64,000 nucleotides of DNA, taken from NCBI RefSeq assembly GCF_017875235.1, contig NZ_JAGGMI010000014.1:1-64000 (forward strand), read 5' to 3'. The translations under genes and the position numbers were made by a program. Source of the DNA: Asticcacaulis solisilvae (GTDB lineage Bacteria > Pseudomonadota > Alphaproteobacteria > Caulobacterales > Caulobacteraceae). Below the pieces are notes generated by a model. It saw only the letters and a program-made list of their open reading frames with translations, made no database searches and was not told where the DNA came from. The stretch's first letter is position 1. Each line of letters begins with the position of its first letter. Below are positions 1-64,000 of the stretch, one piece after another.

Positions 1-36
1 AAGGCCAAAGTTGGCACTTGTGACGATCGCTACCAT
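1..36 (-). CDS. Start of an unidentified gene cut by the left edge (possible flagellin-like)
   Basis: On the minus strand an ATG at 36-34 opens a frame that runs to the window edge and encodes MVAIVTSANFGL. It is preceded by AGGGGA six bases upstream, a good Shine-Dalgarno site. Only 12 codons are visible, so no family can be assigned. Flagellins and some hook-associated proteins begin with a short segment of the type M-x-x-I-x-T-N, and this gene lies directly beyond a flagellar cluster, so a flagellin-like product is possible. That is inference from position and a weak N-terminal resemblance. The 111 bases between this start and the next gene hold nothing else recognisable. Confidence 0.35.
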   Translation of the reverse strand, partial: MVAIVTSANFGL

Positions 37-147
37 GATGAATCCCCTGTCGCACGGCCCCAAGCCGCACCCTTCAGAGAACTAATCGAACAATCGACAC
101 AAATGTTTAGGCCAAACCTGTGGATAAGTCACAGCAAACGACGAACA

Positions 148-1287
148 TTACACACGCCACCGCGAAGCCATCGCAACCATTGCATCCGAAATCGTAGAAC
201 CACTATCTCCAACCGGCGTGTTCAACGTCAATTGACGAACCCGTTGCGCAGACTCATCGTCGCCGTCATGTGCGAATAGCAGGGACTTCGCCAGGGCACC
301 TGAAAAACACCGGCGGTCCAGACGCAAAGCCGTTTCGGTGCGGTCGCGTGCACCCGCGATATTACCATCGAGAATGTCCAGAACCGCCAGGGCGCCATGG
401 CTTTCGGAGAAGGTGTCATCGAGCGCTAGCGCGTGCTCGAATATGGTGCGCGCCTTGGCGTGGTCACCTTTGGCGAAATGCGCCCAACCGGACGCAATCC
501 AGGTGCCAAGATGATTTCCGAAACCAGCCGCGCTCTTGTCGAGATAATCCGCTCCGTCATGCACATTGCCGGCCGCCATCAGCGCCAACCCTTTACCCAA
601 CAAATTTCGCGCACTGTCCGGCCGGGCAGAAAGGCCACTCTCAAAATAGTTCAAAGCATCGTCGATATTGTTTTTCTGCAGAGTAAGCATTCCAAGCGTG
701 GAAAGCCCCTCCGCAGTCCCTGCGGACTTGGAGGCGTAAGCGAGCGCCAGTTCCGGCATCTGTGAATCTATGGCAACCAGGGACAGCGCACCCAACAGGC
801 CTTCATCCTGCGGATATTGCTCGGCAAGCCCCGTCCCCAGCTCCAATGCTTCTTCCAGAAGACCTTGCCGATGCAAGGCTTGCACCTTTAGCGCTGCAGC
901 GCCAGGCACGGCGGACAGGGTCGCCTCGTCCAGCACATCCGCAGCGCGCCTGTCATTCCCAAGCATGGTCGCGGACCATGCCAGGTTAAATCTGATAGCG
1001 GCCTCGTCTGGCAGCGCCAGGAATAAAACCTCGAAAACCTCGAGCGCGTCGTCAAACCGGTCCAGGCGCAACGCAGCCATGCCCCTAAGGTTGAGCAAGG
1101 CCAGGGGCAATTGCGTGATGGCTTCGTAACGTCCCAGCAGGTCAATGGTCTTGGCGGCTTGACCGGCTTCCAGAGCCGTAGAGGCGGCTTCAGCGATGAG
1201 ATTGAGATTTCCGGAGTCGTGATCCAGATACCCCAATAGACGCGAAAGCTTGTCCTGGCTGACACTCACCTCCACCGATACGTTCAT
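148..1287 (-). CDS. Tetratricopeptide-repeat protein, flagellar cluster accessory
   Basis: A 379-residue protein built almost entirely of helical TPR-like repeats: the segments around 60-100, 200-240 and 265-330 show the alternating A/G/Y/L spacing of TPR helices (for example LTLQKNNIDDALNYFESGL). No signal peptide or membrane segment is seen, so it is probably cytoplasmic. The ATG at 1287 faces away from fliQ, so the two share an upstream region of 166 bases. TPR proteins act as scaffolds or, in type III secretion, as chaperones. A role in binding export substrates of the neighbouring system is inferred from context, and the substrate is unknown. A second, smaller TPR gene lies at 6039-6602. 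Confidence 0.75.
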   Translation of the reverse strand: MNVSVEVSVSQDKLSRLLGYLDHDSGNLNLIAEAASTALEAGQAAKTIDLLGRYEAITQLPLALLNLRGMAALRLDRFDDALEVFEVLFLALPDEAAIRFNLAWSATMLGNDRRAADVLDEATLSAVPGAAALKVQALHRQGLLEEALELGTGLAEQYPQDEGLLGALSLVAIDSQMPELALAYASKSAGTAEGLSTLGMLTLQKNNIDDALNYFESGLSARPDSARNLLGKGLALMAAGNVHDGADYLDKSAAGFGNHLGTWIASGWAHFAKGDHAKARTIFEHALALDDTFSESHGALAVLDILDGNIAGARDRTETALRLDRRCFSGALAKSLLFAHDGDDESAQRVRQLTLNTPVGDSGSTISDAMVAMASRWRV

Positions 1288-1375
1288 TTTTTTTCCCCCA
1301 AAAGTCCACCGCTCAAATCACCGGCGCAACACCAAACAGCGTAATATCCCGCGTGATGGCAGGCAAGTCACCATC

Positions 1376-1404
1376 TTCAGAAGCTGTTCCTTGAAATTTA
1401 ATAT
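1376..1404 (+). promoter_or_regulatory. Possible sigma-70-type promoter of fliQ-fliR-flhB-flhA
   Basis: TTCAGA (1376-1381) and TAATAT (1399-1404) are separated by 17 bases, about 50 bases upstream of the fliQ ATG. The match is read by eye. No clear FliA-type (TAAA/GCCGATAA) or sigma-54-type element was found in the same interval. Confidence 0.3.
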
Positions 1405-1453
1405 GGATTGTGCCACGAATCCGCCGTCGAGTGCGCGTGCCGGGGGGACACTG

Positions 1454-1723
1454 ATGGGGGCAGATCATGCTGTGGGGCTTATTAATCAGCTCCTGTGGAA
1501 CGCTGCCTTAATTTGCGCGCCTGTGCTGATTGTCATCATGATCGTCGGCCTGATCGTCAGCGTTTTCCAAGTGGCCACGCAGCTACAGGAAATGACACTG
1601 ACCTACGTGCCAAAACTTTTGGCCACGGTCGTCGTACTGATCATTGTCGGCCCGTGGATGATACACAAGATCGCGCAATTCGCGGTTTCGATGATTCGGC
1701 TGATACCGTCGTTGGGGCACTGA
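1454..1723 (+). CDS. fliQ: Flagellar export gate protein FliQ
   Basis: Encodes an 89-residue protein of the FliQ/SctS family, with two long hydrophobic hairpin helices (about 16-38 and 50-75) and the family pattern GLIVSVFQVATQLQEMTL between them. FliQ joins FliP and FliR in the helical export-gate channel of the type III apparatus. A longer upstream frame is open from 1250, but the ATG at 1454 is preceded by a GGGGGGA tract and gives the normal family length and N-terminus (MGADHAVGLINQ), so it is chosen. fliR follows after seven bases. The only oddity is that fliQRflhBA is on the opposite strand from fliP. Confidence 0.93.
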   Translation: MGADHAVGLINQLLWNAALICAPVLIVIMIVGLIVSVFQVATQLQEMTLTYVPKLLATVVVLIIVGPWMIHKIAQFAVSMIRLIPSLGH

Positions 1724-1730
1724 CGGCGCC

Positions 1731-2495
1731 ATGACGTCTCCGGATCTTGTTGGTCGTGTCTGCGCGTGTTTGCTGCTGAGCCTCCGGGTAGCGCCCGTCT
1801 TTGCCATGGCGCCCCCGTTTTCGCTTGTCCGCACGCCCGTGATTTTCCGGGTTGCCTTCGGACTGGCTATCACTGCCTGTCTCGTCGCCGCAGATCCTCA
1901 CCTTACGCAGGTCGGCGACCTGAGTCCCGGATACCTGATCGTCGCGGCCGCGCGTGAGCTGATGTTGGGCATCGTGTTCGTAATGGCCTTTCACCTGATG
2001 TTCGGCATGTTGTATCTGGCTGGTCGGACACTCGACATCCAGGCTGGCTTTGGCATGTCCATGCTTGTCGATCCAACGAGCCAGGCCCAGACGCCTCTTG
2101 TCGGAACCCTCTTCGCCTATGCCGCCGCCGCGGTGTTTTTCGCCATGGGCGGACACTATGACCTTTTGCGGCTGATGGAGGCTTCGCTGCATGCCATGCC
2201 CCTGGGTGAAGGCTACCTGCAGCCCGACAGCCTGGCGCGTGTCGCGATGTTCATGGGAATCCTTTCAAGCACAGGGTTCGGAATAGCCGGCGGCGCCATG
2301 CTCATCCTGTTTCTCGCCGACATGGCCATCACCCTGCTGTCGCGCACCGTGCCCCAGATGAATGTCCTTGTTTTGGGCTTTCAAGTGAAGACAATCCTTC
2401 TGTTGCTCGTGCTCCCCATGACTCTGGGCGCATCGGGCGCCTTGCTCGCACGCATGACCACGCTGACCCTTGAAGCCTTGCCGGGGTTGCTGTGA
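1731..2495 (+). CDS. fliR: Flagellar export gate protein FliR
   Basis: 254 residues with the hydrophobic profile of FliR/SctT: about six membrane helices and the conserved segment MLVDPTSQAQTPLVGTL in the middle. FliR is the single central subunit of the FliP5-FliQ4-FliR1 core through which rod, hook and later substrates pass. The gene starts seven bases after fliQ, and its TGA overlaps the ATG of flhB (TGATG at 2493-2497), indicating translational coupling. Length and topology are normal for the family. Confidence 0.93.
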   Translation: MTSPDLVGRVCACLLLSLRVAPVFAMAPPFSLVRTPVIFRVAFGLAITACLVAADPHLTQVGDLSPGYLIVAAARELMLGIVFVMAFHLMFGMLYLAGRTLDIQAGFGMSMLVDPTSQAQTPLVGTLFAYAAAAVFFAMGGHYDLLRLMEASLHAMPLGEGYLQPDSLARVAMFMGILSSTGFGIAGGAMLILFLADMAITLLSRTVPQMNVLVLGFQVKTILLLLVLPMTLGASGALLARMTTLTLEALPGLL

Positions 2496-3571
2496 TGGAA
2501 GCGCAATCAGACCTGAACAAAACTGAACCACCTACACCGTTCAAGCTGAGCAAGGCGCGCGAGAAGGGATCTGTCGCCCGCGGCATGGACCTGGGGTTTA
2601 CGGTCAGCCTGGCGGCTCTGATCGGTTATCTCTGGATGTTCGGGCCGCGCCTGAGCGACAGCCTTGCCACTGCCGCTCAGCGCACTCTGGTCAGCGCCGC
2701 GACCGTCACCACGGGCCCCAATGAAATCCTGCACCTGGTTGGTAGCCTGCTGACCTCGGTCGCCCAGCCGATGCTCTTTATGTTTGGCGTGATCTTCGTC
2801 TCCGTCCTGGTGTTTGAAATCGTCCAGACCGGCTTTGTGTTCTCTTTCGCTCCGCTGACGCCTAATTTCAGCAAACTCAATCCTGCAAACGGATTCAAGC
2901 GGGTGTTTTCGGTCCGGCAACTGGTCGAAACCGGCAAGAATGTCGCCAAGTTGGTGGTATATGCCATCCTCGCCTACCTCGCCGTTATGCAGGGGCTGAA
3001 GCTGGCGGTCCGGGGCATCTCCGACGCCAGGCAACTGGCCGCCGTCATGCAGGATACGGCCTTCCATCTGCTGGTTCTCTTTGTCGGCGCCGCCGTTGTT
3101 ATCGCGGCCATAGACCAGCTTATCTCCCGCCGTGACTTCTTCAAGCGCATGCGGATGACGCGGCACGAGACCAAGCGCGAGTCGCGGGACCGCGAAGGCG
3201 ATCCGCGGTTCAAACAGAAACGCCGCCAGACCCACCGCGAATATGCGAAACTGAGCAAAAGCCTCAAGAACGTCCGCGGCGCCGATATCCTCATCGTCAA
3301 TCCGACCCATTATTCGGTCGCGCTCAAATACGATCCGCGCACCATGGGCGCGCCGACCATAGTTGCCCAGGGTGCCGACCAGTTGGCGTTGCGCCTGAAG
3401 CGGCTGGCCTTTCTTTATGGCGTTGTCACCGTCGAGAACCGCGAATTGGCCCGGGCGCTTTACCACAGGTGCGAGATCGACCGGGAAATTCCCGACGCCT
3501 ACTTCCGCCCCGTCGCCAACATCTATCGCCAGGTCCGCAAACGGCCGGCAGCACAAACCCACGCGTCCTGA
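2495..3571 (+). CDS. flhB: Flagellar export switch protein FlhB
   Basis: 358 residues of the FlhB/SctU family: four N-terminal membrane helices (to about residue 215), then a charged cytoplasmic domain. The autocleavage motif NPTH is intact with Asn at residue 269, followed by YSVALKYDP. Cleavage between N and P converts the export gate from rod/hook to later substrates. The chosen ATG overlaps the fliR stop; a GTG one codon earlier is an alternative. FlhB works with the hook-length protein, for which a divergent candidate lies at 11285-12133. The intact cleavage site suggests substrate switching is still under selection. Confidence 0.93.
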   Translation: MEAQSDLNKTEPPTPFKLSKAREKGSVARGMDLGFTVSLAALIGYLWMFGPRLSDSLATAAQRTLVSAATVTTGPNEILHLVGSLLTSVAQPMLFMFGVIFVSVLVFEIVQTGFVFSFAPLTPNFSKLNPANGFKRVFSVRQLVETGKNVAKLVVYAILAYLAVMQGLKLAVRGISDARQLAAVMQDTAFHLLVLFVGAAVVIAAIDQLISRRDFFKRMRMTRHETKRESRDREGDPRFKQKRRQTHREYAKLSKSLKNVRGADILIVNPTHYSVALKYDPRTMGAPTIVAQGADQLALRLKRLAFLYGVVTVENRELARALYHRCEIDREIPDAYFRPVANIYRQVRKRPAAQTHAS

Positions 3572-3573
3572 AC

Positions 3574-5604
3574 ATGCTCAAGAAATTTTTCAACAATAAT
3601 CACGATCTGGTCCTCGTTGGCGGTGTCATCGCCATCCTGCTGATCCTCTTCTCGCCGATTCCAGCGGTGTTGCTGGACCTGCTCATTATCTCGAACTTCG
3701 CCTTCGCAATGATGGTCCTGCTGATGACCTTCTACGTCGACAAACCCGTGTCGTTCTCGACCTTTCCGTCGCTGCTGCTGGTCGGCACGCTTTATCGCCT
3801 GGCCCTTAACGTCGCCGCCACCCGCCTGATCCTGACCGACGGCCATGCCGGCCAGGTGATCGGCGCCATCGGCGCCTTCGCCGTTCAGGGCAGCTTCGTG
3901 ATCGGTCTTGTCGTCTTCTTCATCCTGGTCATCGTGCAATACGTCGTGGTGACGTCCGGCGCCCAACGCGTCTCGGAAGTTGCCGCCCGCTTCGTCCTCG
4001 ATGCGGTGCCAGGACAACAGATGAGCATCGACGCCGACCTGAACATGGGTCTCATCGACCAGGACGAAGCCAAGCGCCGGCGCAAAGCGATCGAAAAGGA
4101 AGCGGCCTTCTACGGCGCCATGGACGGCGCCAGCAAGTTCGTGAAGGGCGACGCCATTGCCGGCATCATTATCCTTCTGATCAATATCATCGCCGGCTGG
4201 ATCATCGGCGTCGCCCAGATGGGCATGGACTGGATGACCGCGCTTCAGACTTTCAGCCTCCTGACCATCGGCGACGGCATCGTCACCCAGGTCCCCGCCC
4301 TGATCATTTCGACGGCGACCGGCATCATCGTGACCCGGTCCTCGGCCGACCGCCAGCTCAGCGCCGAAATCATGGCGCAACTGGCTTCGGTGCGTAAAAT
4401 ACCGCTGATCGTGATGGGCGCCCTGCTCATCCTGATGCTGCTGCCCGGCATGCCCAAATGGCCCATCGCCATCCTGGCATTGCTCGCCGCAGCCATGTGG
4501 CTGTCGTCGTCCCGGAAGAAGGCGCAAAGTCCCGAAAAAGAAACCGCAACGGATGAAGATGCCGGCCGGGAGAGCGGTAAGAGCGCGGCCCCGCCTGTTG
4601 TTCAGGTTACGCTTGGGCGCGACCTCGGTCTGCATTGGAGCGCCATAAAGCCGCTTTTGAGCGAACGCATCGAAGCCTTGCGCACGCAACAGGAAGCGGT
4701 TTCAGGGTTTGCATTCCCTCCCCTCACCTTCCAGGATAATGCCAAGCTTGGAGCCAACGATTACGAGGTACTGATCTACGGTGCCCGCTATGCCCAGGGG
4801 CGACTATATCCTGATAAAACGCTCGCCATTCAGACGTCCGCCGCCACTGCGGCCCTGCCCGGCCTGCAAACCAGAGATCCCGCGTTTGGTTTACCGGCGG
4901 TATGGATCGAACAGGATCAGCGTGATCTCGCCGAACGGTCCGGCTACACCCTGGTCGATCCCATAACGGCGCTCATGACGCATCTGGGCGAGGTGCTGCG
5001 CAGTGAAGCCGCGCAATTGCTGTCACGCGCCCATGTTACGATAATGTTGGAAGGTGTTCGCAACCGGCAACCCGGGGTGATCGAAGAGTTGATTCCATCC
5101 ATCATAACCGTAACGGACGTGCAGCGTGTTCTGCAAAATCTCTTGTCCGAAAATGTTTCCATTCGAAATATAGACCTTATCGTCGACGCACTGGTCGACG
5201 TCGGCCGCCATACCAAGGACCACGGCGACTTGACCGAGGCCGTCAGGCAGAAGCTCAACCATGGTATCTGCCACGACTTAAGGGGGAATAGCGACCAATT
5301 GGCTGTCCTGAGCCTCAACCCGCGCCTGGAGGCGCAGATTACGGACGGAATCCGGCGAAGCGACGGCCGCACCGGTTTCGTTATTGAACCGAGGCTGGCG
5401 GAACAGTTGCTTCTAAAACTGATGCCACAAGCCGACACCATGATTCAGCAGGGCCTCGCGCCTGTGCTGTTGTGCGGCCCTGAAATCCGCCGCCACCTCA
5501 AGACCTTTACCCGCCGGACGATTCCACGTCTGGCGGTGGTCTCGGTCAATGAGGTGCCGTCTTCGATCGACCTGAAATCTTTCGATGTGGTGTCCGTGGA
5601 GTAG
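3574..5604 (+). CDS. flhA: Flagellar export gate protein FlhA
   Basis: 676 residues of the FlhA/SctV (FHIPEP) family. About eight membrane helices occupy the first 330 residues and a large cytoplasmic domain follows. The family signature TLYRLALNVAATRLIL lies at residues 72-87. FlhA forms the nonameric ring below the FliPQR core that receives chaperone-substrate complexes. The frame is open further upstream inside flhB, but the ATG at 3574, two bases after the flhB stop, gives the normal N-terminus (MLKKFFNNNHDLVLVGGV). The gene ends seven bases from the convergent small gene at 5612, and no terminator hairpin is visible between them. Confidence 0.95.
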   Translation: MLKKFFNNNHDLVLVGGVIAILLILFSPIPAVLLDLLIISNFAFAMMVLLMTFYVDKPVSFSTFPSLLLVGTLYRLALNVAATRLILTDGHAGQVIGAIGAFAVQGSFVIGLVVFFILVIVQYVVVTSGAQRVSEVAARFVLDAVPGQQMSIDADLNMGLIDQDEAKRRRKAIEKEAAFYGAMDGASKFVKGDAIAGIIILLINIIAGWIIGVAQMGMDWMTALQTFSLLTIGDGIVTQVPALIISTATGIIVTRSSADRQLSAEIMAQLASVRKIPLIVMGALLILMLLPGMPKWPIAILALLAAAMWLSSSRKKAQSPEKETATDEDAGRESGKSAAPPVVQVTLGRDLGLHWSAIKPLLSERIEALRTQQEAVSGFAFPPLTFQDNAKLGANDYEVLIYGARYAQGRLYPDKTLAIQTSAATAALPGLQTRDPAFGLPAVWIEQDQRDLAERSGYTLVDPITALMTHLGEVLRSEAAQLLSRAHVTIMLEGVRNRQPGVIEELIPSIITVTDVQRVLQNLLSENVSIRNIDLIVDALVDVGRHTKDHGDLTEAVRQKLNHGICHDLRGNSDQLAVLSLNPRLEAQITDGIRRSDGRTGFVIEPRLAEQLLLKLMPQADTMIQQGLAPVLLCGPEIRRHLKTFTRRTIPRLAVVSVNEVPSSIDLKSFDVVSVE

Positions 5605-5611
5605 CTGCCGC

Positions 5612-5956
5612 TCAGGATGCCGCCGCGCGCAACTCTCCGACACAGCGGCGAATAAGTACCGATCCCGCAACATCGGACTCCAGCGCCTCGGTGACCTTTT
5701 CCACGACCTGCTGAAACTTGGAATCGTTGACAAGATCGGAACCAAACTGGTCGGCCAGAATATTCTGGATGAGCGCCCTGCCCAGCTGATGATCGTCAAC
5801 GCCTTCCAGCGCTGCCAGGGCATGGAGACTGTCTACCCATCCGGCTTTGGCTTCCACTGTCGCTTCCTTGCGCCGGGCTCCGGATGATTTCGACCGCTCC
5901 AGCATGCGTTGCCGCAGCACCATGACAAGCCGATCAATGTGAGATACTGGATCCAT
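5612..5956 (-). CDS. Small protein of unknown function at the end of the flagellar operon
   Basis: A 114-residue, mostly helical, charged protein that I do not recognise. It lacks a signal peptide and membrane segments. It is the last gene of the long minus-strand run, 82 bases after the small TPR gene, and converges on flhA. It resembles neither FlgJ (no rod-binding or muramidase pattern) nor FlgM or FlgN in any way I can support. Its position makes a cytoplasmic chaperone or assembly factor of the secretion system plausible, but this is inference only. Start ATG at 5956. Confidence 0.6.
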   Translation of the reverse strand: MDPVSHIDRLVMVLRQRMLERSKSSGARRKEATVEAKAGWVDSLHALAALEGVDDHQLGRALIQNILADQFGSDLVNDSKFQQVVEKVTEALESDVAGSVLIRRCVGELRAAAS

Positions 5957-6038
5957 TTATTTTACAGGGCCTTCAGCATTCAAAATGGCGCGGAGCGGTC
6001 GGATTGCGAAGCGAGTAAATCCCAGAAGCGCAAAGCCG

Positions 6039-6602
6039 TCAGTGCTTGGTGTCCTTAAACGCATATTGCCGCAATAGGAAGTTCGCATCGGACTCCGCCT
6101 CCGGCGCCGGAGCGGAAGTCGTCCGCTTCGCTTTCATTTCTTCCACCAGCAAGGCCATGTTGCCGTTCAACGGCGGGAGCACCGTATTGCGTTCGATACC
6201 TTCCTCAAGCAGCGTAATCGCGGCATCGAATTCGTCGATTACCATCTTGTTCAGCCCAAGTACGAAAAGCTTGAGTGGGTCCTCGGCCGGCAGTTCCATT
6301 AACGGCAGCCAGGTCGATTGCGCCGCCGTGACATCCCCGGATGTCAACTCCAGAAATCCGAGTTGAAACCGCGCCAGGTCGAAGCCCGGAGCAAGACCGA
6401 CCGACTTTTCCATGGCAAGCCGGGCTTCGGAGTACCGCTCCTGGCTGCACAGGACGGATCCGCGCAGGAAGTGCAGCCGCGGATCATTGCCGAAACGCTC
6501 CACGAGTTGATCCAAGGTCCCTAGCGCCCTGTCGTCATTGCCCTGTATCTGTTCCAGCGCAGGCTGAAGCAATTCGTCCGGTACTACCTCATTGTCGTTC
6601 AT
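6039..6602 (-). CDS. Small TPR protein, flagellar cluster accessory
   Basis: 187 residues with about three consecutive TPR-like units (roughly 20-130; for example DPRLHFLRGSVLCSQERYSEARLAM split over two helices). No export signal. It starts eight bases after fliA, so it belongs to the same operon. Size and repeat number resemble class II type III secretion chaperones of the LcrH/SycD type, which hold translocator subunits, but that similarity is structural and not tested. The C-terminal 40 residues (after about 145) are Ala/Pro-rich and then end in a short hydrophobic-aromatic tail. Confidence 0.72.
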   Translation of the reverse strand: MNDNEVVPDELLQPALEQIQGNDDRALGTLDQLVERFGNDPRLHFLRGSVLCSQERYSEARLAMEKSVGLAPGFDLARFQLGFLELTSGDVTAAQSTWLPLMELPAEDPLKLFVLGLNKMVIDEFDAAITLLEEGIERNTVLPPLNGNMALLVEEMKAKRTTSAPAPEAESDANFLLRQYAFKDTKH

Positions 6603-6610
6603 AACGGGTC

Positions 6611-7384
6611 CTATTTTCTGAAATTGAATGCCATCGCGGGCGATAGCCTGTCTTTGAGCGATTTCAATGCGCTTCTGTGTATCTGGGATATCCGGCTCTT
6701 GCTCAGACCGTAGGCACGCGCAATCTGTTCGAAGCTCATGCCGTCCAGGTAATGATAGCGGATGATCCGGCCGTCCGGATCGGGCAAATGGGCGATCTCC
6801 GCCGTCAGTGAGCGCGTCGTTTCCTTCCAGGCCAGGCTGTCATAGGGCGATGTCAGGTGGTCCGCCTCATCTTTTGAAACGTACATGCCAGCGCCGTCAA
6901 TCATGAAACCAAGCGCAAGCCCCGTCGCCATCTCGATCAGCGCGGCCATGGCGCCGGCCGCGTCCAGCTTTTCCGGGCTCTCCACACTCAGCGACCTAAG
7001 CCGCTCCTTGCGCGTTCGCTCGCGAAACGACACCTGCTCCCGGCGTTCGCTCATATGCGCCAGGCCGTCCAGGATGCTGCCCGCGATACGCCGCCGGGCA
7101 TAGGGCTGAAACGGCGTTCCCCGGTCGACATCGTAGCGTTCAATCGCTTCGAGCAATCCGGTGCAGGCCAGTTGGGACAGGTCTGCAAATTCGATGTCGC
7201 CACTTTTGCGGTCGAGAAAATGTTTCCTCGCTATCCGGCGGGCAAAGTCGAAATAAAGATCAAACAAGGCCTGACGCGCGGAGGCCGAGCCCGTCGCCCT
7301 GTAGGTCCGCCACAGGTCGGCCTCCCCGGCGGCCAGGCCGGGCAGCGCATCGCCGTCAGGCGCTGTGTCATCTAAAGCTGCCAA
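6611..7384 (-). CDS. fliA: RNA polymerase sigma-28 factor FliA
   Basis: About 257 residues of the FliA/WhiG group of sigma-70 factors. Region 2 (DIEFADLSQLACTGLLEAIE and DRGTPFQPYARRRIAGSILD) is followed by region 3 and a C-terminal region 4 helix-turn-helix (SFEQIARAYGLSKSRISQIH). The factor should direct transcription of late genes. No FlgM anti-sigma gene is visible in the window. No ATG is available: the frame can start at TTG 7402 or TTG 7384. The latter has GAGG seven bases upstream and is preferred. Either way it overlaps the end of fliP, implying coupling. A FliA gene inside an export-gate operon is unusual but known. Confidence 0.88.
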   Translation of the reverse strand: MAALDDTAPDGDALPGLAAGEADLWRTYRATGSASARQALFDLYFDFARRIARKHFLDRKSGDIEFADLSQLACTGLLEAIERYDVDRGTPFQPYARRRIAGSILDGLAHMSERREQVSFRERTRKERLRSLSVESPEKLDAAGAMAALIEMATGLALGFMIDGAGMYVSKDEADHLTSPYDSLAWKETTRSLTAEIAHLPDPDGRIIRYHYLDGMSFEQIARAYGLSKSRISQIHRSALKSLKDRLSPAMAFNFRK

Positions 7385-8114
7385 CGACGCCCTCGAGCAC
7401 AAGACTCCACCCGTCGATCAGTACGAACATCAACACCTTGAGCGGCAGCGACAGTGTCGATGGCGGCACCATCATCATGCCCAGGGCCAGCAATATGCTC
7501 GATACCACCAGATCGATCAGCACAAAGGGCAGCAGGACCACGAAGCCGATCTTGAAGGCGACCCGAAGCTCATTCAGCATAAAGGCAGCGGACAACTGCA
7601 TGAGGCCGACGTCGCTTGCCTTGGCCGGCAGAGGCTGCCTGGAAATCTCGTAGATCGTCTTGATGTCCTGGTCGTGCACCTGCCGCAGCATGAACTCGCG
7701 CATCGGCCCAGACCCCTTGTCGATAGATTCCTGTACGGAAATCGACCCGTCAAGAAACGGCTGAAGGGCGTCCTTGTTCACCTTGGTCACCACAGGCGAC
7801 ATGATCAGCAGGGTAAGAAAGAGCGAAAGGCTGACCAGCACCTGGTTGGGCGGCGTCTCGGGCATGCCGAACGCATGACGCAACATGGACAGCACAACGA
7901 CGATGCGCAGAAACGGCGTCATGCAGATGACCAGGGCCGGGATCAGCGCCATCAGGCCGAGGATCAGGGCGATGCGCACGGTCTCCGCCGTCTTCACGGG
8001 GTCGGCCATGACAGACGCCGCCGGCACGGCCATGTCCAGCGCGAATGCCGATGCCGGAACCGCTGATAATGCCAGTCCGGCCAGGACCATGAACAAAAGG
8101 GGCTTTCGCATCAT
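7368..8114 (-). CDS. fliP: Flagellar export gate protein FliP
   Basis: 248 residues with a cleavable signal peptide (1-25, ending ASA-FA) and the FliP/SctR body. Conserved segments are LVICMTPFLRIVVVLSMLRHAFG, read in two halves, and PFVLIDLVVSSILLALGMMM near the C-terminus. FliP builds the pentameric part of the export channel with FliQ and FliR, which lie on the opposite strand at 1454-2495. The start ATG overlaps the fliO stop by four bases. Length and motifs are normal. Confidence 0.95.
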   Translation of the reverse strand: MMRKPLLFMVLAGLALSAVPASAFALDMAVPAASVMADPVKTAETVRIALILGLMALIPALVICMTPFLRIVVVLSMLRHAFGMPETPPNQVLVSLSLFLTLLIMSPVVTKVNKDALQPFLDGSISVQESIDKGSGPMREFMLRQVHDQDIKTIYEISRQPLPAKASDVGLMQLSAAFMLNELRVAFKIGFVVLLPFVLIDLVVSSILLALGMMMVPPSTLSLPLKVLMFVLIDGWSLVLEGVVGSFR

Positions 8115-8566
8115 GACGGCGTCCCCCGGAAGGGCGGCGCGTCGGGATTAACGACAAAGGCGCCTTGCGGACTGGTAACGATCATGACGGTCTTGCCGTC
8201 GGATTCCAGCAGGGAGACGTCCACCTGATAGCTCAATCGGACGGTGGCGATAACTTTCAGACGGGACGCCTCGCCCGTTTCAGGAGCTGGCGTGGCCCGG
8301 AACATATCGAGAAGACCGCTCAGAGCCTTTGGATCGAACCGGACCGGCTTGGCCGTCATCCCCTGACGCTGCATGCGATACTTCAATGCCAGGGCACCGG
8401 CGAGGCCCAGGAGGCAGCAGAAGACCAAAGCCCCGATCACCCGCCACCACGAGATGTCGGGACCGCTGGCCTGGCCAAGGGTCTGGGCACAGGCCGGAAG
8501 GGCCACAAAAGCCATTCCCCCTATACTCATGCTCCCCAAAACGGCTGATATGGTGCGCCGGCTCAT
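8111..8566 (-). CDS. fliO: Flagellar biosynthesis protein FliO-like
   Basis: 151 residues. An N-terminal signal-like hydrophobic stretch (about 8-27) is followed by one membrane helix (about 42-62, VIGALVFCCLLGLAGALAL) and a small cytoplasmic domain with the FliO-type ending around LESDGKTVMIVTSPQGAFVV. FliO is a membrane scaffold that helps assemble the FliP ring. The family is poorly conserved. The assignment rests on topology and on the fliN-fliO-fliP order, with four-base overlaps on both sides. Confidence 0.75.
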   Translation of the reverse strand: MSRRTISAVLGSMSIGGMAFVALPACAQTLGQASGPDISWWRVIGALVFCCLLGLAGALALKYRMQRQGMTAKPVRFDPKALSGLLDMFRATPAPETGEASRLKVIATVRLSYQVDVSLLESDGKTVMIVTSPQGAFVVNPDAPPFRGTPS

Positions 8567-8901
8567 GACAGTTGCGCGATCTCCACGATCCGGATGGCGA
8601 AGCTTCCGTCGACCGCCACGATTTCTCCCCGGGCGATCAGCGCATCGTTCAGGCGCAGTTCAACCAGATCGTTCAGCTTCGCTTCCAGCCGGACCACGGA
8701 ACCGGACCTAAGGGCCAGGATCTCCTGGACCGAAAGCTCGGCCCTGCCCAGGGCGGCATTCAAGACAACGTTCACATCCTTGAAAATAGGGGAATCCACC
8801 GCAATGATCGGACGCCCCTCCTGCCGCTGAGAGGTTCCGTCGGCCTGCGCGTTGGCGGCGGCCGCACCCTTGATCTGTTTGCTATCAACTCGGCTATTCA
8901 T
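8563..8901 (-). CDS. fliN: Flagellar C-ring protein FliN
   Basis: 112 residues: about 30 variable N-terminal residues, then a single SpoA domain (about 38-112) with the FliN pattern FKDVNVVLNAALGRAELSV, ILALRSGSVV and a conserved DLVELRLNDALIARGEIVAV stretch. FliN lines the bottom of the C-ring and docks the FliH-FliI export ATPase, so it can serve secretion even without rotation. It starts 21 bases after the FliM-like gene and overlaps fliO by four bases. Confidence 0.9.
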   Translation of the reverse strand: MNSRVDSKQIKGAAAANAQADGTSQRQEGRPIIAVDSPIFKDVNVVLNAALGRAELSVQEILALRSGSVVRLEAKLNDLVELRLNDALIARGEIVAVDGSFAIRIVEIAQLS

Positions 8902-8922
8902 AATCTTCCCGGTGTACAGGTA

Positions 8923-9699
8923 TTAAAAAACAAGCGCGATACCGTCCTGAACCTGGCTCAGTCTGGCGCGCGCGAAAATCCGGCGGGAGTCGGCGGAGGC
9001 AATGTCCACCGGCTCGTCCACGACACGGTCGAGAACCAGCACGTCGCCGACCCCCAGGGTGTTCAGGTCAGCCAGGGTCAATTCGACCCTCCCGACAACC
9101 GCCTCGACCGCCACAACCGCGGAACCCAGCGCATCGACCAGGGGTTGAAGGTTGTCCCGCCGCGGCGACGGCGGCCCGAGTTGTGCCCTGACGACCGGCA
9201 GAACCACTTCTGTCGGCACGCCAAGGGTCAAAATGTCCCGTCCGGCTGTGTCCTTCAGGACGACCAGAAGGCCGCCGTTTTCAGCGAGCGCGTCGCGCCG
9301 CGTTTCCGGAACCGCCTTAAGCGTTCCAGCCAGTCCGAAGGCCTGCTCGATCTCCACCGCCAGGGTTTCGATGATCTTGCGTTCCAGTCCCTTTACGATA
9401 TGGCGGTCGGCTTCGGTCATGCCCGGCTCTTCGCCGCCGAGATCCAGCACCTTGTTGACCACGCGCGCCAAGGACTGGCGCCGCGCGCGGACAGCCACGG
9501 CGCTGCCGTAAACGCGCCATCCGCCATCATCGCCTTCCGCCCACGACGCGTCACGCGCCGCCGTCATGTCGGACGCGGAAACGTAGGGCCCGACGAACCA
9601 GCGCTCATGCCAGCGCGCGATGGCCTCTTCGACCACCTGGCGGACAGCGCCTTCCGTAACCACTCCATAAGGAAGCCATTCACGGACGTGTTGGGTCAC
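8923..9699 (-). CDS. Divergent, short FliM-like C-ring protein (SpoA domain)
   Basis: 258 residues, about 70 shorter than ordinary FliM. The last 75 residues (from about 185: PLVDALGSAVVAVEAVVGRV, then LTLADLNTLGVGDVLVLDR) form a recognisable SpoA domain. Two FliM hallmarks are missing: the N-terminal CheY-binding peptide of the LSQDEIDALL type, replaced by MTQHVREWLPYGVV, and the GGxG-type segment of the middle domain. It may therefore be a FliM reduced to a scaffold, or closer to SctQ of injectisomes. It overlaps flgE by four bases and precedes fliN, the usual fliM position. Role in the C-ring or sorting platform is inferred. Confidence 0.72.
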   Translation of the reverse strand: MTQHVREWLPYGVVTEGAVRQVVEEAIARWHERWFVGPYVSASDMTAARDASWAEGDDGGWRVYGSAVAVRARRQSLARVVNKVLDLGGEEPGMTEADRHIVKGLERKIIETLAVEIEQAFGLAGTLKAVPETRRDALAENGGLLVVLKDTAGRDILTLGVPTEVVLPVVRAQLGPPSPRRDNLQPLVDALGSAVVAVEAVVGRVELTLADLNTLGVGDVLVLDRVVDEPVDIASADSRRIFARARLSQVQDGIALVF

Positions 9700-10892
9700 C
9701 CGTGACCTCGCATGCCGAACAGTTGCTGGATCATGTCGTTGGTGGCGCTGACCACCTGCGACGAGGCGCCGAAGCCGCGCTGGACGAGAATCAGCGTGCC
9801 GAACTCAGCGGTGAGATCGACGTTGGAAGCTTCGACCTGGCCGGACTGGAGCGTCCCGATGCCGCCCGTGGCGCTGGCCTTGTACTCGACCTTGCCGTCC
9901 CCGCCGGCGTCCCGGAAAAGGCCATTGCCGACGCGCACCAATTGTTGCAGGTCCTGGAAATCAGCCAGCGCAATGGCGCCCAGCTCTTCGGTCTGGGAAT
10001 TGGAATAGGTCAGGACCAGCTGACCTTTGGCATTCACGGTGGCGCTCGTCAGGCTTCCGACCGCATTGCCGTCGATCTTCGACGCCTGAAGGGTATTGGT
10101 TGTACCTGCTGAAAAGGAGGTGACGCTGGCGAAGTCCAGCTTGACCGACATGGCGCTGGCGCCGTTCGGCGTGGTGTTGACCGTGATCGACGATGCGCTG
10201 GGCATCATCAGGCCGCCATTGAAACTGATCTTGCCGTCGCCGATCGTGGCGCCGGCCTGGTCCTTGACGGTCACCGTCCATTCCACGGTGCTGCCTGTGA
10301 CGGTTCCCTTGGCCAGGGACACCGTCCAGACCTGAGCGGCGCCGTTGCTGTCGAAAACGGAGATATTCGATACGGTGGCCGTGGATTCGGAAGACGACAG
10401 GTTCTGTGAGAAGGTAATGGTCTTGGTCGCGACGGGAGCGCTGGTGCGCTTGTTGTCGACATTTATCACTTCCGGCGCATTCTGGGCATTCAGTATCGTC
10501 AGGCGATCGCCATGGCTGTTGACGATGTAGCCCTTGGTGTCGATCGCAAACTGACCGGTCCGGACGTAATAGGTGTCGCCCAGCTCATTGCGGACAACCA
10601 GAAAGCCACTGCCCTGGATCGCCAGGTCCAGGGCCCCGCCGGTCTGCTGCGCCGTTCCCGCGCGAAAGTCGATCCTGTCGGCGTCACGCCGGACGCCATT
10701 CCCGGTCGAGCCGCTCGTATCGCCGTTCGTGTAGGCCATGCCGTTGGCGTGCCCGCCGAACATGTCACTGAAGCTCACGGTCGTCGTCTTATACCCAAGC
10801 GTATCCAGGTTGGCGACATTGTTACTGATGGTTTGCAGCCCCTTGGAGAAGGCCTGCATGCCGCTGAGGCCGATGAAGATTGAACCAAGCAT
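9696..10892 (-). CDS. flgE: Flagellar hook protein FlgE
   Basis: 398 residues, normal for FlgE. The N-terminus (MLGSIFIGLSGMQAFSKGLQ followed by TISNNVANLDTLGYK) and the C-terminus (SNVDLTAEFGTLILVQRGF, then ATNDMIQQLF) carry the coiled-coil-forming D0 segments of the rod/hook family, with a beta-rich middle typical of the hook shell. The protein is exported by the type III apparatus and polymerises under the FlgD cap. It lies directly after flgD with a 12-base gap. An intact hook gene indicates that the system builds at least a hook-like extracellular structure. Confidence 0.95.
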   Translation of the reverse strand: MLGSIFIGLSGMQAFSKGLQTISNNVANLDTLGYKTTTVSFSDMFGGHANGMAYTNGDTSGSTGNGVRRDADRIDFRAGTAQQTGGALDLAIQGSGFLVVRNELGDTYYVRTGQFAIDTKGYIVNSHGDRLTILNAQNAPEVINVDNKRTSAPVATKTITFSQNLSSSESTATVSNISVFDSNGAAQVWTVSLAKGTVTGSTVEWTVTVKDQAGATIGDGKISFNGGLMMPSASSITVNTTPNGASAMSVKLDFASVTSFSAGTTNTLQASKIDGNAVGSLTSATVNAKGQLVLTYSNSQTEELGAIALADFQDLQQLVRVGNGLFRDAGGDGKVEYKASATGGIGTLQSGQVEASNVDLTAEFGTLILVQRGFGASSQVVSATNDMIQQLFGMRGHG

Positions 10893-10904
10893 ATCAAAGC
10901 TCCC

Positions 10905-11303
10905 CTACTGGACTTGAACGACAGTGGACATGGCCACGTTGGTGACTGTTTGGCCGTTGGTCGTCGTAACGGTCAGGGACGGCTGGCCATTGGAAAAGGT
11001 GACGGACTTCACCACGCCGACCAACCGGGTGGAGCCGTCTGGCATGAAATCCACCGTTTTGCCCAGCAGACCGGTCGCCTGGAACGACGCCTGGGTCGAC
11101 AAGAGATTGGCAATGGAGTCGTTCAGGGTCTGGCTCTGATGCAGTTGCGAAAACTGCGCGAGCTGCGAGACGAACTGGAAGTTGTCCATCGGCTTGAGAG
11201 GGTCCTGATACGTCAGCTGCTGCAGAATAATCTGCAGGAGCGATTTGAAATCCAGACCGAACGCGCTGTTGCTTGACGTCGCGCTTACAGGTGTGAGCGC
11301 CAT
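10905..11303 (-). CDS. flgD: Hook cap/scaffold protein FlgD (short form)
   Basis: 132 residues. The conserved FlgD N-terminal region is clear (FKSLLQIILQQLTYQDPLKP and MDNFQFVSQLAQFS), followed by a small beta-rich C-terminal domain with GKTVDFMPDGSTRLVGVVKS. Enterobacterial FlgD is about 230 residues, so this is a short form lacking the larger C-terminal domains. The ATG at 11303 has GGAGG five bases upstream and overlaps the preceding fliK-like gene by 19 bases. FlgD is exported and caps the growing hook. Confidence 0.88.
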   Translation of the reverse strand: MALTPVSATSSNSAFGLDFKSLLQIILQQLTYQDPLKPMDNFQFVSQLAQFSQLHQSQTLNDSIANLLSTQASFQATGLLGKTVDFMPDGSTRLVGVVKSVTFSNGQPSLTVTTTNGQTVTNVAMSTVVQVQ

Positions 11304-12133
11304 GAAGTCCTCCGATCCAGTTCGGGTTTATGAATGAGGGTGGTGCCATTCAGGGAAAGGCCGCTTATCCTGACGCCGGCTTCGCGCGCGATATCGTGTG
11401 CGGCCTCACGGACCTGCCGGCGCGCCTCGTCGCTGACATCCGGCACGGCTACGATAATCTGAACGTCGCCATCGCTTTCCGCTATGATCACGCTTAGGGC
11501 TTCCGCGCCGCCATCGGCTTGAGGTCCGGCCGCTTCGCCGTCGGTTTTGGGATCGGAAAGTGCCGGCTCAGGCGTTTCGTCGCCATCCGCCCGCTGCGCA
11601 CCATAACCGCTCTTTGCGGATAAGACGGACTGCGCCGGCAACGGCGCGACGGGCACGGACGCCTCGGCGGCCGCGAGACCTCGGAAGCCCGGCGAAACGC
11701 CCGTAGCCAGAGCCACCGACACGGCTGGGCCGGCCGTTGATCCATGCAGGTGCAACCGCCGTTCGGCCGGGGCCGCCCTGTCGACCGGCTTCGGAAAACC
11801 GCCGGCATTCGCCCCCGCGATCATCACGCTGGCGGCCGATGCCGGACTCGCGGCAAATCCAGTCCCCGCCGGATTATCACCATCAGCCGAAACCAACGAC
11901 ATCGGCGTCATCAACTGCGATGCGTCGGGCTGACGCGCAAAGGCAGGTGTCTCTTCGCCCACCTCGGTCTTGCCCGCGCCCAGAAGCCCTGTGGCATCGA
12001 AGCTGATGGCGTACTGGGAAGACGTAACCGGCAAACCGTCGAAGGCCTCCTTAAAGGAGGTTGCCGGCTTCGGATGCCGGACTGCCTGATGTGGCTTTGC
12101 GGGGACATAGCCAGGCGCGCCATCGATTTTCAT
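11285..12133 (-). CDS. Probable hook-length control protein (FliK-like)
   Basis: 282 residues, Ala/Gly/Pro-rich and low in aromatic residues for the first 190, then a compact C-terminal region (about 205-282, SVIIAESDGDVQIIVAVPDV). This two-part layout and the position between fliJ and flgD match FliK, the exported ruler that signals FlhB to switch. Sequence similarity is too weak to prove it, and it is shorter than usual FliK. The ATG at 12133 overlaps the fliJ stop as ATGA and has GGAGG five bases upstream, so it is preferred over the ATG at 12145. Confidence 0.6.
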   Translation of the reverse strand: MKIDGAPGYVPAKPHQAVRHPKPATSFKEAFDGLPVTSSQYAISFDATGLLGAGKTEVGEETPAFARQPDASQLMTPMSLVSADGDNPAGTGFAASPASAASVMIAGANAGGFPKPVDRAAPAERRLHLHGSTAGPAVSVALATGVSPGFRGLAAAEASVPVAPLPAQSVLSAKSGYGAQRADGDETPEPALSDPKTDGEAAGPQADGGAEALSVIIAESDGDVQIIVAVPDVSDEARRQVREAAHDIAREAGVRISGLSLNGTTLIHKPELDRRTSWRSHL

Positions 12134-12579
12134 GCCGACCTCCATCCGGCCGTTGCCCGGCCCGCATGTTCATCAAGTGCGGCTTCTTCCCGCCGGCGAT
12201 GTTCATGACGCTCAGCCAGGCGTGCCAGGTCGGCGACCGCGTCGCGGCGCGCCGACAGCGCCGTCCGGCGTTCGCGAACGCGCGAAAGCTCGGCCTCGGC
12301 ATCGCGCACCTTGGCTTGCGTATCTTCGACAGCCTTTTGATTGCTGAGGATTTCGGCGGCCCAGCCAGCCGATGCCGCCAACTGGAGGGACGCTCCGGAT
12401 ACCGCCTGGCGCCACCCGTCGTAAGAGGCCTGCAATGCCTTGGTCTCAACGTCCTGGCGACCGTTGAGATCGCGCACCCGGATGTTGGCGCGTTCGACGT
12501 CAAACGCCGCCCCCATCTGCTGCACATCACAAATCCGGTGGATGTCCCTCAACATCCTGATATCGCTGCGCTGCCTCAT
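12130..12579 (-). CDS. fliJ: Flagellar export chaperone/ATPase stalk protein FliJ
   Basis: 149 residues, almost wholly alpha-helical and predicted to form a long antiparallel coiled coil (continuous heptads from about 45 to 130, rich in Arg, Glu and Ala). FliJ sits in the central pore of the FliI hexamer and links the ATPase to FlhA. Sequence conservation in this family is low, so the call rests on coiled-coil character, length and location immediately after fliI, with four-base overlaps on both sides. Confidence 0.8.
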   Translation of the reverse strand: MRQRSDIRMLRDIHRICDVQQMGAAFDVERANIRVRDLNGRQDVETKALQASYDGWRQAVSGASLQLAASAGWAAEILSNQKAVEDTQAKVRDAEAELSRVRERRTALSARRDAVADLARLAERHEHRRREEAALDEHAGRATAGWRSA

Positions 12580-13910
12580 CGTCTTTGCGCCTGCAACAGG
12601 GTTTTCAAGGTATCGGTGGCCGAGGCGAAGGCCATGCGTTCCGTCGAAGCCTGCCGCAGGTATTGCAACAGAGCGGGACGGCGCGCGATGGCCTGATCGA
12701 TCTCGGGACTGGAACCGGCCACGTAGACACCGCTTTCGATCAGCGTGCGCGACGCATCGAACGTGCTCAGCAGCGCGACCCCGTTTTGCGCGTCGGCGCG
12801 ATGCTGCGCCCCCATCAGGTCCTTCGACAGGCGGCTGATGCTGCGGGGAACGTCGATGGCCGGGAAATGCCCGCGCTCGGCCAGTCCGCGCGACAGAATG
12901 ATGTGTCCGTCCAGCAGCGACTTCAGCATTTCCGAAATCGGATCGTCGATATCGTCCGTTTCGCTCAGCACGGTCATGATGCTGGTGATGGCACCGCCCG
13001 ACTTCAAAGCGCCACAGCGTTCGACCAGCTTCGGAATCGCGGAAAAGACGCTGGGCGTGTAGGCGCGCAACGTCGGCGGTTCGCCAGCCGCCAGACCGGT
13101 TTCGCGCATGGCCATGGCCAGCCGCGTGACAGAGTCAAGCAGGAGCAGTACGTGGTGGCCTTCGCTGCGCCAGTGTTCCGCCAGCGCCAGGGCATAATCG
13201 CCGGCCCGCACGCGCATGGCGGCTGCCTGGTCCGATGTCGCCGCCACCAGCACCGTCTTCGCGCGCGCCTCCGCCGACAGGCCTTCCCGCCACAAGGCCT
13301 CGACCTCACGGCCCCTTTCGCCAACCAGGCAAATAACGCAGCGGTCCGCCCGGCCCTGTTTGGCCAGTTGCGTCATCAGGCTGGTCTTGCCGACGCCGCT
13401 GGCGGCGAAGACGCCGACGCGCTGGCCTTCGCCCAGTGTCAGGAAGGCATCGATCGCGCGCACGCCCGTCTCGAACACACGGTTTGGCGAGCAACGCTCC
13501 AGGGGCGCTGTCGCCTGTGGCGTCAGGGGCGCGAAGCTTGCGCCGGCAACCCGTCCCTTGCCGTCCAGCGGACGGCCGAGGGCGTCGACGGCTCGGCCCA
13601 GAAGCCCGTCGCCGACCGGCGCGCGGTCGATTTCCGGGCATGCCTCCACGCGCGCTCCGGAAAACGTTCGCATTCTGTCATCGAAGGGCACCAGGATGAC
13701 GGAATTGACGTTGACGCTGACAACTTCCGCCAGCAGCCGCTTCACACCCGCACCGCTGTGGCTGTCAACCGCTTCGATGTGGCACAGCGTGCCTATCGGA
13801 ACATTGGGGCCGTCGGCTTCGATATAGGTCGGCAGGATTTTTTGGACACTGCCCGTGCGCGCGACAAGGTCGGCGGTCCGGATCCGGTCAATAAAAACGT
13901 GTTCAGTCAT
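12576..13910 (-). CDS. fliI: Flagellum-specific export ATPase FliI
   Basis: 444 residues of the FliI/SctN family, related to F1 beta subunits. The P-loop AASGVGKTS lies at about 169-177, and the Walker B strand LLLLDS ends at Asp259. The segment PSVFSAIPKLVERCG is the family ATPase signature region. It hydrolyses ATP at the export gate and unfolds chaperone-bound substrates. The frame is open to 13955, but the ATG at 13910 has GGAG six bases upstream and gives the normal N-terminus; it overlaps the fliH end by eight bases. Confidence 0.95.
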   Translation of the reverse strand: MTEHVFIDRIRTADLVARTGSVQKILPTYIEADGPNVPIGTLCHIEAVDSHSGAGVKRLLAEVVSVNVNSVILVPFDDRMRTFSGARVEACPEIDRAPVGDGLLGRAVDALGRPLDGKGRVAGASFAPLTPQATAPLERCSPNRVFETGVRAIDAFLTLGEGQRVGVFAASGVGKTSLMTQLAKQGRADRCVICLVGERGREVEALWREGLSAEARAKTVLVAATSDQAAAMRVRAGDYALALAEHWRSEGHHVLLLLDSVTRLAMAMRETGLAAGEPPTLRAYTPSVFSAIPKLVERCGALKSGGAITSIMTVLSETDDIDDPISEMLKSLLDGHIILSRGLAERGHFPAIDVPRSISRLSKDLMGAQHRADAQNGVALLSTFDASRTLIESGVYVAGSSPEIDQAIARRPALLQYLRQASTERMAFASATDTLKTLLQAQRR

Positions 13911-14616
13911 GACGCGCTCCGACCGGTTGCGACATCTGCTCCAGCAAGGCGCCAAGCCGCCCCCATTGCTGGTCGATCCCCACGTCCAGGGTGCCGAGTT
14001 TCAACTGGATACGACATTCACCGCTTTTCAGGCCGGCCAGCGCCACGATACGGAGTCCGGAGGCACCAAGCGCCTGCGTCAGCGCGGACAGGGCGGCTTC
14101 GTCGCCAAAATCCGATTGCGACACTTCGATCTGCAGAATGGAATGCGCCTCCAGCGTGCGCAGGTGCTGCGTGACAATCGCGCTCACAAGCGCGGCACGC
14201 CCCTTCTCCGCACCCAGAACCGCCGCCAGGCCTTCCCGCGCCAGAGCCGGCGCCAACCGTTCAAGGCCCGACACGGCGGTTGCGAAAACGCCCGCCGCCT
14301 GCCGGATGCCGCCTTCCAGGCGCGCCAGCATGGCCGCGCCGGCGTCCTCGGCGGCGCGGCGGCCCGCCTCCCGACCTTCTGCCTCGCCCTCCTGGAACGC
14401 GGTACGGACCTGCTTACGCAGACCGGCCAGCTCAGCCTCTTGCTTTTCGAGCCGTTCAAGCAAGGCTGCGCGTTCGTCAAGCAGCTTTTGCACCTCGGGA
14501 TCAACAGCTGGCTCCGCCTCCCGGGTTCTCTGAGGGACGGCCCCGCCCAGGGCGACGCTCAACGACAGAACATCGCTGCCGGCGGCCTGACTGTTCCGTT
14601 TCAGAATCCGGTTCAT
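13903..14616 (-). CDS. fliH: Flagellar export ATPase regulator FliH
   Basis: 237 residues with the usual FliH layout: a variable N-terminus, a glycine/alanine and glutamate-rich coiled coil (about 60-135, with EGEAEGREAGRRAAEDAG) and a C-terminal globular domain. FliH dimers act as the peripheral stalk of FliI and dock it on FliN. The conserved N-terminal tryptophans that bind FlhA in enterobacteria are not evident. Located between the FliG-like gene and fliI, overlapping both, which matches the standard fliF-G-H-I-J order. Confidence 0.83.
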   Translation of the reverse strand: MNRILKRNSQAAGSDVLSLSVALGGAVPQRTREAEPAVDPEVQKLLDERAALLERLEKQEAELAGLRKQVRTAFQEGEAEGREAGRRAAEDAGAAMLARLEGGIRQAAGVFATAVSGLERLAPALAREGLAAVLGAEKGRAALVSAIVTQHLRTLEAHSILQIEVSQSDFGDEAALSALTQALGASGLRIVALAGLKSGECRIQLKLGTLDVGIDQQWGRLGALLEQMSQPVGARHD

Positions 14617-15026
14617 GTGCCGTCTCCGAACAGGGTGCGCAACCGTGCATTCGTCGTGTCCTGACGACCCGTCGTGACAGCCGTCCGGCCCTGCGGGTGC
14701 GCCAGCTCCGCGGGCAGCGACAGGGTCAGTTGACGCAAGGCAGCAATGGCTTCCCGCGTCATGTGGTACGCACCAGCCCCGTCCATTTGCTGGTTCAGAG
14801 TGCGCGCGGCCAGCCAGTCCGAAAGGCCGGCCGTATTCATGGCCTGCGGCGCCGCTTCGACGTCAAAAACGTCGGCAACGCCGCCGTAGGCGGCCAGCAG
14901 AGACCGGACCTGGGCAGCCGCTTTGGGGTCGAGCATGCCCAGAACCGCCGCCATATCCTCCGGCGTCGTCGCGGCCAGTTCGGCCACCAGCCTGCGCAGC
15001 GCCTTGTCAGAGCCGGTCGACGGCAT
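14613..15026 (-). CDS. Very short FliG-like protein (rotor protein remnant)
   Basis: About 137 residues, in the position normally taken by fliG (about 330 residues) between fliF and fliH. Its first 70 residues show helix patterns reminiscent of FliG N-terminal or middle repeats (EDMAAVLGMLDPKAAAQVRS). Nothing corresponds to the C-terminal torque domain with its charged helix that contacts the stator. The ATG at 15026 has GGAG seven bases upstream and overlaps fliF by 20 bases; a TTG at 15044 is less likely. It may only link the MS ring to the FliM-like and FliN proteins, or it may be an unrelated replacement. The FliG name rests mainly on position. Confidence 0.55.
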   Translation of the reverse strand: MPSTGSDKALRRLVAELAATTPEDMAAVLGMLDPKAAAQVRSLLAAYGGVADVFDVEAAPQAMNTAGLSDWLAARTLNQQMDGAGAYHMTREAIAALRQLTLSLPAELAHPQGRTAVTTGRQDTTNARLRTLFGDGT

Positions 15027-16287
15027 TGCCTTCTCCCCGCTCAAGCAAGACCTGGAACCTTTGCGCGAATTCCCGGCGCTCTTCTTCGGTCAGGGTGCGC
15101 ACCGGCGGCCTCGCCCTGTTGCGCAGGACCTGCAGGGCGGCAAAGGCCAACCCCGCAAGGACCAGGACGACCACAACGCCCCAGAAGGTCGGTCCAAAGA
15201 TATTGCGGGATGTCGTGGACGCCGCGGCCGCGCCCGTCGCCGCGACGGTGCGGCCGCTTTCGGCCGGCACACCGCCCGCGAGGCCGCTTTCGGCGGCCGT
15301 CACCACGATTTCGTCACCCAGTTCAGGCGCGATGTCGATCGCCGCCGCCGCGGCAACCCGGATATTCTGCTGCGCTTCGGCGTTGCGCGCCGCCGGGCCG
15401 GCTATACTCACCTTCAATTGGAAGTTCCGCTGGCCCGCGGTCCATTGCAGGAAGGGATCCGAGGGCTCCTCCTCGGCGTCTGCGTCATCGGACTCGACCG
15501 GGCGGAACACCGGCAATGCCGTGACCCTGACCGTGAACTCCTGACCTGGATAGGTCGCGAACAGTGTCTGGCGCACCTTTTCGGCGAAAAACACCTCGGC
15601 GGCATGCTGTGCCGGCGACTGGGCGGTCGATGTTTCGGACGATATCTCGGTGCTGATGACCTGGCCTTCCCCGTCCAGCACGACGACGTCGGCAGCATTA
15701 AGTTCAGCGACGGATGCGGCCACAAGGCGCTGAATGCCCAGGACGGCGCCCGTCGACAGGCTGCGGCCGGGCTTGAGCGTCAGGGCGATGGAGGCCTTGG
15801 GCGACCGCTTGTCATCACGGAAGATGGTGTCTTCCGGAAGCGACAGGTGGACACGCGCGGTATCCACAGCGTCGATCGCCATGATCGTCCGGGACAGCTC
15901 CCCCTGCAGGGCGCGCTGATAATTGATCTTCTGGGCGAACTCGGTCAGGCCGATGTCCGATTTGTTGAACAGTTCGAACCCGACCGAACCTTTCAGCGGA
16001 AGGTCCTGGCTGAGGATGCCGAGCCGGGTTGCATCGACCTTGTCGGCGGAGACAAGAATGGTCGTCCCGTCGTCGGCGAGACGATAGGGCACCTTCTTCT
16101 TGTCCAGTTCGGCAACGATCGTCGCGGCGTCCGTTGGACGCAGATTGGAAAACAGGATGACATCCGGCTTACGCAGGAACACAAAATACACCGACCCGAG
16201 CAGGAAGACCGCAATGACGACAACGCCCACCGCCAGGAGTATCTGGCGCTGCGGCGGCATCGAACGGATCTTATCGAAACTATCCAT
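15007..16287 (-). CDS. fliF: Flagellar MS-ring protein FliF (short)
   Basis: 426 residues, about 100 fewer than typical FliF. The first membrane helix is at about 15-38 and the second at about 369-388. Between them lie the secretin-like ring-building domains, with conserved VPYRLADDGTTILVSADKVD and GSVGFELFNKSDIGLTEFAQ. The short cytoplasmic tail (about 389-426) ends EFAQRFQVLLERGEG, where FliG normally binds. FliF forms the inner-membrane ring that houses the export gate. The missing length is mostly in the periplasmic linker. It overlaps the shortened FliG-like gene. Confidence 0.92.
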   Translation of the reverse strand: MDSFDKIRSMPPQRQILLAVGVVVIAVFLLGSVYFVFLRKPDVILFSNLRPTDAATIVAELDKKKVPYRLADDGTTILVSADKVDATRLGILSQDLPLKGSVGFELFNKSDIGLTEFAQKINYQRALQGELSRTIMAIDAVDTARVHLSLPEDTIFRDDKRSPKASIALTLKPGRSLSTGAVLGIQRLVAASVAELNAADVVVLDGEGQVISTEISSETSTAQSPAQHAAEVFFAEKVRQTLFATYPGQEFTVRVTALPVFRPVESDDADAEEEPSDPFLQWTAGQRNFQLKVSIAGPAARNAEAQQNIRVAAAAAIDIAPELGDEIVVTAAESGLAGGVPAESGRTVAATGAAAASTTSRNIFGPTFWGVVVVLVLAGLAFAALQVLRNRARPPVRTLTEEERREFAQRFQVLLERGEGNAVDRL

Positions 16288-16290
16288 GAT

Positions 16291-16608
16291 CTAGAGCTGC
16301 GTCCGCATGATTTCCTGGTAGCCTTCCACCAGGCGGTTGCGCACCTGCAGCATCAGTTGCAGCGACAGGTGCGACTGTTCCAGCGCGAACATGACCTGGT
16401 GCGGCGGAATGGTGTCGTCCAGCACGAAAGACTTGACGAGCGCGTCGGCCGCATTGGCCTTCTCGCTGACCCGGTCGATGCCGTCGGAGAACAGCTCGGC
16501 GAACGAAACGCCGGAGCCATGCGTCGCCACAGGCCGCTGCAATGCCGCTAATTCGGGTGTAGCCGCCGCGCCCAGGGCGCTGATGGCCTCGATCGGACCT
16601 GTACTCAT
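16291..16608 (-). CDS. fliE: Rod/MS-ring junction protein FliE
   Basis: 105 residues of the FliE family. The conserved C-terminal half reads FAELFSDGIDRVSEKANAAD and then MFALEQSHLSLQLMLQVRNR with a terminal VEGYQEIMRTQL. FliE links the MS ring to the rod and is among the first exported substrates. It abuts flgC directly and precedes fliF by three bases, the classic flgB-flgC-fliE-fliF order. Confidence 0.93.
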   Translation of the reverse strand: MSTGPIEAISALGAAATPELAALQRPVATHGSGVSFAELFSDGIDRVSEKANAADALVKSFVLDDTIPPHQVMFALEQSHLSLQLMLQVRNRLVEGYQEIMRTQL

Positions 16609-17025
16609 CTACTTTCCCATTTCCAAAGCTTTGACATACATCTGGCGGGCCGTGCTCATGGCCACCATGTTAGCTTCATAGGCCCGTGCCGTTTTGACCA
16701 TCAGCACCATTTCGGCGGAATGATCGATTGCCGGATACGAAACATAACCGTCGGCGTCGGCCAGCGGATTGCCCGGTTCATGCACCCGGCGAGGCGTCCC
16801 TTCCACGGCTTCGACACCATAAACCGACACACCGTTGAGTGCGGTCTGCGGCCCCGCCAGTTGCCCCTCGAACGACGTCCGGGGCCCCGACAACAACCGC
16901 ATGGCGCGATAAGGCTGGCCCGACGCGGTCTGGACCGTATTCATATTGGCCAGGTTGTCCGCGATCACTTCCAGACGCCGCCATTCGACGTCCAGCCCGG
17001 TCTTGCTGATTGCCATCGCCTTCAT
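16609..17025 (-). CDS. flgC: Proximal rod protein FlgC
   Basis: 138 residues with the rod-family N-terminus (MKAMAISKTGLDVEWRRLEV followed by IADNLANMNT) and C-terminus (VLMVKTARAYEANMVAMSTA). FlgC is a structural subunit of the proximal rod. The frame is open back to 17160 through flgB, but the ATG at 17025, two bases after the flgB stop, yields the normal length and is chosen. Confidence 0.93.
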   Translation of the reverse strand: MKAMAISKTGLDVEWRRLEVIADNLANMNTVQTASGQPYRAMRLLSGPRTSFEGQLAGPQTALNGVSVYGVEAVEGTPRRVHEPGNPLADADGYVSYPAIDHSAEMVLMVKTARAYEANMVAMSTARQMYVKALEMGK

Positions 17026-17027
17026 GT

Positions 17028-17366
17028 TCAGGATCCCACAACAATACGCATATGCTGCATCTGGCGCGACAGTATCTCTACCAGCGCGGCGTACCGCGCC
17101 GATGTCATCGACGCGGTCGCCATCTGCAGGTCCAGCCGCGAACTGCCTGTTTCCTGCCACGAAGGATCAGCTTCTATCCGCGGCGTGACAGCCTGGATGG
17201 CGCTTTCGCCCCGTGCGGACGCGGCGATCAGTTCCTGTTCGAACGACACCCGCAGGGCGCGGTAGCCGGGCGTGCTGGCATTGGCCAGGTTCTGCGCCGT
17301 CACATCGGCGCGCGCCGCCAGGCCGTCCAGGGCCTTAAGCGCCATGATTGACGTCAGATCCGACAC
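17028..17366 (-). CDS. flgB: Proximal rod protein FlgB
   Basis: 112 residues with the rod signature AQNLANASTPGYRALRVSFE near residue 24 and a C-terminal helix (RYAALVEILSRQMQHMRIVV). FlgB is the most membrane-proximal rod subunit with FliE and FlgC. It begins 14 bases after flgI and runs into flgC. Length is a little below the usual 130-140 residues. Confidence 0.93.
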   Translation of the reverse strand: MSDLTSIMALKALDGLAARADVTAQNLANASTPGYRALRVSFEQELIAASARGESAIQAVTPRIEADPSWQETGSSRLDLQMATASMTSARYAALVEILSRQMQHMRIVVGS

Positions 17367-17380
17367 CCGTATCTCCTCCT

Positions 17381-18487
17381 CTACTGAACAACCAGATCGG
17401 CGTGCAAAGCTCCGGCAGCCTTGATCGACTGCAGGATGGCAATGATGCCGCGCGTATCGACATTGGCCTGGTGCAGGGCCTGGACCAGATCACCGACCGT
17501 GGTATTGGGGAAGCGCACGACCGCGTCCCTGCCTGGCGTAACCTCAATCTTCTTGCTGGCGACGACCAGCCCGTTCCAGGCGCCGTACTCGGCTATGAAC
17601 GGCTGGGTGGCGTCATTGTCCTGGCTGATCGACACCTTGATATCGCCCTGGGAAACGACAACGCTCGAAATTTGCACCGAACCGCCGGCAACGACCGTGC
17701 CGGACCGTTCGTTGACCACCACAACGGCCCGCTGGTCAGGCGTCACAGCGACGTTTTCGACCCGCGCCACGAAGCCATAGACGTCCCGGCCCGCGGTCCG
17801 CGCATCGATGACCACGGTGGCGGAGTCGGCCACGCGCGCCAGGCGCATACCCATGGCGGCATTGATGCCGTCCTTGATGCGCTCGGCCGTCATCGTGTCC
17901 GGCTCCTTCAGGATGAAGGTCAGTTCGCCGCCCGCATTAAGCAGGCTGGCGGCCGCCGGCATTTCGATCGTCGCGCCCCCCGGCAGCACGCCGGAGGTCG
18001 GATAGTTCTTCTGCTGACGGTTCTGCTGGGCGTCGAAGCGGTAGCCACCCACGACCAGCGGTCCCTGGGCCAGGGCATATGTACGCTGGTCCGGTCCCAT
18101 CAGGGGCGTCATCAGCAGGGTTCCGCCGACAAGGCTACGGGCATCGCCAATCGAGGAAACGGCAATATCGACCTTGTCGCCCAGATGCGCCGACGGCGGC
18201 AGCACGGCAGTGACCATGACGGCCGCCACGTTGCGGCTGTGGACATCATCGGTCGATACGTTCGCGCCGAAACGGCTGAGCACATTGGTCAGGGCCTGGC
18301 GCGTGACCTTGCTGCCGGGGGAATCGCCCGAGCCGGAGAGCCCGGTCACAATGCCGTATCCGACCAGCGCGTTTTCGCGCCAACCCAGGAACCGGCCCAT
18401 ATCCTTGACGCGCACGCTTTGTGCCAGGGCCTGCATCGGCGCCAGAAACAGGCCGATCGCCAAAAGGACAGACAATATCCGCGTCAT
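17381..18487 (-). CDS. flgI: Flagellar P-ring protein FlgI
   Basis: 368 residues with a Sec signal peptide (1-22, ending ALA-QS) and the strongly conserved FlgI start VRVKDMGRFLGWRENALVGY. Further conserved blocks include GDKVDIAVSSIGDARSLVGG and the C-terminal DLVQALHQANVDTRGIIAIL. FlgI assembles in the peptidoglycan layer as a bushing around the rod. The ATG overlaps the flgH stop by four bases. Sequence and length are normal. Confidence 0.95.
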   Translation of the reverse strand: MTRILSVLLAIGLFLAPMQALAQSVRVKDMGRFLGWRENALVGYGIVTGLSGSGDSPGSKVTRQALTNVLSRFGANVSTDDVHSRNVAAVMVTAVLPPSAHLGDKVDIAVSSIGDARSLVGGTLLMTPLMGPDQRTYALAQGPLVVGGYRFDAQQNRQQKNYPTSGVLPGGATIEMPAAASLLNAGGELTFILKEPDTMTAERIKDGINAAMGMRLARVADSATVVIDARTAGRDVYGFVARVENVAVTPDQRAVVVVNERSGTVVAGGSVQISSVVVSQGDIKVSISQDNDATQPFIAEYGAWNGLVVASKKIEVTPGRDAVVRFPNTTVGDLVQALHQANVDTRGIIAILQSIKAAGALHADLVVQ

Positions 18488-19083
18488 GGCTTGCCTGCCT
18501 CGGCCAGCCGGCGCTTCTTCTCTGTCCGCTCGTCACGGGTCAGTTCGGGCTTCCCGTACACGATCCTGGCGTCGGCCAGAGAGGTCGACAGGACGACGTT
18601 TGAACTGGCGATGTCGGCGCGCCGCACCCGGCCGCTCAGGAAGATGCGGACCTTGCGGCCGTTGATGTTCATCAGTTGCTCACCGGAAACATACAGGTCG
18701 CCATTCGGCAGCACGTCGTCGACCACGACGCTGATCCGCGCGACCATATGGCCGGAATGTCCGGTCTGGTCGCCGCTTCCCAGCGAGTAGCTGCCCTGCA
18801 CGCCCACCTGGTCGTTGTTGCCGTTGCCGTTCTCATACCGGCCGGACAGGCCGAGGGTGCCGTTGTTCGATTTCTTGGATGCGTCGGTGGCCTGGGACGA
18901 CTCGAAGATGAGAACCGTCAGACTGTCGCCGACCCTTTCGGCCGTGCGGTCCGAGGCCAGCGACGACCAGGCGTTCGGCCTGAACAGGTCATCGGCGGAT
19001 GCACCGCCCGCCAGGGTGAATAGTATTGCCGTCGCAGCCCACAGCCGCAACGCCCGCCCCCTCGCCTTTCCCCCCGTTGTCAT
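18484..19083 (-). CDS. flgH: Flagellar L-ring protein FlgH without lipobox
   Basis: 199 residues matching FlgH: LFRPNAWSSLASDRTAERVG, then GDSLTVLIFESSQATDASKK and the closing ASSNVVLSTSLADARIVYGK. FlgH forms the outer-membrane ring and is normally a lipoprotein with a conserved Cys at the signal cleavage site. Here the signal region (about 10-30, ATAILFTLAGGASA-DD) contains no Cys, and the whole protein has none, so lipidation is impossible from this start. Overlaps flgI and flgA by four bases. The family call is firm; the anchoring mode is the oddity. Confidence 0.92.
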   Translation of the reverse strand: MTTGGKARGRALRLWAATAILFTLAGGASADDLFRPNAWSSLASDRTAERVGDSLTVLIFESSQATDASKKSNNGTLGLSGRYENGNGNNDQVGVQGSYSLGSGDQTGHSGHMVARISVVVDDVLPNGDLYVSGEQLMNINGRKVRIFLSGRVRRADIASSNVVLSTSLADARIVYGKPELTRDERTEKKRRLAEAGKP

Positions 19084-19499
19084 CTGGCCTCCCCAGAATA
19101 AAGCACACTCATCACCTTGCCGTCAGCCGCCCGGACGAACAGTTTCCGGCCCGGATTGGCGGGCTGCAGCGCCTCGACTTCACGCTGGACCAGCACAGGC
19201 CCGGCCTGAACCGTCACATACAATTTCTGCCCCGGGCTGATACTGGCCATCAGCGGCACCGGAACTTCGGCGACGATGTCCCCCGGCGCCAGGTCGCGGA
19301 TCAAACGGGCGGCCCGCATATTGGCGTCATACCGCACCGCCGCTTCAGGCGGATTTCCGCCACAGTCCGCGGCGGCGAAATCCGCCGCAGAGGGCACCGC
19401 GCCGGCGCTGAGCGGGCGCACAGCCATTACGCAGCGTTCCGATGCCCGGCTCTCGAACGCTACGAACGCCAACGCAAGAAACAACCCCTTCACCAACAT
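19080..19499 (-). CDS. flgA: P-ring assembly chaperone FlgA (short)
   Basis: 139 residues: a signal peptide (1-19), then a SAF-like domain with AARLIRDLAPGDIVAEVPVP and a C-terminal beta domain (SPGQKLYVTVQAGPVLVQRE). FlgA is a periplasmic chaperone for FlgI polymerisation. Enterobacterial FlgA is about 220 residues, so this is a compact version seen in various alphaproteobacteria. It sits between flgG and flgH, consistent with its role. Confidence 0.82.
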   Translation of the reverse strand: MLVKGLFLALAFVAFESRASERCVMAVRPLSAGAVPSAADFAAADCGGNPPEAAVRYDANMRAARLIRDLAPGDIVAEVPVPLMASISPGQKLYVTVQAGPVLVQREVEALQPANPGRKLFVRAADGKVMSVLYSGEAR

Positions 19500-19505
19500 C
19501 GATCT

Positions 19506-20282
19506 TTATCTCTTAAGATCGTTGGCGATGGACATAAGCTGGTCGCCGGCCTGGACGATCTGGGCATTGGCGGAATAGGTCCGCTGCATCAGCATCAGCG
19601 ACACCATCTCCTTGGCCAGGTCGACATTGGAGGTTTCGACATAGCCCTGCGCCAGGACACCCGCCCCTTCCACGCCTGGCGCTGAGCGGATCAGTTCCGC
19701 ATCTTCTGCCGGCTGGAAGGCACCGCCTGTGATGGCTTTAAGGCTGGCCGGGTCCATGTCCTGAACCAGTTCGATCCGGCCGATTTCCAGCGGTTCCACT
19801 CCGCCTTCAACTGTCGCGGTCACACGGCCATCCATGCCGATCGCCAAACCCCTGGCGTCACGCGGCACCGAAATCATCGCCTGAAGAGGCATACCGTTAC
19901 TGGCAGCAAGGAAACCGTCGTTATTGACCTTCAAAGTCCCGCCCCGCCATAGCAGGGTCTGCCCGGCCGGCCCCATCAATTCGATAAAACCACTTCCATC
20001 GATGGCAAGGTCCAGTTGCGAACCCGTCTGACTGAGCGTGCCCTGAGCGAAATCCACCGTCGATCCGGTCAACCTGACGCCCTGGAACACCGGCTGGCCG
20101 CGATCCAGAGACGTGCCGGAACCAGCATCCTGCACACCTTGCCCTGCCATTAACTGGGAAAACTGCGCCCGGCTTTGTTTGAAGGCAGGCGTGTTCATAT
20201 TGGCAATATTATTGGCAACGATTTCCAGCGCACGCTGCTGGCTATCGAGTCCCGTGGCCCCGATATGGAAAACCCCGTTCAT
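19506..20282 (-). CDS. flgG: Distal rod protein FlgG
   Basis: 258 residues, normal for FlgG. The N-terminal rod motif is LEIVANNIANMNTPAFKQSR, and the C-terminus has YVETSNVDLAKEMVSLMLMQ followed by RTYSANAQIVQAGDQLMSIA. FlgG builds the distal rod that crosses the P and L rings. It begins nine bases after flgF. Confidence 0.94.
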   Translation of the reverse strand: MNGVFHIGATGLDSQQRALEIVANNIANMNTPAFKQSRAQFSQLMAGQGVQDAGSGTSLDRGQPVFQGVRLTGSTVDFAQGTLSQTGSQLDLAIDGSGFIELMGPAGQTLLWRGGTLKVNNDGFLAASNGMPLQAMISVPRDARGLAIGMDGRVTATVEGGVEPLEIGRIELVQDMDPASLKAITGGAFQPAEDAELIRSAPGVEGAGVLAQGYVETSNVDLAKEMVSLMLMQRTYSANAQIVQAGDQLMSIANDLKR

Positions 20283-20291
20283 ACTCCCCCC

Positions 20292-21026
20292 TTACGTCTG
20301 ACCGAACGTCGTAATCGCGCGGCCCATCAATTCATCATAAACCATCATCAGCCGTTGGCCTGACTGCGCCTCGCGCAGGGCGGCCATGACCGTTATCATT
20401 TCCGTGCCCAGGGAAACGTTGGACGTTTCAAGCGATCCCTGGACAACGGACGCATTTTCCAGCACCGAAACCAGCGCCTCCGGTGCGCTGTACAGCCCAT
20501 TTTCCGCGTAGGTCAGGGCCGCGGCATCGGCGATATCGACAATGCCGATTCTGCCGACAGCCTCACCTGCCTGCAGTACTGTGCCGTCGGTCAATACGGT
20601 ATAGTCGCCGGGCTTGAGGACAAGGTCGCCGCCACCACTCTGCTGCAGCGCCGCACCTTCGGCACTCACCAGCCGCCCCTCCGTATCGCGCTGAAACTGG
20701 CCGTGGCGGGTGTAAAGTACCGTGCCACCCTCCGTGCGGACGGTGAAGAAACCCGCGCCGGAAATCGCCATATTGTCTGGATTATCCGTAACTTGCTGCT
20801 GTCCGGGCGTGGAATCTATAGCCACTTGGGCAGCGATCTGCGCGGCCTGCAAGGCGCTGCCGTCGCTCTTTGCGAGACCGGCATCGGGCACACCCAGCAC
20901 CGCCTCAAAACTGACGGCGCGCTTGTAACCCGGTGTCGTTACATTTGAAATATTTTGGCCAGCAACTTCTAAGTGTCTTTCGACACGCGACAAAATGCTA
21001 CCAACACTGCTGACGAAGTCCCCCAT
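20292..21026 (-). CDS. flgF: Proximal rod protein FlgF
   Basis: 244 residues. The rod motif EVAGQNISNVTTPGYKRAVS lies near residue 20, a beta-rich centre follows, and the C-terminal helix is SLGTEMITVMAALREAQSGQ. It is the first gene of the long minus-strand flagellar run. No strong Shine-Dalgarno site is seen before its ATG. A candidate promoter lies about 50 bases upstream. Confidence 0.92.
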   Translation of the reverse strand: MGDFVSSVGSILSRVERHLEVAGQNISNVTTPGYKRAVSFEAVLGVPDAGLAKSDGSALQAAQIAAQVAIDSTPGQQQVTDNPDNMAISGAGFFTVRTEGGTVLYTRHGQFQRDTEGRLVSAEGAALQQSGGGDLVLKPGDYTVLTDGTVLQAGEAVGRIGIVDIADAAALTYAENGLYSAPEALVSVLENASVVQGSLETSNVSLGTEMITVMAALREAQSGQRLMMVYDELMGRAITTFGQT

Positions 21027-21077
21027 ACAGTGATTATTCGCATTTATTCGCCGCGGGGCAAGCCCCCTGACGAAAAT

Positions 21078-21105
21078 TTCATAAATTTTTCGGCAGCCCC
21101 GTCAA
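21078..21105 (-). promoter_or_regulatory. Possible sigma-70-type promoter of the flgF operon
   Basis: On the minus strand TTGACG (21105-21100) and TATGAA (21083-21078) are spaced by 16 bases, placing a start near 21071, about 45 bases before flgF. A GGGGC-AA-GCCCC hairpin (21055-21066) lies in the presumed leader. No correctly spaced sigma-54 element was found. Confidence 0.35.
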
Positions 21106-21190
21106 AAGGGCGAGTTGTGCCACTGCCCCGTGATTGCCGACAAAGCTTGCCGCCTTGCCCCGACCTTCCCGTTCTCTCGGGTTTATATGA

Positions 21191-23860
21191 TCATGGTTCC
21201 AGCGTGTGTGTCGACATCACGGTCAGCAACGCCCTGCTCCCCGCTGCCGGTGCCAATCCTTTGCGGGTTGAGGGCTGGCCGCCGCCCAGCCAGAGCTCGA
21301 CCTTGCCGGCCTTGACCGAGCGCGAGCCGTCGGCGTTGACGGTGGAAAGCGCGCGGCTGTCGAGCGTGAAGGTGACGGTCTTCGTCTCGCCGGCCTTAAG
21401 GTGAATGCGGTCAAAGCGCGCCAGGGCACGAAGGGGCGCCGTCTTCAGGCCAGGTCGGCTGACATAGAGCTGCACGACCTCATCACCGTCCATGGTGCCG
21501 GTGTTGGTGACGTCGGCGGACACCGTCACCTGGCCGTCACCGGACACGGTCTTAGCCGACAGTTTCGCCGGAGCGTAGCGGAAGGTCGTGTAGGACAGGC
21601 CATAGCCAAACGGATACAACGCCTCGCCCTTGAAGTAGCGGTAGGTACGGCCCTTCATGGTGTAGTCGCTAAACGCCGGCAACTGATCCACCGAGCGGTA
21701 GAAGGTCATGGGCAGGCGGCCGGCCGGACTGTAGTCACCGGCGATCAGGCGCGCCACGGCCGCGCCGCCCTGCCCGCCCGGATACCAGGCTTCGATGATG
21801 GCCGGGACGTGCTTGTCCGCCCAGTTGACGCTGAGCGCCGAGCCGTTGACCAGGACCAGGACGACGGGTTTGCCGGTGGCGCTGACCTGCTCCAGTACCT
21901 TTTGCTGGACAGGCGGCAGATCGAGGCTGGTGCGGTCGCCGCCAGAGAAGCCCGGCGTTTCGACACGCATCTCCTCGCCTTCGACCCGTTGCGACAGGCC
22001 GGCCGCGAAGACGACCAGGTCGGCGTCCCTGGCGGCGGCGACGGCCTCCTGCGCGCCAGTATCCGACGGAATACTCCACAGCAGCTTTTCATCACCCTTC
22101 GCCTGGCGCTGGAAGGATTCAACGCGGATGCTGTTGCGGCTGCCGGCTTCGAGGCGAACGGCGCCTGTCGCGATGGATGGCCGCCAGTCGACGCGCCAGG
22201 CATCGACGATCAGCTTGTCATTGACCCAGATGCGATAGCCGCCGTTGGCGTCGTAACGGAAGCGATATTCACCCGTTTCCGGCGCGGTCAGGTAGCCGTC
22301 GAAGCGCACGGCGCCACTGCGCTGTTCGCCCTGCCAGGCCTGACGGATGCCGGCTTCGGTTGTCGTTTTTTGCGCCGGGCCGGTCATTTCAGCCCCCGCG
22401 AAATGGCTGGCATTCACGCCCTTTTCGGCACAATCCTTGTCGCGGCACAGGACGTCATCCGGCACGGCGGCCATGACCGGATCGATCAGGCCCGAGCCTT
22501 GTGCATAGCGGACCGTCGCCTTGGGAAAGCGGGCGCGGATCCCCGCCAGGATCGTTACGGGATGCGACGGCTCACCGTTGTAGTTGCCGACAAGCGAGTC
22601 AATGGAATCGGCATTGGGCCCGATCACCGCGATCGTGCGCGGCTCACTTTTCAACGGCAGCAGATTGTTTTCGTTCTTGAGCAGCACCATGGCGGCTTCG
22701 GCGACACGCTGCGACAGGTCGCGATTGGCCTGGGTGTCGTAATCGTCCGCCGTGATCTGCGGGAAGACCTTGGCCGGCGGATCGAACTGCCCAAGCTTGA
22801 AGCGGGCAGTGAACAGGCGCACAAGCGCCGTATCCAGCGTCTTTTCGGACAGCAAACCCTTGCGCACGGCGCTGGTCAGGTGGTCGGCCTCATTGGCATT
22901 CCCGCAGATCAGGTCGGTGCCGGCCAGATAGGCGGCGGTCACGCCTTCCTCGGGCGTCGCTTTATAATGGTGCGAGGTCTTATAGTAGATGTCGCCGACA
23001 GCATCGCAGTCCGACACTACGAAGCCTGTGAAACCCCAGTCCTTGCGCAGGTGCTTGACCAGCAGGTCCTCATTGGCGCAGGCGGGCTGGCCGTCGATGG
23101 CGTTATAGGCGCACATGATAGAGACGGCCTTGCCTTCGGTGATCGTCGCGCGAAAGGCGGGAAGGTAGGTGTCTTCGAGATCGTAACGCGACGGATTAAT
23201 ATTGTCGCGATGACGGCCCGCTTCGGGACCTGAGTGCACAGCGTAGTGCTTGGGCGTCGCGACGGTGCGGTAATAGACGGGGTCTTCGCCCTGCAAACCC
23301 TTGACGAAGGCGACGCCGATCCGTGCCGTCAGGTAGGGATCCTCGCCGAAGGTTTCCTGCCCCCGCCCCCAGCGCGGATCGCGGAAGATGTTGATATTGG
23401 GCGACCATACGGTCAGGCCGCGGAACCAGTCGGAGCCGCCGAAGCGGTGACGGCTTTCGACGTGCTTGGCGCGGAACTCGGTGCTGATTGTGTCGGCGAC
23501 CGTGCGGATCAGCGGCTCGTCAAAAGTGGCCGCCAAGCCTACGGCCTGTGGGAAGACGGTCGCGTAGCCGGCGCCCGCCACGCCGTGCAGTCCTTCGTTC
23601 CACCAGTTGTATTCGCGGATATTGAGGCGCGGGATCGCTGGCGCGTCATTGATAAGCTGGGCCGTCTTTTCCTCTAGCGTCATGCGCGAAACGAGGTCGG
23701 CGGCGCGGTCCTCAGGCGATTTGGTGGCGTCCTGATAGGACGGCGCTTCCAGCGGGTTCTGCGCGTACGCCTGTACCGGGCCCAGGGAGATCAGCGCGGC
23801 CAGGACAGCAACCGTCAGATTGCGGTTGCGGCGGATAGAATTCGTGTCGGGATTTTTCAT
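21191..23860 (-). CDS. GH3 beta-xylosidase/beta-glucosidase with PA14 insert
   Basis: 889 residues with a Sec signal peptide (about 15-34). The GH3 N-terminal barrel includes WGRGQETFGEDPYLTARIGV and the nucleophile motif VVSDCDAVGD (Asp284). The C-terminal alpha/beta sandwich follows, interrupted at about 455-600 by a PA14-like domain (FDGYLTAPETGEYRFRYDAN), and a fibronectin-type domain closes the protein. This architecture is common in GH3 enzymes acting on xylo-, arabino- or gluco-oligosaccharides in the periplasm. The ATG at 23860 has GAGGA upstream; the longer frame to 24019 runs into the preceding gene. It lies 11 bases after a GH51 gene, so the two are co-transcribed. Exact substrate is uncertain. 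Confidence 0.9.
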   Translation of the reverse strand: MKNPDTNSIRRNRNLTVAVLAALISLGPVQAYAQNPLEAPSYQDATKSPEDRAADLVSRMTLEEKTAQLINDAPAIPRLNIREYNWWNEGLHGVAGAGYATVFPQAVGLAATFDEPLIRTVADTISTEFRAKHVESRHRFGGSDWFRGLTVWSPNINIFRDPRWGRGQETFGEDPYLTARIGVAFVKGLQGEDPVYYRTVATPKHYAVHSGPEAGRHRDNINPSRYDLEDTYLPAFRATITEGKAVSIMCAYNAIDGQPACANEDLLVKHLRKDWGFTGFVVSDCDAVGDIYYKTSHHYKATPEEGVTAAYLAGTDLICGNANEADHLTSAVRKGLLSEKTLDTALVRLFTARFKLGQFDPPAKVFPQITADDYDTQANRDLSQRVAEAAMVLLKNENNLLPLKSEPRTIAVIGPNADSIDSLVGNYNGEPSHPVTILAGIRARFPKATVRYAQGSGLIDPVMAAVPDDVLCRDKDCAEKGVNASHFAGAEMTGPAQKTTTEAGIRQAWQGEQRSGAVRFDGYLTAPETGEYRFRYDANGGYRIWVNDKLIVDAWRVDWRPSIATGAVRLEAGSRNSIRVESFQRQAKGDEKLLWSIPSDTGAQEAVAAARDADLVVFAAGLSQRVEGEEMRVETPGFSGGDRTSLDLPPVQQKVLEQVSATGKPVVLVLVNGSALSVNWADKHVPAIIEAWYPGGQGGAAVARLIAGDYSPAGRLPMTFYRSVDQLPAFSDYTMKGRTYRYFKGEALYPFGYGLSYTTFRYAPAKLSAKTVSGDGQVTVSADVTNTGTMDGDEVVQLYVSRPGLKTAPLRALARFDRIHLKAGETKTVTFTLDSRALSTVNADGSRSVKAGKVELWLGGGQPSTRKGLAPAAGSRALLTVMSTHTLEP

Positions 23861-23871
23861 GGTGTCCTCAC

Positions 23872-25950
23872 TCAGACGCGGGCAAATTCGTAAAGCGCAA
23901 TACTGATCGGCGCGACTTTCAGCGCGGAGCCGGTTGTAAACCGGCCTTCGGCGATCGTGACTTCCGGCGGCTTGCCGACGACGTTTGCCGCTTCCAGGTG
24001 CGCTCCGGTCAGCTTCCATGTCCGGCCGGACTTTGCTGCCGCAAAGCCCTCCAGGTTCAGTTGCAGGCTCTGTGCCTGGTCGGTGGCGTTGACGACAGCG
24101 ACGATCAGCGCCTTGCGATCCGCCGTCAGCGCGGCGGAGACATCGAGCGGATAGGTGGCGCTTCCGGCATTGACGCGAGGTTGATCCCCGCCCGCAGGGA
24201 ATTCGGGCTTCGGTACGGGGGCATTGCCCGTGACCTCGACTGGGATCGTGCCGAAATGCTGGTTGTACATCTGGTACATGCGGCCGGTAGCGCTGATGAC
24301 CGACCGTGTCCGGTCATGATCGATCCAGCCCGTCGCCATGGTATAGCCGGCCATGTCGATGAAATCGGTGTGGCGGAAGAATTCGTGCAGGCACATGCCG
24401 AGCGCCAGACAGGTCTTCAGCGTCTGGCGGAAGCTGTAGGCATATTCGTCGAAGAAGACCTTGACCTTGCCGTCGTTGAGCGACGGATGGCGGCGCTTAT
24501 ACTCTTCCCAGCATTCGACCATGGTCAGGACACGGTTGGCCGGCTGACGCGCCCATTCGACCAGCGGGCGCTGGACGTCGAACAGCTTGCCGGTCGCCAT
24601 GTCGAACTTCTTGTTTTCCGGCGGATAGGCGTGCGTGGCCAGGGCGTCGAACCGGCCCCAGGCATGCGTCATCATGCCGTTGGCCCAGTCACGTTCGGAA
24701 CCGAATTCCACATTGGGCTGACCGGCGACAAAGATCCCCTGCCCCGTCGTCATTTCGTCGACGAAACCACCTGGCGCGATGATGTAGATCGATGGATCGA
24801 CCTTGCGCATGGCGTCGGCGAACATGTTGTGCTTGATGACATACTGCTTGAGCGGGATGTGCCCCATCTGCCAGTTGCCGTACATCTCATTGCCGATGTT
24901 CCAGTATTTGACCTTATAGGGCTCGGGATGGCCGTTGGCGGCGCGCCTGCCGCCCCATTCCGTGTCGGTGCCGCCGTTGACGTATTCGACTTGCTCGGCG
25001 CCTGACCGCGGACCATCAAAGCCGGTACTGATGGCCCAGGACGGTTCGGCATTGATCAGTTGGCACATTTGCAGAAGCTCATCGACACCAACATCATTGG
25101 GCTGGGCGAAGCTCCACACCGGGTCGAAGACCGGTGGCCGCTTGTCCGGATCGCCGATCGTGTCCTTCCAGTCGTAGGACGAAATGAAGTTTCCACCAGG
25201 GACACGCAGGATTTTGCAGTCCACTTCGCGCATCAGGGCGATCGTGTCCGCGCGGAAGCCCCTGACGTTGTCAGCGGGCATCAACGACACGGCGCCGATC
25301 CGGAAGCTGCCCGTGCCGGTGCCGGTGATTTCCAGGCGCGCTTCCTTGGTTTCGGCCTTTGCCGAAAAGCGCAGAGGCGCCTTGCTCCAGGATTGCGTCG
25401 CGGCGATCTTGACGGTCTGGCGGTCGCCTGGCGCGCTGCCCCAGATCAGGGTGGCGGAAATATCAGCGCCGGCATCCGCGGCAATCACGATCCGGCCGAC
25501 ATAGTCCTTTATCAGCAGCGACAGCCCCGACTGGGCGATGCCGCGCGGCTCAGGCCCGGCAAGCTCAATCTTCGGGGAGTGGTTCCCGACCCACGGCGCG
25601 GCGCGATCCATGACAACGCCCGAATCCGGACCGACCGGCACCCACTTGTTGCTGTCGCGGTTCCGCCGGCCTTCGGGCTTGGGCGCGGGTTTGGAGTCGA
25701 TCGCATGATAAAACTTGCGGTCGTCCAGTACCTCGCTCCAGAGGCTGTGATTGATCAGATCGCCAATATGCTCAAGGAAGCCGCCGTAGATGAACGGATT
25801 GATTGCAGGCCCTTCCCGGCCGGCGTTCAAGGTCGAGGATATGGTCTTCCCGGCCTGCGCGACTGCAGGGAAGCCGGCAAACACACCAGCCATGGCGGCG
25901 GCGGTTAGCGCCTGACGCCGCGATAGGGTAAGCTTGTTTTTGTTCGACAT
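23872..25950 (-). CDS. GH51 alpha-L-arabinofuranosidase, long form, Tat-exported
   Basis: 692 residues. A twin-arginine signal (LSRRQALTAAA, about 8-18) is followed by a carbohydrate-binding-like beta domain (to about 220), the GH51 barrel and a C-terminal beta sandwich. Catalytic residues are visible: acid/base Glu in WNIGNEMYGN and nucleophile Glu in VFFDEYAYSF. It should release arabinose side chains from arabinoxylan, arabinan or arabinosylated xyloglucan. The ATG at 25950 has AGAGG six bases upstream and is preferred over the TTG at 25956. It heads an operon with the GH3 gene. Confidence 0.9.
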   Translation of the reverse strand: MSNKNKLTLSRRQALTAAAMAGVFAGFPAVAQAGKTISSTLNAGREGPAINPFIYGGFLEHIGDLINHSLWSEVLDDRKFYHAIDSKPAPKPEGRRNRDSNKWVPVGPDSGVVMDRAAPWVGNHSPKIELAGPEPRGIAQSGLSLLIKDYVGRIVIAADAGADISATLIWGSAPGDRQTVKIAATQSWSKAPLRFSAKAETKEARLEITGTGTGSFRIGAVSLMPADNVRGFRADTIALMREVDCKILRVPGGNFISSYDWKDTIGDPDKRPPVFDPVWSFAQPNDVGVDELLQMCQLINAEPSWAISTGFDGPRSGAEQVEYVNGGTDTEWGGRRAANGHPEPYKVKYWNIGNEMYGNWQMGHIPLKQYVIKHNMFADAMRKVDPSIYIIAPGGFVDEMTTGQGIFVAGQPNVEFGSERDWANGMMTHAWGRFDALATHAYPPENKKFDMATGKLFDVQRPLVEWARQPANRVLTMVECWEEYKRRHPSLNDGKVKVFFDEYAYSFRQTLKTCLALGMCLHEFFRHTDFIDMAGYTMATGWIDHDRTRSVISATGRMYQMYNQHFGTIPVEVTGNAPVPKPEFPAGGDQPRVNAGSATYPLDVSAALTADRKALIVAVVNATDQAQSLQLNLEGFAAAKSGRTWKLTGAHLEAANVVGKPPEVTIAEGRFTTGSALKVAPISIALYEFARV

Positions 25951-26078
25951 GATCAACCTCTAAATTGGATAGAGACGTGCGCGCATAGCGCTGCAGACCG
26001 GCTCACAGCGAGACGCCGGAGACGATGATGGCTGAGGCCGCGCGTAACCGCGGCCGGTGGCAATTCAGAAACAACGTC

Positions 26079-26119
26079 GATGTGCGCCGTGTCAGCGGTC
26101 GACTGACACGGCGCACATC
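26079..26119 (-). terminator. Long perfect hairpin after the second GH51 gene
   Basis: Perfect 17-bp inverted repeat (26079-26095 with 26103-26119) around a 7-base loop, starting six bases past the GH51 stop. The sequence after it on the minus strand is only mildly T-rich (GTTGTTTCTG), so it may be a terminator or a transcript-stabilising hairpin. Confidence 0.6.
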
Positions 26120-26124
26120 TGCAA

Positions 26125-27681
26125 CTAGGGTTGCAAGGCCAGGACGGTGACAGATGCCGGCGCCAGGCGCACCGTAACCTTGCCGTCTTTCAGCTTTGCG
26201 GTGACCGGCTTCGGCGTGACGACGTTCGGCGCTTCGAAGGTATTGTGGGCGTCGACCTTGGCCGCCGCCAGGGTCTCGCCCGATACCGACCTGACCTTCA
26301 GGCCCAGGCTGGCAACGTCGATGTCGGTGGCCTTGTTGGGGTCTACGTTGGTCAACGACAGATATATCTTGCCGTCTGCGCCTTTGGCGGCGGCGGCATC
26401 GACGCGCGGCAAGGTGATGTCACCGAAGGTGTAGGTCCCCGCATCGAACGTCACCGGAATGAAGGTCGCGTCCTGGAACGGCACGTACATCCTGAACACG
26501 TGGTAGGTCGGCGTCAGCAGCATCTTTTCCTTGTCCGTCAGGATCATGGCCTGCAGGACATTGACCATCTGGGCGATATTGGCCATGCGCACGCGATCGG
26601 CGTGGCGCGCAAAGATGTTGATGTTGAGCGCGGCCAGGATAGCATCGCGCTGGGTATTCTGCTGCATCAGGAAGCCGGGATCAGTGCCAGGCGTCGCCTT
26701 GTACCACGCGCCCCATTCGTCAACGACCAGCGAGACCTTTTTCTCAGGGTCATACTTGTCCATGATTGCGGAATGCGTCGTGACCAGCTTCTCCATACCC
26801 AAGGTGTCCTTGAGGATGACGGCATATTCCTTTTCGGTGAAGCCGGTCGCCGGCTGCGACACGGGGAAGCCCCCGCCGGTCGTATACTGGTGCAGCGACA
26901 GGCCTTCGATATCCCAGGCCCAGCTGCGGCCCTTGTAGGACTTCATGACGGCTTCGGTGTACGAGGTGTCGGCGCCGTTGGGGCCGACCGCGACGCGCTG
27001 CATTTTTTGCGCCGGATTGAAGTTGCGCACGAAGCGCGCGTACATTTTCATCTGGCTGACATAAAAATCCGGCGTCATCGCGCCGCCGCAGTCCCAGCTC
27101 TCGTTACCGATGCCGACGAACGGCACCTTGTACGGCTCCGCGTGACCGTTCCTGGCACGCTCGGCGCCCAGCGAGTCGGCCGTGCCCGCGGTCATATATT
27201 CCAGCCATTCGGCCGCCTCGCCAACCGTGCCGGAGCCGACATTGACGGATATGTAGGCTTCCGCGCCAACCTGGTTGGCGAAGTCCATGAATTCGTCGGT
27301 GCCGAAGGTATTCGGCTCGACGACGCCGCCCCAATTGCCGTTCATCTGGGACTTGCGTTCCGGGCCGACGCCGCGCCGCCAGTGATATTCGTCGGCAAAG
27401 CAGCCGCCCGGCCACCGCACCACTGGCACCTTGATCGCCTTCAGCGCTGCGACGACGTCGTTGCGAATGCCGCGAGTGTTCGGAATGGATGAGTCCCGGC
27501 CGACCCAGATGCCGTCATAGATGCCTGAGCCCAGGTGTTCGGCGAACTGGCCGAAGATACGGCGGTCGATCTTGGCCCCTGGCTTTGCGGCGTCGATTGT
27601 GACGGTCGCGCGGTCCTGAGCCTGCGCTGCCAGCGGCAGCATGGCCAAGGCGACCGCGCCGGCGAGCGCGATGGATTTCAT
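26125..27681 (-). CDS. GH51 alpha-L-arabinofuranosidase, short form
   Basis: 518 residues: Sec signal peptide (1-21, AQA-QD), GH51 catalytic barrel and C-terminal beta domain. Acid/base Glu lies in PFVGIGNESWDCGG, the nucleophile Glu in SLVVDEWGAWY, and the family motif VRWPGGCFADEYHWRRGVGP is near residue 88. It is the classical intracellular-type AbfA fold but here exported. It differs in length and domain layout from the neighbouring GH51 enzyme, suggesting distinct arabinose linkages rather than a recent duplication. A LacI-type operator-like palindrome sits about 60 bases upstream, and a long hairpin follows the stop. Confidence 0.92.
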   Translation of the reverse strand: MKSIALAGAVALAMLPLAAQAQDRATVTIDAAKPGAKIDRRIFGQFAEHLGSGIYDGIWVGRDSSIPNTRGIRNDVVAALKAIKVPVVRWPGGCFADEYHWRRGVGPERKSQMNGNWGGVVEPNTFGTDEFMDFANQVGAEAYISVNVGSGTVGEAAEWLEYMTAGTADSLGAERARNGHAEPYKVPFVGIGNESWDCGGAMTPDFYVSQMKMYARFVRNFNPAQKMQRVAVGPNGADTSYTEAVMKSYKGRSWAWDIEGLSLHQYTTGGGFPVSQPATGFTEKEYAVILKDTLGMEKLVTTHSAIMDKYDPEKKVSLVVDEWGAWYKATPGTDPGFLMQQNTQRDAILAALNINIFARHADRVRMANIAQMVNVLQAMILTDKEKMLLTPTYHVFRMYVPFQDATFIPVTFDAGTYTFGDITLPRVDAAAAKGADGKIYLSLTNVDPNKATDIDVASLGLKVRSVSGETLAAAKVDAHNTFEAPNVVTPKPVTAKLKDGKVTVRLAPASVTVLALQP

Positions 27682-27741
27682 GATGTACTCCCACGTCTTC
27701 CGGCTATGGCGCCGGTTTTGATCGGCGGTTTTCCGCCATTA

Positions 27742-27755
27742 TGATAGCGCTAACA
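27742..27755. promoter_or_regulatory. LacI-family operator-like palindrome
   Basis: TGATAGCGCTAACA contains the perfect core TAGCGCTA with TG/CA ends. This is the typical LacI/GalR-family operator shape, also reported for sugar repressors in Caulobacter. It lies about 60 bases upstream of the short GH51 gene. No LacI-family gene is in the window, so the regulator would act from elsewhere. Confidence 0.4.
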
Positions 27756-27876
27756 CAGATTTTCAGAGATGGAAAGCGAATTGTCGGACTTTTATGAGTG
27801 ACGCGTCGGAGCTTTGCGAACAACGGCTCGGGCGTTGCACAGGTGCTGCTTTTCGTAAAGGACGACAAACAGTCCC

Positions 27877-29205
27877 CTATTCGCCCTGTGCGGTCAGTTC
27901 GAGCATGGTTACCGGTACGCCACGCGCTTTTGGCGCCACCGACAAGGTCAGGCCATCACCGGTCAATCGCCAGTCCACCGCATCGCCCGAAAGGTTTCGG
28001 ACCTTTGTGATTTTTGCGTCTATCGGCGGCAACGATAGTTCGTCGTTGGGCCAGCTGAGAATATGGAGGAATATCTTATCCCCCCTGCGTGTCGCGCCAT
28101 AGACGTTGTCCACCGGCTGGAAAGGTCCTGGACGCGTGCCGTAAATCGCGGTTCCGTATCGCTTCAGCCATTCGCCGACGCCGCGCAAGGTGGCCGCCTG
28201 CTTTGGCGGGATCACACCGTCCCGGTCGGGGCCGACATTGGCCAGTACATTGCCGTTGCGCACAACGGCATCGACAAGCAGCCGGACGACCTGCTCCCAA
28301 CTCATGACATTGTGCTCCGGGGTATATCCCCAGGCCGAATTGATTGAAAATGTCTTTTCCCATGGCCTGGCGCGGATGGGGCCGGTGATCGGCGCTCCCC
28401 CTTCGGAAATATCGAAATCTCCCTGCCAGCCCGAGCGCGGATTGATGAGAATTTTCGGCTGGTAGCCGCGAACCATGCGGTTCAACTTGTCCGGCTCCCA
28501 GAACCAGGCGGCATCCGCATCGGTTCCGCTGTGGGCCAACCAGCCCCCGTCCCACCACAGGACATCGATCTTGCCATAATTTTTCATAAGCTCTTCGACC
28601 TGGCCATAGGTTTGCCTTTTGAAAAGCTGGGCGTTTTCGGGAAGTTCCTTAGGTTTGAAATAGGCCGGGAATCGCCAGTCGAGCGGCGAATAATAGATGC
28701 CGACGCGCAAACCGGCACGGCGAACCGCCTTGACGTAGGGGGCAATCAGATCCCGGCGCGCGCCGGAATGGATCGCGTCGAAATGGCCGTAGCTTGACGG
28801 GCTGTCCCACAGAGCGAAACCGTCATGGTGTCTGGCCGTCATGACCATGTAGCCGGCGCCGGCCGCGCGCGCCAGCGCTGCCCACGCATCCGGGTCATAA
28901 TGCTTCGGGTTAAACGCGTGCGCGAGTTTTGCGTAGGCCTCGGGCGGCACCTTGTCGTTGAACATGTGCCATTCCCCCTTGGCAGGAATGGCATAGAGGC
29001 CCCAATGGACAAAGACGCCAAATTTCGCATCCCGCCACCAGGCCATGTCCCGCTCCGGCAAGAGCAGGTCCGGCGCCAGGGTCGGGTCGGCGTTTGACTG
29101 TTTCGCAGCGGATTTTTCTTCATCGGTCAGGGACTGGGCCCAGATCGCCGAGGGAGCCGCAGCCATGAGAAGAGCGCCCTTCAGAACATTTCGCCGCGTC
29201 GTCAT
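27877..29205 (-). CDS. GH29 alpha-L-fucosidase, Tat-exported
   Basis: 442 residues. The N-terminus carries a Tat motif (TTRRNVLKGALL). The GH29 signature follows: WWRDAKFGVFVHWGLYAIPA, GYMVMTARHHDGFALWDSPS and the catalytic nucleophile Asp in DVLWWDGGWL. A C-terminal beta domain completes it. The enzyme removes terminal alpha-L-fucose, a side-chain sugar of xyloglucan and rhamnogalacturonan II. The ATG at 29205 has GGGAG seven bases upstream; the open frame to 29265 would add 20 residues without purpose. It has its own 252-base upstream region with AT-rich inverted repeats. Confidence 0.92.
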   Translation of the reverse strand: MTTRRNVLKGALLMAAAPSAIWAQSLTDEEKSAAKQSNADPTLAPDLLLPERDMAWWRDAKFGVFVHWGLYAIPAKGEWHMFNDKVPPEAYAKLAHAFNPKHYDPDAWAALARAAGAGYMVMTARHHDGFALWDSPSSYGHFDAIHSGARRDLIAPYVKAVRRAGLRVGIYYSPLDWRFPAYFKPKELPENAQLFKRQTYGQVEELMKNYGKIDVLWWDGGWLAHSGTDADAAWFWEPDKLNRMVRGYQPKILINPRSGWQGDFDISEGGAPITGPIRARPWEKTFSINSAWGYTPEHNVMSWEQVVRLLVDAVVRNGNVLANVGPDRDGVIPPKQAATLRGVGEWLKRYGTAIYGTRPGPFQPVDNVYGATRRGDKIFLHILSWPNDELSLPPIDAKITKVRNLSGDAVDWRLTGDGLTLSVAPKARGVPVTMLELTAQGE

Positions 29206-29232
29206 CTTCACACTCCCATATGAACCCACAAA

Positions 29233-29277
29233 ATATTCAATAGTGGAATATGATTTTATATACAAATGATATTCAAG
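29233..29277. promoter_or_regulatory. AT-rich operator-like repeats upstream of GH29
   Basis: ATATTC and GAATAT arms (29233-29238 and 29246-29251) are followed by TATATACAAATGATATTC (29258-29275). AT-rich composition and arm sequences resemble the other AT boxes of this locus. The rest of the 252-base gap (29206-29457) shows no gene. Confidence 0.35.
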
Positions 29278-29457
29278 GAATTGGCTTTTGCTACGCCGGC
29301 TTTAGGAGGCCTGGACGGAGGGAGCCGCGGCGCAGTTGCCAAGGATGAATGCTTCGTGCATTGGCATGGCATCTGCCGAAATTCGCCTTTGGATACTAAC
29401 GACCTGCATCGCCATCCGCCTGGTCTCGGCCGGGGCATGAGGCGAATATTCGGCGGC

Positions 29458-30048
29458 CTACTGCCCGTCGCGGAGATTGCTCACCGGCGCCGTTCCAAAA
29501 CACAGGTCGGTAAAGCGGGCGACCACGCCGTGCCCCGTCGGTGATTGCGCTCCAAGTCCCAGTTCTACCGGGCCGGCTTCCAGTCCGGGAATCGTGAAGA
29601 AGCGGACAAAATGCCAGAACTTGCCGTCGGTGGAATAGTGAAAGGCAAGGGTCTGGTTATTTCGGTATATGCGCAACCAAATATGGTCGCTACTCATCGT
29701 CGGTCCGTCGCAATCGTCGGACGTGCCACGTGTAACGACGCTGACAATCGTGGGCCTGTGCGCCGCGGAATATTCGAAGGCCAGTTTTGCCCAGCTATCA
29801 TTCGCCACCTTCACGAACAGGGCTCCGGCATCGTAGGTGGCGGCGAAATCCACAGACGCCCGTGCTGACATCGTGAAGACCGGCTGATCGATGACCGCCG
29901 AAACAGAAATAACGTTTTCACGGCGGGCCTGGCCGTTCGGACTGAAGAACCAGTCCGTCTTGGCCAGGGCGCGCAATTCTACGGCTTTATCAGTGATCCT
30001 GGCGTGACCAAAGGCTTCGCCATTCACACTGAAATCCGGCAGTGGCAT
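29458..30048 (-). CDS. DUF1349 concanavalin-like protein
   Basis: 196 residues of the DUF1349 (REE1-like) beta-sandwich family: KTDWFFSPNGQARRENVISV near the start, then DHIWLRIYRNNQTLAFHYST and DGKFWHFVRFFTIPG. These domains resemble laminin-G/concanavalin folds, and the enzymatic role is not established. No signal peptide is seen, so it is probably cytoplasmic. The ATG at 30048 has GGAGA upstream. It lies 45 bases after the GH62 gene in the same operon, which hints at a role in handling released sugars or glycosides, but this is inference. Confidence 0.78.
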   Translation of the reverse strand: MPLPDFSVNGEAFGHARITDKAVELRALAKTDWFFSPNGQARRENVISVSAVIDQPVFTMSARASVDFAATYDAGALFVKVANDSWAKLAFEYSAAHRPTIVSVVTRGTSDDCDGPTMSSDHIWLRIYRNNQTLAFHYSTDGKFWHFVRFFTIPGLEAGPVELGLGAQSPTGHGVVARFTDLCFGTAPVSNLRDGQ

Positions 30049-30093
30049 GTGTATCTCCTGTTTCGCGCCCGCAGCGCGAATTCCCACTCAAAC

Positions 30094-31146
30094 CTACTTC
30101 TTGCATAACCGGCTGATCGGGTCCTGTCCTTCGGCTTTAATCACGCCGAGGCTATAGGGCAACTGCAAATACTCCTTTGTTTTTCCGGCAGGATCCAAAC
30201 CTTGATACAGGAATTGCAGAGGCTTGCAGGGATCAATGGTAAGCGTCTGGTCGATACCGTCGCGCAGCATTTCGCCGTGCGACACCCCTTCGGCCCAGGC
30301 GCTTCCCTTGAACCGCACGTTATCGGCGCTGGCGAACACATTCATGTTGTCACCCAACGGTTTCCATTCGCCGTCCAGCTTGTCGCTCGTCCAGGCACGA
30401 AAGTACCGCCCCTTCGGACTGATGGCCTCTATCAGCGTAAGGAAGGTGTTCGTTCCCTTGATCTTATAGGTATTGCTGGCTTCGAACACGTCGTCGCGCG
30501 TGCCTTTTATGGCGACGGTCGTGTTGTGGAAACCCGCCGGGAACTGCTTCAGGGGCGTCTCGGCCCTGAAGAACGAACCATTGTCGTTGGTGAAGAACAG
30601 ATAGCAGGTTTGGTCGTCGCAGATGACCCAGAAATCCAGCCAGGCCGCATGACCTTCAGGGTTCTTGACCACGTCCGGAACCACATTGAAGAACGGCTTC
30701 GGCGCGCTCCATGACAATGGATCGGATATATCCGTGCTGGTCGAATACAGGGGGTCGCCCCCCTGGTAGACCAGGTACCAGAGCTTTTGGGGCGCGAAAT
30801 AAAAGACCTGAGGCGCCGCGCGGTAGCCCGGCCCCATCGGAGACTTGTCGAGCGGAATGATCTGCGCCTTCGGGGCATCCTTCCAATCGCGGAAGCTGGA
30901 ATAGGCCAGCGCCCAACCGTTCTCGGCGGCGGTCGTCATGAACACGTGATACCGTCCGTCGTGATAGACGATCGACGGGTCCTTGACGCCGTATTGCTTT
31001 ATAGTGCTGTCCTTGGCAGGGGTGATCAGCACAGGGCTGGATTTCCAGCTGAAGCCACCCTGTCCGGCGGCTTGCGCCAGTCCCGGGATGGAGATGAGCG
31101 CCGCGCAAATCATCGGCAGCGTCCGCTTGATAATGTACTTTGTCAC
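30094..31146 (-). CDS. GH62 alpha-L-arabinofuranosidase
   Basis: 350 residues: signal peptide (about 1-26, ending AQA) and a five-bladed propeller of GH62. Key segments are FSWKSSPVLITPAKDSTIKQ, VKDPSIVYHDGRYHVF with the catalytic base Asp, WLDFWVICDD with the second Asp, and DDVFEASNTYKI with the acid Glu. GH62 enzymes remove arabinose from singly substituted xylan or arabinan units. The GTG at 31146 (AGGGA about nine bases upstream) is preferred because the ATG at 31176 lies inside the preceding gene and adds a charged extension before the signal. Confidence 0.88.
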   Translation of the reverse strand: MTKYIIKRTLPMICAALISIPGLAQAAGQGGFSWKSSPVLITPAKDSTIKQYGVKDPSIVYHDGRYHVFMTTAAENGWALAYSSFRDWKDAPKAQIIPLDKSPMGPGYRAAPQVFYFAPQKLWYLVYQGGDPLYSTSTDISDPLSWSAPKPFFNVVPDVVKNPEGHAAWLDFWVICDDQTCYLFFTNDNGSFFRAETPLKQFPAGFHNTTVAIKGTRDDVFEASNTYKIKGTNTFLTLIEAISPKGRYFRAWTSDKLDGEWKPLGDNMNVFASADNVRFKGSAWAEGVSHGEMLRDGIDQTLTIDPCKPLQFLYQGLDPAGKTKEYLQLPYSLGVIKAEGQDPISRLCKK

Positions 31147-31159
31147 AGCCGTTTCCCTG

Positions 31160-33040
31160 TTAGTGCGACGCGCCACGTTTGATGAGCACTATTGCGGCGC
31201 CTCCGCCACGCGCCATCGCGACCTTGAGCTTGTCGCGGTCCGACGCCGTAAGGGTTTTACGTTCGACGTCATTGGCGGTCGCGCCATCCTGCCACATCAC
31301 AACGTCATACTGTCCGGGCGCCAGGAAGTTCAGGGGAATATCAACGGTCCGAGCCTGTTCGTTATTCATGGCGCCCACGTACCACCGGTCACCGCTGCGC
31401 CGAGCGACGATCACATGGCTGTCGGGGGTGCCATCGACGAACCGGGTTTCGTCCCAGGCTGTTGGGACGTCCTTGACGAAGTCGAAGCCGGAGGCATCCT
31501 TGTAAGCGACCGGATCATCCGCGACCATCTGGAGCGGGCTTTCGTACACGACGAACTGCGCCAGGGCCTGTCCGCGGGTGTACCGCGTTGACGGCATGAT
31601 TTCGCTCTGGACATAGGCTTCCGGATAGTAGTTGCGGAAACCGCCCGGCGTATAGTCCATTGGCCCCAGCAACATTCGCGTATAGGCCAGCTTGACGTTG
31701 TGGGACGGCGTGATCTGCGCCCAGTCGAACTTATTGTACTCCGCCCCCATCACGCCCTCCTGCGTGATATAGTTGGGGTAGGTCCGGCTGAGCCCCATGG
31801 GCGGATAGGCGCCATGCATGTCCAGCAGCAGGTGGCGTTTCGCCGTGGCCGCCGCCAGCCGGTCATAGAACCGGACCATTTCCTGGTCGTCGCGCTCCAT
31901 GAAGTCGACCTTGATGCCCTTGATCCCCCAGCGCTGATAGGTATCCAGTACCTCATCCATCCGGGGATCAACGTGCTTCCAGTGCGCCCAGAGCAGAAGC
32001 CCCACCCCCTTCTTGCCGGCGTAATCGACAAGCGCGGGCATATCGATCGACGGGTCCGCGCGAGTAATATCGGTCTTCGGGTCCGCGTCGCAGCAGGGCG
32101 TCGCGTTCAGCGGCCAGCCGGCGTCGATCAGGAAGTACGGAAAGCCGGACTCGGCCGCGAAATCGATGAAGCGCTTGTAGCGTTCCATCGACGGCTTGTC
32201 GCCGGCGGTCGGGCCCGACCACCAGTCCCACGCTGCCTTGCCGGGCTTCACCCAGGTGAAGTCCCCCTTTGCCTGGACCGCCAAATTGCCGATCAGCGGC
32301 GACTCGATCAGGTCCCCTGCCCGGTCGGCCGTCATGATCACACGCCAGCCGCTTCGCAGGCCGTTTTCGGAGATGACCGAAACCTCCTTGCGGTCGGGGC
32401 GGCGGAACAGATCGACCTGGAGACCGTCCGACCCTGACTTTACCGCCGAACCGGCATAACCGGAAATATCCGACTGGACGATCGCATAGTGGGAGCGGCC
32501 GCTGGGCGACGCGCAGAGGACCGGATAGTCGTACAGTTTCGATGGATCGAGTTGCGAAACCTTGATGGGATTCCAGTAGTCTTCGTGTGACGTCTTGTAT
32601 TCCGAGACAAAACAGGTCGGGTCTCCGGCCAGGCGGAAACTCGTCTTCTCGTCCACAAGCGTGACCGGCTGGCCCGCGGGCGTGAGATATCGCCAAGCGA
32701 CACCGTTATCGTAGGCCCGCACTTCGATCGACAGTTCGCGGCGCTGGCCGGAGGCCTCCCGGAAGGTCAGCACCTGCGACCGGTAGTGGTCTTTGGCCGT
32801 GGCGGACTTGGTTGCCGTCAGACGATAGGTCCGGTTGCCGTCCACCTTTTTGACCTTGACGAGTTGAAGGTCCGTGAAATCCGGCGCACCGGCCATCTGC
32901 AGGCCAAGCGCCGAGGTCGAGACGATCTCTTCCTGCTTGCGCGAGACGATGTAGCCGGAGGCGTCCGGAGCAATGCGGATTTCCAGGCTTCCGTCAGGTG
33001 ATGAAACCGCGATCTGGGCGGCGGCAATGAGCTCAAACAT
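31160..33040 (-). CDS. GH97 family enzyme, probable retaining alpha-galactosidase
   Basis: 626 residues. An N-terminal beta-sandwich (to about 250) precedes the TIM barrel (FTWVKPGKAAWDWWSGPTAG) and a C-terminal domain. The segment GIKVDFMERDDQ carries an Asp at the place used as nucleophile by retaining GH97 alpha-galactosidases, and NYITQEGVMGAEYNKF holds the likely acid/base Glu. This argues against the inverting SusB-type alpha-glucosidase. The ATG at 33040 gives no convincing signal peptide (MFELIAAAQIAV only), which is odd beside exported neighbours. It lies 38 bases after the second GH29 gene. Confidence 0.88.
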   Translation of the reverse strand: MFELIAAAQIAVSSPDGSLEIRIAPDASGYIVSRKQEEIVSTSALGLQMAGAPDFTDLQLVKVKKVDGNRTYRLTATKSATAKDHYRSQVLTFREASGQRRELSIEVRAYDNGVAWRYLTPAGQPVTLVDEKTSFRLAGDPTCFVSEYKTSHEDYWNPIKVSQLDPSKLYDYPVLCASPSGRSHYAIVQSDISGYAGSAVKSGSDGLQVDLFRRPDRKEVSVISENGLRSGWRVIMTADRAGDLIESPLIGNLAVQAKGDFTWVKPGKAAWDWWSGPTAGDKPSMERYKRFIDFAAESGFPYFLIDAGWPLNATPCCDADPKTDITRADPSIDMPALVDYAGKKGVGLLLWAHWKHVDPRMDEVLDTYQRWGIKGIKVDFMERDDQEMVRFYDRLAAATAKRHLLLDMHGAYPPMGLSRTYPNYITQEGVMGAEYNKFDWAQITPSHNVKLAYTRMLLGPMDYTPGGFRNYYPEAYVQSEIMPSTRYTRGQALAQFVVYESPLQMVADDPVAYKDASGFDFVKDVPTAWDETRFVDGTPDSHVIVARRSGDRWYVGAMNNEQARTVDIPLNFLAPGQYDVVMWQDGATANDVERKTLTASDRDKLKVAMARGGGAAIVLIKRGASH

Positions 33041-33078
33041 GGGATGTTGCTCCGGGTTGGGATGGCAAAAGCGGCGGC

Positions 33079-34662
33079 TTAGCCATGGAACGTGATCTTG
33101 AAAGCGGCGGCGTGCGCGGACGGCGGCGTGCCCGGCAGATCGATCACCAGGGCGTTCGCCTCCTGACGGAAGGCGCACGGGCGCTTCACGCCCAAGAGGT
33201 GTACACTCTTCACCTTACGTGCTTCCTGTCCGCCTTGCAGGGCCAGCGACTTGACGGCCACGCTGCCCTGCGGCACGCCGAGCGTAATGGCGTAAAGCGC
33301 CTGGCCCTTGGTGGTGAAACGCATGTCCTGCGGCGTATAGTTGGCGCTTTCCTGGAACGCGCCGGAGGTGCCTTCGGTCGGCCCCTCACCGAAAGCTGTC
33401 CAGGGACGCGTGCCGTGAATGGCCTCGCCATTGATCTTCATCCACGCGGCCATTTCATCGAGGAAGACCAGGGTTTCCGGCGGCAGATCACCTTCCGGAT
33501 ACTGCACGACATTGAGCAGCATATTGCCGTTCTTGCTGACAATATCGGCCAGCATATGGATCACGTTGGCCGTGGTCTTGTAGGCGTGGCCTTCGCTGTA
33601 ATACCAGTCGCCCATGGAGGTATCGGTCTGCCAAGGCAGGGGGTTGATGCCTTTCAGAACGCCGCGCTCAACATCCTGGACGAAGGCCTCCTTGTAGAAC
33701 TCGCCGGAGCCGAAATCCTTGCCGTTGTAGACCGCTTCATTGCGCCCCGCCCTGGCGATACTCTTGTTGTACATGTGCGCGACCAGGCTGCGGCCGACGA
33801 CGCCGAACGGCAGGCCGCCGTCCGAATAAAGCAGGTCCGGCTCGTAAGCGTCGACGAGGTCCTTGATCCGGTTGTACCAGATCTGATGGAACTTCGGATC
33901 CGTGGTGTACCAGGTGTCGGCGCCACCACGGTAAGGTTCGTTGTGCGGAGGGTGATAGAGGTCCACGTTCTTGGGATCGGCGCCGTCGTAAGGGACGCCA
34001 AGGTCCGGCCAGAACTGGTTATAAAGGTGGCTGGTGTAGAACCAGTTGTGGCTGGCGCCCAGATGCTCGGATACGCCGAATCGGAGGCCGCGCTTGCGGG
34101 CCGCGTCTCGCCAGGCGCCGACGATATCCCGCTTCGGTCCCATGGCGACGGCGTTCCACCTGTGGTGCTTCGAATTCCACAGGTCGAAATTGTCGTGGTG
34201 CACGCCCATGCTGACAAAGTATTTGGCGCCGGCGGCGGCGTAGCGATCCATCAAGCCTTCGGGGTCGAATTTTTCGGCCTTCCACAGAGGAATAATGTCC
34301 TTGTAGCCGAACTTGGACGGATGGCCGTAGGTCTTCACGTGGTGCGTATTGTGTGGATGTCCCGGCGAATACATGTTCCGCGCGTACCAATCGCCCATGC
34401 GCGGCACGGCCTGGGGGCCCCAATGCGACCAGATGCCGAACTTGGCGTCGCGGAACCAGTCGGGCGTCTGGTAGGTCTTGAGCGACTCCGCCGTGGGCTT
34501 GAATGCCCCCGCCGCCATGGGCAGGTCGTACTTCACGGGTGTTTCCGTCCTGCAGGCTTCCGTATCGGTACCCGCCCGCACCGTGGACGCCGTAACCGCG
34601 GCCGTGCCCAGCGCGGCCAGGAGCGGAGCCCCCAAAAGTGTGCGTTTCGTCAGATTGGCCAT
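33079..34662 (-). CDS. GH29 alpha-L-fucosidase, second copy
   Basis: 527 residues with an N-terminal Tat-like or Sec signal (LTKRTLLGAPLLAALG). The GH29 barrel shows WFRDAKFGIWSHWGPQAVPR, YFVSMGVHHDNFDLWNSKHH and a likely nucleophile Asp in LLYSDGGLPFG. It is longer and clearly divergent from the GH29 at 27877-29205, so the two probably cut different fucosyl linkages. It leads a small operon with the GH97 gene. The start ATG at 34662 has a purine-rich upstream site (AGGAAAGAAC). Confidence 0.9.
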   Translation of the reverse strand: MANLTKRTLLGAPLLAALGTAAVTASTVRAGTDTEACRTETPVKYDLPMAAGAFKPTAESLKTYQTPDWFRDAKFGIWSHWGPQAVPRMGDWYARNMYSPGHPHNTHHVKTYGHPSKFGYKDIIPLWKAEKFDPEGLMDRYAAAGAKYFVSMGVHHDNFDLWNSKHHRWNAVAMGPKRDIVGAWRDAARKRGLRFGVSEHLGASHNWFYTSHLYNQFWPDLGVPYDGADPKNVDLYHPPHNEPYRGGADTWYTTDPKFHQIWYNRIKDLVDAYEPDLLYSDGGLPFGVVGRSLVAHMYNKSIARAGRNEAVYNGKDFGSGEFYKEAFVQDVERGVLKGINPLPWQTDTSMGDWYYSEGHAYKTTANVIHMLADIVSKNGNMLLNVVQYPEGDLPPETLVFLDEMAAWMKINGEAIHGTRPWTAFGEGPTEGTSGAFQESANYTPQDMRFTTKGQALYAITLGVPQGSVAVKSLALQGGQEARKVKSVHLLGVKRPCAFRQEANALVIDLPGTPPSAHAAAFKITFHG

Positions 34663-34764
34663 GTGTTCTTTCCTGATGAAGGTGCGCCCAATATCTCTCG
34701 ATCAGGATACGGAACGCGGATGTAGGCAGTTCGGGAAAACCGCTTTTGGTTATGGTTTGATCGC

Positions 34765-36813
34765 CTAGACGAACTTCGACAGCAGGCGGATATAGGCCGC
34801 CTGATAACCGTTGGAGACTTCGGTGATCGGCCAGGAATTCAGCGGCCAGCCATCATTGAAATCCTTGTATGACTTCTGTCCCGGCTGCGCGTAAGGCGGT
34901 TTCGGCCGGCTAGTCCCGCACGCCGAGCTGATCGACGGACACCGGCTGTCCCAATCCCACTGGGTCTGGTTGGGCCCACCCGGGATAAAGCCTGGCGGCG
35001 GGCCATAGGTGGAGGTGGCGGCGCTGTCCCACTTGGCCGAGCCGTCGAAGAACCAGGAATGGAATATCTCGTTGGCTGAGTTTTCCGCCCCCAGGCTGGA
35101 CATATTGGTCAGGTAACACAGGCCCAGCGGGTTCACGCCATGAAGGTAGTGAATGTAGTGCGACGCCGCATTGAGATTGTCGGCCACCGTATGCGCCGTG
35201 CCGAGATTATGGACGTTCAGCGCCGTGAACAACAGGCCGACATTGCTCTTGATGGCGTTACTGCCCCAGATGTAGTCGTTGAGAAAGGCCATGTAGGGGT
35301 CGGCCTTGGTCGTGATCTTGCCGCGCGTCCACTCGGAGTTCACGCCGTTGAGGTAGTTGGTGCGGATGGCCGTGACGACCGAGGGGGTCGCACCCGCCAG
35401 TCCCGCATAGTGCAGAAGGGCATCCTGCAAGGTGCCTTCGTACGGCGAGGCGTAATTGCCCCAGCGGATCAGATTGGTTTCAGTATAGTTGCCGTCGACG
35501 AAATTGCGGTAGGCGGTGTTACCCGTCACGTCGTAAAGGTAAATCGCCGCCATCAGCTTGGCCATCAGGCGGCCGCGATCGTCCGTTTCCTGCCCGCCGG
35601 CCCCAAGTCCCTGCGACCCGTTGGACGCGTCATTGTTCTGGAAGGTGACGTTCGGATTGGCGACGGCCCAGGACCAGGCATTTTCCGCGCGTGTCCGCAG
35701 GCCCGAGGCATAGGCGGCCAGCGCGGGTATCGTACCCAGGACCCTGGCGCCCAGGGCGTAGGCCGCCGCGGCGTTGAGCGTGGCCGAAGTGCTGGCCGGC
35801 CCATAGTAGCTGGCCCCCGTGGCCGCCGAGGGGGGAGAGGCGTGGCTCATGCCTACGATCGACAGGACCGAGCCATTGGCCTCCTGCATCCGGCTCAGCC
35901 AGTCCAGGCCCCATTTGGCTTCATCGAGGATATCGGGAATGCCATTGCCGGATTCCGGGATGTTGTAATCGTCCCCCCAGACGCCCGGGTTTTCCCTGTA
36001 GGCGAAAAGCAGGAAGGTTATGTAGCCCGCCGTCCAGCTGGTATATTTGTTGTAGTCGCCGGCGTCGTACCAGCCGCCGGAAAGGTCGCGTTCGGTCGAG
36101 GCGTCGGTCTTGGCGCTGTACAGGCGGGCATTCTTGTCCTGCCCCGGCCCGATGTGCGATGCCCCGTCAGCCCAGCCGGCGCCAGCGTGCACGGCCAGTT
36201 TTTCCTGGCCAGCGCGTTGATAATAGAAACAGCGCACGGCGGCCTTGAGAACAGGCAGGTACACGTCCGCGGCAATCTTGAAGGTGTAGGATTTCACGTT
36301 GCGCTGGGCGTCGCGAATGAAATACTCGCCCGGCGTGATGACGCTGCTGAAGTCGAAATGCCACGCCTTGTCGCCGGAACTGGTATCGGTCGCTCCACCG
36401 TTCCAGGCGACGGGGGCGGCGCTGTGGACAACCGCATTCGTGGCCGCGTTGACCACTTCATAGACCGTGCCCGGCGTGAACGAATCCGAGGCATCGAAGC
36501 TGACAATCGGCGTGCCGTCGGACAGCGTGCCCACCGTATCCCCTTGAGGATCCCGGACAACGGCGATCTTGGTTTGTGCCGGCAGATAGCCGAACTGATC
36601 CACCACGATCGGAATACCGAACTGCATGGTGGCGGGTTTTACTGACGCCGAGGAGGAAGAGGAGGACGAAGAAGATGACGACGCGCCGCCCCCTCCTCCC
36701 CCGCCGCTGGAACCACCGCTTCCACCGCCGCAGCTCATCAGTCCCATCGGCACCAGGGCGACGCCCGCCGCCAACAGAAGCTTGCGGCGATTGCTGTCGA
36801 AACCTTGTTTCAT
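34765..36813 (-). CDS. GH9 endoglucanase, Tat lipoprotein with Gly/Ser linker
   Basis: 682 residues. The N-terminus has a twin arginine (SNRRKLLLAAG), a lipobox (GLMSC, Cys at about 28), then Gly-rich and an 11-Ser linker. An Ig-like N-terminal domain (about 60-170) precedes the GH9 barrel, in which GGWYDAGDYNKYTSW holds the catalytic Asp pair; HGVNPLGLCYLTNM and ENSANEIFHSW form the C-terminal active-site region with the Glu. It cleaves beta-1,4-glucan backbones of cellulose or xyloglucan on the cell surface or in the periplasm. The ATG at 36813 has AGGAA upstream; the frame to 36846 is not needed. Confidence 0.92.
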   Translation of the reverse strand: MKQGFDSNRRKLLLAAGVALVPMGLMSCGGGSGGSSGGGGGGGASSSSSSSSSSSASVKPATMQFGIPIVVDQFGYLPAQTKIAVVRDPQGDTVGTLSDGTPIVSFDASDSFTPGTVYEVVNAATNAVVHSAAPVAWNGGATDTSSGDKAWHFDFSSVITPGEYFIRDAQRNVKSYTFKIAADVYLPVLKAAVRCFYYQRAGQEKLAVHAGAGWADGASHIGPGQDKNARLYSAKTDASTERDLSGGWYDAGDYNKYTSWTAGYITFLLFAYRENPGVWGDDYNIPESGNGIPDILDEAKWGLDWLSRMQEANGSVLSIVGMSHASPPSAATGASYYGPASTSATLNAAAAYALGARVLGTIPALAAYASGLRTRAENAWSWAVANPNVTFQNNDASNGSQGLGAGGQETDDRGRLMAKLMAAIYLYDVTGNTAYRNFVDGNYTETNLIRWGNYASPYEGTLQDALLHYAGLAGATPSVVTAIRTNYLNGVNSEWTRGKITTKADPYMAFLNDYIWGSNAIKSNVGLLFTALNVHNLGTAHTVADNLNAASHYIHYLHGVNPLGLCYLTNMSSLGAENSANEIFHSWFFDGSAKWDSAATSTYGPPPGFIPGGPNQTQWDWDSRCPSISSACGTSRPKPPYAQPGQKSYKDFNDGWPLNSWPITEVSNGYQAAYIRLLSKFV
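36649..36681 (-). repeat. Poly-serine codon run in the GH9 linker
   Basis: Eleven consecutive serine codons of mixed type (TCG, TCA, TCT, TCC) directly after a glycine stretch. Mixed codons argue that the serine run itself is selected rather than a simple nucleotide slippage product. Confidence 0.85.
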
Positions 36814-36963
36814 CTTGCGTTCCTTCCTGTCTGAACGCCTGACCACCTGTTATCGCGGCCGCTTTATTTTCATTTTCCACTGTGACTCGTCACAACAGCC
36901 CGTTGCTTGACGGTGAAGGGATACGGGCCACATGCGACGTCAGACGGCACACGCGCCAAACTG

Positions 36964-36976
36964 CCATATATGAAAA
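36964..36976. promoter_or_regulatory. CATATATG operator-like site upstream of GH9
   Basis: On the minus strand this reads TTTTCATATATGG, about 150 bases upstream of the GH9 start. The 12-mer TTTTCATATATG occurs again upstream of the IclR gene (53352-53363), and a related palindrome precedes the TonB receptor. Confidence 0.45.
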
Positions 36977-37033
36977 GAACTTTCAATTACGAAAATTCAA
37001 CAGTTTCTTGCCGAACCTCCACTGAAGCGGCTG

Positions 37034-37063
37034 AAGTACGGACCTGACGGCAAGTCCGTACTT
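37034..37063 (-). terminator. Intergenic hairpin after GH5
   Basis: Perfect 10-bp arms (37034-37043 with 37054-37063) and a 10-base loop, 15 bases past the GH5 stop. No T-tract follows on the minus strand, so termination is uncertain. Confidence 0.45.
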
Positions 37064-37078
37064 AATTGGTGCGACGGC

Positions 37079-38386
37079 CTATTTCTTGCCGGCACCGATG
37101 AGCAGGGCATCCAGCATCGCCTGATCCTTGACGGCAAGCGTCGTGCGGTCGATGAGGCCGCCGGTGTCCCAGAAGAAGGGCGCGGTGCCGTTGGCGACCG
37201 CCTGCTGGGTGACATACTTGTTCCAGAAGTCCACAGAGGCGTTGTGCTTGGGCATGTCCAGTGGCTGGGTTTTGCGCCAGGCGCCGTACTCACCGACGAT
37301 GACCGGGATGCCCTTGTCGACGAAGTTGGTCTTCATCGCCAGCATCTGCTGATCGACATAGGGTTCTTCGCTATGTGTCGCGTTGCGGTCCGGCTCGATG
37401 GTGGAATGATTGCCACTGCCCCAGTAGTAGAACATCTTGCCCCACGATGCGTCCTGGTCGATGATCATGAACTGCGACGGGGCATAGTAATGGACTTCGA
37501 ACATCAGACGGTTCGCCGTTGTGTCGGTAGGCATACCCGGCCATAGCGACACGGCATATTCGGTGTTGGTTTGCGGCGACTGAACGATGAGGGTGCGGTA
37601 GGCGTTTCTGCCGCCGGTCGATCGCACGGCATCGATAAAGGTCTGGTGGTAACTGACCAGGACGGTCGTATTCGGCGCCGTATTGGCGTCAGGCTCGTTC
37701 GCACTGGCGAAGATCAGGCGCTCATCAAAATCGCGCAGGTGGGTGGCGATCTGCTCCCAGAATGCTTTTTGCTTTGCGTTGACGGCATCCTTGCTGGCGG
37801 CGTCGACATGTTTTTCCAGCCATCCGCCATCCCAGTGGATGTTGAGCACGACATACAGGTCGGCGTTGATGCAGTACTGCACGACGGCCTTCACGCGGTC
37901 GAGCCAGGTGGCTGAAATCTGCGCTGTGGTCTGGTTTGCGTATCCGTCCCATGAGCAAGGCAGACGGATAGCGTCGAAGCCCAGGGCCTTGTACCGATCC
38001 ACCAGCGCCTGGGTAATAAGCGGATTGCCCCAGTTCGTTTCGCCGCCGATGGCCTCCATCGTGTTACCGATGTTGATTCCCAGTTTGATCTTGGCGGAAA
38101 TCTGCGCCGCCGTGCTGGTCATGCCGGTCGCGTTGGCCGCGATCGGGCTGGTATTGTAGCTGGGATAGAGGCCACTTGAAGAGGAAGAAGACGAGGACGA
38201 AGACGACGATGAGGATGAAGACGATGAGGATGACGAACTCGAGCCGCCGCCCCCACCGCCGCCTGAACCGCCGCCCGAGCCGCCACCGCCGCCTCCGCAG
38301 GCAATAAGCGCGATGGGCAGGAGACTGCTGCCCGCCGCGGCCAATAGCTTGCGGCGATTGTACTCAGTTGACGACGTCATCATCAT
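37079..38386 (-). CDS. GH5 endoglucanase, Tat lipoprotein with 23-Ser linker
   Basis: 435 residues. The N-terminal module is twin arginine (YNRRKLLAAAG), lipobox (ALIAC), Gly-rich stretch and 23 serines, followed by a GH5 barrel. Motifs: LGINIGNTMEAIGGETNWGN, the acid/base Glu in FASANEPDAN and the nucleophile Glu in VIVGEYGAWR. The family includes endo-beta-1,4-glucanases and xyloglucanases. The anchor module is near-identical in design to that of the adjacent GH9 enzyme. Three ATG codons are in tandem at 38386-38378 after AGGGAG; the second or third has better spacing, so the start is uncertain by two residues. Confidence 0.92.
   Translation of the reverse strand: MMMTSSTEYNRRKLLAAAGSSLLPIALIACGGGGGGSGGGSGGGGGGGSSSSSSSSSSSSSSSSSSSSSSSGLYPSYNTSPIAANATGMTSTAAQISAKIKLGINIGNTMEAIGGETNWGNPLITQALVDRYKALGFDAIRLPCSWDGYANQTTAQISATWLDRVKAVVQYCINADLYVVLNIHWDGGWLEKHVDAASKDAVNAKQKAFWEQIATHLRDFDERLIFASANEPDANTAPNTTVLVSYHQTFIDAVRSTGGRNAYRTLIVQSPQTNTEYAVSLWPGMPTDTTANRLMFEVHYYAPSQFMIIDQDASWGKMFYYWGSGNHSTIEPDRNATHSEEPYVDQQMLAMKTNFVDKGIPVIVGEYGAWRKTQPLDMPKHNASVDFWNKYVTQQAVANGTAPFFWDTGGLIDRTTLAVKDQAMLDALLIGAGKK
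38174..38242 (-). repeat. Poly-serine codon run in the GH5 linker
   Basis: Twenty-three consecutive serine codons using TCG, TCA, TCT, TCC and AGT, about twice the length of the run in the neighbouring GH9 gene. Confidence 0.88.
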
Positions 38387-38505
38387 TACTCCCTGAAAGA
38401 CTGTATTTTTTCATCGGCGCCTGACACGGCGACGTATCCCACGGCCCGGCTTCCCATACGGCAGGCGCACGTGGTATGGCTATTAGGCCGCCACAGCCCG
38501 ATTTA

Positions 38506-38538
38506 TTCAAATGTAAAATGTAATTTTAAATGTAAATT
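38506..38538. promoter_or_regulatory. Tandem AT-rich boxes upstream of GH5
   Basis: TTCAAATGTAAAAT (38506-38519) and a second related copy TTTAAATGTAAATT (38525-38538), about 120-150 bases upstream of the GH5 start. They match the WTCAAATRTAAAWT box found three times upstream of the TonB receptor. Confidence 0.5.
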
Positions 38539-38575
38539 GTTTGGTGGTGTTGTGTCGTTGTCACAATGTCGCCTG

Positions 38576-38607
38576 AAAAGGGCTTTGAGGTTAGCGCCCC
38601 AAAGCCC
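38576..38607 (-). terminator. Intrinsic terminator after GH27
   Basis: Stem GGGCTTTG/CAAAGCCC (38580-38587 with 38600-38607), then TTTT on the minus strand, 12 bases past the GH27 stop. The remaining 38387-38575 interval holds the GH5 upstream boxes. Confidence 0.65.
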
Positions 38608-38619
38608 AAACGCGTCCGC

Positions 38620-40551
38620 CTAATCCTTGAACAAGGCAGCATTACCCCACGTAACTACGGTCGGCACTTTGTTTTTCGTGGCAGCGCCCCGTGCAACCAA
38701 TTCGACAATCTTCACGCCGGCGATATCGGCCTGCAAGGTCTGCACGGCTTGGCCGAAGCGCGCCGGCCTGGAGGTCGCGAGCAGCTTCCCGTCGCCATAA
38801 ACCGAGAAGGTCACGGCGTCGTCCGTATCGAAGGTCGAATCGTCTATTCCGACTTCGGCCACGAAGCGGCGGAAGCCACCGTCGGCCCGGACCTCGAACC
38901 GGGAGTTGGCCAGGACGCCCAACCCCGTCTCATACATTCTGCCATTGACGCGCAAGGCCTGCCGGTACGGCGTGGCGTCAGCCTGGGCGCCCCCCCAACC
39001 GGTATAAGCCGGCGGTTCACCGGTGTCGGTCGTACCCGCCCAGGGATTTTTCATGCGATGGATGGTGGGATCCGGCTGCGGCAGTACCACGCCGTCGACA
39101 GCCGGATTTACCCGGCCTGGCATTTCCGACAGATAAAGGCCATCGGCCAGGGTGCGTGCGCCTGTGGCGTCGAAAATAAGGGTCTGGCGCGGGGCGAGTT
39201 GCAGTTTCGTTTCGCCGGTAAAGGCAGGAAGCGTGTTTCCGCTCCACAGGTCCCTGAGCGTAACCGGCGACGTTCCGGCGAGCTTCAGGTGGCGAGCCGT
39301 CAGGGTTACGTCCGTCGGCGCCAGTCCACGGTTGAAGATCGCGACGGCCTTGTGGCCGTTGCTGAGCGTCTTGACCAGTATCTGGACATCGTCGCTGTCA
39401 TAGGCCAGCACGGCCTGGTTCCCTGCCCGATCCTGATTGACGGCGATGATGTCGCTGTTGCCCAGAATGTCCATCAGCGATTGCGGCGCATTTCGCAGGT
39501 CGTAGCCGATCAGAAGTGGCGCCGACAGCATTGACCACAGCGCAAAGTGCGACTTCGCCTCGGTCAGGTGATGCTCATCGAAGTCGCCATGACCGATGAA
39601 GAGCATGTCGGGATCGTTCCACGAACCCGGATGGGCATAAAGCGCGCGGTTGGCGGCACTGTCGAAATTGGCCAGCATCCGCGTCCAGTTGGGTGTGATG
39701 TCATCGCTTGTGCGTGACAGGTTGCCGACGTCCTTTGCCCAGGCACGAACGTCGGCCGCCCCCCAGGCGCAAATCGAGAAGATATAGTCACCGTCGGGAT
39801 TTTCCCGGCGCATCGCATCAGCGACCTGCTCGTAAAGCTTGCGGACGGCGGGAATGTCCGTGCGGCGGATCTCGGTAAAATCGATCAGCGGCCCCAGCGC
39901 GCGGTATTGGCCGGCCTTGACGCGCGCGTTATCCGGGCCGAAGGCGCGGATGCCGCAGGCATCGACCTTGATATAGTCGAACGCCCATTCGCCAAAATAC
40001 AGCTTGATATCCTGTTCGACGTGGCCGTAGAGCCCGACCTCACGCTCGGCGACCGTGCCCTCCGGCAGGTTCTTCGCGTTCGGTGCAAAAGCCTGCGAGC
40101 AGTTGTTGGCGCCAATATCCGAGTAGATGCCGGCCTTCAGGCCCATGGCATGAATCCGGTCGGTGAATGGCTTGAAGCTGGTCTCTTCCGGTCCGCCGAC
40201 GGCGGCCGACGGGAAGATGGAGGTGCGCACGATCATGCGGCCATCGGTCGTGCGGCGCTTCAGCCACCAGCCATCGTCGATATTGATGTAGCGGTAGCCT
40301 TTCGCCGCCAGACCGCTATCGACTATGACCTTGGCGGAATCGAGAACCTTGGCTTCCGTGATGTCGGTATGGAAGGCATTCCATGAGTTCCACCCCATGG
40401 GCGGCGTAGCGGCCTGTCCCGTCGTCACCGCGCTCCAGCGCCCTGTCGGCGCCAGTGGATCGGTGGCGGCATAGGCTCCGCTACCGCAAATGAAGGCAAG
40501 TGCAAGGCCACCAACAAGCCCGCGACCAAATCGTGTCATGACGTTTTCCAT
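38620..40551 (-). CDS. GH27 alpha-galactosidase with C-terminal NPCBM domain
   Basis: 643 residues: signal peptide (to about residue 28), GH27 barrel and beta-sandwich, then an NPCBM domain (about 500-643, GRMYETGLGVLANSRFEVRA). Barrel motifs are PPMGWNSWNAFH, YINIDDGWWLKR, the nucleophile Asp in FDYIKVDACGI and the acid/base region SWNDPDMLFIGH. It removes alpha-1,6-galactose or similar alpha-galactosyl or beta-L-arabinopyranosyl ends. Two starts are possible, 40551 and 40539; the second places the signal peptide at the N-terminus. It lies downstream of the esterase, separated by a long hairpin. Confidence 0.92.
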   Translation of the reverse strand: MENVMTRFGRGLVGGLALAFICGSGAYAATDPLAPTGRWSAVTTGQAATPPMGWNSWNAFHTDITEAKVLDSAKVIVDSGLAAKGYRYINIDDGWWLKRRTTDGRMIVRTSIFPSAAVGGPEETSFKPFTDRIHAMGLKAGIYSDIGANNCSQAFAPNAKNLPEGTVAEREVGLYGHVEQDIKLYFGEWAFDYIKVDACGIRAFGPDNARVKAGQYRALGPLIDFTEIRRTDIPAVRKLYEQVADAMRRENPDGDYIFSICAWGAADVRAWAKDVGNLSRTSDDITPNWTRMLANFDSAANRALYAHPGSWNDPDMLFIGHGDFDEHHLTEAKSHFALWSMLSAPLLIGYDLRNAPQSLMDILGNSDIIAVNQDRAGNQAVLAYDSDDVQILVKTLSNGHKAVAIFNRGLAPTDVTLTARHLKLAGTSPVTLRDLWSGNTLPAFTGETKLQLAPRQTLIFDATGARTLADGLYLSEMPGRVNPAVDGVVLPQPDPTIHRMKNPWAGTTDTGEPPAYTGWGGAQADATPYRQALRVNGRMYETGLGVLANSRFEVRADGGFRRFVAEVGIDDSTFDTDDAVTFSVYGDGKLLATSRPARFGQAVQTLQADIAGVKIVELVARGAATKNKVPTVVTWGNAALFKD

Positions 40552-40568
40552 AGCGTTTATCCACTTAT

Positions 40569-40607
40569 GCGTAGGCGCGTGAGATTTCGTGTCTCACGCG
40601 CCTACGC
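40569..40607 (-). terminator. 16-bp intercistronic hairpin between esterase and GH27
   Basis: Perfect inverted repeat 40569-40584 with 40592-40607, 7-base loop, filling almost the whole 58-base gap. It lacks a T-tract on the minus strand (a T-rich stretch follows only on the plus strand), so it may be a partial terminator or RNA-stability element setting GH27 expression. Confidence 0.5.
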
Positions 40608-40609
40608 TC

Positions 40610-42586
40610 TTATTTTATATCCAGGGCGAACGTTGACGCCGGAAGATCGGCTGCGTCGTAAAGGTTGAGAATGGGCGCGTCCGACCACCCGAAACGCACC
40701 GATTTCGCATCCTCGCTCCCCGCGCCCGGGAGGACGACGGAACCGCCTTCGACATGCGCACTGGCGAAATGGCAGGATGCCTCGCATACCTCAAAGCCCA
40801 GCAGGTCCTTGCCACCGTACGCCTTAAGGGCGCCGTTGACATCCGAAAAATCGACGACCAGATCGTTGCCGCGGCGATATGCGCGCTCCGGCCGTGGTCC
40901 CAGCTTCAACGCTTCGCCATACGCCACCTTGCGCGCGGCCAGCGCCAGCCTCAGACCAACCTGACGTTTCTGCGTCGGGTGAATGTCGAAACGATCGCCG
41001 ACGTCATAGCTTACGGCCATGCCGACGCGCTTGTCGTCCTGCTCGAGGCGACGCTGGACATCGCGCACCCCTCCCCAGCCCGATTCATAGGGAACATCCT
41101 GAGGTGTACCGAACGTACTGAGCTGGACCGGAAGAAACGGCAGGTCCGGCGCGTGAAACCGTGCGCGCCAGTCTTTGACCAGGGCCGGCAGAAGCTTTGC
41201 GTACAGCGCCGGGTCACCGGCGTTCGACTCACCTTGGTACCAGGCAACGCCTTTCAGGGTGTATGGCACCAGCGGCGCGATCATCCCGTTGTACAGCACA
41301 GAAGGTCCCCCGGCTTCCGCCCACGGCGCGGTCGGCGCGGCGCCGACGGTCCGGATATCGGCGCCGATATGGTACCGCCACTCCGACGAGAGCGCGATAC
41401 GCTCTCCGGCATCGAGGGTCAGCGCACGATCGGCCGGCGCACCATGCAGGCCGCCGCCACCGCCCGTGTCCAGAACACGTATAGCGATGACATTCGCGCC
41501 GGCCTTCAGCACCCCCTTGGGAAGAGTGTAATGCCGTGGCTGGTTCCATCCGTCGGTCGCGCCGACCCATTTGCCGTTTACCCAGGTCGTGTCGGAATCG
41601 TCTATCGGCCCGAGGTCGATGGCCACGGCGCGCGCCGCCTGCTCAGCGGTCAGCGTGATCGTCTGACGATACCAAACGATGCCGTCGAACGCCTTCAAAG
41701 CGGCGATCCCGCTGTTTTCCCAGGCGCCCGCCGCGACGAGGGAGGGCCATTGCTTATCCGCGAACTTCGGGCTCGACCACTGGCCGGCTTGCGCAAAATC
41801 CGGATCGCGGGTGCGCCACCAGTTGTCGGTATAGGTCTTCCAGTTTGCAAGCGCGGTCTTGGGATCGGTCCGATACAGATCCACGACCTTCAGGTTCTCG
41901 CTCATTTCGCTGACGGAAGCCAGGCCCTCCCGGCTGACCCACAGCTGCGCCGCCGTGCCGCCCCAGGAGGCATGAATCATCCCCTGCGGCACATGGTAGG
42001 TATCCGCGAGTTGCCGCGCCATGAAATAACATACGGCCGACGTATTGGCCGCAGATGCCGGTGCCGACACCTGCCATTGTGTTGCCTTGGCGAATCCGGT
42101 CGTCGGCTGCGGTTGCGAGTTGCGTGGCACGTCGAAGATGCGCAGCGCCGGATTGGATGCGCCTGCTACCTCCCCGCCCCCGTTCGTTGCGTCCTTGAGC
42201 GCAAACTCCATGTTCGACTGGCCCGAACACAGCCAGACGTCGCCGACCAGGATATCCTGCAGGGTCTGGGTATGCCCGCCCGAATCCGTAAGCGTCAGGA
42301 CGTAAGGGCCACCCGCCTTCTGCTGCGGCAGCGTCAGCGAAAATACACCCGATGCATCCGCTCGTCCGCTGGCGCTTGCCAGTATCTGGCCGCCGCCTGA
42401 CAGGCTCAGGCTCACCTCTGAATTGGGCGCCGCCCGCCCCCAGACGGCGACCGGCTTGTCCCGCTGCAAGACGGCGTGATCGGCGAACACCGGCGCAAGC
42501 CCAAAAGCCTCCTGCGCCTGAGCGCCCGCCGCTCCGGCCAGCGAAAGCAGGCCCGCGATCAGTCCCGTAGCAATCCGGTTTTTCAT
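40610..42586 (-). CDS. SGNH carbohydrate esterase (sialate O-acetylesterase family, CE20-like)
   Basis: 658 residues with a Sec signal peptide (1-24). The SGNH hydrolase domain is split: block I GDVWLCSGQSNMEFALKD with the nucleophile Ser near residue 124, and the catalytic D-x-x-H in VGDRFDIHPTQKRQ near residue 570. Between them lies an inserted jelly-roll domain (about 255-410), the arrangement of sialate O-acetylesterase-like enzymes that act on plant polysaccharides, including CE20 xyloglucan acetylesterases. In this locus deacetylation of galactosyl side chains is the likely role. The gene is preceded by two inverted repeats. Confidence 0.87.
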   Translation of the reverse strand: MKNRIATGLIAGLLSLAGAAGAQAQEAFGLAPVFADHAVLQRDKPVAVWGRAAPNSEVSLSLSGGGQILASASGRADASGVFSLTLPQQKAGGPYVLTLTDSGGHTQTLQDILVGDVWLCSGQSNMEFALKDATNGGGEVAGASNPALRIFDVPRNSQPQPTTGFAKATQWQVSAPASAANTSAVCYFMARQLADTYHVPQGMIHASWGGTAAQLWVSREGLASVSEMSENLKVVDLYRTDPKTALANWKTYTDNWWRTRDPDFAQAGQWSSPKFADKQWPSLVAAGAWENSGIAALKAFDGIVWYRQTITLTAEQAARAVAIDLGPIDDSDTTWVNGKWVGATDGWNQPRHYTLPKGVLKAGANVIAIRVLDTGGGGGLHGAPADRALTLDAGERIALSSEWRYHIGADIRTVGAAPTAPWAEAGGPSVLYNGMIAPLVPYTLKGVAWYQGESNAGDPALYAKLLPALVKDWRARFHAPDLPFLPVQLSTFGTPQDVPYESGWGGVRDVQRRLEQDDKRVGMAVSYDVGDRFDIHPTQKRQVGLRLALAARKVAYGEALKLGPRPERAYRRGNDLVVDFSDVNGALKAYGGKDLLGFEVCEASCHFASAHVEGGSVVLPGAGSEDAKSVRFGWSDAPILNLYDAADLPASTFALDIK

Positions 42587-42611
42587 AGTGCGAATTCCTT
42601 TAGAGCGATAT

Positions 42612-42637
42612 GGCGAAAAGTGTAAGCGGTTTTCGCC
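42612..42637. promoter_or_regulatory. Leader hairpin upstream of the esterase gene
   Basis: GGCGAAAA (42612-42619) pairs with TTTTCGCC (42630-42637) across a 10-base loop, 26-51 bases upstream of the esterase ATG. It could act as an operator or an mRNA leader structure. Confidence 0.35.
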
Positions 42638-42663
42638 TTAAATATCGCGACAAAACAAAAACT

Positions 42664-42704
42664 TAGATCGGTATGATGTTTCCAATTAAAATCATACCGA
42701 TCTA
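42664..42704. repeat. 14-bp perfect inverted repeat upstream of the esterase gene
   Basis: Arms TAGATCGGTATGAT (42664-42677) and its exact complement (42691-42704), separated by 13 AT-rich bases, about 80-115 bases upstream of the esterase start. The spacing suits an operator for a dimeric regulator; a terminator is unlikely because no T-tract follows. Confidence 0.5.
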
Positions 42705-42727
42705 GTCCGAGATATTTCAGAGCCGAC

Positions 42728-42755
42728 CGCACCCGGTGTTCTTCATGCGGGTGCG
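42728..42755 (-). terminator. Hairpin after GH42
   Basis: CGCACCCG (42728-42735) and CGGGTGCG (42748-42755) form an 8-bp GC stem about 30 bases past the GH42 stop. No T-tract, so termination is only possible. Confidence 0.35.
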
Positions 42756-42785
42756 ACGGCATCAGTGTGAGTTTGGCGTTTAATG

Positions 42786-44843
42786 CTACTCAACCAAATC
42801 GACCGCGTCCGCTTCGAGGTGGAGAGTTCCATTCCACGTTTTCTTTGTGAGAAGACTGGTCTTTTTCCCGTCAAGCACAATGTCCTTCGGACCGTATGAC
42901 GCGTTTACATAAAGGGTCCGGCCGTCGACGACCCGCGCGTAGACGCCTTCGGGGGTCTTCGGACCGGGCACTATGCCCAGTTGTGAGTAGAGGCTGCGAT
43001 AAAGCGGCTGCATGATCGACGGCTGCGCGGGTGTCGCGACATAGATCGCCTGCCCCTTGCCGAATTTATTGACGGTGATCACCGGGGGGGTGCCGTCGAT
43101 ATTCGAGAAACGCCCGATCACCTTGGCCGTCGAGGGTTCGAGCACCTCATAGAAATTGATGGTCGTAGTGAAAGCGCCTTCGCCAATTTTGCCAACAAGA
43201 GGCGCGTAATGACGATAGAACTCCTTGGTCTTGAGGCCGAAAACGTCGGACAGCCGCCCTGGCAAAGACGTGTTGAACCACTGATTGGTCTCATCGACCT
43301 TGGCGGAATAGGCGGTCATGATCACCGTGCCGCCGCCTTTGACGTAGTTGCGGATATTGTCCGCTGACGCCTGGTCCATGAGGTAAAGGCCGGGCACGAC
43401 AACCAGCTTGTAGCGGCTCAGGTCTTCATGGCCGATATTGATGACCGCGACATCGATATTGTCATTATAAACCGGTGCAAAAGCATTGTGCTCCTGAACC
43501 ATATAGGGCGTCGTGATGTACTGACGCACGGTGTTCGAGGGTCCCGGAGGATTGGACGCCATCTTGGTCTCGAACGAATAGGCTATGGCGACTTGCGGAT
43601 CGAGCTGACGCGGAAAGCCCAGGGTCTGCATGGTCTTGAACTCGGAAGCGATCCTGCCCCACTCATCGAGCTTCCACGACGGCGTGTCGTCGTGATCGAC
43701 AAGACCGAAAAGGGCCTGCTCCTCGCCGCCGCGATGGCTGTTGAAGGTCCAGGCCAGCATGCCCTGGCCGCCGTTGAGAAGCCCGAAATAGGCCCACATC
43801 CGCGACCGCCCCTTGCTGCCATAATAGCCACCACCACCAGCCTGGAACTCATTGAACCAGCTCGGCGTCGACAAGGCGCCACGCATCATCATTGTTTCGA
43901 AGCCGCCGCTGATGGCGTCACCGTTGTAAAAGCCATACGAACCGTAGCTGACGTATTGCTTATAGGTGGAAAGGTAATCGAAGCCCTTGCGGTCGCTGCT
44001 GTCCCACAGGTTCGAGATCGCGGGCTTATCCGGGGCGTTTTTCCGGCGGGCCGCTTCGAGGTCCATCAGGTTTGCCACGTTCACGTCCGACCAGTAACGG
44101 CGCAGATCGAGGTAACGTTCGGCCGGACCGGGACCATCCGCATAAGGGAGCTCAACCTCGTCCCATGCGGTCAGCGTGCGTGCCCAGCGCTGCGTCGCCC
44201 ACGCCGCGTTCAATGCTTCCAGCGAGCCATACTTCTTCTGGAGCCATGCAACGAAGCGATCGCGGTCCGCCCGGGAATAGGACATGAAGCCGTTACCGAT
44301 CTCATTGTTGTAGCCAATGGCGATAACGCCCGGATGCTTGCCGTAACGCCTGGTCATCGCCTCGGCCAGGTCCTTGGCCAGGCGGCGATAGTCAGGGTCA
44401 CTGGTATTGTCCATATAGCGCTCGGCCGCATAAAGGCGGTCGCCTTCCTGCGTCACGATATCGACGCCGGGGTATTTTTTGTGCAGCCACATCGGCGCGG
44501 GTTGCCCGGGTATGTCCACCATGACCTTGATGCCGTTGGCGTGCATTTCATTCAGGACGGCGTCAAACTTTTCGAAAGTGAAGACGCCTTCGGCCGGTTG
44601 AAAATAATCCCAGGACAGGTCGCCCATCCTCACGACCTTAAAGCCTGCCCTTTTCATGTGGGCGATGTCGTGATGGATCTGTTCAGGCGTCCGGTCCACG
44701 GGCTGATAGTTCGCCCCGACATAGAGCTGTTTTGCGTCCGGTCCGCCCGAAAATGCGTGCGTGCCCTGAGCCTGAGCCAGCCCCCATCCCGGGGACGCCG
44801 ACCAGATCATAACCGCGCTGCAGACCAATGCTCTTAATTTCAT
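42786..44843 (-). CDS. GH42 beta-galactosidase
   Basis: 685 residues: signal peptide (1-25), GH42 barrel, trimerisation domain and small C-terminal domain. Motifs include YVGANYQPVDRTPEQIHHDI, acid/base Glu in AIGYNNEIGNGF and nucleophile Glu in SWFNEFQAGGGGYYG. It hydrolyses beta-galactosyl residues (galactan, arabinogalactan or galactosylated side chains). GH42 enzymes are often intracellular, so export here is notable. It is 42 bases downstream of the GH2 gene and probably co-transcribed. Confidence 0.92.
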   Translation of the reverse strand: MKLRALVCSAVMIWSASPGWGLAQAQGTHAFSGGPDAKQLYVGANYQPVDRTPEQIHHDIAHMKRAGFKVVRMGDLSWDYFQPAEGVFTFEKFDAVLNEMHANGIKVMVDIPGQPAPMWLHKKYPGVDIVTQEGDRLYAAERYMDNTSDPDYRRLAKDLAEAMTRRYGKHPGVIAIGYNNEIGNGFMSYSRADRDRFVAWLQKKYGSLEALNAAWATQRWARTLTAWDEVELPYADGPGPAERYLDLRRYWSDVNVANLMDLEAARRKNAPDKPAISNLWDSSDRKGFDYLSTYKQYVSYGSYGFYNGDAISGGFETMMMRGALSTPSWFNEFQAGGGGYYGSKGRSRMWAYFGLLNGGQGMLAWTFNSHRGGEEQALFGLVDHDDTPSWKLDEWGRIASEFKTMQTLGFPRQLDPQVAIAYSFETKMASNPPGPSNTVRQYITTPYMVQEHNAFAPVYNDNIDVAVINIGHEDLSRYKLVVVPGLYLMDQASADNIRNYVKGGGTVIMTAYSAKVDETNQWFNTSLPGRLSDVFGLKTKEFYRHYAPLVGKIGEGAFTTTINFYEVLEPSTAKVIGRFSNIDGTPPVITVNKFGKGQAIYVATPAQPSIMQPLYRSLYSQLGIVPGPKTPEGVYARVVDGRTLYVNASYGPKDIVLDGKKTSLLTKKTWNGTLHLEADAVDLVE

Positions 44844-44885
44844 ATCTATTTCCTGCTTATGAAACCGGGCTGGAGTCCAAAAGCC

Positions 44886-47384
44886 CTACTTTACCGATAT
44901 CGCCGAAAGGCGAATCCGCTGGAGTGGCATGCCCTCGACTTCGATCTCGACAGAGACATCTCCCGCCTCCGTCTCGGCCTGGACGACCGCCACGGCACGG
45001 CCGTGGAATGTCATGCGCTCACCGGACTGCAGGCTGGAGACATCCTGCGGATCGCCGTTGCCTAATCCCGCCAGTCGGCCGGCGCCCAGCACCCGGACAT
45101 TCACGCGGCGTTCGTCACCGCGCGCATAGACCGGCGTTCCATTGGCGTCGAACAGCTCAATGGTCACATAGGCCAGGTCCTGCCCGTTGGCCGTCAGTTG
45201 CATTCTATCGGCCGCGATCTTAGCCGCGGCGGGCGCGCCTGCTGTCCTCAGTTCCCAGCGTCCCGCTTCCCTGCCATCGCGATAACCAACGGCCAGCAGT
45301 TGTCCGGCCTGGTAAGCCACGGAATAGGCTGCCTTATACTCCGTAGCAACACTGACTGCCTTCCGGCCGAGGCTCTTTCCGTTCAGGAACAGTTCGACTT
45401 CCGGATACTCCGAATAAACCACCACCTCCTGCGGCTTGCCTTCCTGGCCCGGCCACGTCCAGCTGGGGTGGACGTCGTCAAGCGACCAGTCGAGGTGCGG
45501 CGGCGTTGTCGGGAAATAATTCCGGTCGGGCAGGTCCTCGGTACCTTTCGGCTGCCGCACAAAGGCCGATACCGGGTCGATGCCAGTCTTCCACAGGACC
45601 TGGCGGTAATAGGCCGCGGGCCGCTTGCGTCCGGTGGCGTCGATCTCGCCGCAATAGGCCAGATTCCAGGGATAGGGCCCAAGCTTTTGCCAGTCCTGAC
45701 TATAGCCCATCCATCCGATGCCCGCCTCGCCAAGATAGTCGACGGCGGTCCAGACAAAGTCTCCGATGACCCATGGCTTGGTCTCGACCGCGCGCCAGTA
45801 GGAAAAGGCGTCTTTCGGAAGGGATTCAGACGTGTACAGCACCCGGTTGGGAAAGTTCTTGTGCTCGTTGTCGAACTGCTGCGCCTTGTAATTATAGCCG
45901 GCGACGTCGAGTTGATCGAACTGCAATGAGCTCTTCGGTGGATCGGTATTCACCCCTTGGGTGACGGGGCGGGTAGGATCCATCTGGCGCACGCGCGCGG
46001 CCAGCTTCTGTGCCGTGGCGACGCCTTCGGGGGTTCCGTCTTCGGGAATTTCGTTGCCGATGCTCCAGAAAATGACACTTGGGTGATTGCGGCCGCTCAC
46101 GACCAGGCTGTCGATGTCCTGCGCCCAATTTTCCGCAAAGAAGCGGCTGTAATCCTGCGATCGCTTGGACTTGTTCCAACTGTCGAAGGCCTCGTCGATC
46201 ACCAGCATACCCAGTTCATCGGCCGCTTCCAGCGTCGCCTGGCTCGCCGGATTATGCGCGTTACGGATCGCGTTGTAGCCGGCCGCCTTCATCACGGCGA
46301 CCTTGCGCCGGTCGGCGTCCGGAATACCGGCGGCGCCCAGCATGTAATTGTCGTGGTGGATATTGCCCCCGCGCAATTCCAGGGACTGCCCGTTCACACG
46401 CAGTCCGTTGACGGCGTCGATCGTGACGGTACGCATGCCAAAACGCGTCCGGCGTTCGTCGACGATCACGCCGTCGACGCGCAATTCCTGAACCAGCGTG
46501 TAGAGGTTCGGCGCATCCGGCGACCAAAGCTTTGGCTGGGCCAGGTCGAGACGGCTCTTTAATTGCGTCGTGGCCTTGGCGCCCACGGTTTGCTGCTGAA
46601 CGGTCTGCGCCACTGTCTCGCCCGTCCGCGAAATGACCTTCGAGACCAGTTCGACCTTGGCCGGCTTTGCGGCGCAGTTGCTGGCGGCGGCATCCACGGC
46701 CACGACGCCGGACTCATTCGTCGCGACCGGCGTTGTCACGAACACGCTTTCGGGAACAATGTGTACGCAGTTGAGCACGTCGAGCGTCACCGGCCGGATG
46801 ACACCGGTGCCCGCATACCATCGTGACGACGGATCGGGGTGATTGACCCTGATCGCGATAACATTCTCCCCGGCCCTGACCTTTCCGGTAAGGTCAACCG
46901 CAAAGGCTGTGTAGCCATACCTGTGCGACGCCACCTTCTGCCCGTTCAGCCAGATGTCCGCATCCATGTAGACGGCTTCGAAGCGCAGTTGGACAACACG
47001 CGCCGCCTCGTCCGCGTTCAGCACGAGGTGACGCCGGTACCAGCCCACGCCGCCCGGCAAGTAGCCCGAATCCTGGCCGGCTTCCGCCTTTGCGTCGAAA
47101 GGCGCTGAACCGTCGGCCTTGTCCATGATGGATATGTCGTGGGGCACGGAGACGCGTTGCCAGCCACCGTCGTCGAATGCCGGCTGTTCAGCGCCGGTGG
47201 CCTCGCCGCGATGAACGCGCCAGTCTTCCGTCAGCCGTCTTTGCTCGGCAGCGGCGGGATTGGCCGTGGCCAGGGACAGGCCCAGGGCAACCAGCGTCGC
47301 CCAGACACCACTGGACTTACGGGAAACGTTCCTGAACGCCGGTGCATGATGTTTTCTCGGGTAGCCCATCTGAATCCTATCCAT
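44886..47384 (-). CDS. GH2 beta-galactosidase
   Basis: 832 residues with an extended N-terminus and a Sec-like signal (about 28-47, ending AAA-EQ). The order is sugar-binding domain (VGWYRRHLVLNADEAARVVQ), immunoglobulin-like domain, catalytic barrel and C-terminal DUF4982/Ig-like domains. The acid/base Glu is in VIFWSIGNEIPEDG and the nucleophile Glu in VLYTSESLPKD. Together with GH42 it provides two unrelated beta-galactosidases. Starts at 47384 and 47369 are both possible; the second has AGGA five bases upstream. Confidence 0.9.
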   Translation of the reverse strand: MDRIQMGYPRKHHAPAFRNVSRKSSGVWATLVALGLSLATANPAAAEQRRLTEDWRVHRGEATGAEQPAFDDGGWQRVSVPHDISIMDKADGSAPFDAKAEAGQDSGYLPGGVGWYRRHLVLNADEAARVVQLRFEAVYMDADIWLNGQKVASHRYGYTAFAVDLTGKVRAGENVIAIRVNHPDPSSRWYAGTGVIRPVTLDVLNCVHIVPESVFVTTPVATNESGVVAVDAAASNCAAKPAKVELVSKVISRTGETVAQTVQQQTVGAKATTQLKSRLDLAQPKLWSPDAPNLYTLVQELRVDGVIVDERRTRFGMRTVTIDAVNGLRVNGQSLELRGGNIHHDNYMLGAAGIPDADRRKVAVMKAAGYNAIRNAHNPASQATLEAADELGMLVIDEAFDSWNKSKRSQDYSRFFAENWAQDIDSLVVSGRNHPSVIFWSIGNEIPEDGTPEGVATAQKLAARVRQMDPTRPVTQGVNTDPPKSSLQFDQLDVAGYNYKAQQFDNEHKNFPNRVLYTSESLPKDAFSYWRAVETKPWVIGDFVWTAVDYLGEAGIGWMGYSQDWQKLGPYPWNLAYCGEIDATGRKRPAAYYRQVLWKTGIDPVSAFVRQPKGTEDLPDRNYFPTTPPHLDWSLDDVHPSWTWPGQEGKPQEVVVYSEYPEVELFLNGKSLGRKAVSVATEYKAAYSVAYQAGQLLAVGYRDGREAGRWELRTAGAPAAAKIAADRMQLTANGQDLAYVTIELFDANGTPVYARGDERRVNVRVLGAGRLAGLGNGDPQDVSSLQSGERMTFHGRAVAVVQAETEAGDVSVEIEVEGMPLQRIRLSAISVK

Positions 47385-47565
47385 TTCTCGTCTCTACGCG
47401 ACTAAACCGCTTCCTGCCCTTGCCGTCTTTGCTCTATCAGCCCACGCACCAGGCTGTCTTCATCCAGGTCAATCCGGCTGTGTGGCCTCCGACCTGCGTA
47501 ATCAGGTGACGGCGCCGCGGCAATTGCTGTCGCGTCCCTTCGCTCTGGAGCCGGATAAACTGCAC

Positions 47566-49062
47566 TCAGGTAGCCTTGCAGTACCGATTGATGAATTCCT
47601 GATGCGAAGTGACCGCCTGCGCCGAACGCATGATCTCTTCGCGGCGCGATTCCATACCCTTGCGGATCTGGTCCAACGGATAGACATCAGCCGCTACGGC
47701 GTAGCGCGCTGGAATGGCGCCGTTGCCCAGCAGGATCGCGAGCCAGCTCGGCTCCATATAGGACTCGTGATCACCCAGCGCGATTTGCCCGCTGGCGTTC
47801 CAGATCTCAAGCTTGTGTCGAAGGCTGTCAGGCACCTCGATGTCGCGGCACGCCGCCCACAATGGCTCGGGCCGGCGGGAGAGGTAATAGTGCGCAATGA
47901 TGAAGTCGCGTATGCGCTCGATCTCGCCGGTGGATATCCGGTTATATTCGTCGCGCAAAACGGGGTTGATGGTCCCTTGGGGGAAGAATTGAAGCAACTT
48001 CAAAACCCCCTGGACGATCAACTGCAAGCCGGTTGACTCCAGCGGTTCGAGAAAGCTGGAGGCGAAGCCGATCCCTATACAATTGCGGTTCCAGAACTGC
48101 TTACGATGCCCGGATGTAAAGCGGAACACCCTCGGTTCAGCCAGCAGTTCGCCGTCGACATTGCCTAGCAAGGCGTCGCGCGCCGAGTCGTCGCTCCAGA
48201 GATCCGAATTATAGACCATGCCGTTGCCACTGCGATGTTGTAGCGGAATAGACCATTGCCAGCCGCCGGCGTGCGCGGTGGATCGCGTAAACGGCATGGG
48301 CGCGCCGGTACGTTTCGATGGGACCGCCATGGCGCTGTTGCAAAGCAACCAGCGCGACCAGTCAACAAATGGCGTGTCCAACGCCTTTCCCAGTAATTCG
48401 GACGCGAAACCCGTGCAATCCAGGAACAGGTCGCCGGGAACCTTAATACCATTGGCAAGATGGATGGCGGTAATATTGCCAGAGGCGCTATCCAGATCGA
48501 AGTGCGTCATCTTGCCTTCGATACGCTGCACACCCAGCCGGGTCGCCACATCCCGCAGATAGCGGGCGTACAATGCGGCATCAAAATGATAGGCATAGTG
48601 ATAGCGCGAATTCTGCGGATCCATAGGCGCAAAATTGTTGTTCTTGGCGACGGCGTAGGCGAACGAATAGTCATCGATCGGATGCGCATCGCCTGATTGC
48701 CTCAATCTCAGCCAGTAGTGGTGGGTCGATACCCCGTCAACTTGGCGACCATAGTCGCTGAACGCATGGAAATGCCGGTTTCCGGCAACGCCCCAGTCGC
48801 AAAATTCAATGCCCAGCTTGAACGTACCCTGGGTGCTGCGAACAAAGTCGTATTCGTCAATGCCGAGCAAAGCGTTGCAGAGTGCCAGCAACGGGACCGT
48901 GGCCTCCCCGACGCCAATGATGCCGATTTCCTCGGATTCAACCAGAGTGATGCGGGTTTGACTACGATCCGTCTTCCTGGCCAGCAGTGCGGCCGCGATC
49001 CACCCCGCCGCGCCGCCGCCCAGTATGACGATTTCCTGTTGCTGTACGCTATTCATAAACAT
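47566..49062 (-). CDS. Tryptophan-halogenase-family flavoprotein
   Basis: 498 residues of the flavin-dependent halogenase family. The FAD motif GGGAAGW lies at 15-21 and GVGEATVP at 50-57. The catalytic Lys is in TFKLGIEF (Lys82), the WxWxIP motif is WQWSIP (268-273), and a conserved Glu is in FLEPLESTG. These enzymes use FADH2 and a halide to halogenate aromatic substrates. Members beside TonB receptors in Caulobacter- and Xanthomonas-like sugar loci have no proven substrate. The stop lies 181 bases from GH2, and the gene follows the receptor after its terminator. Start at 49062, or two codons later. Confidence 0.9.
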   Translation of the reverse strand: MFMNSVQQQEIVILGGGAAGWIAAALLARKTDRSQTRITLVESEEIGIIGVGEATVPLLALCNALLGIDEYDFVRSTQGTFKLGIEFCDWGVAGNRHFHAFSDYGRQVDGVSTHHYWLRLRQSGDAHPIDDYSFAYAVAKNNNFAPMDPQNSRYHYAYHFDAALYARYLRDVATRLGVQRIEGKMTHFDLDSASGNITAIHLANGIKVPGDLFLDCTGFASELLGKALDTPFVDWSRWLLCNSAMAVPSKRTGAPMPFTRSTAHAGGWQWSIPLQHRSGNGMVYNSDLWSDDSARDALLGNVDGELLAEPRVFRFTSGHRKQFWNRNCIGIGFASSFLEPLESTGLQLIVQGVLKLLQFFPQGTINPVLRDEYNRISTGEIERIRDFIIAHYYLSRRPEPLWAACRDIEVPDSLRHKLEIWNASGQIALGDHESYMEPSWLAILLGNGAIPARYAVAADVYPLDQIRKGMESRREEIMRSAQAVTSHQEFINRYCKAT

Positions 49063-49194
49063 ACCTCGCCATGAACACGCCCGACGCCATGTCTGGCGAA
49101 TGGGTTTTCAGGCTTATGCGGGGGTGGAGTTCGGTCAAGTTGCGCAAGCTGCCGACGATATGCGACCTGGAAGGTCCGGCAGCAAAATTGTATT

Positions 49195-49233
49195 TGAAAA
49201 AGGAAGGGCGCTTCCCGATGAAGCGCCCTTCCT
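49195..49233 (-). terminator. Strong intrinsic terminator of the TonB receptor gene
   Basis: Perfect 13-bp stem (49201-49213 with 49221-49233), 7-base loop and a TTTTT tail on the minus strand, 12 bases past the receptor stop. The following halogenase gene therefore needs its own promoter or read-through. Confidence 0.88.
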
Positions 49234-49244
49234 CGTTCGGCCCC

Positions 49245-52200
49245 TTAGAAGCGCGCCCGTACGGTGAGCTCGTAGCGCTGATCGCTGACGTTATGGTCGT
49301 ACGGCGCAAAAACGCCAGGCACAGGCTCCTGAACTGTTTTCGACTTCGTATTGAGAAGGTTGTTCGCGTTGAAGGAAACGGAAACCTTGCTGCTCACGCT
49401 GTAGTCAAAGCCCAGGTCCAGGTAACCCGCTTCCTCCATGTAGGCCGGAACCATGTTGTACACCGGATAGGAATGTGCGGCGTCAAATACGGTCGGGCTG
49501 GTGTTGAGGATGTAAGGGTTGCCGCCGCTCGTCGCATAGGACAGCGGATTGACGTTGGTCGACAGCAGCGCCTTGTCGCGCCAGTTGTAGGCCAGACGGA
49601 AATTGACCTTGCCGCGGCTGTACAACAACTGGATGTTGTAGGCCCACTTCGACAATCCCGCATAGGGAAGGTCGGGGTAGGTCTGCGGCACCGTGCCGTC
49701 CGGATTGAGGCCCGGCAGGGAACCGTTGGCCGGTGGGGGCGTCAACACGCTGTTGGCCTGCTGGGCAGGGTTTCTGCTGTCGATGTAAGTCAGGTTGCCA
49801 TCAATGCCAAACCCGCGGAACCATCCAGGGAGTTGATCGAAGAACTTGCGGCCGCCGATCTCAAAGCCCTGGATATAGGCCTTCTGATCCGACGTCTTGT
49901 TCTGCAGATACAGCCACGGAAGATCGAGTGTTGTTGGCGTCCCGACGGCCGTCTGCCCGGTTGGGGGCGGACCACCGTCAAAAGCCAGCGCCGGAATAGG
50001 AAGATTGTTGGCGATGAACGAATGGAACACCGGGAGATCATCGATCTGCTTGGCGAACAGATCCACGTAGAAGAAGCTGGACGACGACGGATAGTATTCG
50101 AACGTGATATCCTGGCTGTTGATCATGGTCGGCTTCAGATCCGCGCCCCCACCGTTGACGGAAACACCTGTGAGAACTCCGGGCGCCTGCGGATTTCCGG
50201 CAGAAACTGATCTGGCGCCAATCGAACCACCCGCGCGGATGTCGTTGAGATTCGGCGGAGCCGACGCGGTCGACGCCGCAGCGCGAATGATGAACTTGTC
50301 GGTTACGTCGAACTTGATATTGAACGAAGGCAGAACACGATGGTATTTGTAGTGCCGGGTCTGTGTACTATAACCTTGAACAAACGAATAGAGCGTCGGG
50401 AACACCGGCGACGCATTCGGATCAGCTGCCACCACCTGCTGCGCGTTGTAGTAATCAATGCTGTCCTGTAAGGTCAGAGCAAGGTTCTGAGCGTTCGGCG
50501 TACTCAGAAGACCGCTCGCCGTCAGGGTTTCTGTGAACGCACGAACGCCGATATTACCCGAGAACGCTGGAATGAATCCGAAACCATTGTGCGCGAACTT
50601 GGCCTGGACATAGACGGCATTCGTGGCGATGCGGCTATCGGTCATGTTCAGTCCCTGATCGATATTATCCCGCCAAAACTCTTCCTTGGTCCGAGGCCGC
50701 ATCTGCCCGGTGACTTCATCTTCGATCAGCTGGCCGTTATACGTCTTGAGCAAGTGGTACCAGTCATAACTCTGCATGAGCGATTGGCTGGGGACGTAAA
50801 GCTGCGCCGGAACAGGCGCCGCGCCGCCGAAGAAGTTCGGGAAGGTGGCGACTTCATAATCGGACGACGGCACGTTTACGTTCGTCAGATATTGAATATT
50901 CCCAGCGCCATAGGTCGGGTCGTTGGGATGCGCCGGCCATGGGTCCCCCAGCCACGACTGGCTAAGCGGCGCCCAATAGGTCCCCACATTGTCGTCTTTT
51001 TCTGAGCGGGTGGCGGAACGACCGCCAAAACTGATGCTGCGCAGGAAGCCATCTTCGCTGACCTGGTATTGGACATCGAAGTGGGCGGCGACCATCGTTC
51101 CCTTGTTATTGGGTTTATGATAGCCGAAATTGCTGAGATACGCCTTGCTCTTATCGAGAAGGCCTTCGGTGGAAAGGCCAGACAAAACTGGCAGCTCTCC
51201 CGTCAGGTCGACGTCCATCGAGTTCACCAGCGGGCTGGTCTGAGCGAGGCCAACAAACATGTTTTCCCCGGTCATGCGGGAACTGACATATTGCAAGCTG
51301 CCACGCACCGCCAAGCGTTCTCCGGGCGTCCAGACGAAGCGTTGCGTAATATCGAGTGTGGAACTTTTGCTGTGCGACGCCGACGCGCCGCCGCTCGGAT
51401 TAAACGTGCCCGCGGGGCCACATTGCACCAGACGCTTGCCATCCCAATCCGCAGGGGGATTGTTCGGATCGATACCCCCATTGGCCGACCAGTCCCACTG
51501 AAGCGACGACGCGGGACTGCCAAAGACGCCGCCACAATCGATCCTGTAGTGGGCTGGGAACCAGCCGTTCGCCGCTATAAAACTGTCGCTCGCGGTCGTG
51601 TTCTGCCAATCCACCGAATTGCCGGTGGACCCGACCGTGAGGCTACCCTTACGGAAGGCGCCATTGGCATCATAGTCGACCGGGCTGCCGACCTTGGGCA
51701 TAACGGCGGACGAGGCGGAAGGACTCGACCCCACGCCACCGCTGTGCGACCAACCATTGTCGTGATATTCCGAGTAGAACACCGTGTTGGTCAGCGTCAG
51801 GTTATCCGTCGGCTTCCACTGGACGGCCTGATAGGCGCCGTACCGCTCGCGCTGACTGATATTGTTGTTCCAGTTGAACGAGCTGGGAACAAAAGCCATA
51901 TGATCGTCACGGACAGAGTCCGTCGCCCACTCACCGAACATGGCGCCAACCTGCAAGTTGCTGCTCTGCTGGTGCAGACTGCTGTAGGCCAAATCCCACA
52001 ACACGCCAAACTCACCGATGTTGGTGTCGAAACGCTTGGAGAACATGGCGGAAATGCGAGGCGAAGCCTCTTTCACCTGGCTGCCGTAGCTGGCGCCAAC
52101 CGTGAGGTTGAGCTGCGGAGTCTTGAAATCGAAGGGCAGATGGGTGCGAAGATTGATCAAGGACGTCCCGCCTTCAATCAGGTCAGCGCGCGACGCTTTG

Positions 52201-52673
52201 TAGACATCGACACCGGCCATCAACTCGGGCGTGACTTCGTTCCAGCTGATGGCGCTCGCGCCGTTGGCGCTGAACAACTGCTGGCCGTTGAGCGTGCTCG
52301 AATTGAAGGGAAGACCACGCACGGTGACACCCGTTCCTTCGATCTGGAACGCGGTGTTGCCTCCGTTGGCCCCAGTGAAACGGGAGATAGACACACCCGA
52401 AACGCGCTGAAGGACTTCGGTGATCGAATTGTCGGGCAGCTTGCCAGCCTCGTCCGCGACAACCGAATCGACGATCGTGTCGGAGTTCTTTTTGATTTCG
52501 ATTGCACTCTGAAGCGCTTTACGGCGCGTCGTAACAACCACGACGTTGTCCGCGTCATCCGCACCCGCAGTGGTGGACGGTGCGTCCTGAGCCTGCGCGG
52601 ACGCAGCGATCGTCATGACGGCCAGAGCCGACACAGTGCCGCTCAGCATTAATTTACGCATAGATAATTTCAT
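49245..52673 (-). CDS. TonB-dependent outer-membrane receptor
   Basis: 1142 residues. A signal peptide (about 5-29, ASAQA-QD) is followed by a plug domain (SITEVLQRVSGVSISRF near residue 90-105) and a long beta-barrel ending in the outer-membrane signature aromatic residue (YELTVRARF). It resembles the large oligosaccharide receptors of Caulobacterales and Xanthomonadales and probably imports the oligosaccharides released by surface cellulases. The ATG at 52673 has GAGG nine bases upstream and begins a normal signal. Three AT-rich operator-like units and two terminator hairpins lie upstream. No SusD partner is present. Confidence 0.92.
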   Translation of the reverse strand: MKLSMRKLMLSGTVSALAVMTIAASAQAQDAPSTTAGADDADNVVVVTTRRKALQSAIEIKKNSDTIVDSVVADEAGKLPDNSITEVLQRVSGVSISRFTGANGGNTAFQIEGTGVTVRGLPFNSSTLNGQQLFSANGASAISWNEVTPELMAGVDVYKASRADLIEGGTSLINLRTHLPFDFKTPQLNLTVGASYGSQVKEASPRISAMFSKRFDTNIGEFGVLWDLAYSSLHQQSSNLQVGAMFGEWATDSVRDDHMAFVPSSFNWNNNISQRERYGAYQAVQWKPTDNLTLTNTVFYSEYHDNGWSHSGGVGSSPSASSAVMPKVGSPVDYDANGAFRKGSLTVGSTGNSVDWQNTTASDSFIAANGWFPAHYRIDCGGVFGSPASSLQWDWSANGGIDPNNPPADWDGKRLVQCGPAGTFNPSGGASASHSKSSTLDITQRFVWTPGERLAVRGSLQYVSSRMTGENMFVGLAQTSPLVNSMDVDLTGELPVLSGLSTEGLLDKSKAYLSNFGYHKPNNKGTMVAAHFDVQYQVSEDGFLRSISFGGRSATRSEKDDNVGTYWAPLSQSWLGDPWPAHPNDPTYGAGNIQYLTNVNVPSSDYEVATFPNFFGGAAPVPAQLYVPSQSLMQSYDWYHLLKTYNGQLIEDEVTGQMRPRTKEEFWRDNIDQGLNMTDSRIATNAVYVQAKFAHNGFGFIPAFSGNIGVRAFTETLTASGLLSTPNAQNLALTLQDSIDYYNAQQVVAADPNASPVFPTLYSFVQGYSTQTRHYKYHRVLPSFNIKFDVTDKFIIRAAASTASAPPNLNDIRAGGSIGARSVSAGNPQAPGVLTGVSVNGGGADLKPTMINSQDITFEYYPSSSSFFYVDLFAKQIDDLPVFHSFIANNLPIPALAFDGGPPPTGQTAVGTPTTLDLPWLYLQNKTSDQKAYIQGFEIGGRKFFDQLPGWFRGFGIDGNLTYIDSRNPAQQANSVLTPPPANGSLPGLNPDGTVPQTYPDLPYAGLSKWAYNIQLLYSRGKVNFRLAYNWRDKALLSTNVNPLSYATSGGNPYILNTSPTVFDAAHSYPVYNMVPAYMEEAGYLDLGFDYSVSSKVSVSFNANNLLNTKSKTVQEPVPGVFAPYDHNVSDQRYELTVRARF

Positions 52674-52742
52674 TTCCCGTTTCCTCACGTTGATCCTCGC
52701 CCGTCGCCGCTTTGTTATTGCTTATGGACAGTACGGCTCCGA

Positions 52743-52760
52743 CCATTTGTCGGACAATGG
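52743..52760. promoter_or_regulatory. Inverted repeat in the receptor leader
   Basis: CCATTTGTCGGACAATGG contains the perfect core TTGTC-G-GACAA, 70-88 bases upstream of the receptor start. Operator or leader hairpin, not resolved. Confidence 0.35.
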
Positions 52761-52777
52761 CGCTATAATCAAAAAAC

Positions 52778-52809
52778 TTCAAATATAAATTTGAAATTCA
52801 TATATGAAT
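52778..52809. promoter_or_regulatory. AT-rich double palindrome at the receptor promoter
   Basis: TTCAAAT-ATAA-ATTTGAA (52778-52795) is immediately followed by the perfect palindrome ATTCATATATGAAT (52796-52809). The first part contains the WTCAAATRTAAAWT box, the second the CATATATG core seen upstream of GH9 and the IclR gene. Confidence 0.55.
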
Positions 52810-52897
52810 GGAACGGTCTGTTGCGTCCTTGTCACAAATGGGAAGCCCCCATCGCCAGGTTTAGACACACGCCGAGACGCAAGGAAGCGCTCATCTT

Positions 52898-53050
52898 TGA
52901 AAAAACCCCTTGCCCAATTAGGGCAAGGGGAGTGATCTCACCACCTGAGACGAGGAGAAGAAAAGGTGGTGTGGATAAGCTCGCTCGAACACAGCTAGGG
53001 ACTATGCCCAGATAAACGCTTACAAGGCCACATTACACGACGCACGCATT
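52898..53050 (-). ncRNA. Candidate small RNA 1 between receptor and IclR gene
   Basis: Minus-strand unit of about 150 bases between a 31-bp palindrome and a strong terminator at 52900-52930. It contains a pyrimidine-rich CTTCTCCTCGTCTC stretch that could pair with Shine-Dalgarno sites. No plausible protein frame is present. The 5' end is guessed. It may instead be part of an attenuated receptor leader. Confidence 0.4.
52900..52930 (-). terminator. Strong intrinsic terminator with no protein gene upstream
   Basis: Stem CCCCTTGCCC/GGGCAAGGGG (52921-52930 with 52906-52915), 5-base loop, then TTTTTT on the minus strand. It is 227 bases upstream of the receptor ATG, so it ends a non-coding transcript or attenuates the receptor leader. 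Confidence 0.82.
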
Positions 53051-53053
53051 AAG

Positions 53054-53084
53054 ATCAAATATAAAATAATATTTTATATTTGAT
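53054..53084. promoter_or_regulatory. Perfect 31-bp AT-rich palindrome
   Basis: Fifteen-base arms around a single central A, starting ATCAAATATAAAAT. It overlaps a possible -10 (AATATA) with TCGACT about 17 bases upstream on the minus strand, suggesting a repressor site over the promoter of candidate small RNA 1. Confidence 0.6.
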
Positions 53085-53123
53085 TTAAAAGGGCGACAGT
53101 CGAGCCCAGCCGCGCGGAATTAC

Positions 53124-53258
53124 GTGAAAAGAAAGCCCTTTTGTCTGACAACAAAAGGGCTAACTCGCTCAACTGTCAGGGAAGACATACCAGGGCGAGG
53201 GGTAAGTTGTTGCTTCGTTAGCAGGGAAGCTCAACACATTTAAGCCACCCTTCCCGCA
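53124..53258 (-). ncRNA. Candidate small RNA 2 between receptor and IclR gene
   Basis: Second minus-strand unit, between the AT-rich box at 53261-53297 and a terminator-like hairpin at 53134-53161. It shares GAGCGAG-TTA with unit 1 (GAGCGAGCTTA) shortly before the hairpin and has C-rich single-stranded stretches (TTACCCCTCGCCC). No plausible protein frame. Ends are estimates. Confidence 0.38.
53126..53161 (-). terminator. Second terminator-like hairpin in the intergenic region
   Basis: Perfect 11-bp stem AGCCCTTTTGT/ACAAAAGGGCT (53134-53144 with 53151-53161) and a 6-base loop, followed on the minus strand by TTCTTTTC. Confidence 0.7.
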
Positions 53259-53260
53259 AA

Positions 53261-53297
53261 ATCAAATATAAAATTTATTTTCTCAAATAAAATAAAC
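53261..53297. promoter_or_regulatory. AT-rich box and inverted repeat upstream of small RNA 2
   Basis: ATCAAATATAAAAT (53261-53274) is identical to the left end of the 31-bp palindrome. It is followed by TTTATTTT and AAAATAAA arms across a 7-base spacer. Confidence 0.5.
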
Positions 53298-53351
53298 TTC
53301 TCCTCCACCCTTATTTTTTGGTCTCTTCGCGACAAAAAACGCATCCGTTGC

Positions 53352-53366
53352 TTTTCATATATGATG
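53352..53366. promoter_or_regulatory. CATATATG site upstream of the IclR gene
   Basis: TTTTCATATATGATG, about 80 bases upstream of the IclR start. It shares a 12-mer with the GH9 upstream site. A TTGACG hexamer (53375-53380) follows and could be the -35 of the IclR promoter. Confidence 0.4.
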
Positions 53367-53446
53367 TTCATTGTTTGACGGCGCGGCTATCCGGATGGTA
53401 AGCAGTATACCTGGCCAAGGTTTTAATACCCCGGCTTTCAAACAAA

Positions 53447-54283
53447 ATGACGCAAAGACTCACCATGGGCCGACGGCGATCCGAAACCACTGAAGATGAT
53501 GACACCGGTGACTTGCGTTATCGTGCGCCGGCACTCGAAAAGGGGCTCGATATCATCGAACTCCTCGCTGCGTCCCCCCGTCCAATGGCGCCCAAACAGA
53601 TTTCCGAGCAGCTCGACAAATCGGTGAGCGAACTGTTTCGCATGCTTCAGGTCCTGGAAAACCGGGGCTATGTCGAAATAGCGGAAAACCAGAGCGGCTA
53701 CGAAGTCACCAACAAGCTCTTCGCCTTGGGCATGGCGCGGGGAATCAGCAAGAACCTGCTCGACCACGCCGTCCCGGTCATGAGATCGCTGACGGAAAAT
53801 GTCCTTCAGGCCTGCCATCTCGTTGTCTCCGCCGACGACCAGACCGTCGTCATCGGTCAGATGGACGCGCCGGCCATACCCAGCTTTCACATTCGGGTGG
53901 GTTTTCGACAAGGCATTGTAGAGACGGCATCCGGCACGGTGCTGTATGCATTCCAGCGCCCCAAGATTCGCGACGCCTGGCGCGCCGCGCTTCAACCGAC
54001 CGTATCGGAACAAGATTGGGAAGCGTTCGAGGACCTGGCCGACCGCGCCCGTGCCAAGGGCTACCTGGTGGCCAAAAGCCAGTACGCCGAAAGCATTACT
54101 GATATTTCCTGCCCTGTCTTCACGGACCGGGGCCTTATTGCGGCAATCACGATTCCGTACATCAAGAGCCGGTTGAGCGTCAGCATAGACGTATGCGCCG
54201 ACTCGCTGCGTGAGGCAGCGTCGAGCTTGTCCAGCGCGCTTGGCGCCGTCGAACCTCTAGTCGGCGCCAAGGACTCTTGGTGA
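53447..54283 (+). CDS. IclR-family transcriptional regulator 1
   Basis: 278 residues: an N-terminal winged helix (about 28-85, APALEKGLDIIELLAASPRP and MAPKQISEQLDKSVSELFRM) and a C-terminal effector domain (about 95-260). The usual IclR ending SITDISCPVFTDRGLIAAIT is present. IclR proteins bind palindromes in promoters and release or activate on small sugar-derived ligands. It is divergent from the TonB receptor across an intergenic region full of AT-rich palindromes, so it is the best candidate regulator of the locus. Its 3' end overlaps the convergent kinase gene by 27 bases. Confidence 0.92.
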   Translation: MTQRLTMGRRRSETTEDDDTGDLRYRAPALEKGLDIIELLAASPRPMAPKQISEQLDKSVSELFRMLQVLENRGYVEIAENQSGYEVTNKLFALGMARGISKNLLDHAVPVMRSLTENVLQACHLVVSADDQTVVIGQMDAPAIPSFHIRVGFRQGIVETASGTVLYAFQRPKIRDAWRAALQPTVSEQDWEAFEDLADRARAKGYLVAKSQYAESITDISCPVFTDRGLIAAITIPYIKSRLSVSIDVCADSLREAASSLSSALGAVEPLVGAKDSW

Positions 54284-55465
54284 ACTGTAAAGAATAAGGC
54301 AGAAAGCCGAACTCCAGCCTTCGGCCGGTCCCATGAAGAGCAGGTCGCCGCCGTGGGCCAGGGCGATCTGGCGCGCGAGATTCAGGCCGGTCCCGGACCC
54401 CTCGGGTTTGGTGGTAACAAAGGCATGGAAGATTTGTTCGGCCAGGTCGTCGGGCACACCACATCCATTGTCCGACACGAATATCCGCGTTTCCTCGCGA
54501 TTGTGGTCAAGGGAGAGCCGGACCCGGCGCGGCGCTACCCTCCCCTCGGTCGCTTCGGCGGCGTTTTTCAGCAGATTAAGCAGGGCCTGGGTCAAAAGGG
54601 TTTCGTCGACTTCCAGCACCGGACACTCCGCCGGTAACTCCAATACGATGTCGATCTCCGACGCGGAAACGCTGCGCTCGAACACGCGAATGATGTCGGC
54701 GAGGAATGACCCCATCTCGACCCGACCCAGGACCGGCTCCGGCAATCTGGCCATGGACCGGTACACATCCACGAAGCGCGCAAGCCCTGTGGTCCTTTGT
54801 GCCAGGACATCCAGAGCCTCGCGGGCGGCCTTCGAAGCGTCGGTTGTTTCGCCAGCCAAATAACCATGAGCAATACGCGCCAGGGATGCGACTGGGGTCA
54901 GCGAATTCATGATTTCGTGGCTGAGCACGCGCAAAAGGTCGCGCAACGCCGTCGCCTCCGCCACCCGGACTTCTGACTGTATATCGGTCAGACTTACCAA
55001 GCGCACGACGGCATCGGGTGTGGTCATTTCGCTTATGCCCACCGCGTATGTCCGGCCAAATACCTTTATGGCGCGCGCAGGGCCTGGATCCCGACCACGA
55101 ACGACGTCCATGAGGCTTTCAGGCGGCTGGGCAACGATATCATCGGTCTGAAACAGGATGCGCGCCGCGCGGTTAACGGCCACCAAACCTCTTGCCTCGT
55201 GGAATTCCAACAAAGGCATGGGAACATGATCGGCCAGGAAGCTTCCCCCTTCACGCCGGTCACTCACCGGGCGCCCGGCTAAGGGCGGGTCCGGGATAAT
55301 GGGGGGGGCAAGGCGGACGAGGAAGATCACGCAGCCTGCCAGGACAAGAAGTCCAAACAGGACGCTCGCCCAGAACTGATGATAAACGGCATCAGTAATA
55401 AATGCCGACGCGGCGATCACGCCGGCCAGCGCCGACAGCATCCTCAACCGCGCCTTAAAGACCAT
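54257..55465 (-). CDS. Sensor histidine kinase, NtrY-like
   Basis: 402 residues: two N-terminal membrane helices (about 10-28 and 32-52), a PAS-like segment (about 75-165), then the phospho-acceptor helix LSHEIMNSLTPV with His183. The N box NLLKNAAEA and G boxes DNGCGVPDDL and GTGLNLA follow. The HEIMNS-type H box is typical of kinases paired with regulators next to MacB-type ABC transporters. The periplasmic loop is almost absent, so it probably senses membrane stress or transporter state. The start overlaps the end of the response regulator gene by 11 bases. Confidence 0.92.
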   Translation of the reverse strand: MVFKARLRMLSALAGVIAASAFITDAVYHQFWASVLFGLLVLAGCVIFLVRLAPPIIPDPPLAGRPVSDRREGGSFLADHVPMPLLEFHEARGLVAVNRAARILFQTDDIVAQPPESLMDVVRGRDPGPARAIKVFGRTYAVGISEMTTPDAVVRLVSLTDIQSEVRVAEATALRDLLRVLSHEIMNSLTPVASLARIAHGYLAGETTDASKAAREALDVLAQRTTGLARFVDVYRSMARLPEPVLGRVEMGSFLADIIRVFERSVSASEIDIVLELPAECPVLEVDETLLTQALLNLLKNAAEATEGRVAPRRVRLSLDHNREETRIFVSDNGCGVPDDLAEQIFHAFVTTKPEGSGTGLNLARQIALAHGGDLLFMGPAEGWSSAFCLILYSSPRVLGAD

Positions 55466-56672
55466 GCCGGCCCATTCGGCGATACAGGGTCTGGCGTGTC
55501 ACGCCCAGTTCCGTCGCGGCCTTCGATATATTGAAGTTGTGCCGGCTCAAGGCTTCCGAAATGACGTATTTCTCGGTCACTTCGAGATTGAGGCCAAGAT
55601 CGGACGCGGATTGCATCCCCGGCAGGTCGAGATCCCCCGCCACGACCATGGCGCCGGAAGCGGCGACAACGGCACGTTCAACGGTGCGCCTCAGGGCGTG
55701 AAGATTGTCCGGCCAGCTGTTCCCCCGCAGGGCGGCAACGGCGTCCGGCGAAAAGCCGGCGAACACCATACCCTGCCTCAGGGCGAAGACCCGGGCGAAA
55801 TGGCTCGCCAGCAACTCGATGTCATGGCTCCGCTCGCGCAGGGGCGGCAGCATCATTTCAAGAGTACTCAGGGCGTATAACAGAGACTTCTGAAGGCCGG
55901 TCGACGGATGCTGACGGCAGGTGGTCGCCACGACCCGGTTGTTGTGCCGCCCGGCCTGTTGAAGCCAGGCCGTGAGGTGAACGTTCAGGCCCGGGTCGAG
56001 TTCGTCGACATTCTCCAGCAGAAGGGTTGCGTCCTCCAGATCATCCAAGTCCGCGGGCGCCAGCCTGGCGGCCTCCACGACTTTGAGCATCGTCCGGCGC
56101 GACAGGCGGTGCAGGGCATGCGCCACAAGCGTTTTTCCGCTGCCGTTTTCACCGAGTATAAGGATATTCGCCGTGAGAGGCGCATAGCGCGTGACCAGGT
56201 CCTTCACCCGGGTAAGCGCGTCACTTTCCCCGACAATCAGGCCCGTATCGTACTCCGTCCCGGTCTCGACCGGCTTGACCCTGGACTTATTCGGATGCCT
56301 GAGTCCGTCTTCCAGGGCGTCAATAAGCCGATCGTCATTCCAGGGCTTCATAATGAAATCGTGAGCCCCCGCCCGAAGCGCCTGGACAGCCACGGTCAGG
56401 CCGCTGTGGCCCGTCACCACTATGACAAGGGCGTCAGGATCGGCGCGGCGAATCTCCCTTAGACAGGTCAAGCCTTCTTCACCGGACATCTGAGCCCTGG
56501 AAAAATTGAGATCCAGAAAAATGGCATCGACTTTTTCTGCCGCGAGCAGGCTATAGGCTTCCGCCGGGCTGGTCGCTGCCCGGAAGTCATAGCCCGCCTT
56601 GCGCAAAAGCAGCTCGGCGGTCTTGAGGACCCCGAGGTTATCGTCGACAAATAATATCTTGCGGGTGGCCAT
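55455..56672 (-). CDS. NtrC-like response regulator lacking the GAFTGA loop
   Basis: 405 residues: receiver domain (1-120, Asp54 in FLDLNF), AAA+ domain with Walker A GENGSGKT (174-181) and a degenerate Walker B (LLLENVDEL), and a Fis-type C-terminal helix-turn-helix (ISKAATELGVTRQTLYRRMG). The part between HRLSRR and the Walker B strand is about 40 residues shorter than in sigma-54 activators, and the GAFTGA motif that contacts sigma-54 is absent. It is thus unlikely to open sigma-54 promoters and may act as a sigma-70 regulator or repressor. Divergent from the second IclR gene. Confidence 0.9.
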   Translation of the reverse strand: MATRKILFVDDNLGVLKTAELLLRKAGYDFRAATSPAEAYSLLAAEKVDAIFLDLNFSRAQMSGEEGLTCLREIRRADPDALVIVVTGHSGLTVAVQALRAGAHDFIMKPWNDDRLIDALEDGLRHPNKSRVKPVETGTEYDTGLIVGESDALTRVKDLVTRYAPLTANILILGENGSGKTLVAHALHRLSRRTMLKVVEAARLAPADLDDLEDATLLLENVDELDPGLNVHLTAWLQQAGRHNNRVVATTCRQHPSTGLQKSLLYALSTLEMMLPPLRERSHDIELLASHFARVFALRQGMVFAGFSPDAVAALRGNSWPDNLHALRRTVERAVVAASGAMVVAGDLDLPGMQSASDLGLNLEVTEKYVISEALSRHNFNISKAATELGVTRQTLYRRMGRHGL

Positions 56673-56804
56673 GTACGTATTCGGACAGTCTGGACAATCG
56701 CGACACCACGATTCTCCAAAAGGAGAAAAAAACTAAATCTTTCTGCGCATTAGCCTGGAAGGACATCCGCGGTATTATGTCCGTCCACCCAGGGAAAACG
56801 CGTC

Positions 56805-57632
56805 ATGAAGAACGACAAAACAAGAAGGCTTCGGTCTCTGCGCCCGGCAGCCCCCGCTTCGGCCAATCAGGCACTCGCCGCAAAGCGCCCGCAGCGCGCG
56901 CTGGCCACCGGATTGGATATACTTGAGTATCTTGCCAATTGCCAACACCCGGCGACGCTCGCAGCCATTTCCGAAAAATTGAATGTTACCGGCGTAGTGG
57001 TTAATCGTTCCATATCGGTGCTGGAAGACCGGGGCTATGTCGTTCGCAACCACGCCACAAAGTCGTATGAAGGCACCGGCAAGCTGCTGAAATTGCAGTC
57101 AGCGCTGGCGAAGCCCCATCAGCTCCTGAAACATGCCGGGCGGATCATGCAGGGCTTGTCCGAGCACATATCCCAGTCATGCAATATCGCCATAGCTTCA
57201 GAAGGCGATATCCAGGTGATCGCCCAGCAGGCGCCGCCCTCCCCCTTCTGCATCACAGTGCCGGTTGGATACCGGTACGATATGGTGAATACCGCGCCCG
57301 GCCTGGCATTCATTGCATTCGCATGCCAGGCAGACGTCAACCGCTGGCCCGGCCAGACCTCCCCGGTGGTGAACGCGCGGGAATGGTCGGCACTCCGGCA
57401 AGCTGTCGAGACTACGGCGGAGCGCGGATTCGCCCAGGCCGAAAATCCGCTGTTGCCCGCCGTTACGGACCTCTCTTGCCCGGTCTATCAGGATGGCCTG
57501 TTCGTCGCGATCCTTACCGTCCCCTTCATACAGACAAGCGGGAGCGCCAGCCTGGGGTGGTCAATCGCCGCCCTTCAAATGTCGGCTGAACTTCTGAGCG
57601 AATCCTTGCGCGGCGACAGCCTCGTCGCCTGA
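56805..57632 (+). CDS. IclR-family transcriptional regulator 2
   Basis: 275 residues: basic N-terminal tail, winged helix at about 32-85 (ATGLDILEYLANCQHPATLA) and effector domain with TDLSCPVYQDGLFVAILTVP near the end. It is distinct from the IclR protein at 53447, with different recognition-helix residues. The ATG follows a 132-base divergent region with GGACAGTC/GGACAATC direct repeats and a GGACAT-N10-ATGTCC inverted repeat. It may control the ABC transporter or the GH3 gene downstream. Ligand unknown. Confidence 0.9.
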   Translation: MKNDKTRRLRSLRPAAPASANQALAAKRPQRALATGLDILEYLANCQHPATLAAISEKLNVTGVVVNRSISVLEDRGYVVRNHATKSYEGTGKLLKLQSALAKPHQLLKHAGRIMQGLSEHISQSCNIAIASEGDIQVIAQQAPPSPFCITVPVGYRYDMVNTAPGLAFIAFACQADVNRWPGQTSPVVNAREWSALRQAVETTAERGFAQAENPLLPAVTDLSCPVYQDGLFVAILTVPFIQTSGSASLGWSIAALQMSAELLSESLRGDSLVA

Positions 57633-57689
57633 TGCGATGCGCGCCCGCAACACCGCGGTGGTCTCGTTCCGCAACTTTAAGAAATTGAT

Positions 57690-57704
57690 TGGCTTTTGAT
57701 GTGC
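57690..57704 (+). promoter_or_regulatory. Sigma-54-like -24/-12 element before the ABC ATPase gene
   Basis: TGGCTTTTGATGTGC keeps the invariant GG and GC at sigma-54 spacing (TGGC-N8-TGC), 57 bases upstream of the ATPase ATG. A chance match is possible, and the nearby NtrC-like regulator lacks the sigma-54 contact loop. Confidence 0.35.
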
Positions 57705-57760
57705 TAGATTCCTGCAACAAACCTTGCCTGAAACTGCGTGGCCAGGAACAGGGCGCCATC

Positions 57761-58447
57761 ATGCCGTTGATCCGATTGCAGAATGTGCACTTCAACTACG
57801 AAACGCCGGAGCGGCGGGTCGAGGCGCTTCGCGACGTGTCCCTTGAAATCGAACCAGGGGAATTCCTGGCGATCTGTGGGCCGTCGGGCTGCGGCAAGTC
57901 GACTCTGCTCAACCTCATGGGCACGCTGGATCGCCCCACATCGGGCCGCTACGTTTATGAGGGCGAGGACCTTAATACATGGACGACGGGTCAGCTGGCG
58001 GAATTGCGGGCCCGCGATATCGGCTTCGTCTTCCAAAGCTTCAATCTTATCGAAAGTCTTACCGTTTACGACAATATCGAGTTGGCCCTGCTTTACCGGC
58101 GCGACGACAGACGGAACCTGCGCGAGCGCGTGATGGAAGCCATGGACCGCGTCGGCATCGCGCACCGGGCCAATCACCTGCCGCGACAACTGTCGGGTGG
58201 CCAGCAACAGCGATGCGCCATCGCCCGCGCCATCGTCGGACGGCCGGCGGTTATCCTGGCCGACGAACCCACTGGGAACCTCGATTCCGAAACCGCCGCG
58301 CACATCTTCGGCATCCTCAAGGCGCTGCATCACGACGGCAGTACCCTGGTGGTCGTCACCCACTCACCCAGCCAGGCCGACCAGGCGGAGCGAGTGGTCG
58401 AAATGCTGGATGGGCGCATACAGTTTACGCGCCGCCGCCTCTCATGA
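57761..58447 (+). CDS. ABC transporter ATP-binding protein, MacB/LolD type
   Basis: 228 residues. Walker [10 protein letters not shown] (about 40-48), Q-loop in [13 protein letters not shown] signature [15 protein letters not shown], Walker [13 protein letters not shown] and a switch His in VVVTHSPSQ are all intact. It energises a type VII (MacB-like) transporter that moves substrates from periplasm to exterior or out of the inner membrane. The ATG at 57761 is chosen over an upstream in-frame start at 57689 because it gives the standard family N-terminus (MPLIRLQNV). Its TGA overlaps the permease ATG. Confidence 0.94.
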
Positions 58448-60819
58448 GCCGGCGCCTGGCGGGACTGAGGCATGTCTGCGGTTCGCTGACGCGATACTGG
58501 GGATTGAGCCTACTCAATATTACCGGGCTGGCGATAGCGTTTGCGGCCACCTTCATCATTGCTGTTTATGTCAGGGACGAGTTGACCTACGACCGTTTCC
58601 TGCCGGACGCCGAGCGGATATTCCTGCTGACGGCGGACTACGGCGCGCCCGGCAAGCCACTGGTCAGCAGCGACAAGACGCCCGCCGGAATGGCGCGCTG
58701 GCTGCGGCCAAACTCCGCCGTCGAAGCTGTCGCCCGCCTGCACGACGCGGAACTGCCCCTGCGATCCGATCGCCACGAAGCGCTCGAGCACTTCTACTGG
58801 GCCGATCCGAATATATTTTCCGTCCTTCGTTTCAAGGTCGTCCATGGAGATCCTGAGGCGGCGCTTGGGACTTACGACACGGTCGTCCTGACGCAGGCCA
58901 TGGCCCGGCGCTACTTCGGCCGGGAGGATGCGGTCGGCAAGGTGCTCATCCTGGACGGTTCCATCCGGCTGACCGTGACCGCCGTGCTCGCCGACTACCC
59001 GCCGAACACCCACCTGGAGCGCGAAATCTTCGTGTTCTCACGCGCCGGTTACTCCATGCTGGTCAACTTGGACCTTAATCCCGACTGGCTGTGGGACAGC
59101 AGCTACACCTATGTCCGCCTGAAGCCCGGTGCAGCCCTCAGCCCCAGCGCGCTCGAAAGCTTGGCTCAGCGCAACTGGGTGGGCGGATTTAACCGTCCCG
59201 CCTTCGAGCTGGTCTCCCTTCCCGATCTGCACTTCAGGCCCCAGGCTGACAATCAAATGAAGCCGCGCGGACATCTGGACACGGTCATGGCCATGGCCTT
59301 CATGGCATGCCTGATCCTGATCCTGGCGACGGCCAATGTGGCCGGATTGATGTCGGCACAGATTGAAGAGCGCAGCGGCGAGATGGCCGTGCGAAAAGCA
59401 TTGGGGGCGCAACGGCATCATCTGCTGTTTCAGGTCATGGCCGAAGCCGCCGTCACCAATCTCGTGGCCCTTGTTGCCGCCCTTGCCCTGGCCGAGCGCC
59501 TGTTGCCATATATCAATGCACAACTGGGCCTCAGGCTGGTCCTGTGGTCATCGCCCGTTTTTCTGGTGGCGATCGCGGCGGCCGTCGCGGCTGTCGGAAC
59601 CGCGGGCACGCTTTACGCCGCCAGGAGGTTGTCCATCGTTTCGCGACCGTATGCTCAAGGCGGTCAAACAAGTAAAACCAGGGCCTATATGGGCCGAATG
59701 GGATGGATCACCATCCAATTCGCCCTGCTGGTCATTCTGCTAGTGAGCGCCCACACCGTGCAGCGGCAGTGGCTATTCGCCATGGACGAGGCGCTGAACT
59801 TTGACGCGGACCGCGTGGTCATGATCACCGTCGGCGACGGCAAGGGGCAGGATACTGCGTTCAAAAACCATATACTGGCAACGCCTGGTGTCGAAGGGGC
59901 TGCCTATTCCAGATTTATACCGGTCTACCGCAACATCCGGCCGGGCTGGTTCCCGACGCCTTCGGGCCAGGTCGTGCAGTTCACGCGCGAGTCGGTGGAT
60001 ACAGACTTTTTCCGGTTTTTTGGCGTGCGGATATTGGCCGGGCGCGGATTGTCCGACGTCTATGCGGCCAACGTCCCACCAAGGGAAGTCGTCATCAACC
60101 AGACGGCAGCGCTCGCCTTCGGCTACAAGACCCCGCCAGACGCCATTGGCCGGTCGATCACCTATGCGGCGGATGACAAGCACGTAACCTCGTCGATCGT
60201 AGGTGTCGTCAGCGACATGCGGACGGCAACCGTCCGCGAGCCGATTGCCCCGATGGTATTCGATGGCCAGTCCACGTTTTTCACCGCTCTGAGCGTCCGG
60301 GTCGCAAAGACCGGTCAGGCCCAAACCCTTGCCGCCATCGACCGGCAATGGCGCCGGGACTTCCCGCGGGCTGGTCCCATCGAGCGCCGCTTCTTCTCGA
60401 CCTATCTGCTGGGACAATACCGCGACATGCTGCAGCAATGGCGCGTATTCGGCCTGCTTTCGGCCGTGGGCATCTGCCTTAACGTCCTGGGTCTCAGCGG
60501 CTTGTCCATCTATCTGGCACGGGTCAGGCTTCGCGAGATGGCCATCCGCAATGCCCTTGGCGCGCGCATCCCCGATATTTTCAAGTTGCGCATACAGCCG
60601 TTCATAAAGCCGCTGATCGTCGCCAACCTGGCCGCGGCGATCATATCGTGGCTCCTGATGTCATCGTGGCTTAATTCCTTCAAGGCGCGCGTCGACTTAA
60701 GCCCTGTCTCGTTCGCCGGTGCGGCTGGCCTGACTGTGCTGATCACCCTTCTGACCGTTACCACCCATGTCTTCCTTTCGTCTCCGGCGCGCTCAAGCCA
60801 GCCGCTGCGCGACGACTGA
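58444..60819 (+). CDS. ABC transporter permease with two FtsX/MacB modules
   Basis: 791 residues. A first membrane helix (SLLNITGLAIAFAATFIIAV, about 20-40) and a MacB-like periplasmic domain precede three helices at about 280-390, followed by a second copy of the same plan: helix at about 420, periplasmic domain, and three C-terminal helices after about 670. This duplicated layout is common in Bacteroidetes-like FtsX permeases. No membrane-fusion partner gene is adjacent. With the kinase/regulator pair it forms a likely envelope-stress or antimicrobial export module. Start ATGA overlaps the ATPase stop. Confidence 0.92.
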   Translation: MSRRLAGLRHVCGSLTRYWGLSLLNITGLAIAFAATFIIAVYVRDELTYDRFLPDAERIFLLTADYGAPGKPLVSSDKTPAGMARWLRPNSAVEAVARLHDAELPLRSDRHEALEHFYWADPNIFSVLRFKVVHGDPEAALGTYDTVVLTQAMARRYFGREDAVGKVLILDGSIRLTVTAVLADYPPNTHLEREIFVFSRAGYSMLVNLDLNPDWLWDSSYTYVRLKPGAALSPSALESLAQRNWVGGFNRPAFELVSLPDLHFRPQADNQMKPRGHLDTVMAMAFMACLILILATANVAGLMSAQIEERSGEMAVRKALGAQRHHLLFQVMAEAAVTNLVALVAALALAERLLPYINAQLGLRLVLWSSPVFLVAIAAAVAAVGTAGTLYAARRLSIVSRPYAQGGQTSKTRAYMGRMGWITIQFALLVILLVSAHTVQRQWLFAMDEALNFDADRVVMITVGDGKGQDTAFKNHILATPGVEGAAYSRFIPVYRNIRPGWFPTPSGQVVQFTRESVDTDFFRFFGVRILAGRGLSDVYAANVPPREVVINQTAALAFGYKTPPDAIGRSITYAADDKHVTSSIVGVVSDMRTATVREPIAPMVFDGQSTFFTALSVRVAKTGQAQTLAAIDRQWRRDFPRAGPIERRFFSTYLLGQYRDMLQQWRVFGLLSAVGICLNVLGLSGLSIYLARVRLREMAIRNALGARIPDIFKLRIQPFIKPLIVANLAAAIISWLLMSSWLNSFKARVDLSPVSFAGAAGLTVLITLLTVTTHVFLSSPARSSQPLRDD

Positions 60820-60851
60820 GCTCTTCCCCCTCAAAATATGGAGATTTCACT

Positions 60852-63101
60852 GTGATCCTTTCACTTCGCAGGCTCGCCTGCGCGTCCTCGCTTGCCGCCC
60901 TGATGCTGAGCGTTCCCTGTCTGGCGGCTGAACCGGTCGTGCACGCTCAAGGGCCCTGGACCGATACGTCACTTGCGCCTGAGGCCCGTGCCGATGCCGC
61001 CGTCGCGGCAATGACCCAGCCCGAAAAACTGCGGCTGGTGTTCGGCTTCTTTTCCACTGAAGCCACGTGGATGGACAATGAGGTCAAGCGATTCCAGCTC
61101 CCCAAGGAGGCCCTGCCCTTTGCCGCCGGATATGTTCCCGGCGTTCCGCGCCTGGGCATACCCGCCCAGTGGGAAACCGATGCCGGCATTGGCGTGGCAA
61201 GCCAGGTCACCGAGACGCCCCGGCTGCGCACCGCCCTCCCCTCCGGCCTCGCGATCGCCGCGACATGGGATCCCGCAACGGCCCAGGCCGGCGGCGCGAT
61301 GATCGGCAACGAAGCCCGCCTGTCCGGCTTCAACGTGCAACTGGCCGGCGGAATGAATCTCATCCGTGAGCCGCGCAATGGCCGAAACTTTGAATATAGC
61401 GGCGAAGACCCTCTGCTTGCCGGCGTCATTACCGGCAACGCCATCAAGGGCATACAGTCCAACCACATCATCTCGACGATGAAGCATTTCGCCTTCAATG
61501 CCCAGGAAACCAATCGCAACGCAATCGACGTGAAAATCTCCGATCAGGCCGCACGCCAGTCGGATCTGCTGGCCTTCCAGATCGCCCTCGAAATCGGGAA
61601 GCCCGGCTCGGTCATGTGCGCCTATAACCGCATCAATGGCGCCTATTCGTGCGAAAACGACTGGCTTCTCAACCAGGTCCTGAAGCAGGACTGGAACTTC
61701 AAGGGCTATGTGATGTCGGACTGGGGCGGCACCCATTCGACCATCCCCGCCGCAAATAATGGTCTCGACCAGCAATCCGGCTGGGCGTTCGACAAATCCC
61801 CCTACTTCCATGCGGCGCTGGGCGAAGCCGTCAATAACGGCCACGTCAGCCGGTCGCGCCTGGACGACATGGCGCGCAGGGTTCTTTGGGCCATGTTCGC
61901 CAACGGCGTCGTCGATACTCCGGTCGCCGGCGATCAATCGGTGTCGATCGACCAGGCCGCCCACGCCCAAACGACCCAGGCCGCGGCGGAGAAAAGCCTG
62001 GTTCTGCTGAAGAATGACGGGCTGTTGCCGCTGTCCGCTAAGGCCAGGCGCATCGTCATGATCGGCGGACACGCCGATTTTGGCGTCCTGTCAGGTGGCG
62101 GGTCGTCGCAGGTTTTCACCGCGGGTTCCCAGCGTTTTGACGAACCTCTTGGCAAGGCGATGTTTTATCCTTCGTCACCGCTCAAAGCCCTTGCGTCCCG
62201 CACACAGGCGATCGTTTCCTATCACGATGGCAAGGACGCGGCGGCGGCCGCAAAGGCCGCCCGCAATGCGGATATCGTCATCGTCTTCGCGACCCAGTGG
62301 ACCGCGGAAGGCATGGATACCCCTGACCTTCACCTGCCTGGCGGCCAAAACGACCTGATCCGCACGGTGGCCAAGGCGAACCGGAAGACGGTCGTGGTCC
62401 TTCAAACCGGCGGTCCTGTGGTCATGCCGTGGCTGAACCAGGTTGGAGCGGTCATATCCGCCTGGTATCCAGGCACGTCGGGTGGCGAAGCCATTGCACG
62501 GGTTCTCGTAGGCGAGGTCAATCCGTCCGGCAGGCTTCCCGTCACCTTCCCAGCCGGCGTCGACCAGTTACCCAGGCCCGTCATCGACGGCGATCCCAAG
62601 CTGGACAAGGCTGACGATCCTCACCCGCACACGGACTATGATATTGAAGGCGCCGCCGTCGGTTACAAATGGTTCGACAAGAAGGGCCTTACCCCCTTGT
62701 TTCCGTTCGGATACGGCCTGAGCTATACCCGGTTTGCGACCTCCGGCCTGACCGCCGCGGCCGACGGCAAGGGCGTGAAGGTATCGGTGACCGTGACCAA
62801 CACTGGCAAGTCCACCGGGGCAACGGTGACGCAGGTCTACGTGTCTCCGCCCGAAGGCGCCGGCTGGGAAAGCCCGAAGCGTCTTGGAACGTTTGCCAGG
62901 ACCGAACTCCGGCCAGGCGAAAGCAAGTCCCTGTCCATGACGATCGATCCGCGATTGCTGGCAATCTTCAACTCGGCCACAAAGACCTGGACCGTGAAAC
63001 CCGGTGCCTACCGGGTGACAACCCAGGACTCCGCTACGGAGGCCACCGCCACTTCAACGGTGATGCTCGACCAGCAAACCCTGGATGTCCGGGGACAATA
63101 A
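60852..63101 (+). CDS. GH3 beta-glucosidase
   Basis: 749 residues with a signal peptide (1-25, LAA-EP). The N-terminal barrel carries FNVQLAGGMNLIREPRNGRN, STMKHFAFNAQETNRN and nucleophile Asp290 in VMSDWGGTHS. The sandwich domain and a C-terminal fibronectin domain follow. No PA14 insert, unlike the GH3 at 21191. It should convert cello- or xylogluco-oligosaccharides to glucose in the periplasm. It starts with GTG at 60852, eight bases after GGAG. It is 32 bases past the permease, so it may be read from the same transcript. Confidence 0.93.
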   Translation: MILSLRRLACASSLAALMLSVPCLAAEPVVHAQGPWTDTSLAPEARADAAVAAMTQPEKLRLVFGFFSTEATWMDNEVKRFQLPKEALPFAAGYVPGVPRLGIPAQWETDAGIGVASQVTETPRLRTALPSGLAIAATWDPATAQAGGAMIGNEARLSGFNVQLAGGMNLIREPRNGRNFEYSGEDPLLAGVITGNAIKGIQSNHIISTMKHFAFNAQETNRNAIDVKISDQAARQSDLLAFQIALEIGKPGSVMCAYNRINGAYSCENDWLLNQVLKQDWNFKGYVMSDWGGTHSTIPAANNGLDQQSGWAFDKSPYFHAALGEAVNNGHVSRSRLDDMARRVLWAMFANGVVDTPVAGDQSVSIDQAAHAQTTQAAAEKSLVLLKNDGLLPLSAKARRIVMIGGHADFGVLSGGGSSQVFTAGSQRFDEPLGKAMFYPSSPLKALASRTQAIVSYHDGKDAAAAAKAARNADIVIVFATQWTAEGMDTPDLHLPGGQNDLIRTVAKANRKTVVVLQTGGPVVMPWLNQVGAVISAWYPGTSGGEAIARVLVGEVNPSGRLPVTFPAGVDQLPRPVIDGDPKLDKADDPHPHTDYDIEGAAVGYKWFDKKGLTPLFPFGYGLSYTRFATSGLTAAADGKGVKVSVTVTNTGKSTGATVTQVYVSPPEGAGWESPKRLGTFARTELRPGESKSLSMTIDPRLLAIFNSATKTWTVKPGAYRVTTQDSATEATATSTVMLDQQTLDVRGQ

Positions 63102-63111
63102 GGCCGGCGCC

Positions 63112-63137
63112 GGGCGCACGCCTGCGGGCGTGCGTCC
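63112..63137. terminator. Hairpin between convergent GH3 and virB11-like genes
   Basis: CGCACGCC/GGCGTGCG stem (63115-63122 with 63127-63134), extended by three pairs to 63112-63137, with a 4-base loop. It lies in the 70-base convergent gap and could serve both strands, although a T-tract is missing. Confidence 0.5.
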
Positions 63138-63171
63138 AGCGCGGAGTGTAAGCCTGCCCAGCGATCGGTCG

Positions 63172-64000
63172 TTAAAATTCGACGCTGGCGCCCAGGCTCA
63201 GGACGTCGGAGACGCAACGGCGTCCATCCACCCGGTCTATCTGGACTACGATATCGACCATCGACTTCACCAGCACATAGGCATTGGCGTAGTCGAGGTT
63301 GGAGGCCCCCTGCAGGATCATGATCGCCAGCTGCCTGAGGGCGCCTTCGGCACTGTCCGCATGGACGGTTGTGATCGATCCTGGATGACCCGTATTGATG
63401 GCGCGCAGGAAAGTGTAGGCTTCGGCCCCGCGCAGTTCCCCAAGCAGTATCCGGTCCGGCCGCATGCGCAGGGCCGCTTCCAGCAGGTCGTTCGGCGTTA
63501 CGCTCGCCTCGCCCTGCCCACCACGGGCGGCGATCAACTGGACCCGATTGGCGTGACCCGGCCGCAGTTCCGCCGCGTCCTCGATGGTGATCAACCGTTC
63601 CGACAGCGGGATTTCAGCCAGCAATGAATTCAGCAGCGTTGTCTTGCCGCTCGAGGTGCCACCGGAAATAACGATATTACGCCTTTGCCGGACGGCGTCA
63701 GCCAGATACGCCGCCAACTCACCCGTCGGGGCAGGCGCGGTGTGACGGCTCCGTACCGGCTCAAGCGCATAGGCGGACAGGGGCATCACAGCCGCCCGAT
63801 GGCGGCGAATGGCCATGGCGATATGGTGCTGCGTCGCCGGCGGCATGACGATCTGGATGCGCGCGCCGTCCGGAAGGCTGGCGCTGAGCAGCGGATGAGC
63901 CCGGCTCAGGCCCTGGTGAGAATAGACGGCGACCTGACGGGCCAGGCGCTGCAGGTAGTCGCTGTCGAGTACGGGCATGGGCAGGCAAGCAATGTCGCCT
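63172..64000 (-). CDS. VirB11-type secretion ATPase, cut by the right edge
   Basis: The frame stays open to the edge, giving about 276 C-terminal residues. Visible motifs are Walker A GGTSSGKTTLL, the Asp box (ITIEDAAELR), Walker B ILLGELRGAEAYTF and the His box (TGHPGSITTVHADS). VirB11 ATPases are cytoplasmic hexamers powering type IV secretion or conjugation. The order LSASLPDGARIQIVMPP followed by these motifs favours VirB11 over PilB/GspE or TadA, though TrbB is also close. Neighbouring genes lie outside the window. The ATG at 63978 is internal; the true start is beyond the edge. Confidence 0.88.
   Translation of the reverse strand, partial: GDIACLPMPVLDSDYLQRLARQVAVYSHQGLSRAHPLLSASLPDGARIQIVMPPATQHHIAMAIRRHRAAVMPLSAYALEPVRSRHTAPAPTGELAAYLADAVRQRRNIVISGGTSSGKTTLLNSLLAEIPLSERLITIEDAAELRPGHANRVQLIAARGGQGEASVTPNDLLEAALRMRPDRILLGELRGAEAYTFLRAINTGHPGSITTVHADSAEGALRQLAIMILQGASNLDYANAYVLVKSMVDIVVQIDRVDGRRCVSDVLSLGASVEF

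What the first reader, a model, noticed from the sequence alone, without database searches (positions are those of the whole stretch)
1..21026. Hook-basal-body and export cluster with a stripped-down rotor and no visible motor or filament genes
The export gate (FlhA, FlhB, FliO, P, Q, R), ATPase (FliH, I, J), MS ring, rod, hook and LP rings are all encoded. The rotor is reduced (FliG-like 137 aa, FliM-like 258 aa), and no motA/B, fliL, che, flgK, flgL or fliD is seen. This may be a secondary flagellum-derived secretion or adhesion device rather than a motility organelle. Left-edge truncation means filament genes could lie just outside.
Basis: partly seen in the sequence, partly recalled or inferred. 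Interest (0 to 1): 0.78.

Follow-up and report, generated by a model that had tools for sequence, protein, structure and literature searches.

The report
Motorless flagellum that probably exports giants
A bacterium that already has genes for a normal flagellum carries a second set stripped of motor and filament, whose genes sit beside, and travel between species with, genes for very large repeat proteins, so it is probably a dedicated export machine for those giants.

Summary
Window 1,454-21,026 encodes an export gate, ATPase complex, MS ring, rod, LP rings and hook, but no torque-generating FliG, stator, filament or hook-associated genes. It belongs to a conserved family. Of 66 FliF-related loci from named genomes, 65 carry this operon as far as their contigs reach (Caulobacteraceae, Sphingomonadales, Burkholderiales, Chromobacteriaceae, Methylophilaceae), 64 with a short FliG-like protein. 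Its FlhA forms one clade apart from the canonical and injectisome-like copies sampled. Six carrier assemblies have neither FliG_C nor flagellin anywhere, so motility cannot be its role there.

New here: the operon is tied to giant YD/RHS-repeat proteins (38 of 51 frames over 3,000 aa) with a conserved MVAIxxG start. They occur in 40 of 45 operon genomes, 0 of 145 operon-free family genomes, and all 3 plasmids carrying its FlhA. This window's giant starts at base 36 (minus strand) and runs off the left edge, behind a FliA-like promoter (CTAAAC-N17-GAT). The CTAAAC box precedes 29 of 32 giants, and the operon encodes a FliA/WhiG-type sigma factor.

Best reading: a flagellum-derived, hook-tipped type III secretion system in which a giant YD protein replaces flagellin. 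Secretion itself is inferred. Lysobacter's motorless flagellar exporter is the nearest described case.

The parts
1..36 (-). start codon and first 12 codons (MVAIVTSANFGL) of a giant YD/RHS-repeat gene that runs off the left edge
   Evidence: the first 95 bases of the window also end contig C26, which carries a 2,788-aa open frame of this gene
84..110 (-). FliA-like promoter CTAAAC-N17-GAT, 74 bases upstream of the giant's start
148..1287 (-). TPR-repeat protein, 379 aa (possible chaperone; role inferred)
   Evidence: Pfam TPR; HMM hits in 17 of 65 loci, flanks often cut and TPR matches unspecific
1454..1723 (+). FliQ (start inferred; ORF opens at 1250)
   Evidence: PF01313 E 2.8e-25
1731..2495 (+). 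FliR
   Evidence: PF01311 E 2.7e-42
2492..3571 (+). FlhB
   Evidence: PF01312 E 8.4e-102
3559..5604 (+). FlhA (start inferred; ORF opens at 3469)
   Evidence: PF00771 E 4.2e-229; tree
5612..5956 (-). C0: small conserved protein, 114 aa, function unknown (candidate anti-sigma, chaperone or substrate)
   Evidence: homologues in 12 loci, the window included; no Pfam match
6039..6602 (-). TPR protein, 187 aa (chaperone-like; role inferred)
   Evidence: TPR Pfams; SctY-chaperone model far below cut-off; 34 of 65 loci
6611..7402 (-). FliA/WhiG-type sigma factor
   Evidence: Pfam Sigma70_r2/r4; best NCBIfam TIGR02479, below its cut-off
7368..8114 (-). FliP
   Evidence: PF00813 E 2.5e-69
8111..8566 (-). 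FliO-like
   Evidence: position and iterated HMM, 58 of 65 loci; no Pfam support
8563..8901 (-). FliN
   Evidence: PF01052 E 1.1e-19
8923..9699 (-). FliM/SctQ-like, 258 aa, one SpoA domain
   Evidence: PF01052; FliN, SctQ and FliM models all below cut-off
9696..10892 (-). FlgE hook protein
   Evidence: Pfam and NCBIfam FlgEFG
10905..11303 (-). FlgD-like hook cap, 132 aa
   Evidence: PF03963 E 2.4e-15; HMM
11285..12145 (-). FliK-position protein, 286 aa
   Evidence: position only; no Pfam match
12130..12579 (-). FliJ-like
   Evidence: weak PF02050 E 0.024 and position
12576..13955 (-). FliI ATPase
   Evidence: PF00006 E 1.9e-76
13903..14616 (-). FliH
   Evidence: weak PF02108 E 0.0019; iterated HMM 63 of 65 loci
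14613..15026 (-). FliG-like, 137 aa, no torque domain
   Evidence: 64 of 65 loci, at the end of fliF; relatives match N and middle domains of FliG
15007..16287 (-). short FliF, 426 aa
   Evidence: PF01514 only
16291..16608 (-). FliE
   Evidence: PF02049
16609..17160 (-). FlgC (ORF start may be over-long)
   Evidence: Pfam rod domains
17028..17366 (-). FlgB
   Evidence: PF00460
17381..18487 (-). FlgI P ring
   Evidence: PF02119 E 3.4e-109
18484..19083 (-). FlgH L ring
   Evidence: PF02107 E 2.7e-31
19080..19499 (-). FlgA
   Evidence: PF13144 E 7.3e-5, just under cut-off; iterated HMM 60 of 65 loci
19506..20282 (-). FlgG
   Evidence: Pfam
20292..21026 (-). FlgF
   Evidence: Pfam

Best explanation
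This is a dedicated, non-motile, flagellum-derived type III secretion system. The export gate (FlhA/B, FliP/Q/R), ATPase (FliH/I/J) and a reduced SpoA ring (FliM-like, FliN) feed a channel made of a short MS ring, rod, P and L rings and hook. It has no torque ring, stator, filament junction, cap or filament. A FliA/WhiG-type sigma factor encoded in the operon switches on the late substrate, a giant YD/RHS-repeat protein that takes flagellin's place; it is exported through the hook and stays on or leaves the surface as an adhesin or toxin carrier. Shown by sequence: gene content, conservation, the reduced FliG, the FlhA clade, absence of FliG_C and flagellin in some carrier assemblies, co-occurrence and linkage with the giant, the shared promoter box. 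Inferred: assembly, export of the giant, recognition of the box by this sigma factor, chaperone roles of the TPR proteins, biological target.
Against: No direct evidence of secretion. In the Burkholderiales sample two carriers lack a detected giant (G221, G270) and two genomes with a giant lack a detected operon (G445, G493). Five of 45 operon genomes had no giant match. Seven of 20 further giants lack the exact CTAAAC box, and the box was found in the same 32 sequences in which it was first counted. A 13,000-residue polymer through a type III channel would be extreme. Genome samples are not phylogenetically independent. The Foldseek E-value for the FliG-like model is only 0.027, and MgtE_N is the commonest single-sequence Pfam match (15 of 45).
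Confidence: 0.75

Rival explanations
1. The apparatus is a non-motile exporter, but the giant reaches the surface by another route and the true substrate is something else (for instance C0 or hook subunits alone).
For: No secretion data; two giant-bearing genomes without a detected operon; giants carry generic RHS, FG-GAP and LysM domains.
Against: Co-occurrence in three separate samples, adjacency, shared FliA-like promoter box, no transporter gene listed inside the plasmid module.
Confidence: 0.13
2. A motile secondary flagellum that borrows FliG, stators and filament from the host's main flagellum.
For: The window's genome and 41 of the 48 other carriers searched do have a FliG_C gene.
Against: Six carrier assemblies have no FliG_C and no flagellin match; the fliG slot holds its own short protein in 64 of 65 loci; FliF is short; FlhA is a separate clade.
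Confidence: 0.04
3. A decaying flagellar relic without function.
For: Reduced rotor genes.
Against: Cluster frames in the window are open; one gene order is kept across alpha- and betaproteobacteria; found on plasmids, one of them conjugative; dedicated sigma factor and promoter box.
Confidence: 0.04
4. Sub-case of the main reading: a surface hook used as an adhesive device, the giant staying at its tip rather than being released.
For: One giant ends in an adhesive domain (pAdhesive_15).
Against: Another ends in a nuclease-toxin domain (Tox-HNH-HHH). It differs from the main reading only in the fate of the giant, so its odds overlap with it.
Confidence: 0.2

Closest known systems
Flagellar type III apparatus of non-flagellated Lysobacter enzymogenes OH11 (passages of PMC9927559 and PMC7277350 seen; Fulano et al. 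2020 CSBJ not held)
   Same: Lacks fliC, fliD, flgK, flgL, fliG, fliM, motA, motB; still exports FlgD and a test flagellin. PMC9927559 says its genes are needed for secretion of antifungal toxins; PMC13288982 cites the CSBJ paper for antimicrobial toxins.
   Different: Reported also to lack flgB and fliE, which are present here; its export genes are said not to form an operon; no YD giant in the passages read. Whether its FlhA falls in this clade could not be tested.
Injectisome (non-flagellar T3SS; Abby and Rocha 2012, PMC3459982, passages seen)
   Same: Non-motile exporter derived from flagellar parts; FliM-like protein with only an SpoA domain recognised, as in SctQ.
   Different: Keeps rod, hook, P and L rings and FliE/FlgB/FlgC; no secretin match; FlhA not with the two presumed injectisome sequences sampled.
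Hook-basal bodies of Buchnera (recalled; named in the reference list shown of PMC3459982)
   Same: Basal bodies without filament, thought to export (recalled).
   Different: Buchnera's is what remains of its flagellum (recalled); here a separate operon, also found on plasmids, lies in a genome with a second flagellar set.
RHS/YD polymorphic toxins (Zhang et al. 2012, PMC3482391, passages seen)
   Same: RHS repeats, a DUF6531 match near the start, LysM, in one case a nuclease tip.
   Different: A system-specific MVAIxxG start and a FliA-like promoter box; linked to a flagellar exporter, which the passages seen do not describe for RHS proteins.

Membership tests
Bacterial flagellum (motile) | export gate, ATPase, MS ring, rod, LP rings, hook | tested here: met
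Bacterial flagellum (motile) | FliG with C-terminal torque domain encoded with the system | tested here: not met
   no FliG match in the cluster; 0 of 65 loci; FliG_C hits lie elsewhere; relatives match N and middle domains
Bacterial flagellum (motile) | stator MotAB with the system | tested here: not met
   Pfam scan of the window cluster; 0 of 65 loci with an E. coli-seeded search that had no positive control for motA/B in the set
Bacterial flagellum (motile) | filament and junction genes (fliC, fliD, flgK, flgL) | tested here: not met
   (no positive control for fliD and flgL); flagellin absent from 6 of the 9 carrier genomes searched
Injectisome (NF-T3SS) | secretin outer-membrane ring instead of L and P rings | tested here: not met
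   FlgH and FlgI present, no secretin Pfam among the cluster ORFs scanned
Injectisome (NF-T3SS) | export gate groups with SctV | tested here: not met
   43 family FlhA rows are one clade 100/100, apart from 2 rows presumed SctV from low identity; few such rows and long branches
Lysobacter-type motorless flagellar exporter | same FlhA/FliF clade | not testable with these tools
RHS/YD polymorphic toxins | RHS/YD repeats | tested here: met
   23 RHS repeats in the G071 giant; YD repeats in the own-genome giant
RHS/YD polymorphic toxins | C-terminal toxin domain | tested here: inconclusive
   1 of 5 giants scanned (Tox-HNH-HHH); none in 4 other C-termini, one of which has an adhesive domain
RHS/YD polymorphic toxins | cognate immunity gene | not tested
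   small genes follow some giants; 2 of them had no Pfam match

The most novel reading that the evidence does not exclude
A third lineage of type III secretion, independent of the injectisome, in which a flagellum lost torque and filament but kept rod, rings and hook, and in which a giant YD-repeat protein has replaced flagellin both as the late FliA-class gene and as the exported product. The FliG series (N plus middle domain in betaproteobacteria, apparently the N part only in the shorter alphaproteobacterial ones) would record stages of the conversion. It spreads on plasmids as one module and would be the export route for very large bacterial proteins (12,948 aa on one complete plasmid).
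Probability: 0.6. Interest if true: 0.93.

Novelty: new variant of a known kind. Interest (0 to 1): 0.86.

Why it matters
How a flagellum turns into a secretion machine is usually argued from one case, the injectisome. This family looks like a second, separate conversion that stopped at a different point: it kept the hook and the outer rings and threw away the motor and the propeller. It gives a genetic test of what the C ring is needed for when nothing rotates. It also offers an export route for giant YD-repeat proteins, which by eye have no Sec signal, and a promoter box that can be used to look for further substrates. Carriers include named isolates of Caulobacter, Sphingomonas and Methylophilaceae, so it can be tested directly.

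Tried and rejected
Rejected: (1) filament genes just left of the window. The contig ends there, its first 36 bases are the start of the giant, and in the G071 relative the 9 kb beyond fliQ gave no flagellar HMM hit. (2) Shared-motor flagellum. (3) Injectisome: see membership test. (4) The 942-aa gene upstream of flgF as substrate: it is a GH3 glycosidase. (5) A unique assembly join of contig C26 to the window: the same 95 bases also begin contig C4, so C26 may be a collapsed copy of two giants; the in-window start codon does not depend on this. (6) Very short frames matching only the giant's start as orphan signals: in G167 and G176 they lie at the ends of the operon contigs (contig lengths, positions), so they are cut giants.

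Led nowhere: second structure job (FliM-like) never accepted because the queue was full; FliK and FliJ recognised weakly or not; PDB search with the giant's N-terminus gave nothing convincing; the first promoter script crashed and was rerun; the automatic start finder failed, so only presence of the box was counted there (upstream stretches of about 140 to 400 bases; in two, L189 and L190, the box is over 200 bases from the start); a first look-up script printed nothing. My flgD seed was a wrong frame and drifted, so its count is not used; FlgD rests. Paper searches (open-licence PMC only, listings and passages seen) found no description of this operon with YD giants; PMC9380563 (an inner-membrane structure related to flagellar T3SS) was seen in the listing only. 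FlhA tree: long branches meet near the root, so the root and single long rows are unsure, and one of three low-identity copies (L173) fell with the canonical ones.

Rows dropped: 17 of 66 loci were left out (mostly MAG contigs and near-duplicate species; L114 is not a family member); 1 of the 50 handles given (L070) was not held. One search used 45 genomes: G000, G053 and 43 of the 48 reached through loci. L053, L054 and L056 are the same genomes as G053, G071 and G142. Two giants (L126, L129) were left out of the promoter counts because their upstream sequence is cut. Giant frames under 300 aa were left out of the distance count. For the Burkholderiales table a FliF score over 400 bits meant operon present, with only 5 candidates scored per genome; G373 was counted as a non-carrier although one search shows a family FlhA 7 kb from its giant, so the corrected table would be 9 of 11 vs 2 of 289 (not re-tested). 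Two further weak giant matches (G210, G414, E 1e-4 to 6e-6) were not counted as giants.
Full report
What is in the window. The window is the left 64 kb of contig C14 of a 5.0 Mb, 34-contig genome. Two members of the same family sample have contigs of the same length and coordinates as Caulobacter vibrioides T5M6 and C. radicis records, so the host is taken to be in Caulobacteraceae. Pfam, NCBIfam and home-made HMMs show an export gate, ATPase complex, MS ring, rod, P and L rings, hook and hook cap between 1,454 and 21,026, in two blocks: fliQ-fliR-flhB-flhA on the plus strand and the rest on the minus strand. A FliA/WhiG-type sigma factor, two TPR proteins and a small conserved protein (C0) belong to it. 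The genome also has a second FlhA and its only FliG_C gene on contig C5 and flagellins on C3 and C2.

A family, not a one-off. The short FliF (426 aa) has a close relative (44-50% identical) in only 3 of 148 other genomes of the family sample, each in a syntenic cluster, that of G053 cut by its contig. A scan of named genomes with a four-sequence FliF alignment gave 66 loci. HMMs seeded from E. coli K-12 and from the window show the same operon in 65 of the 66, as far as each contig reaches; L114, a Bacillota MAG, has a normal FliG. Gene order, with the window's inversion undone, is fliQ R flhB A flgF G A H I B C fliE F, FliG-like, fliH I, J- and K-position genes, flgD E, FliM-like, fliN O P, sigma, TPR, C0 (two loci, L069 and L072, have flgHI inverted and L081 has fliQ/fliR/flhA inverted). 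In the 65 loci: fliF 65, fliE 65, FliG-like 64, fliI 63, flgI 63, flgH 62, flgE 60, and 0 with canonical fliG, fliM, fliL, fliD, fliC, flgL, motA, motB, cheA or cheW; no best hit to flgK. Flanks are at most 10 kb, and motA/B, fliL, fliD and flgL had no positive control in the set.

Not motility. FliG_C was sought in 49 operon genomes: 42 have it, 7 do not. In the 44 genomes also placed no FliG_C lies near the operon on the same contig (nearest about 157 kb, G163; compared by eye). Of the 7, six also lack a Flagellin_N match: Sphingorhabdus Alg239-R122, Croceicoccus estronivorus, a Sphingomonadales MAG, an uncultured Erythrobacter, Ramlibacter monticola and Altererythrobacter CC-YST694. The seventh, an Asticcacaulis MAG, has flagellins and is probably incomplete; drafts could miss genes in the others too. 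The FlhA tree puts 43 operon sequences in one clade (100/100) apart from 12 canonical FlhA and 3 lower-identity copies, with alphaproteobacteria nested beside Paraburkholderia and Cupriavidus, which suggests transfer between classes.

The giant. Beside the operon in G071 and G142 lies a very long YD/RHS frame. The G071 protein is 4,428 aa with 23 RHS repeats, FG-GAP, LysM and a C-terminal Tox-HNH-HHH domain. Its first 99 residues were used as query. They match 40 of 45 operon genomes; 39 have a frame of at least 300 aa, 38 of 51 such frames are 3,000 aa or more, the longest 12,840, and in 21 of 45 genomes the giant lies within 40 kb of fliF; in two more (G167, G176) its first codons stand at the end of the operon's contig. 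Control 1: of 149 family genomes only 3 match, all operon carriers; the fourth carrier is an 80% complete genome (Fisher 7e-6, or 3e-4 without the window's own genome). Control 2: of 300 Burkholderiales, 10 pass the FliF threshold and 11 have a giant start at E below 1e-10, 8 shared (p 5e-12, or 2.5e-9 without the two genomes already known). One of the three mismatches (G373) has a family FlhA near its giant; G445 (7,719-aa frame) and G493 (401-aa frame) remain giants without a detected operon, G221 and G270 operons without a giant. Control 3: of 72,556 plasmids three carry family FlhA (49.9-55.1% identity, next 42.6%), and all three are among the six plasmids with a giant start. The complete conjugative plasmid pMSMB2035 carries the module from fliQ to a 4,897-aa giant with no transporter gene listed between. 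An Undibacterium plasmid has a 12,948-aa giant 3 kb from fliQ. On the Variovorax plasmid only FlhA and the giant start were seen.

In this window. Bases 1-36 on the minus strand read MVAIVTSANFGL, the start of such a giant. The first 95 bases equal the end of the 8.4-kb contig C26, which is filled by the rest of the frame (2,788 aa, open), and also equal the start of contig C4; so there may be two copies, and the join is ambiguous. All 31 aligned N-termini begin with a start codon at the same column, 28 of them MV.

Promoter. A box CTAAAC lies in the 300 bases upstream of 29 of 32 giants, both own copies included (shuffles mean 1.6, maximum 7; 3.9% of 960 random stretches). In 28 upstream regions with the box, GA stands at one fixed offset in 26 although the choice was made on CTAAAC alone. 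In 20 further upstream fragments 13 have the box, among them both giants of G445, and one repeats a sequence already seen; control genes 4 of 289. CTAAAC-N17-GAT fits the spacing of FliA (sigma-28) promoters, TAAA-N15-GCCGATAA (recalled), and the operon encodes a FliA/WhiG-type sigma factor. In the first 25 kb of the window the only minus-strand CTAAAC is this one; one lies on the plus strand at 21,669. The flagellar logic, in which late genes under FliA encode the exported filament, seems kept with the giant in flagellin's place.

Known relatives. Lysobacter enzymogenes OH11 lacks nearly the same set of genes and its apparatus still exports (passages of PMC9927559 and PMC7277350). PMC9927559 says the genes are needed for secretion of antifungal toxins, and PMC13288982 cites a paper not held for antimicrobial toxins. 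Whether it belongs to this clade is untested. Abby and Rocha (PMC3459982, passages) note incomplete loci of flagellar origin without describing this one in the passages seen. Ten paper searches found no account of this operon with YD giants.

Judgement. That the apparatus is a non-motile, flagellum-derived exporter is close to certain on sequence grounds. That the giant is its main product is likely (about 0.75) but unproved. The kind is a new variant of flagellar type III secretion; a claim to a separate class needs secretion data.

Noticed in passing
window 21,191-47,384: A run of plant-polysaccharide degradation genes next to the operon: GH3, arabinofuranosidases, alpha-L-fucosidase, GH62, GH97, GH9, acetylesterase, GH42, GH2.
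   Followed up: partly
G000 contig C4:1-130 (L162): A second start of the same giant, with the same promoter box, lies at the start of another contig, so the genome may have two giant copies sharing one collapsed 8.4-kb contig.
   Followed up: partly
G445:C1:1,093,263 and 3,010,335 (L193, L194): Two giants with the CTAAAC box in a Burkholderiales genome with no detected operon; its second FlhA is only 33% identical. A diverged exporter or a lost operon.
   Followed up: partly
G194:C27:69,452 and C71:14,826 (L111, Chromobacterium vaccinii): Two very short frames (58 and 60 aa) matching only the giant's first 54 residues; either contig-end cuts, as in G167 and G176, or orphan starts.
   Followed up: partly
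L178:4384-43230 (Undibacterium YM2 plasmid): A 12,948-aa giant on a complete plasmid ends in an ice-binding-like adhesive domain; the next gene has a pretoxin HINT domain.
   Followed up: partly
window 5,612-5,956 and relatives: C0, a small conserved protein starting like MDPxSxxDxL, follows the TPR gene, also in Methylophilaceae by eye; candidate anti-sigma, chaperone or small substrate.
   Followed up: partly
G173:C17 and G178:C55: Weak second FliG_C matches (25-27 bits) in frames of about 435 aa, not on the operon's contig.
   Followed up: no
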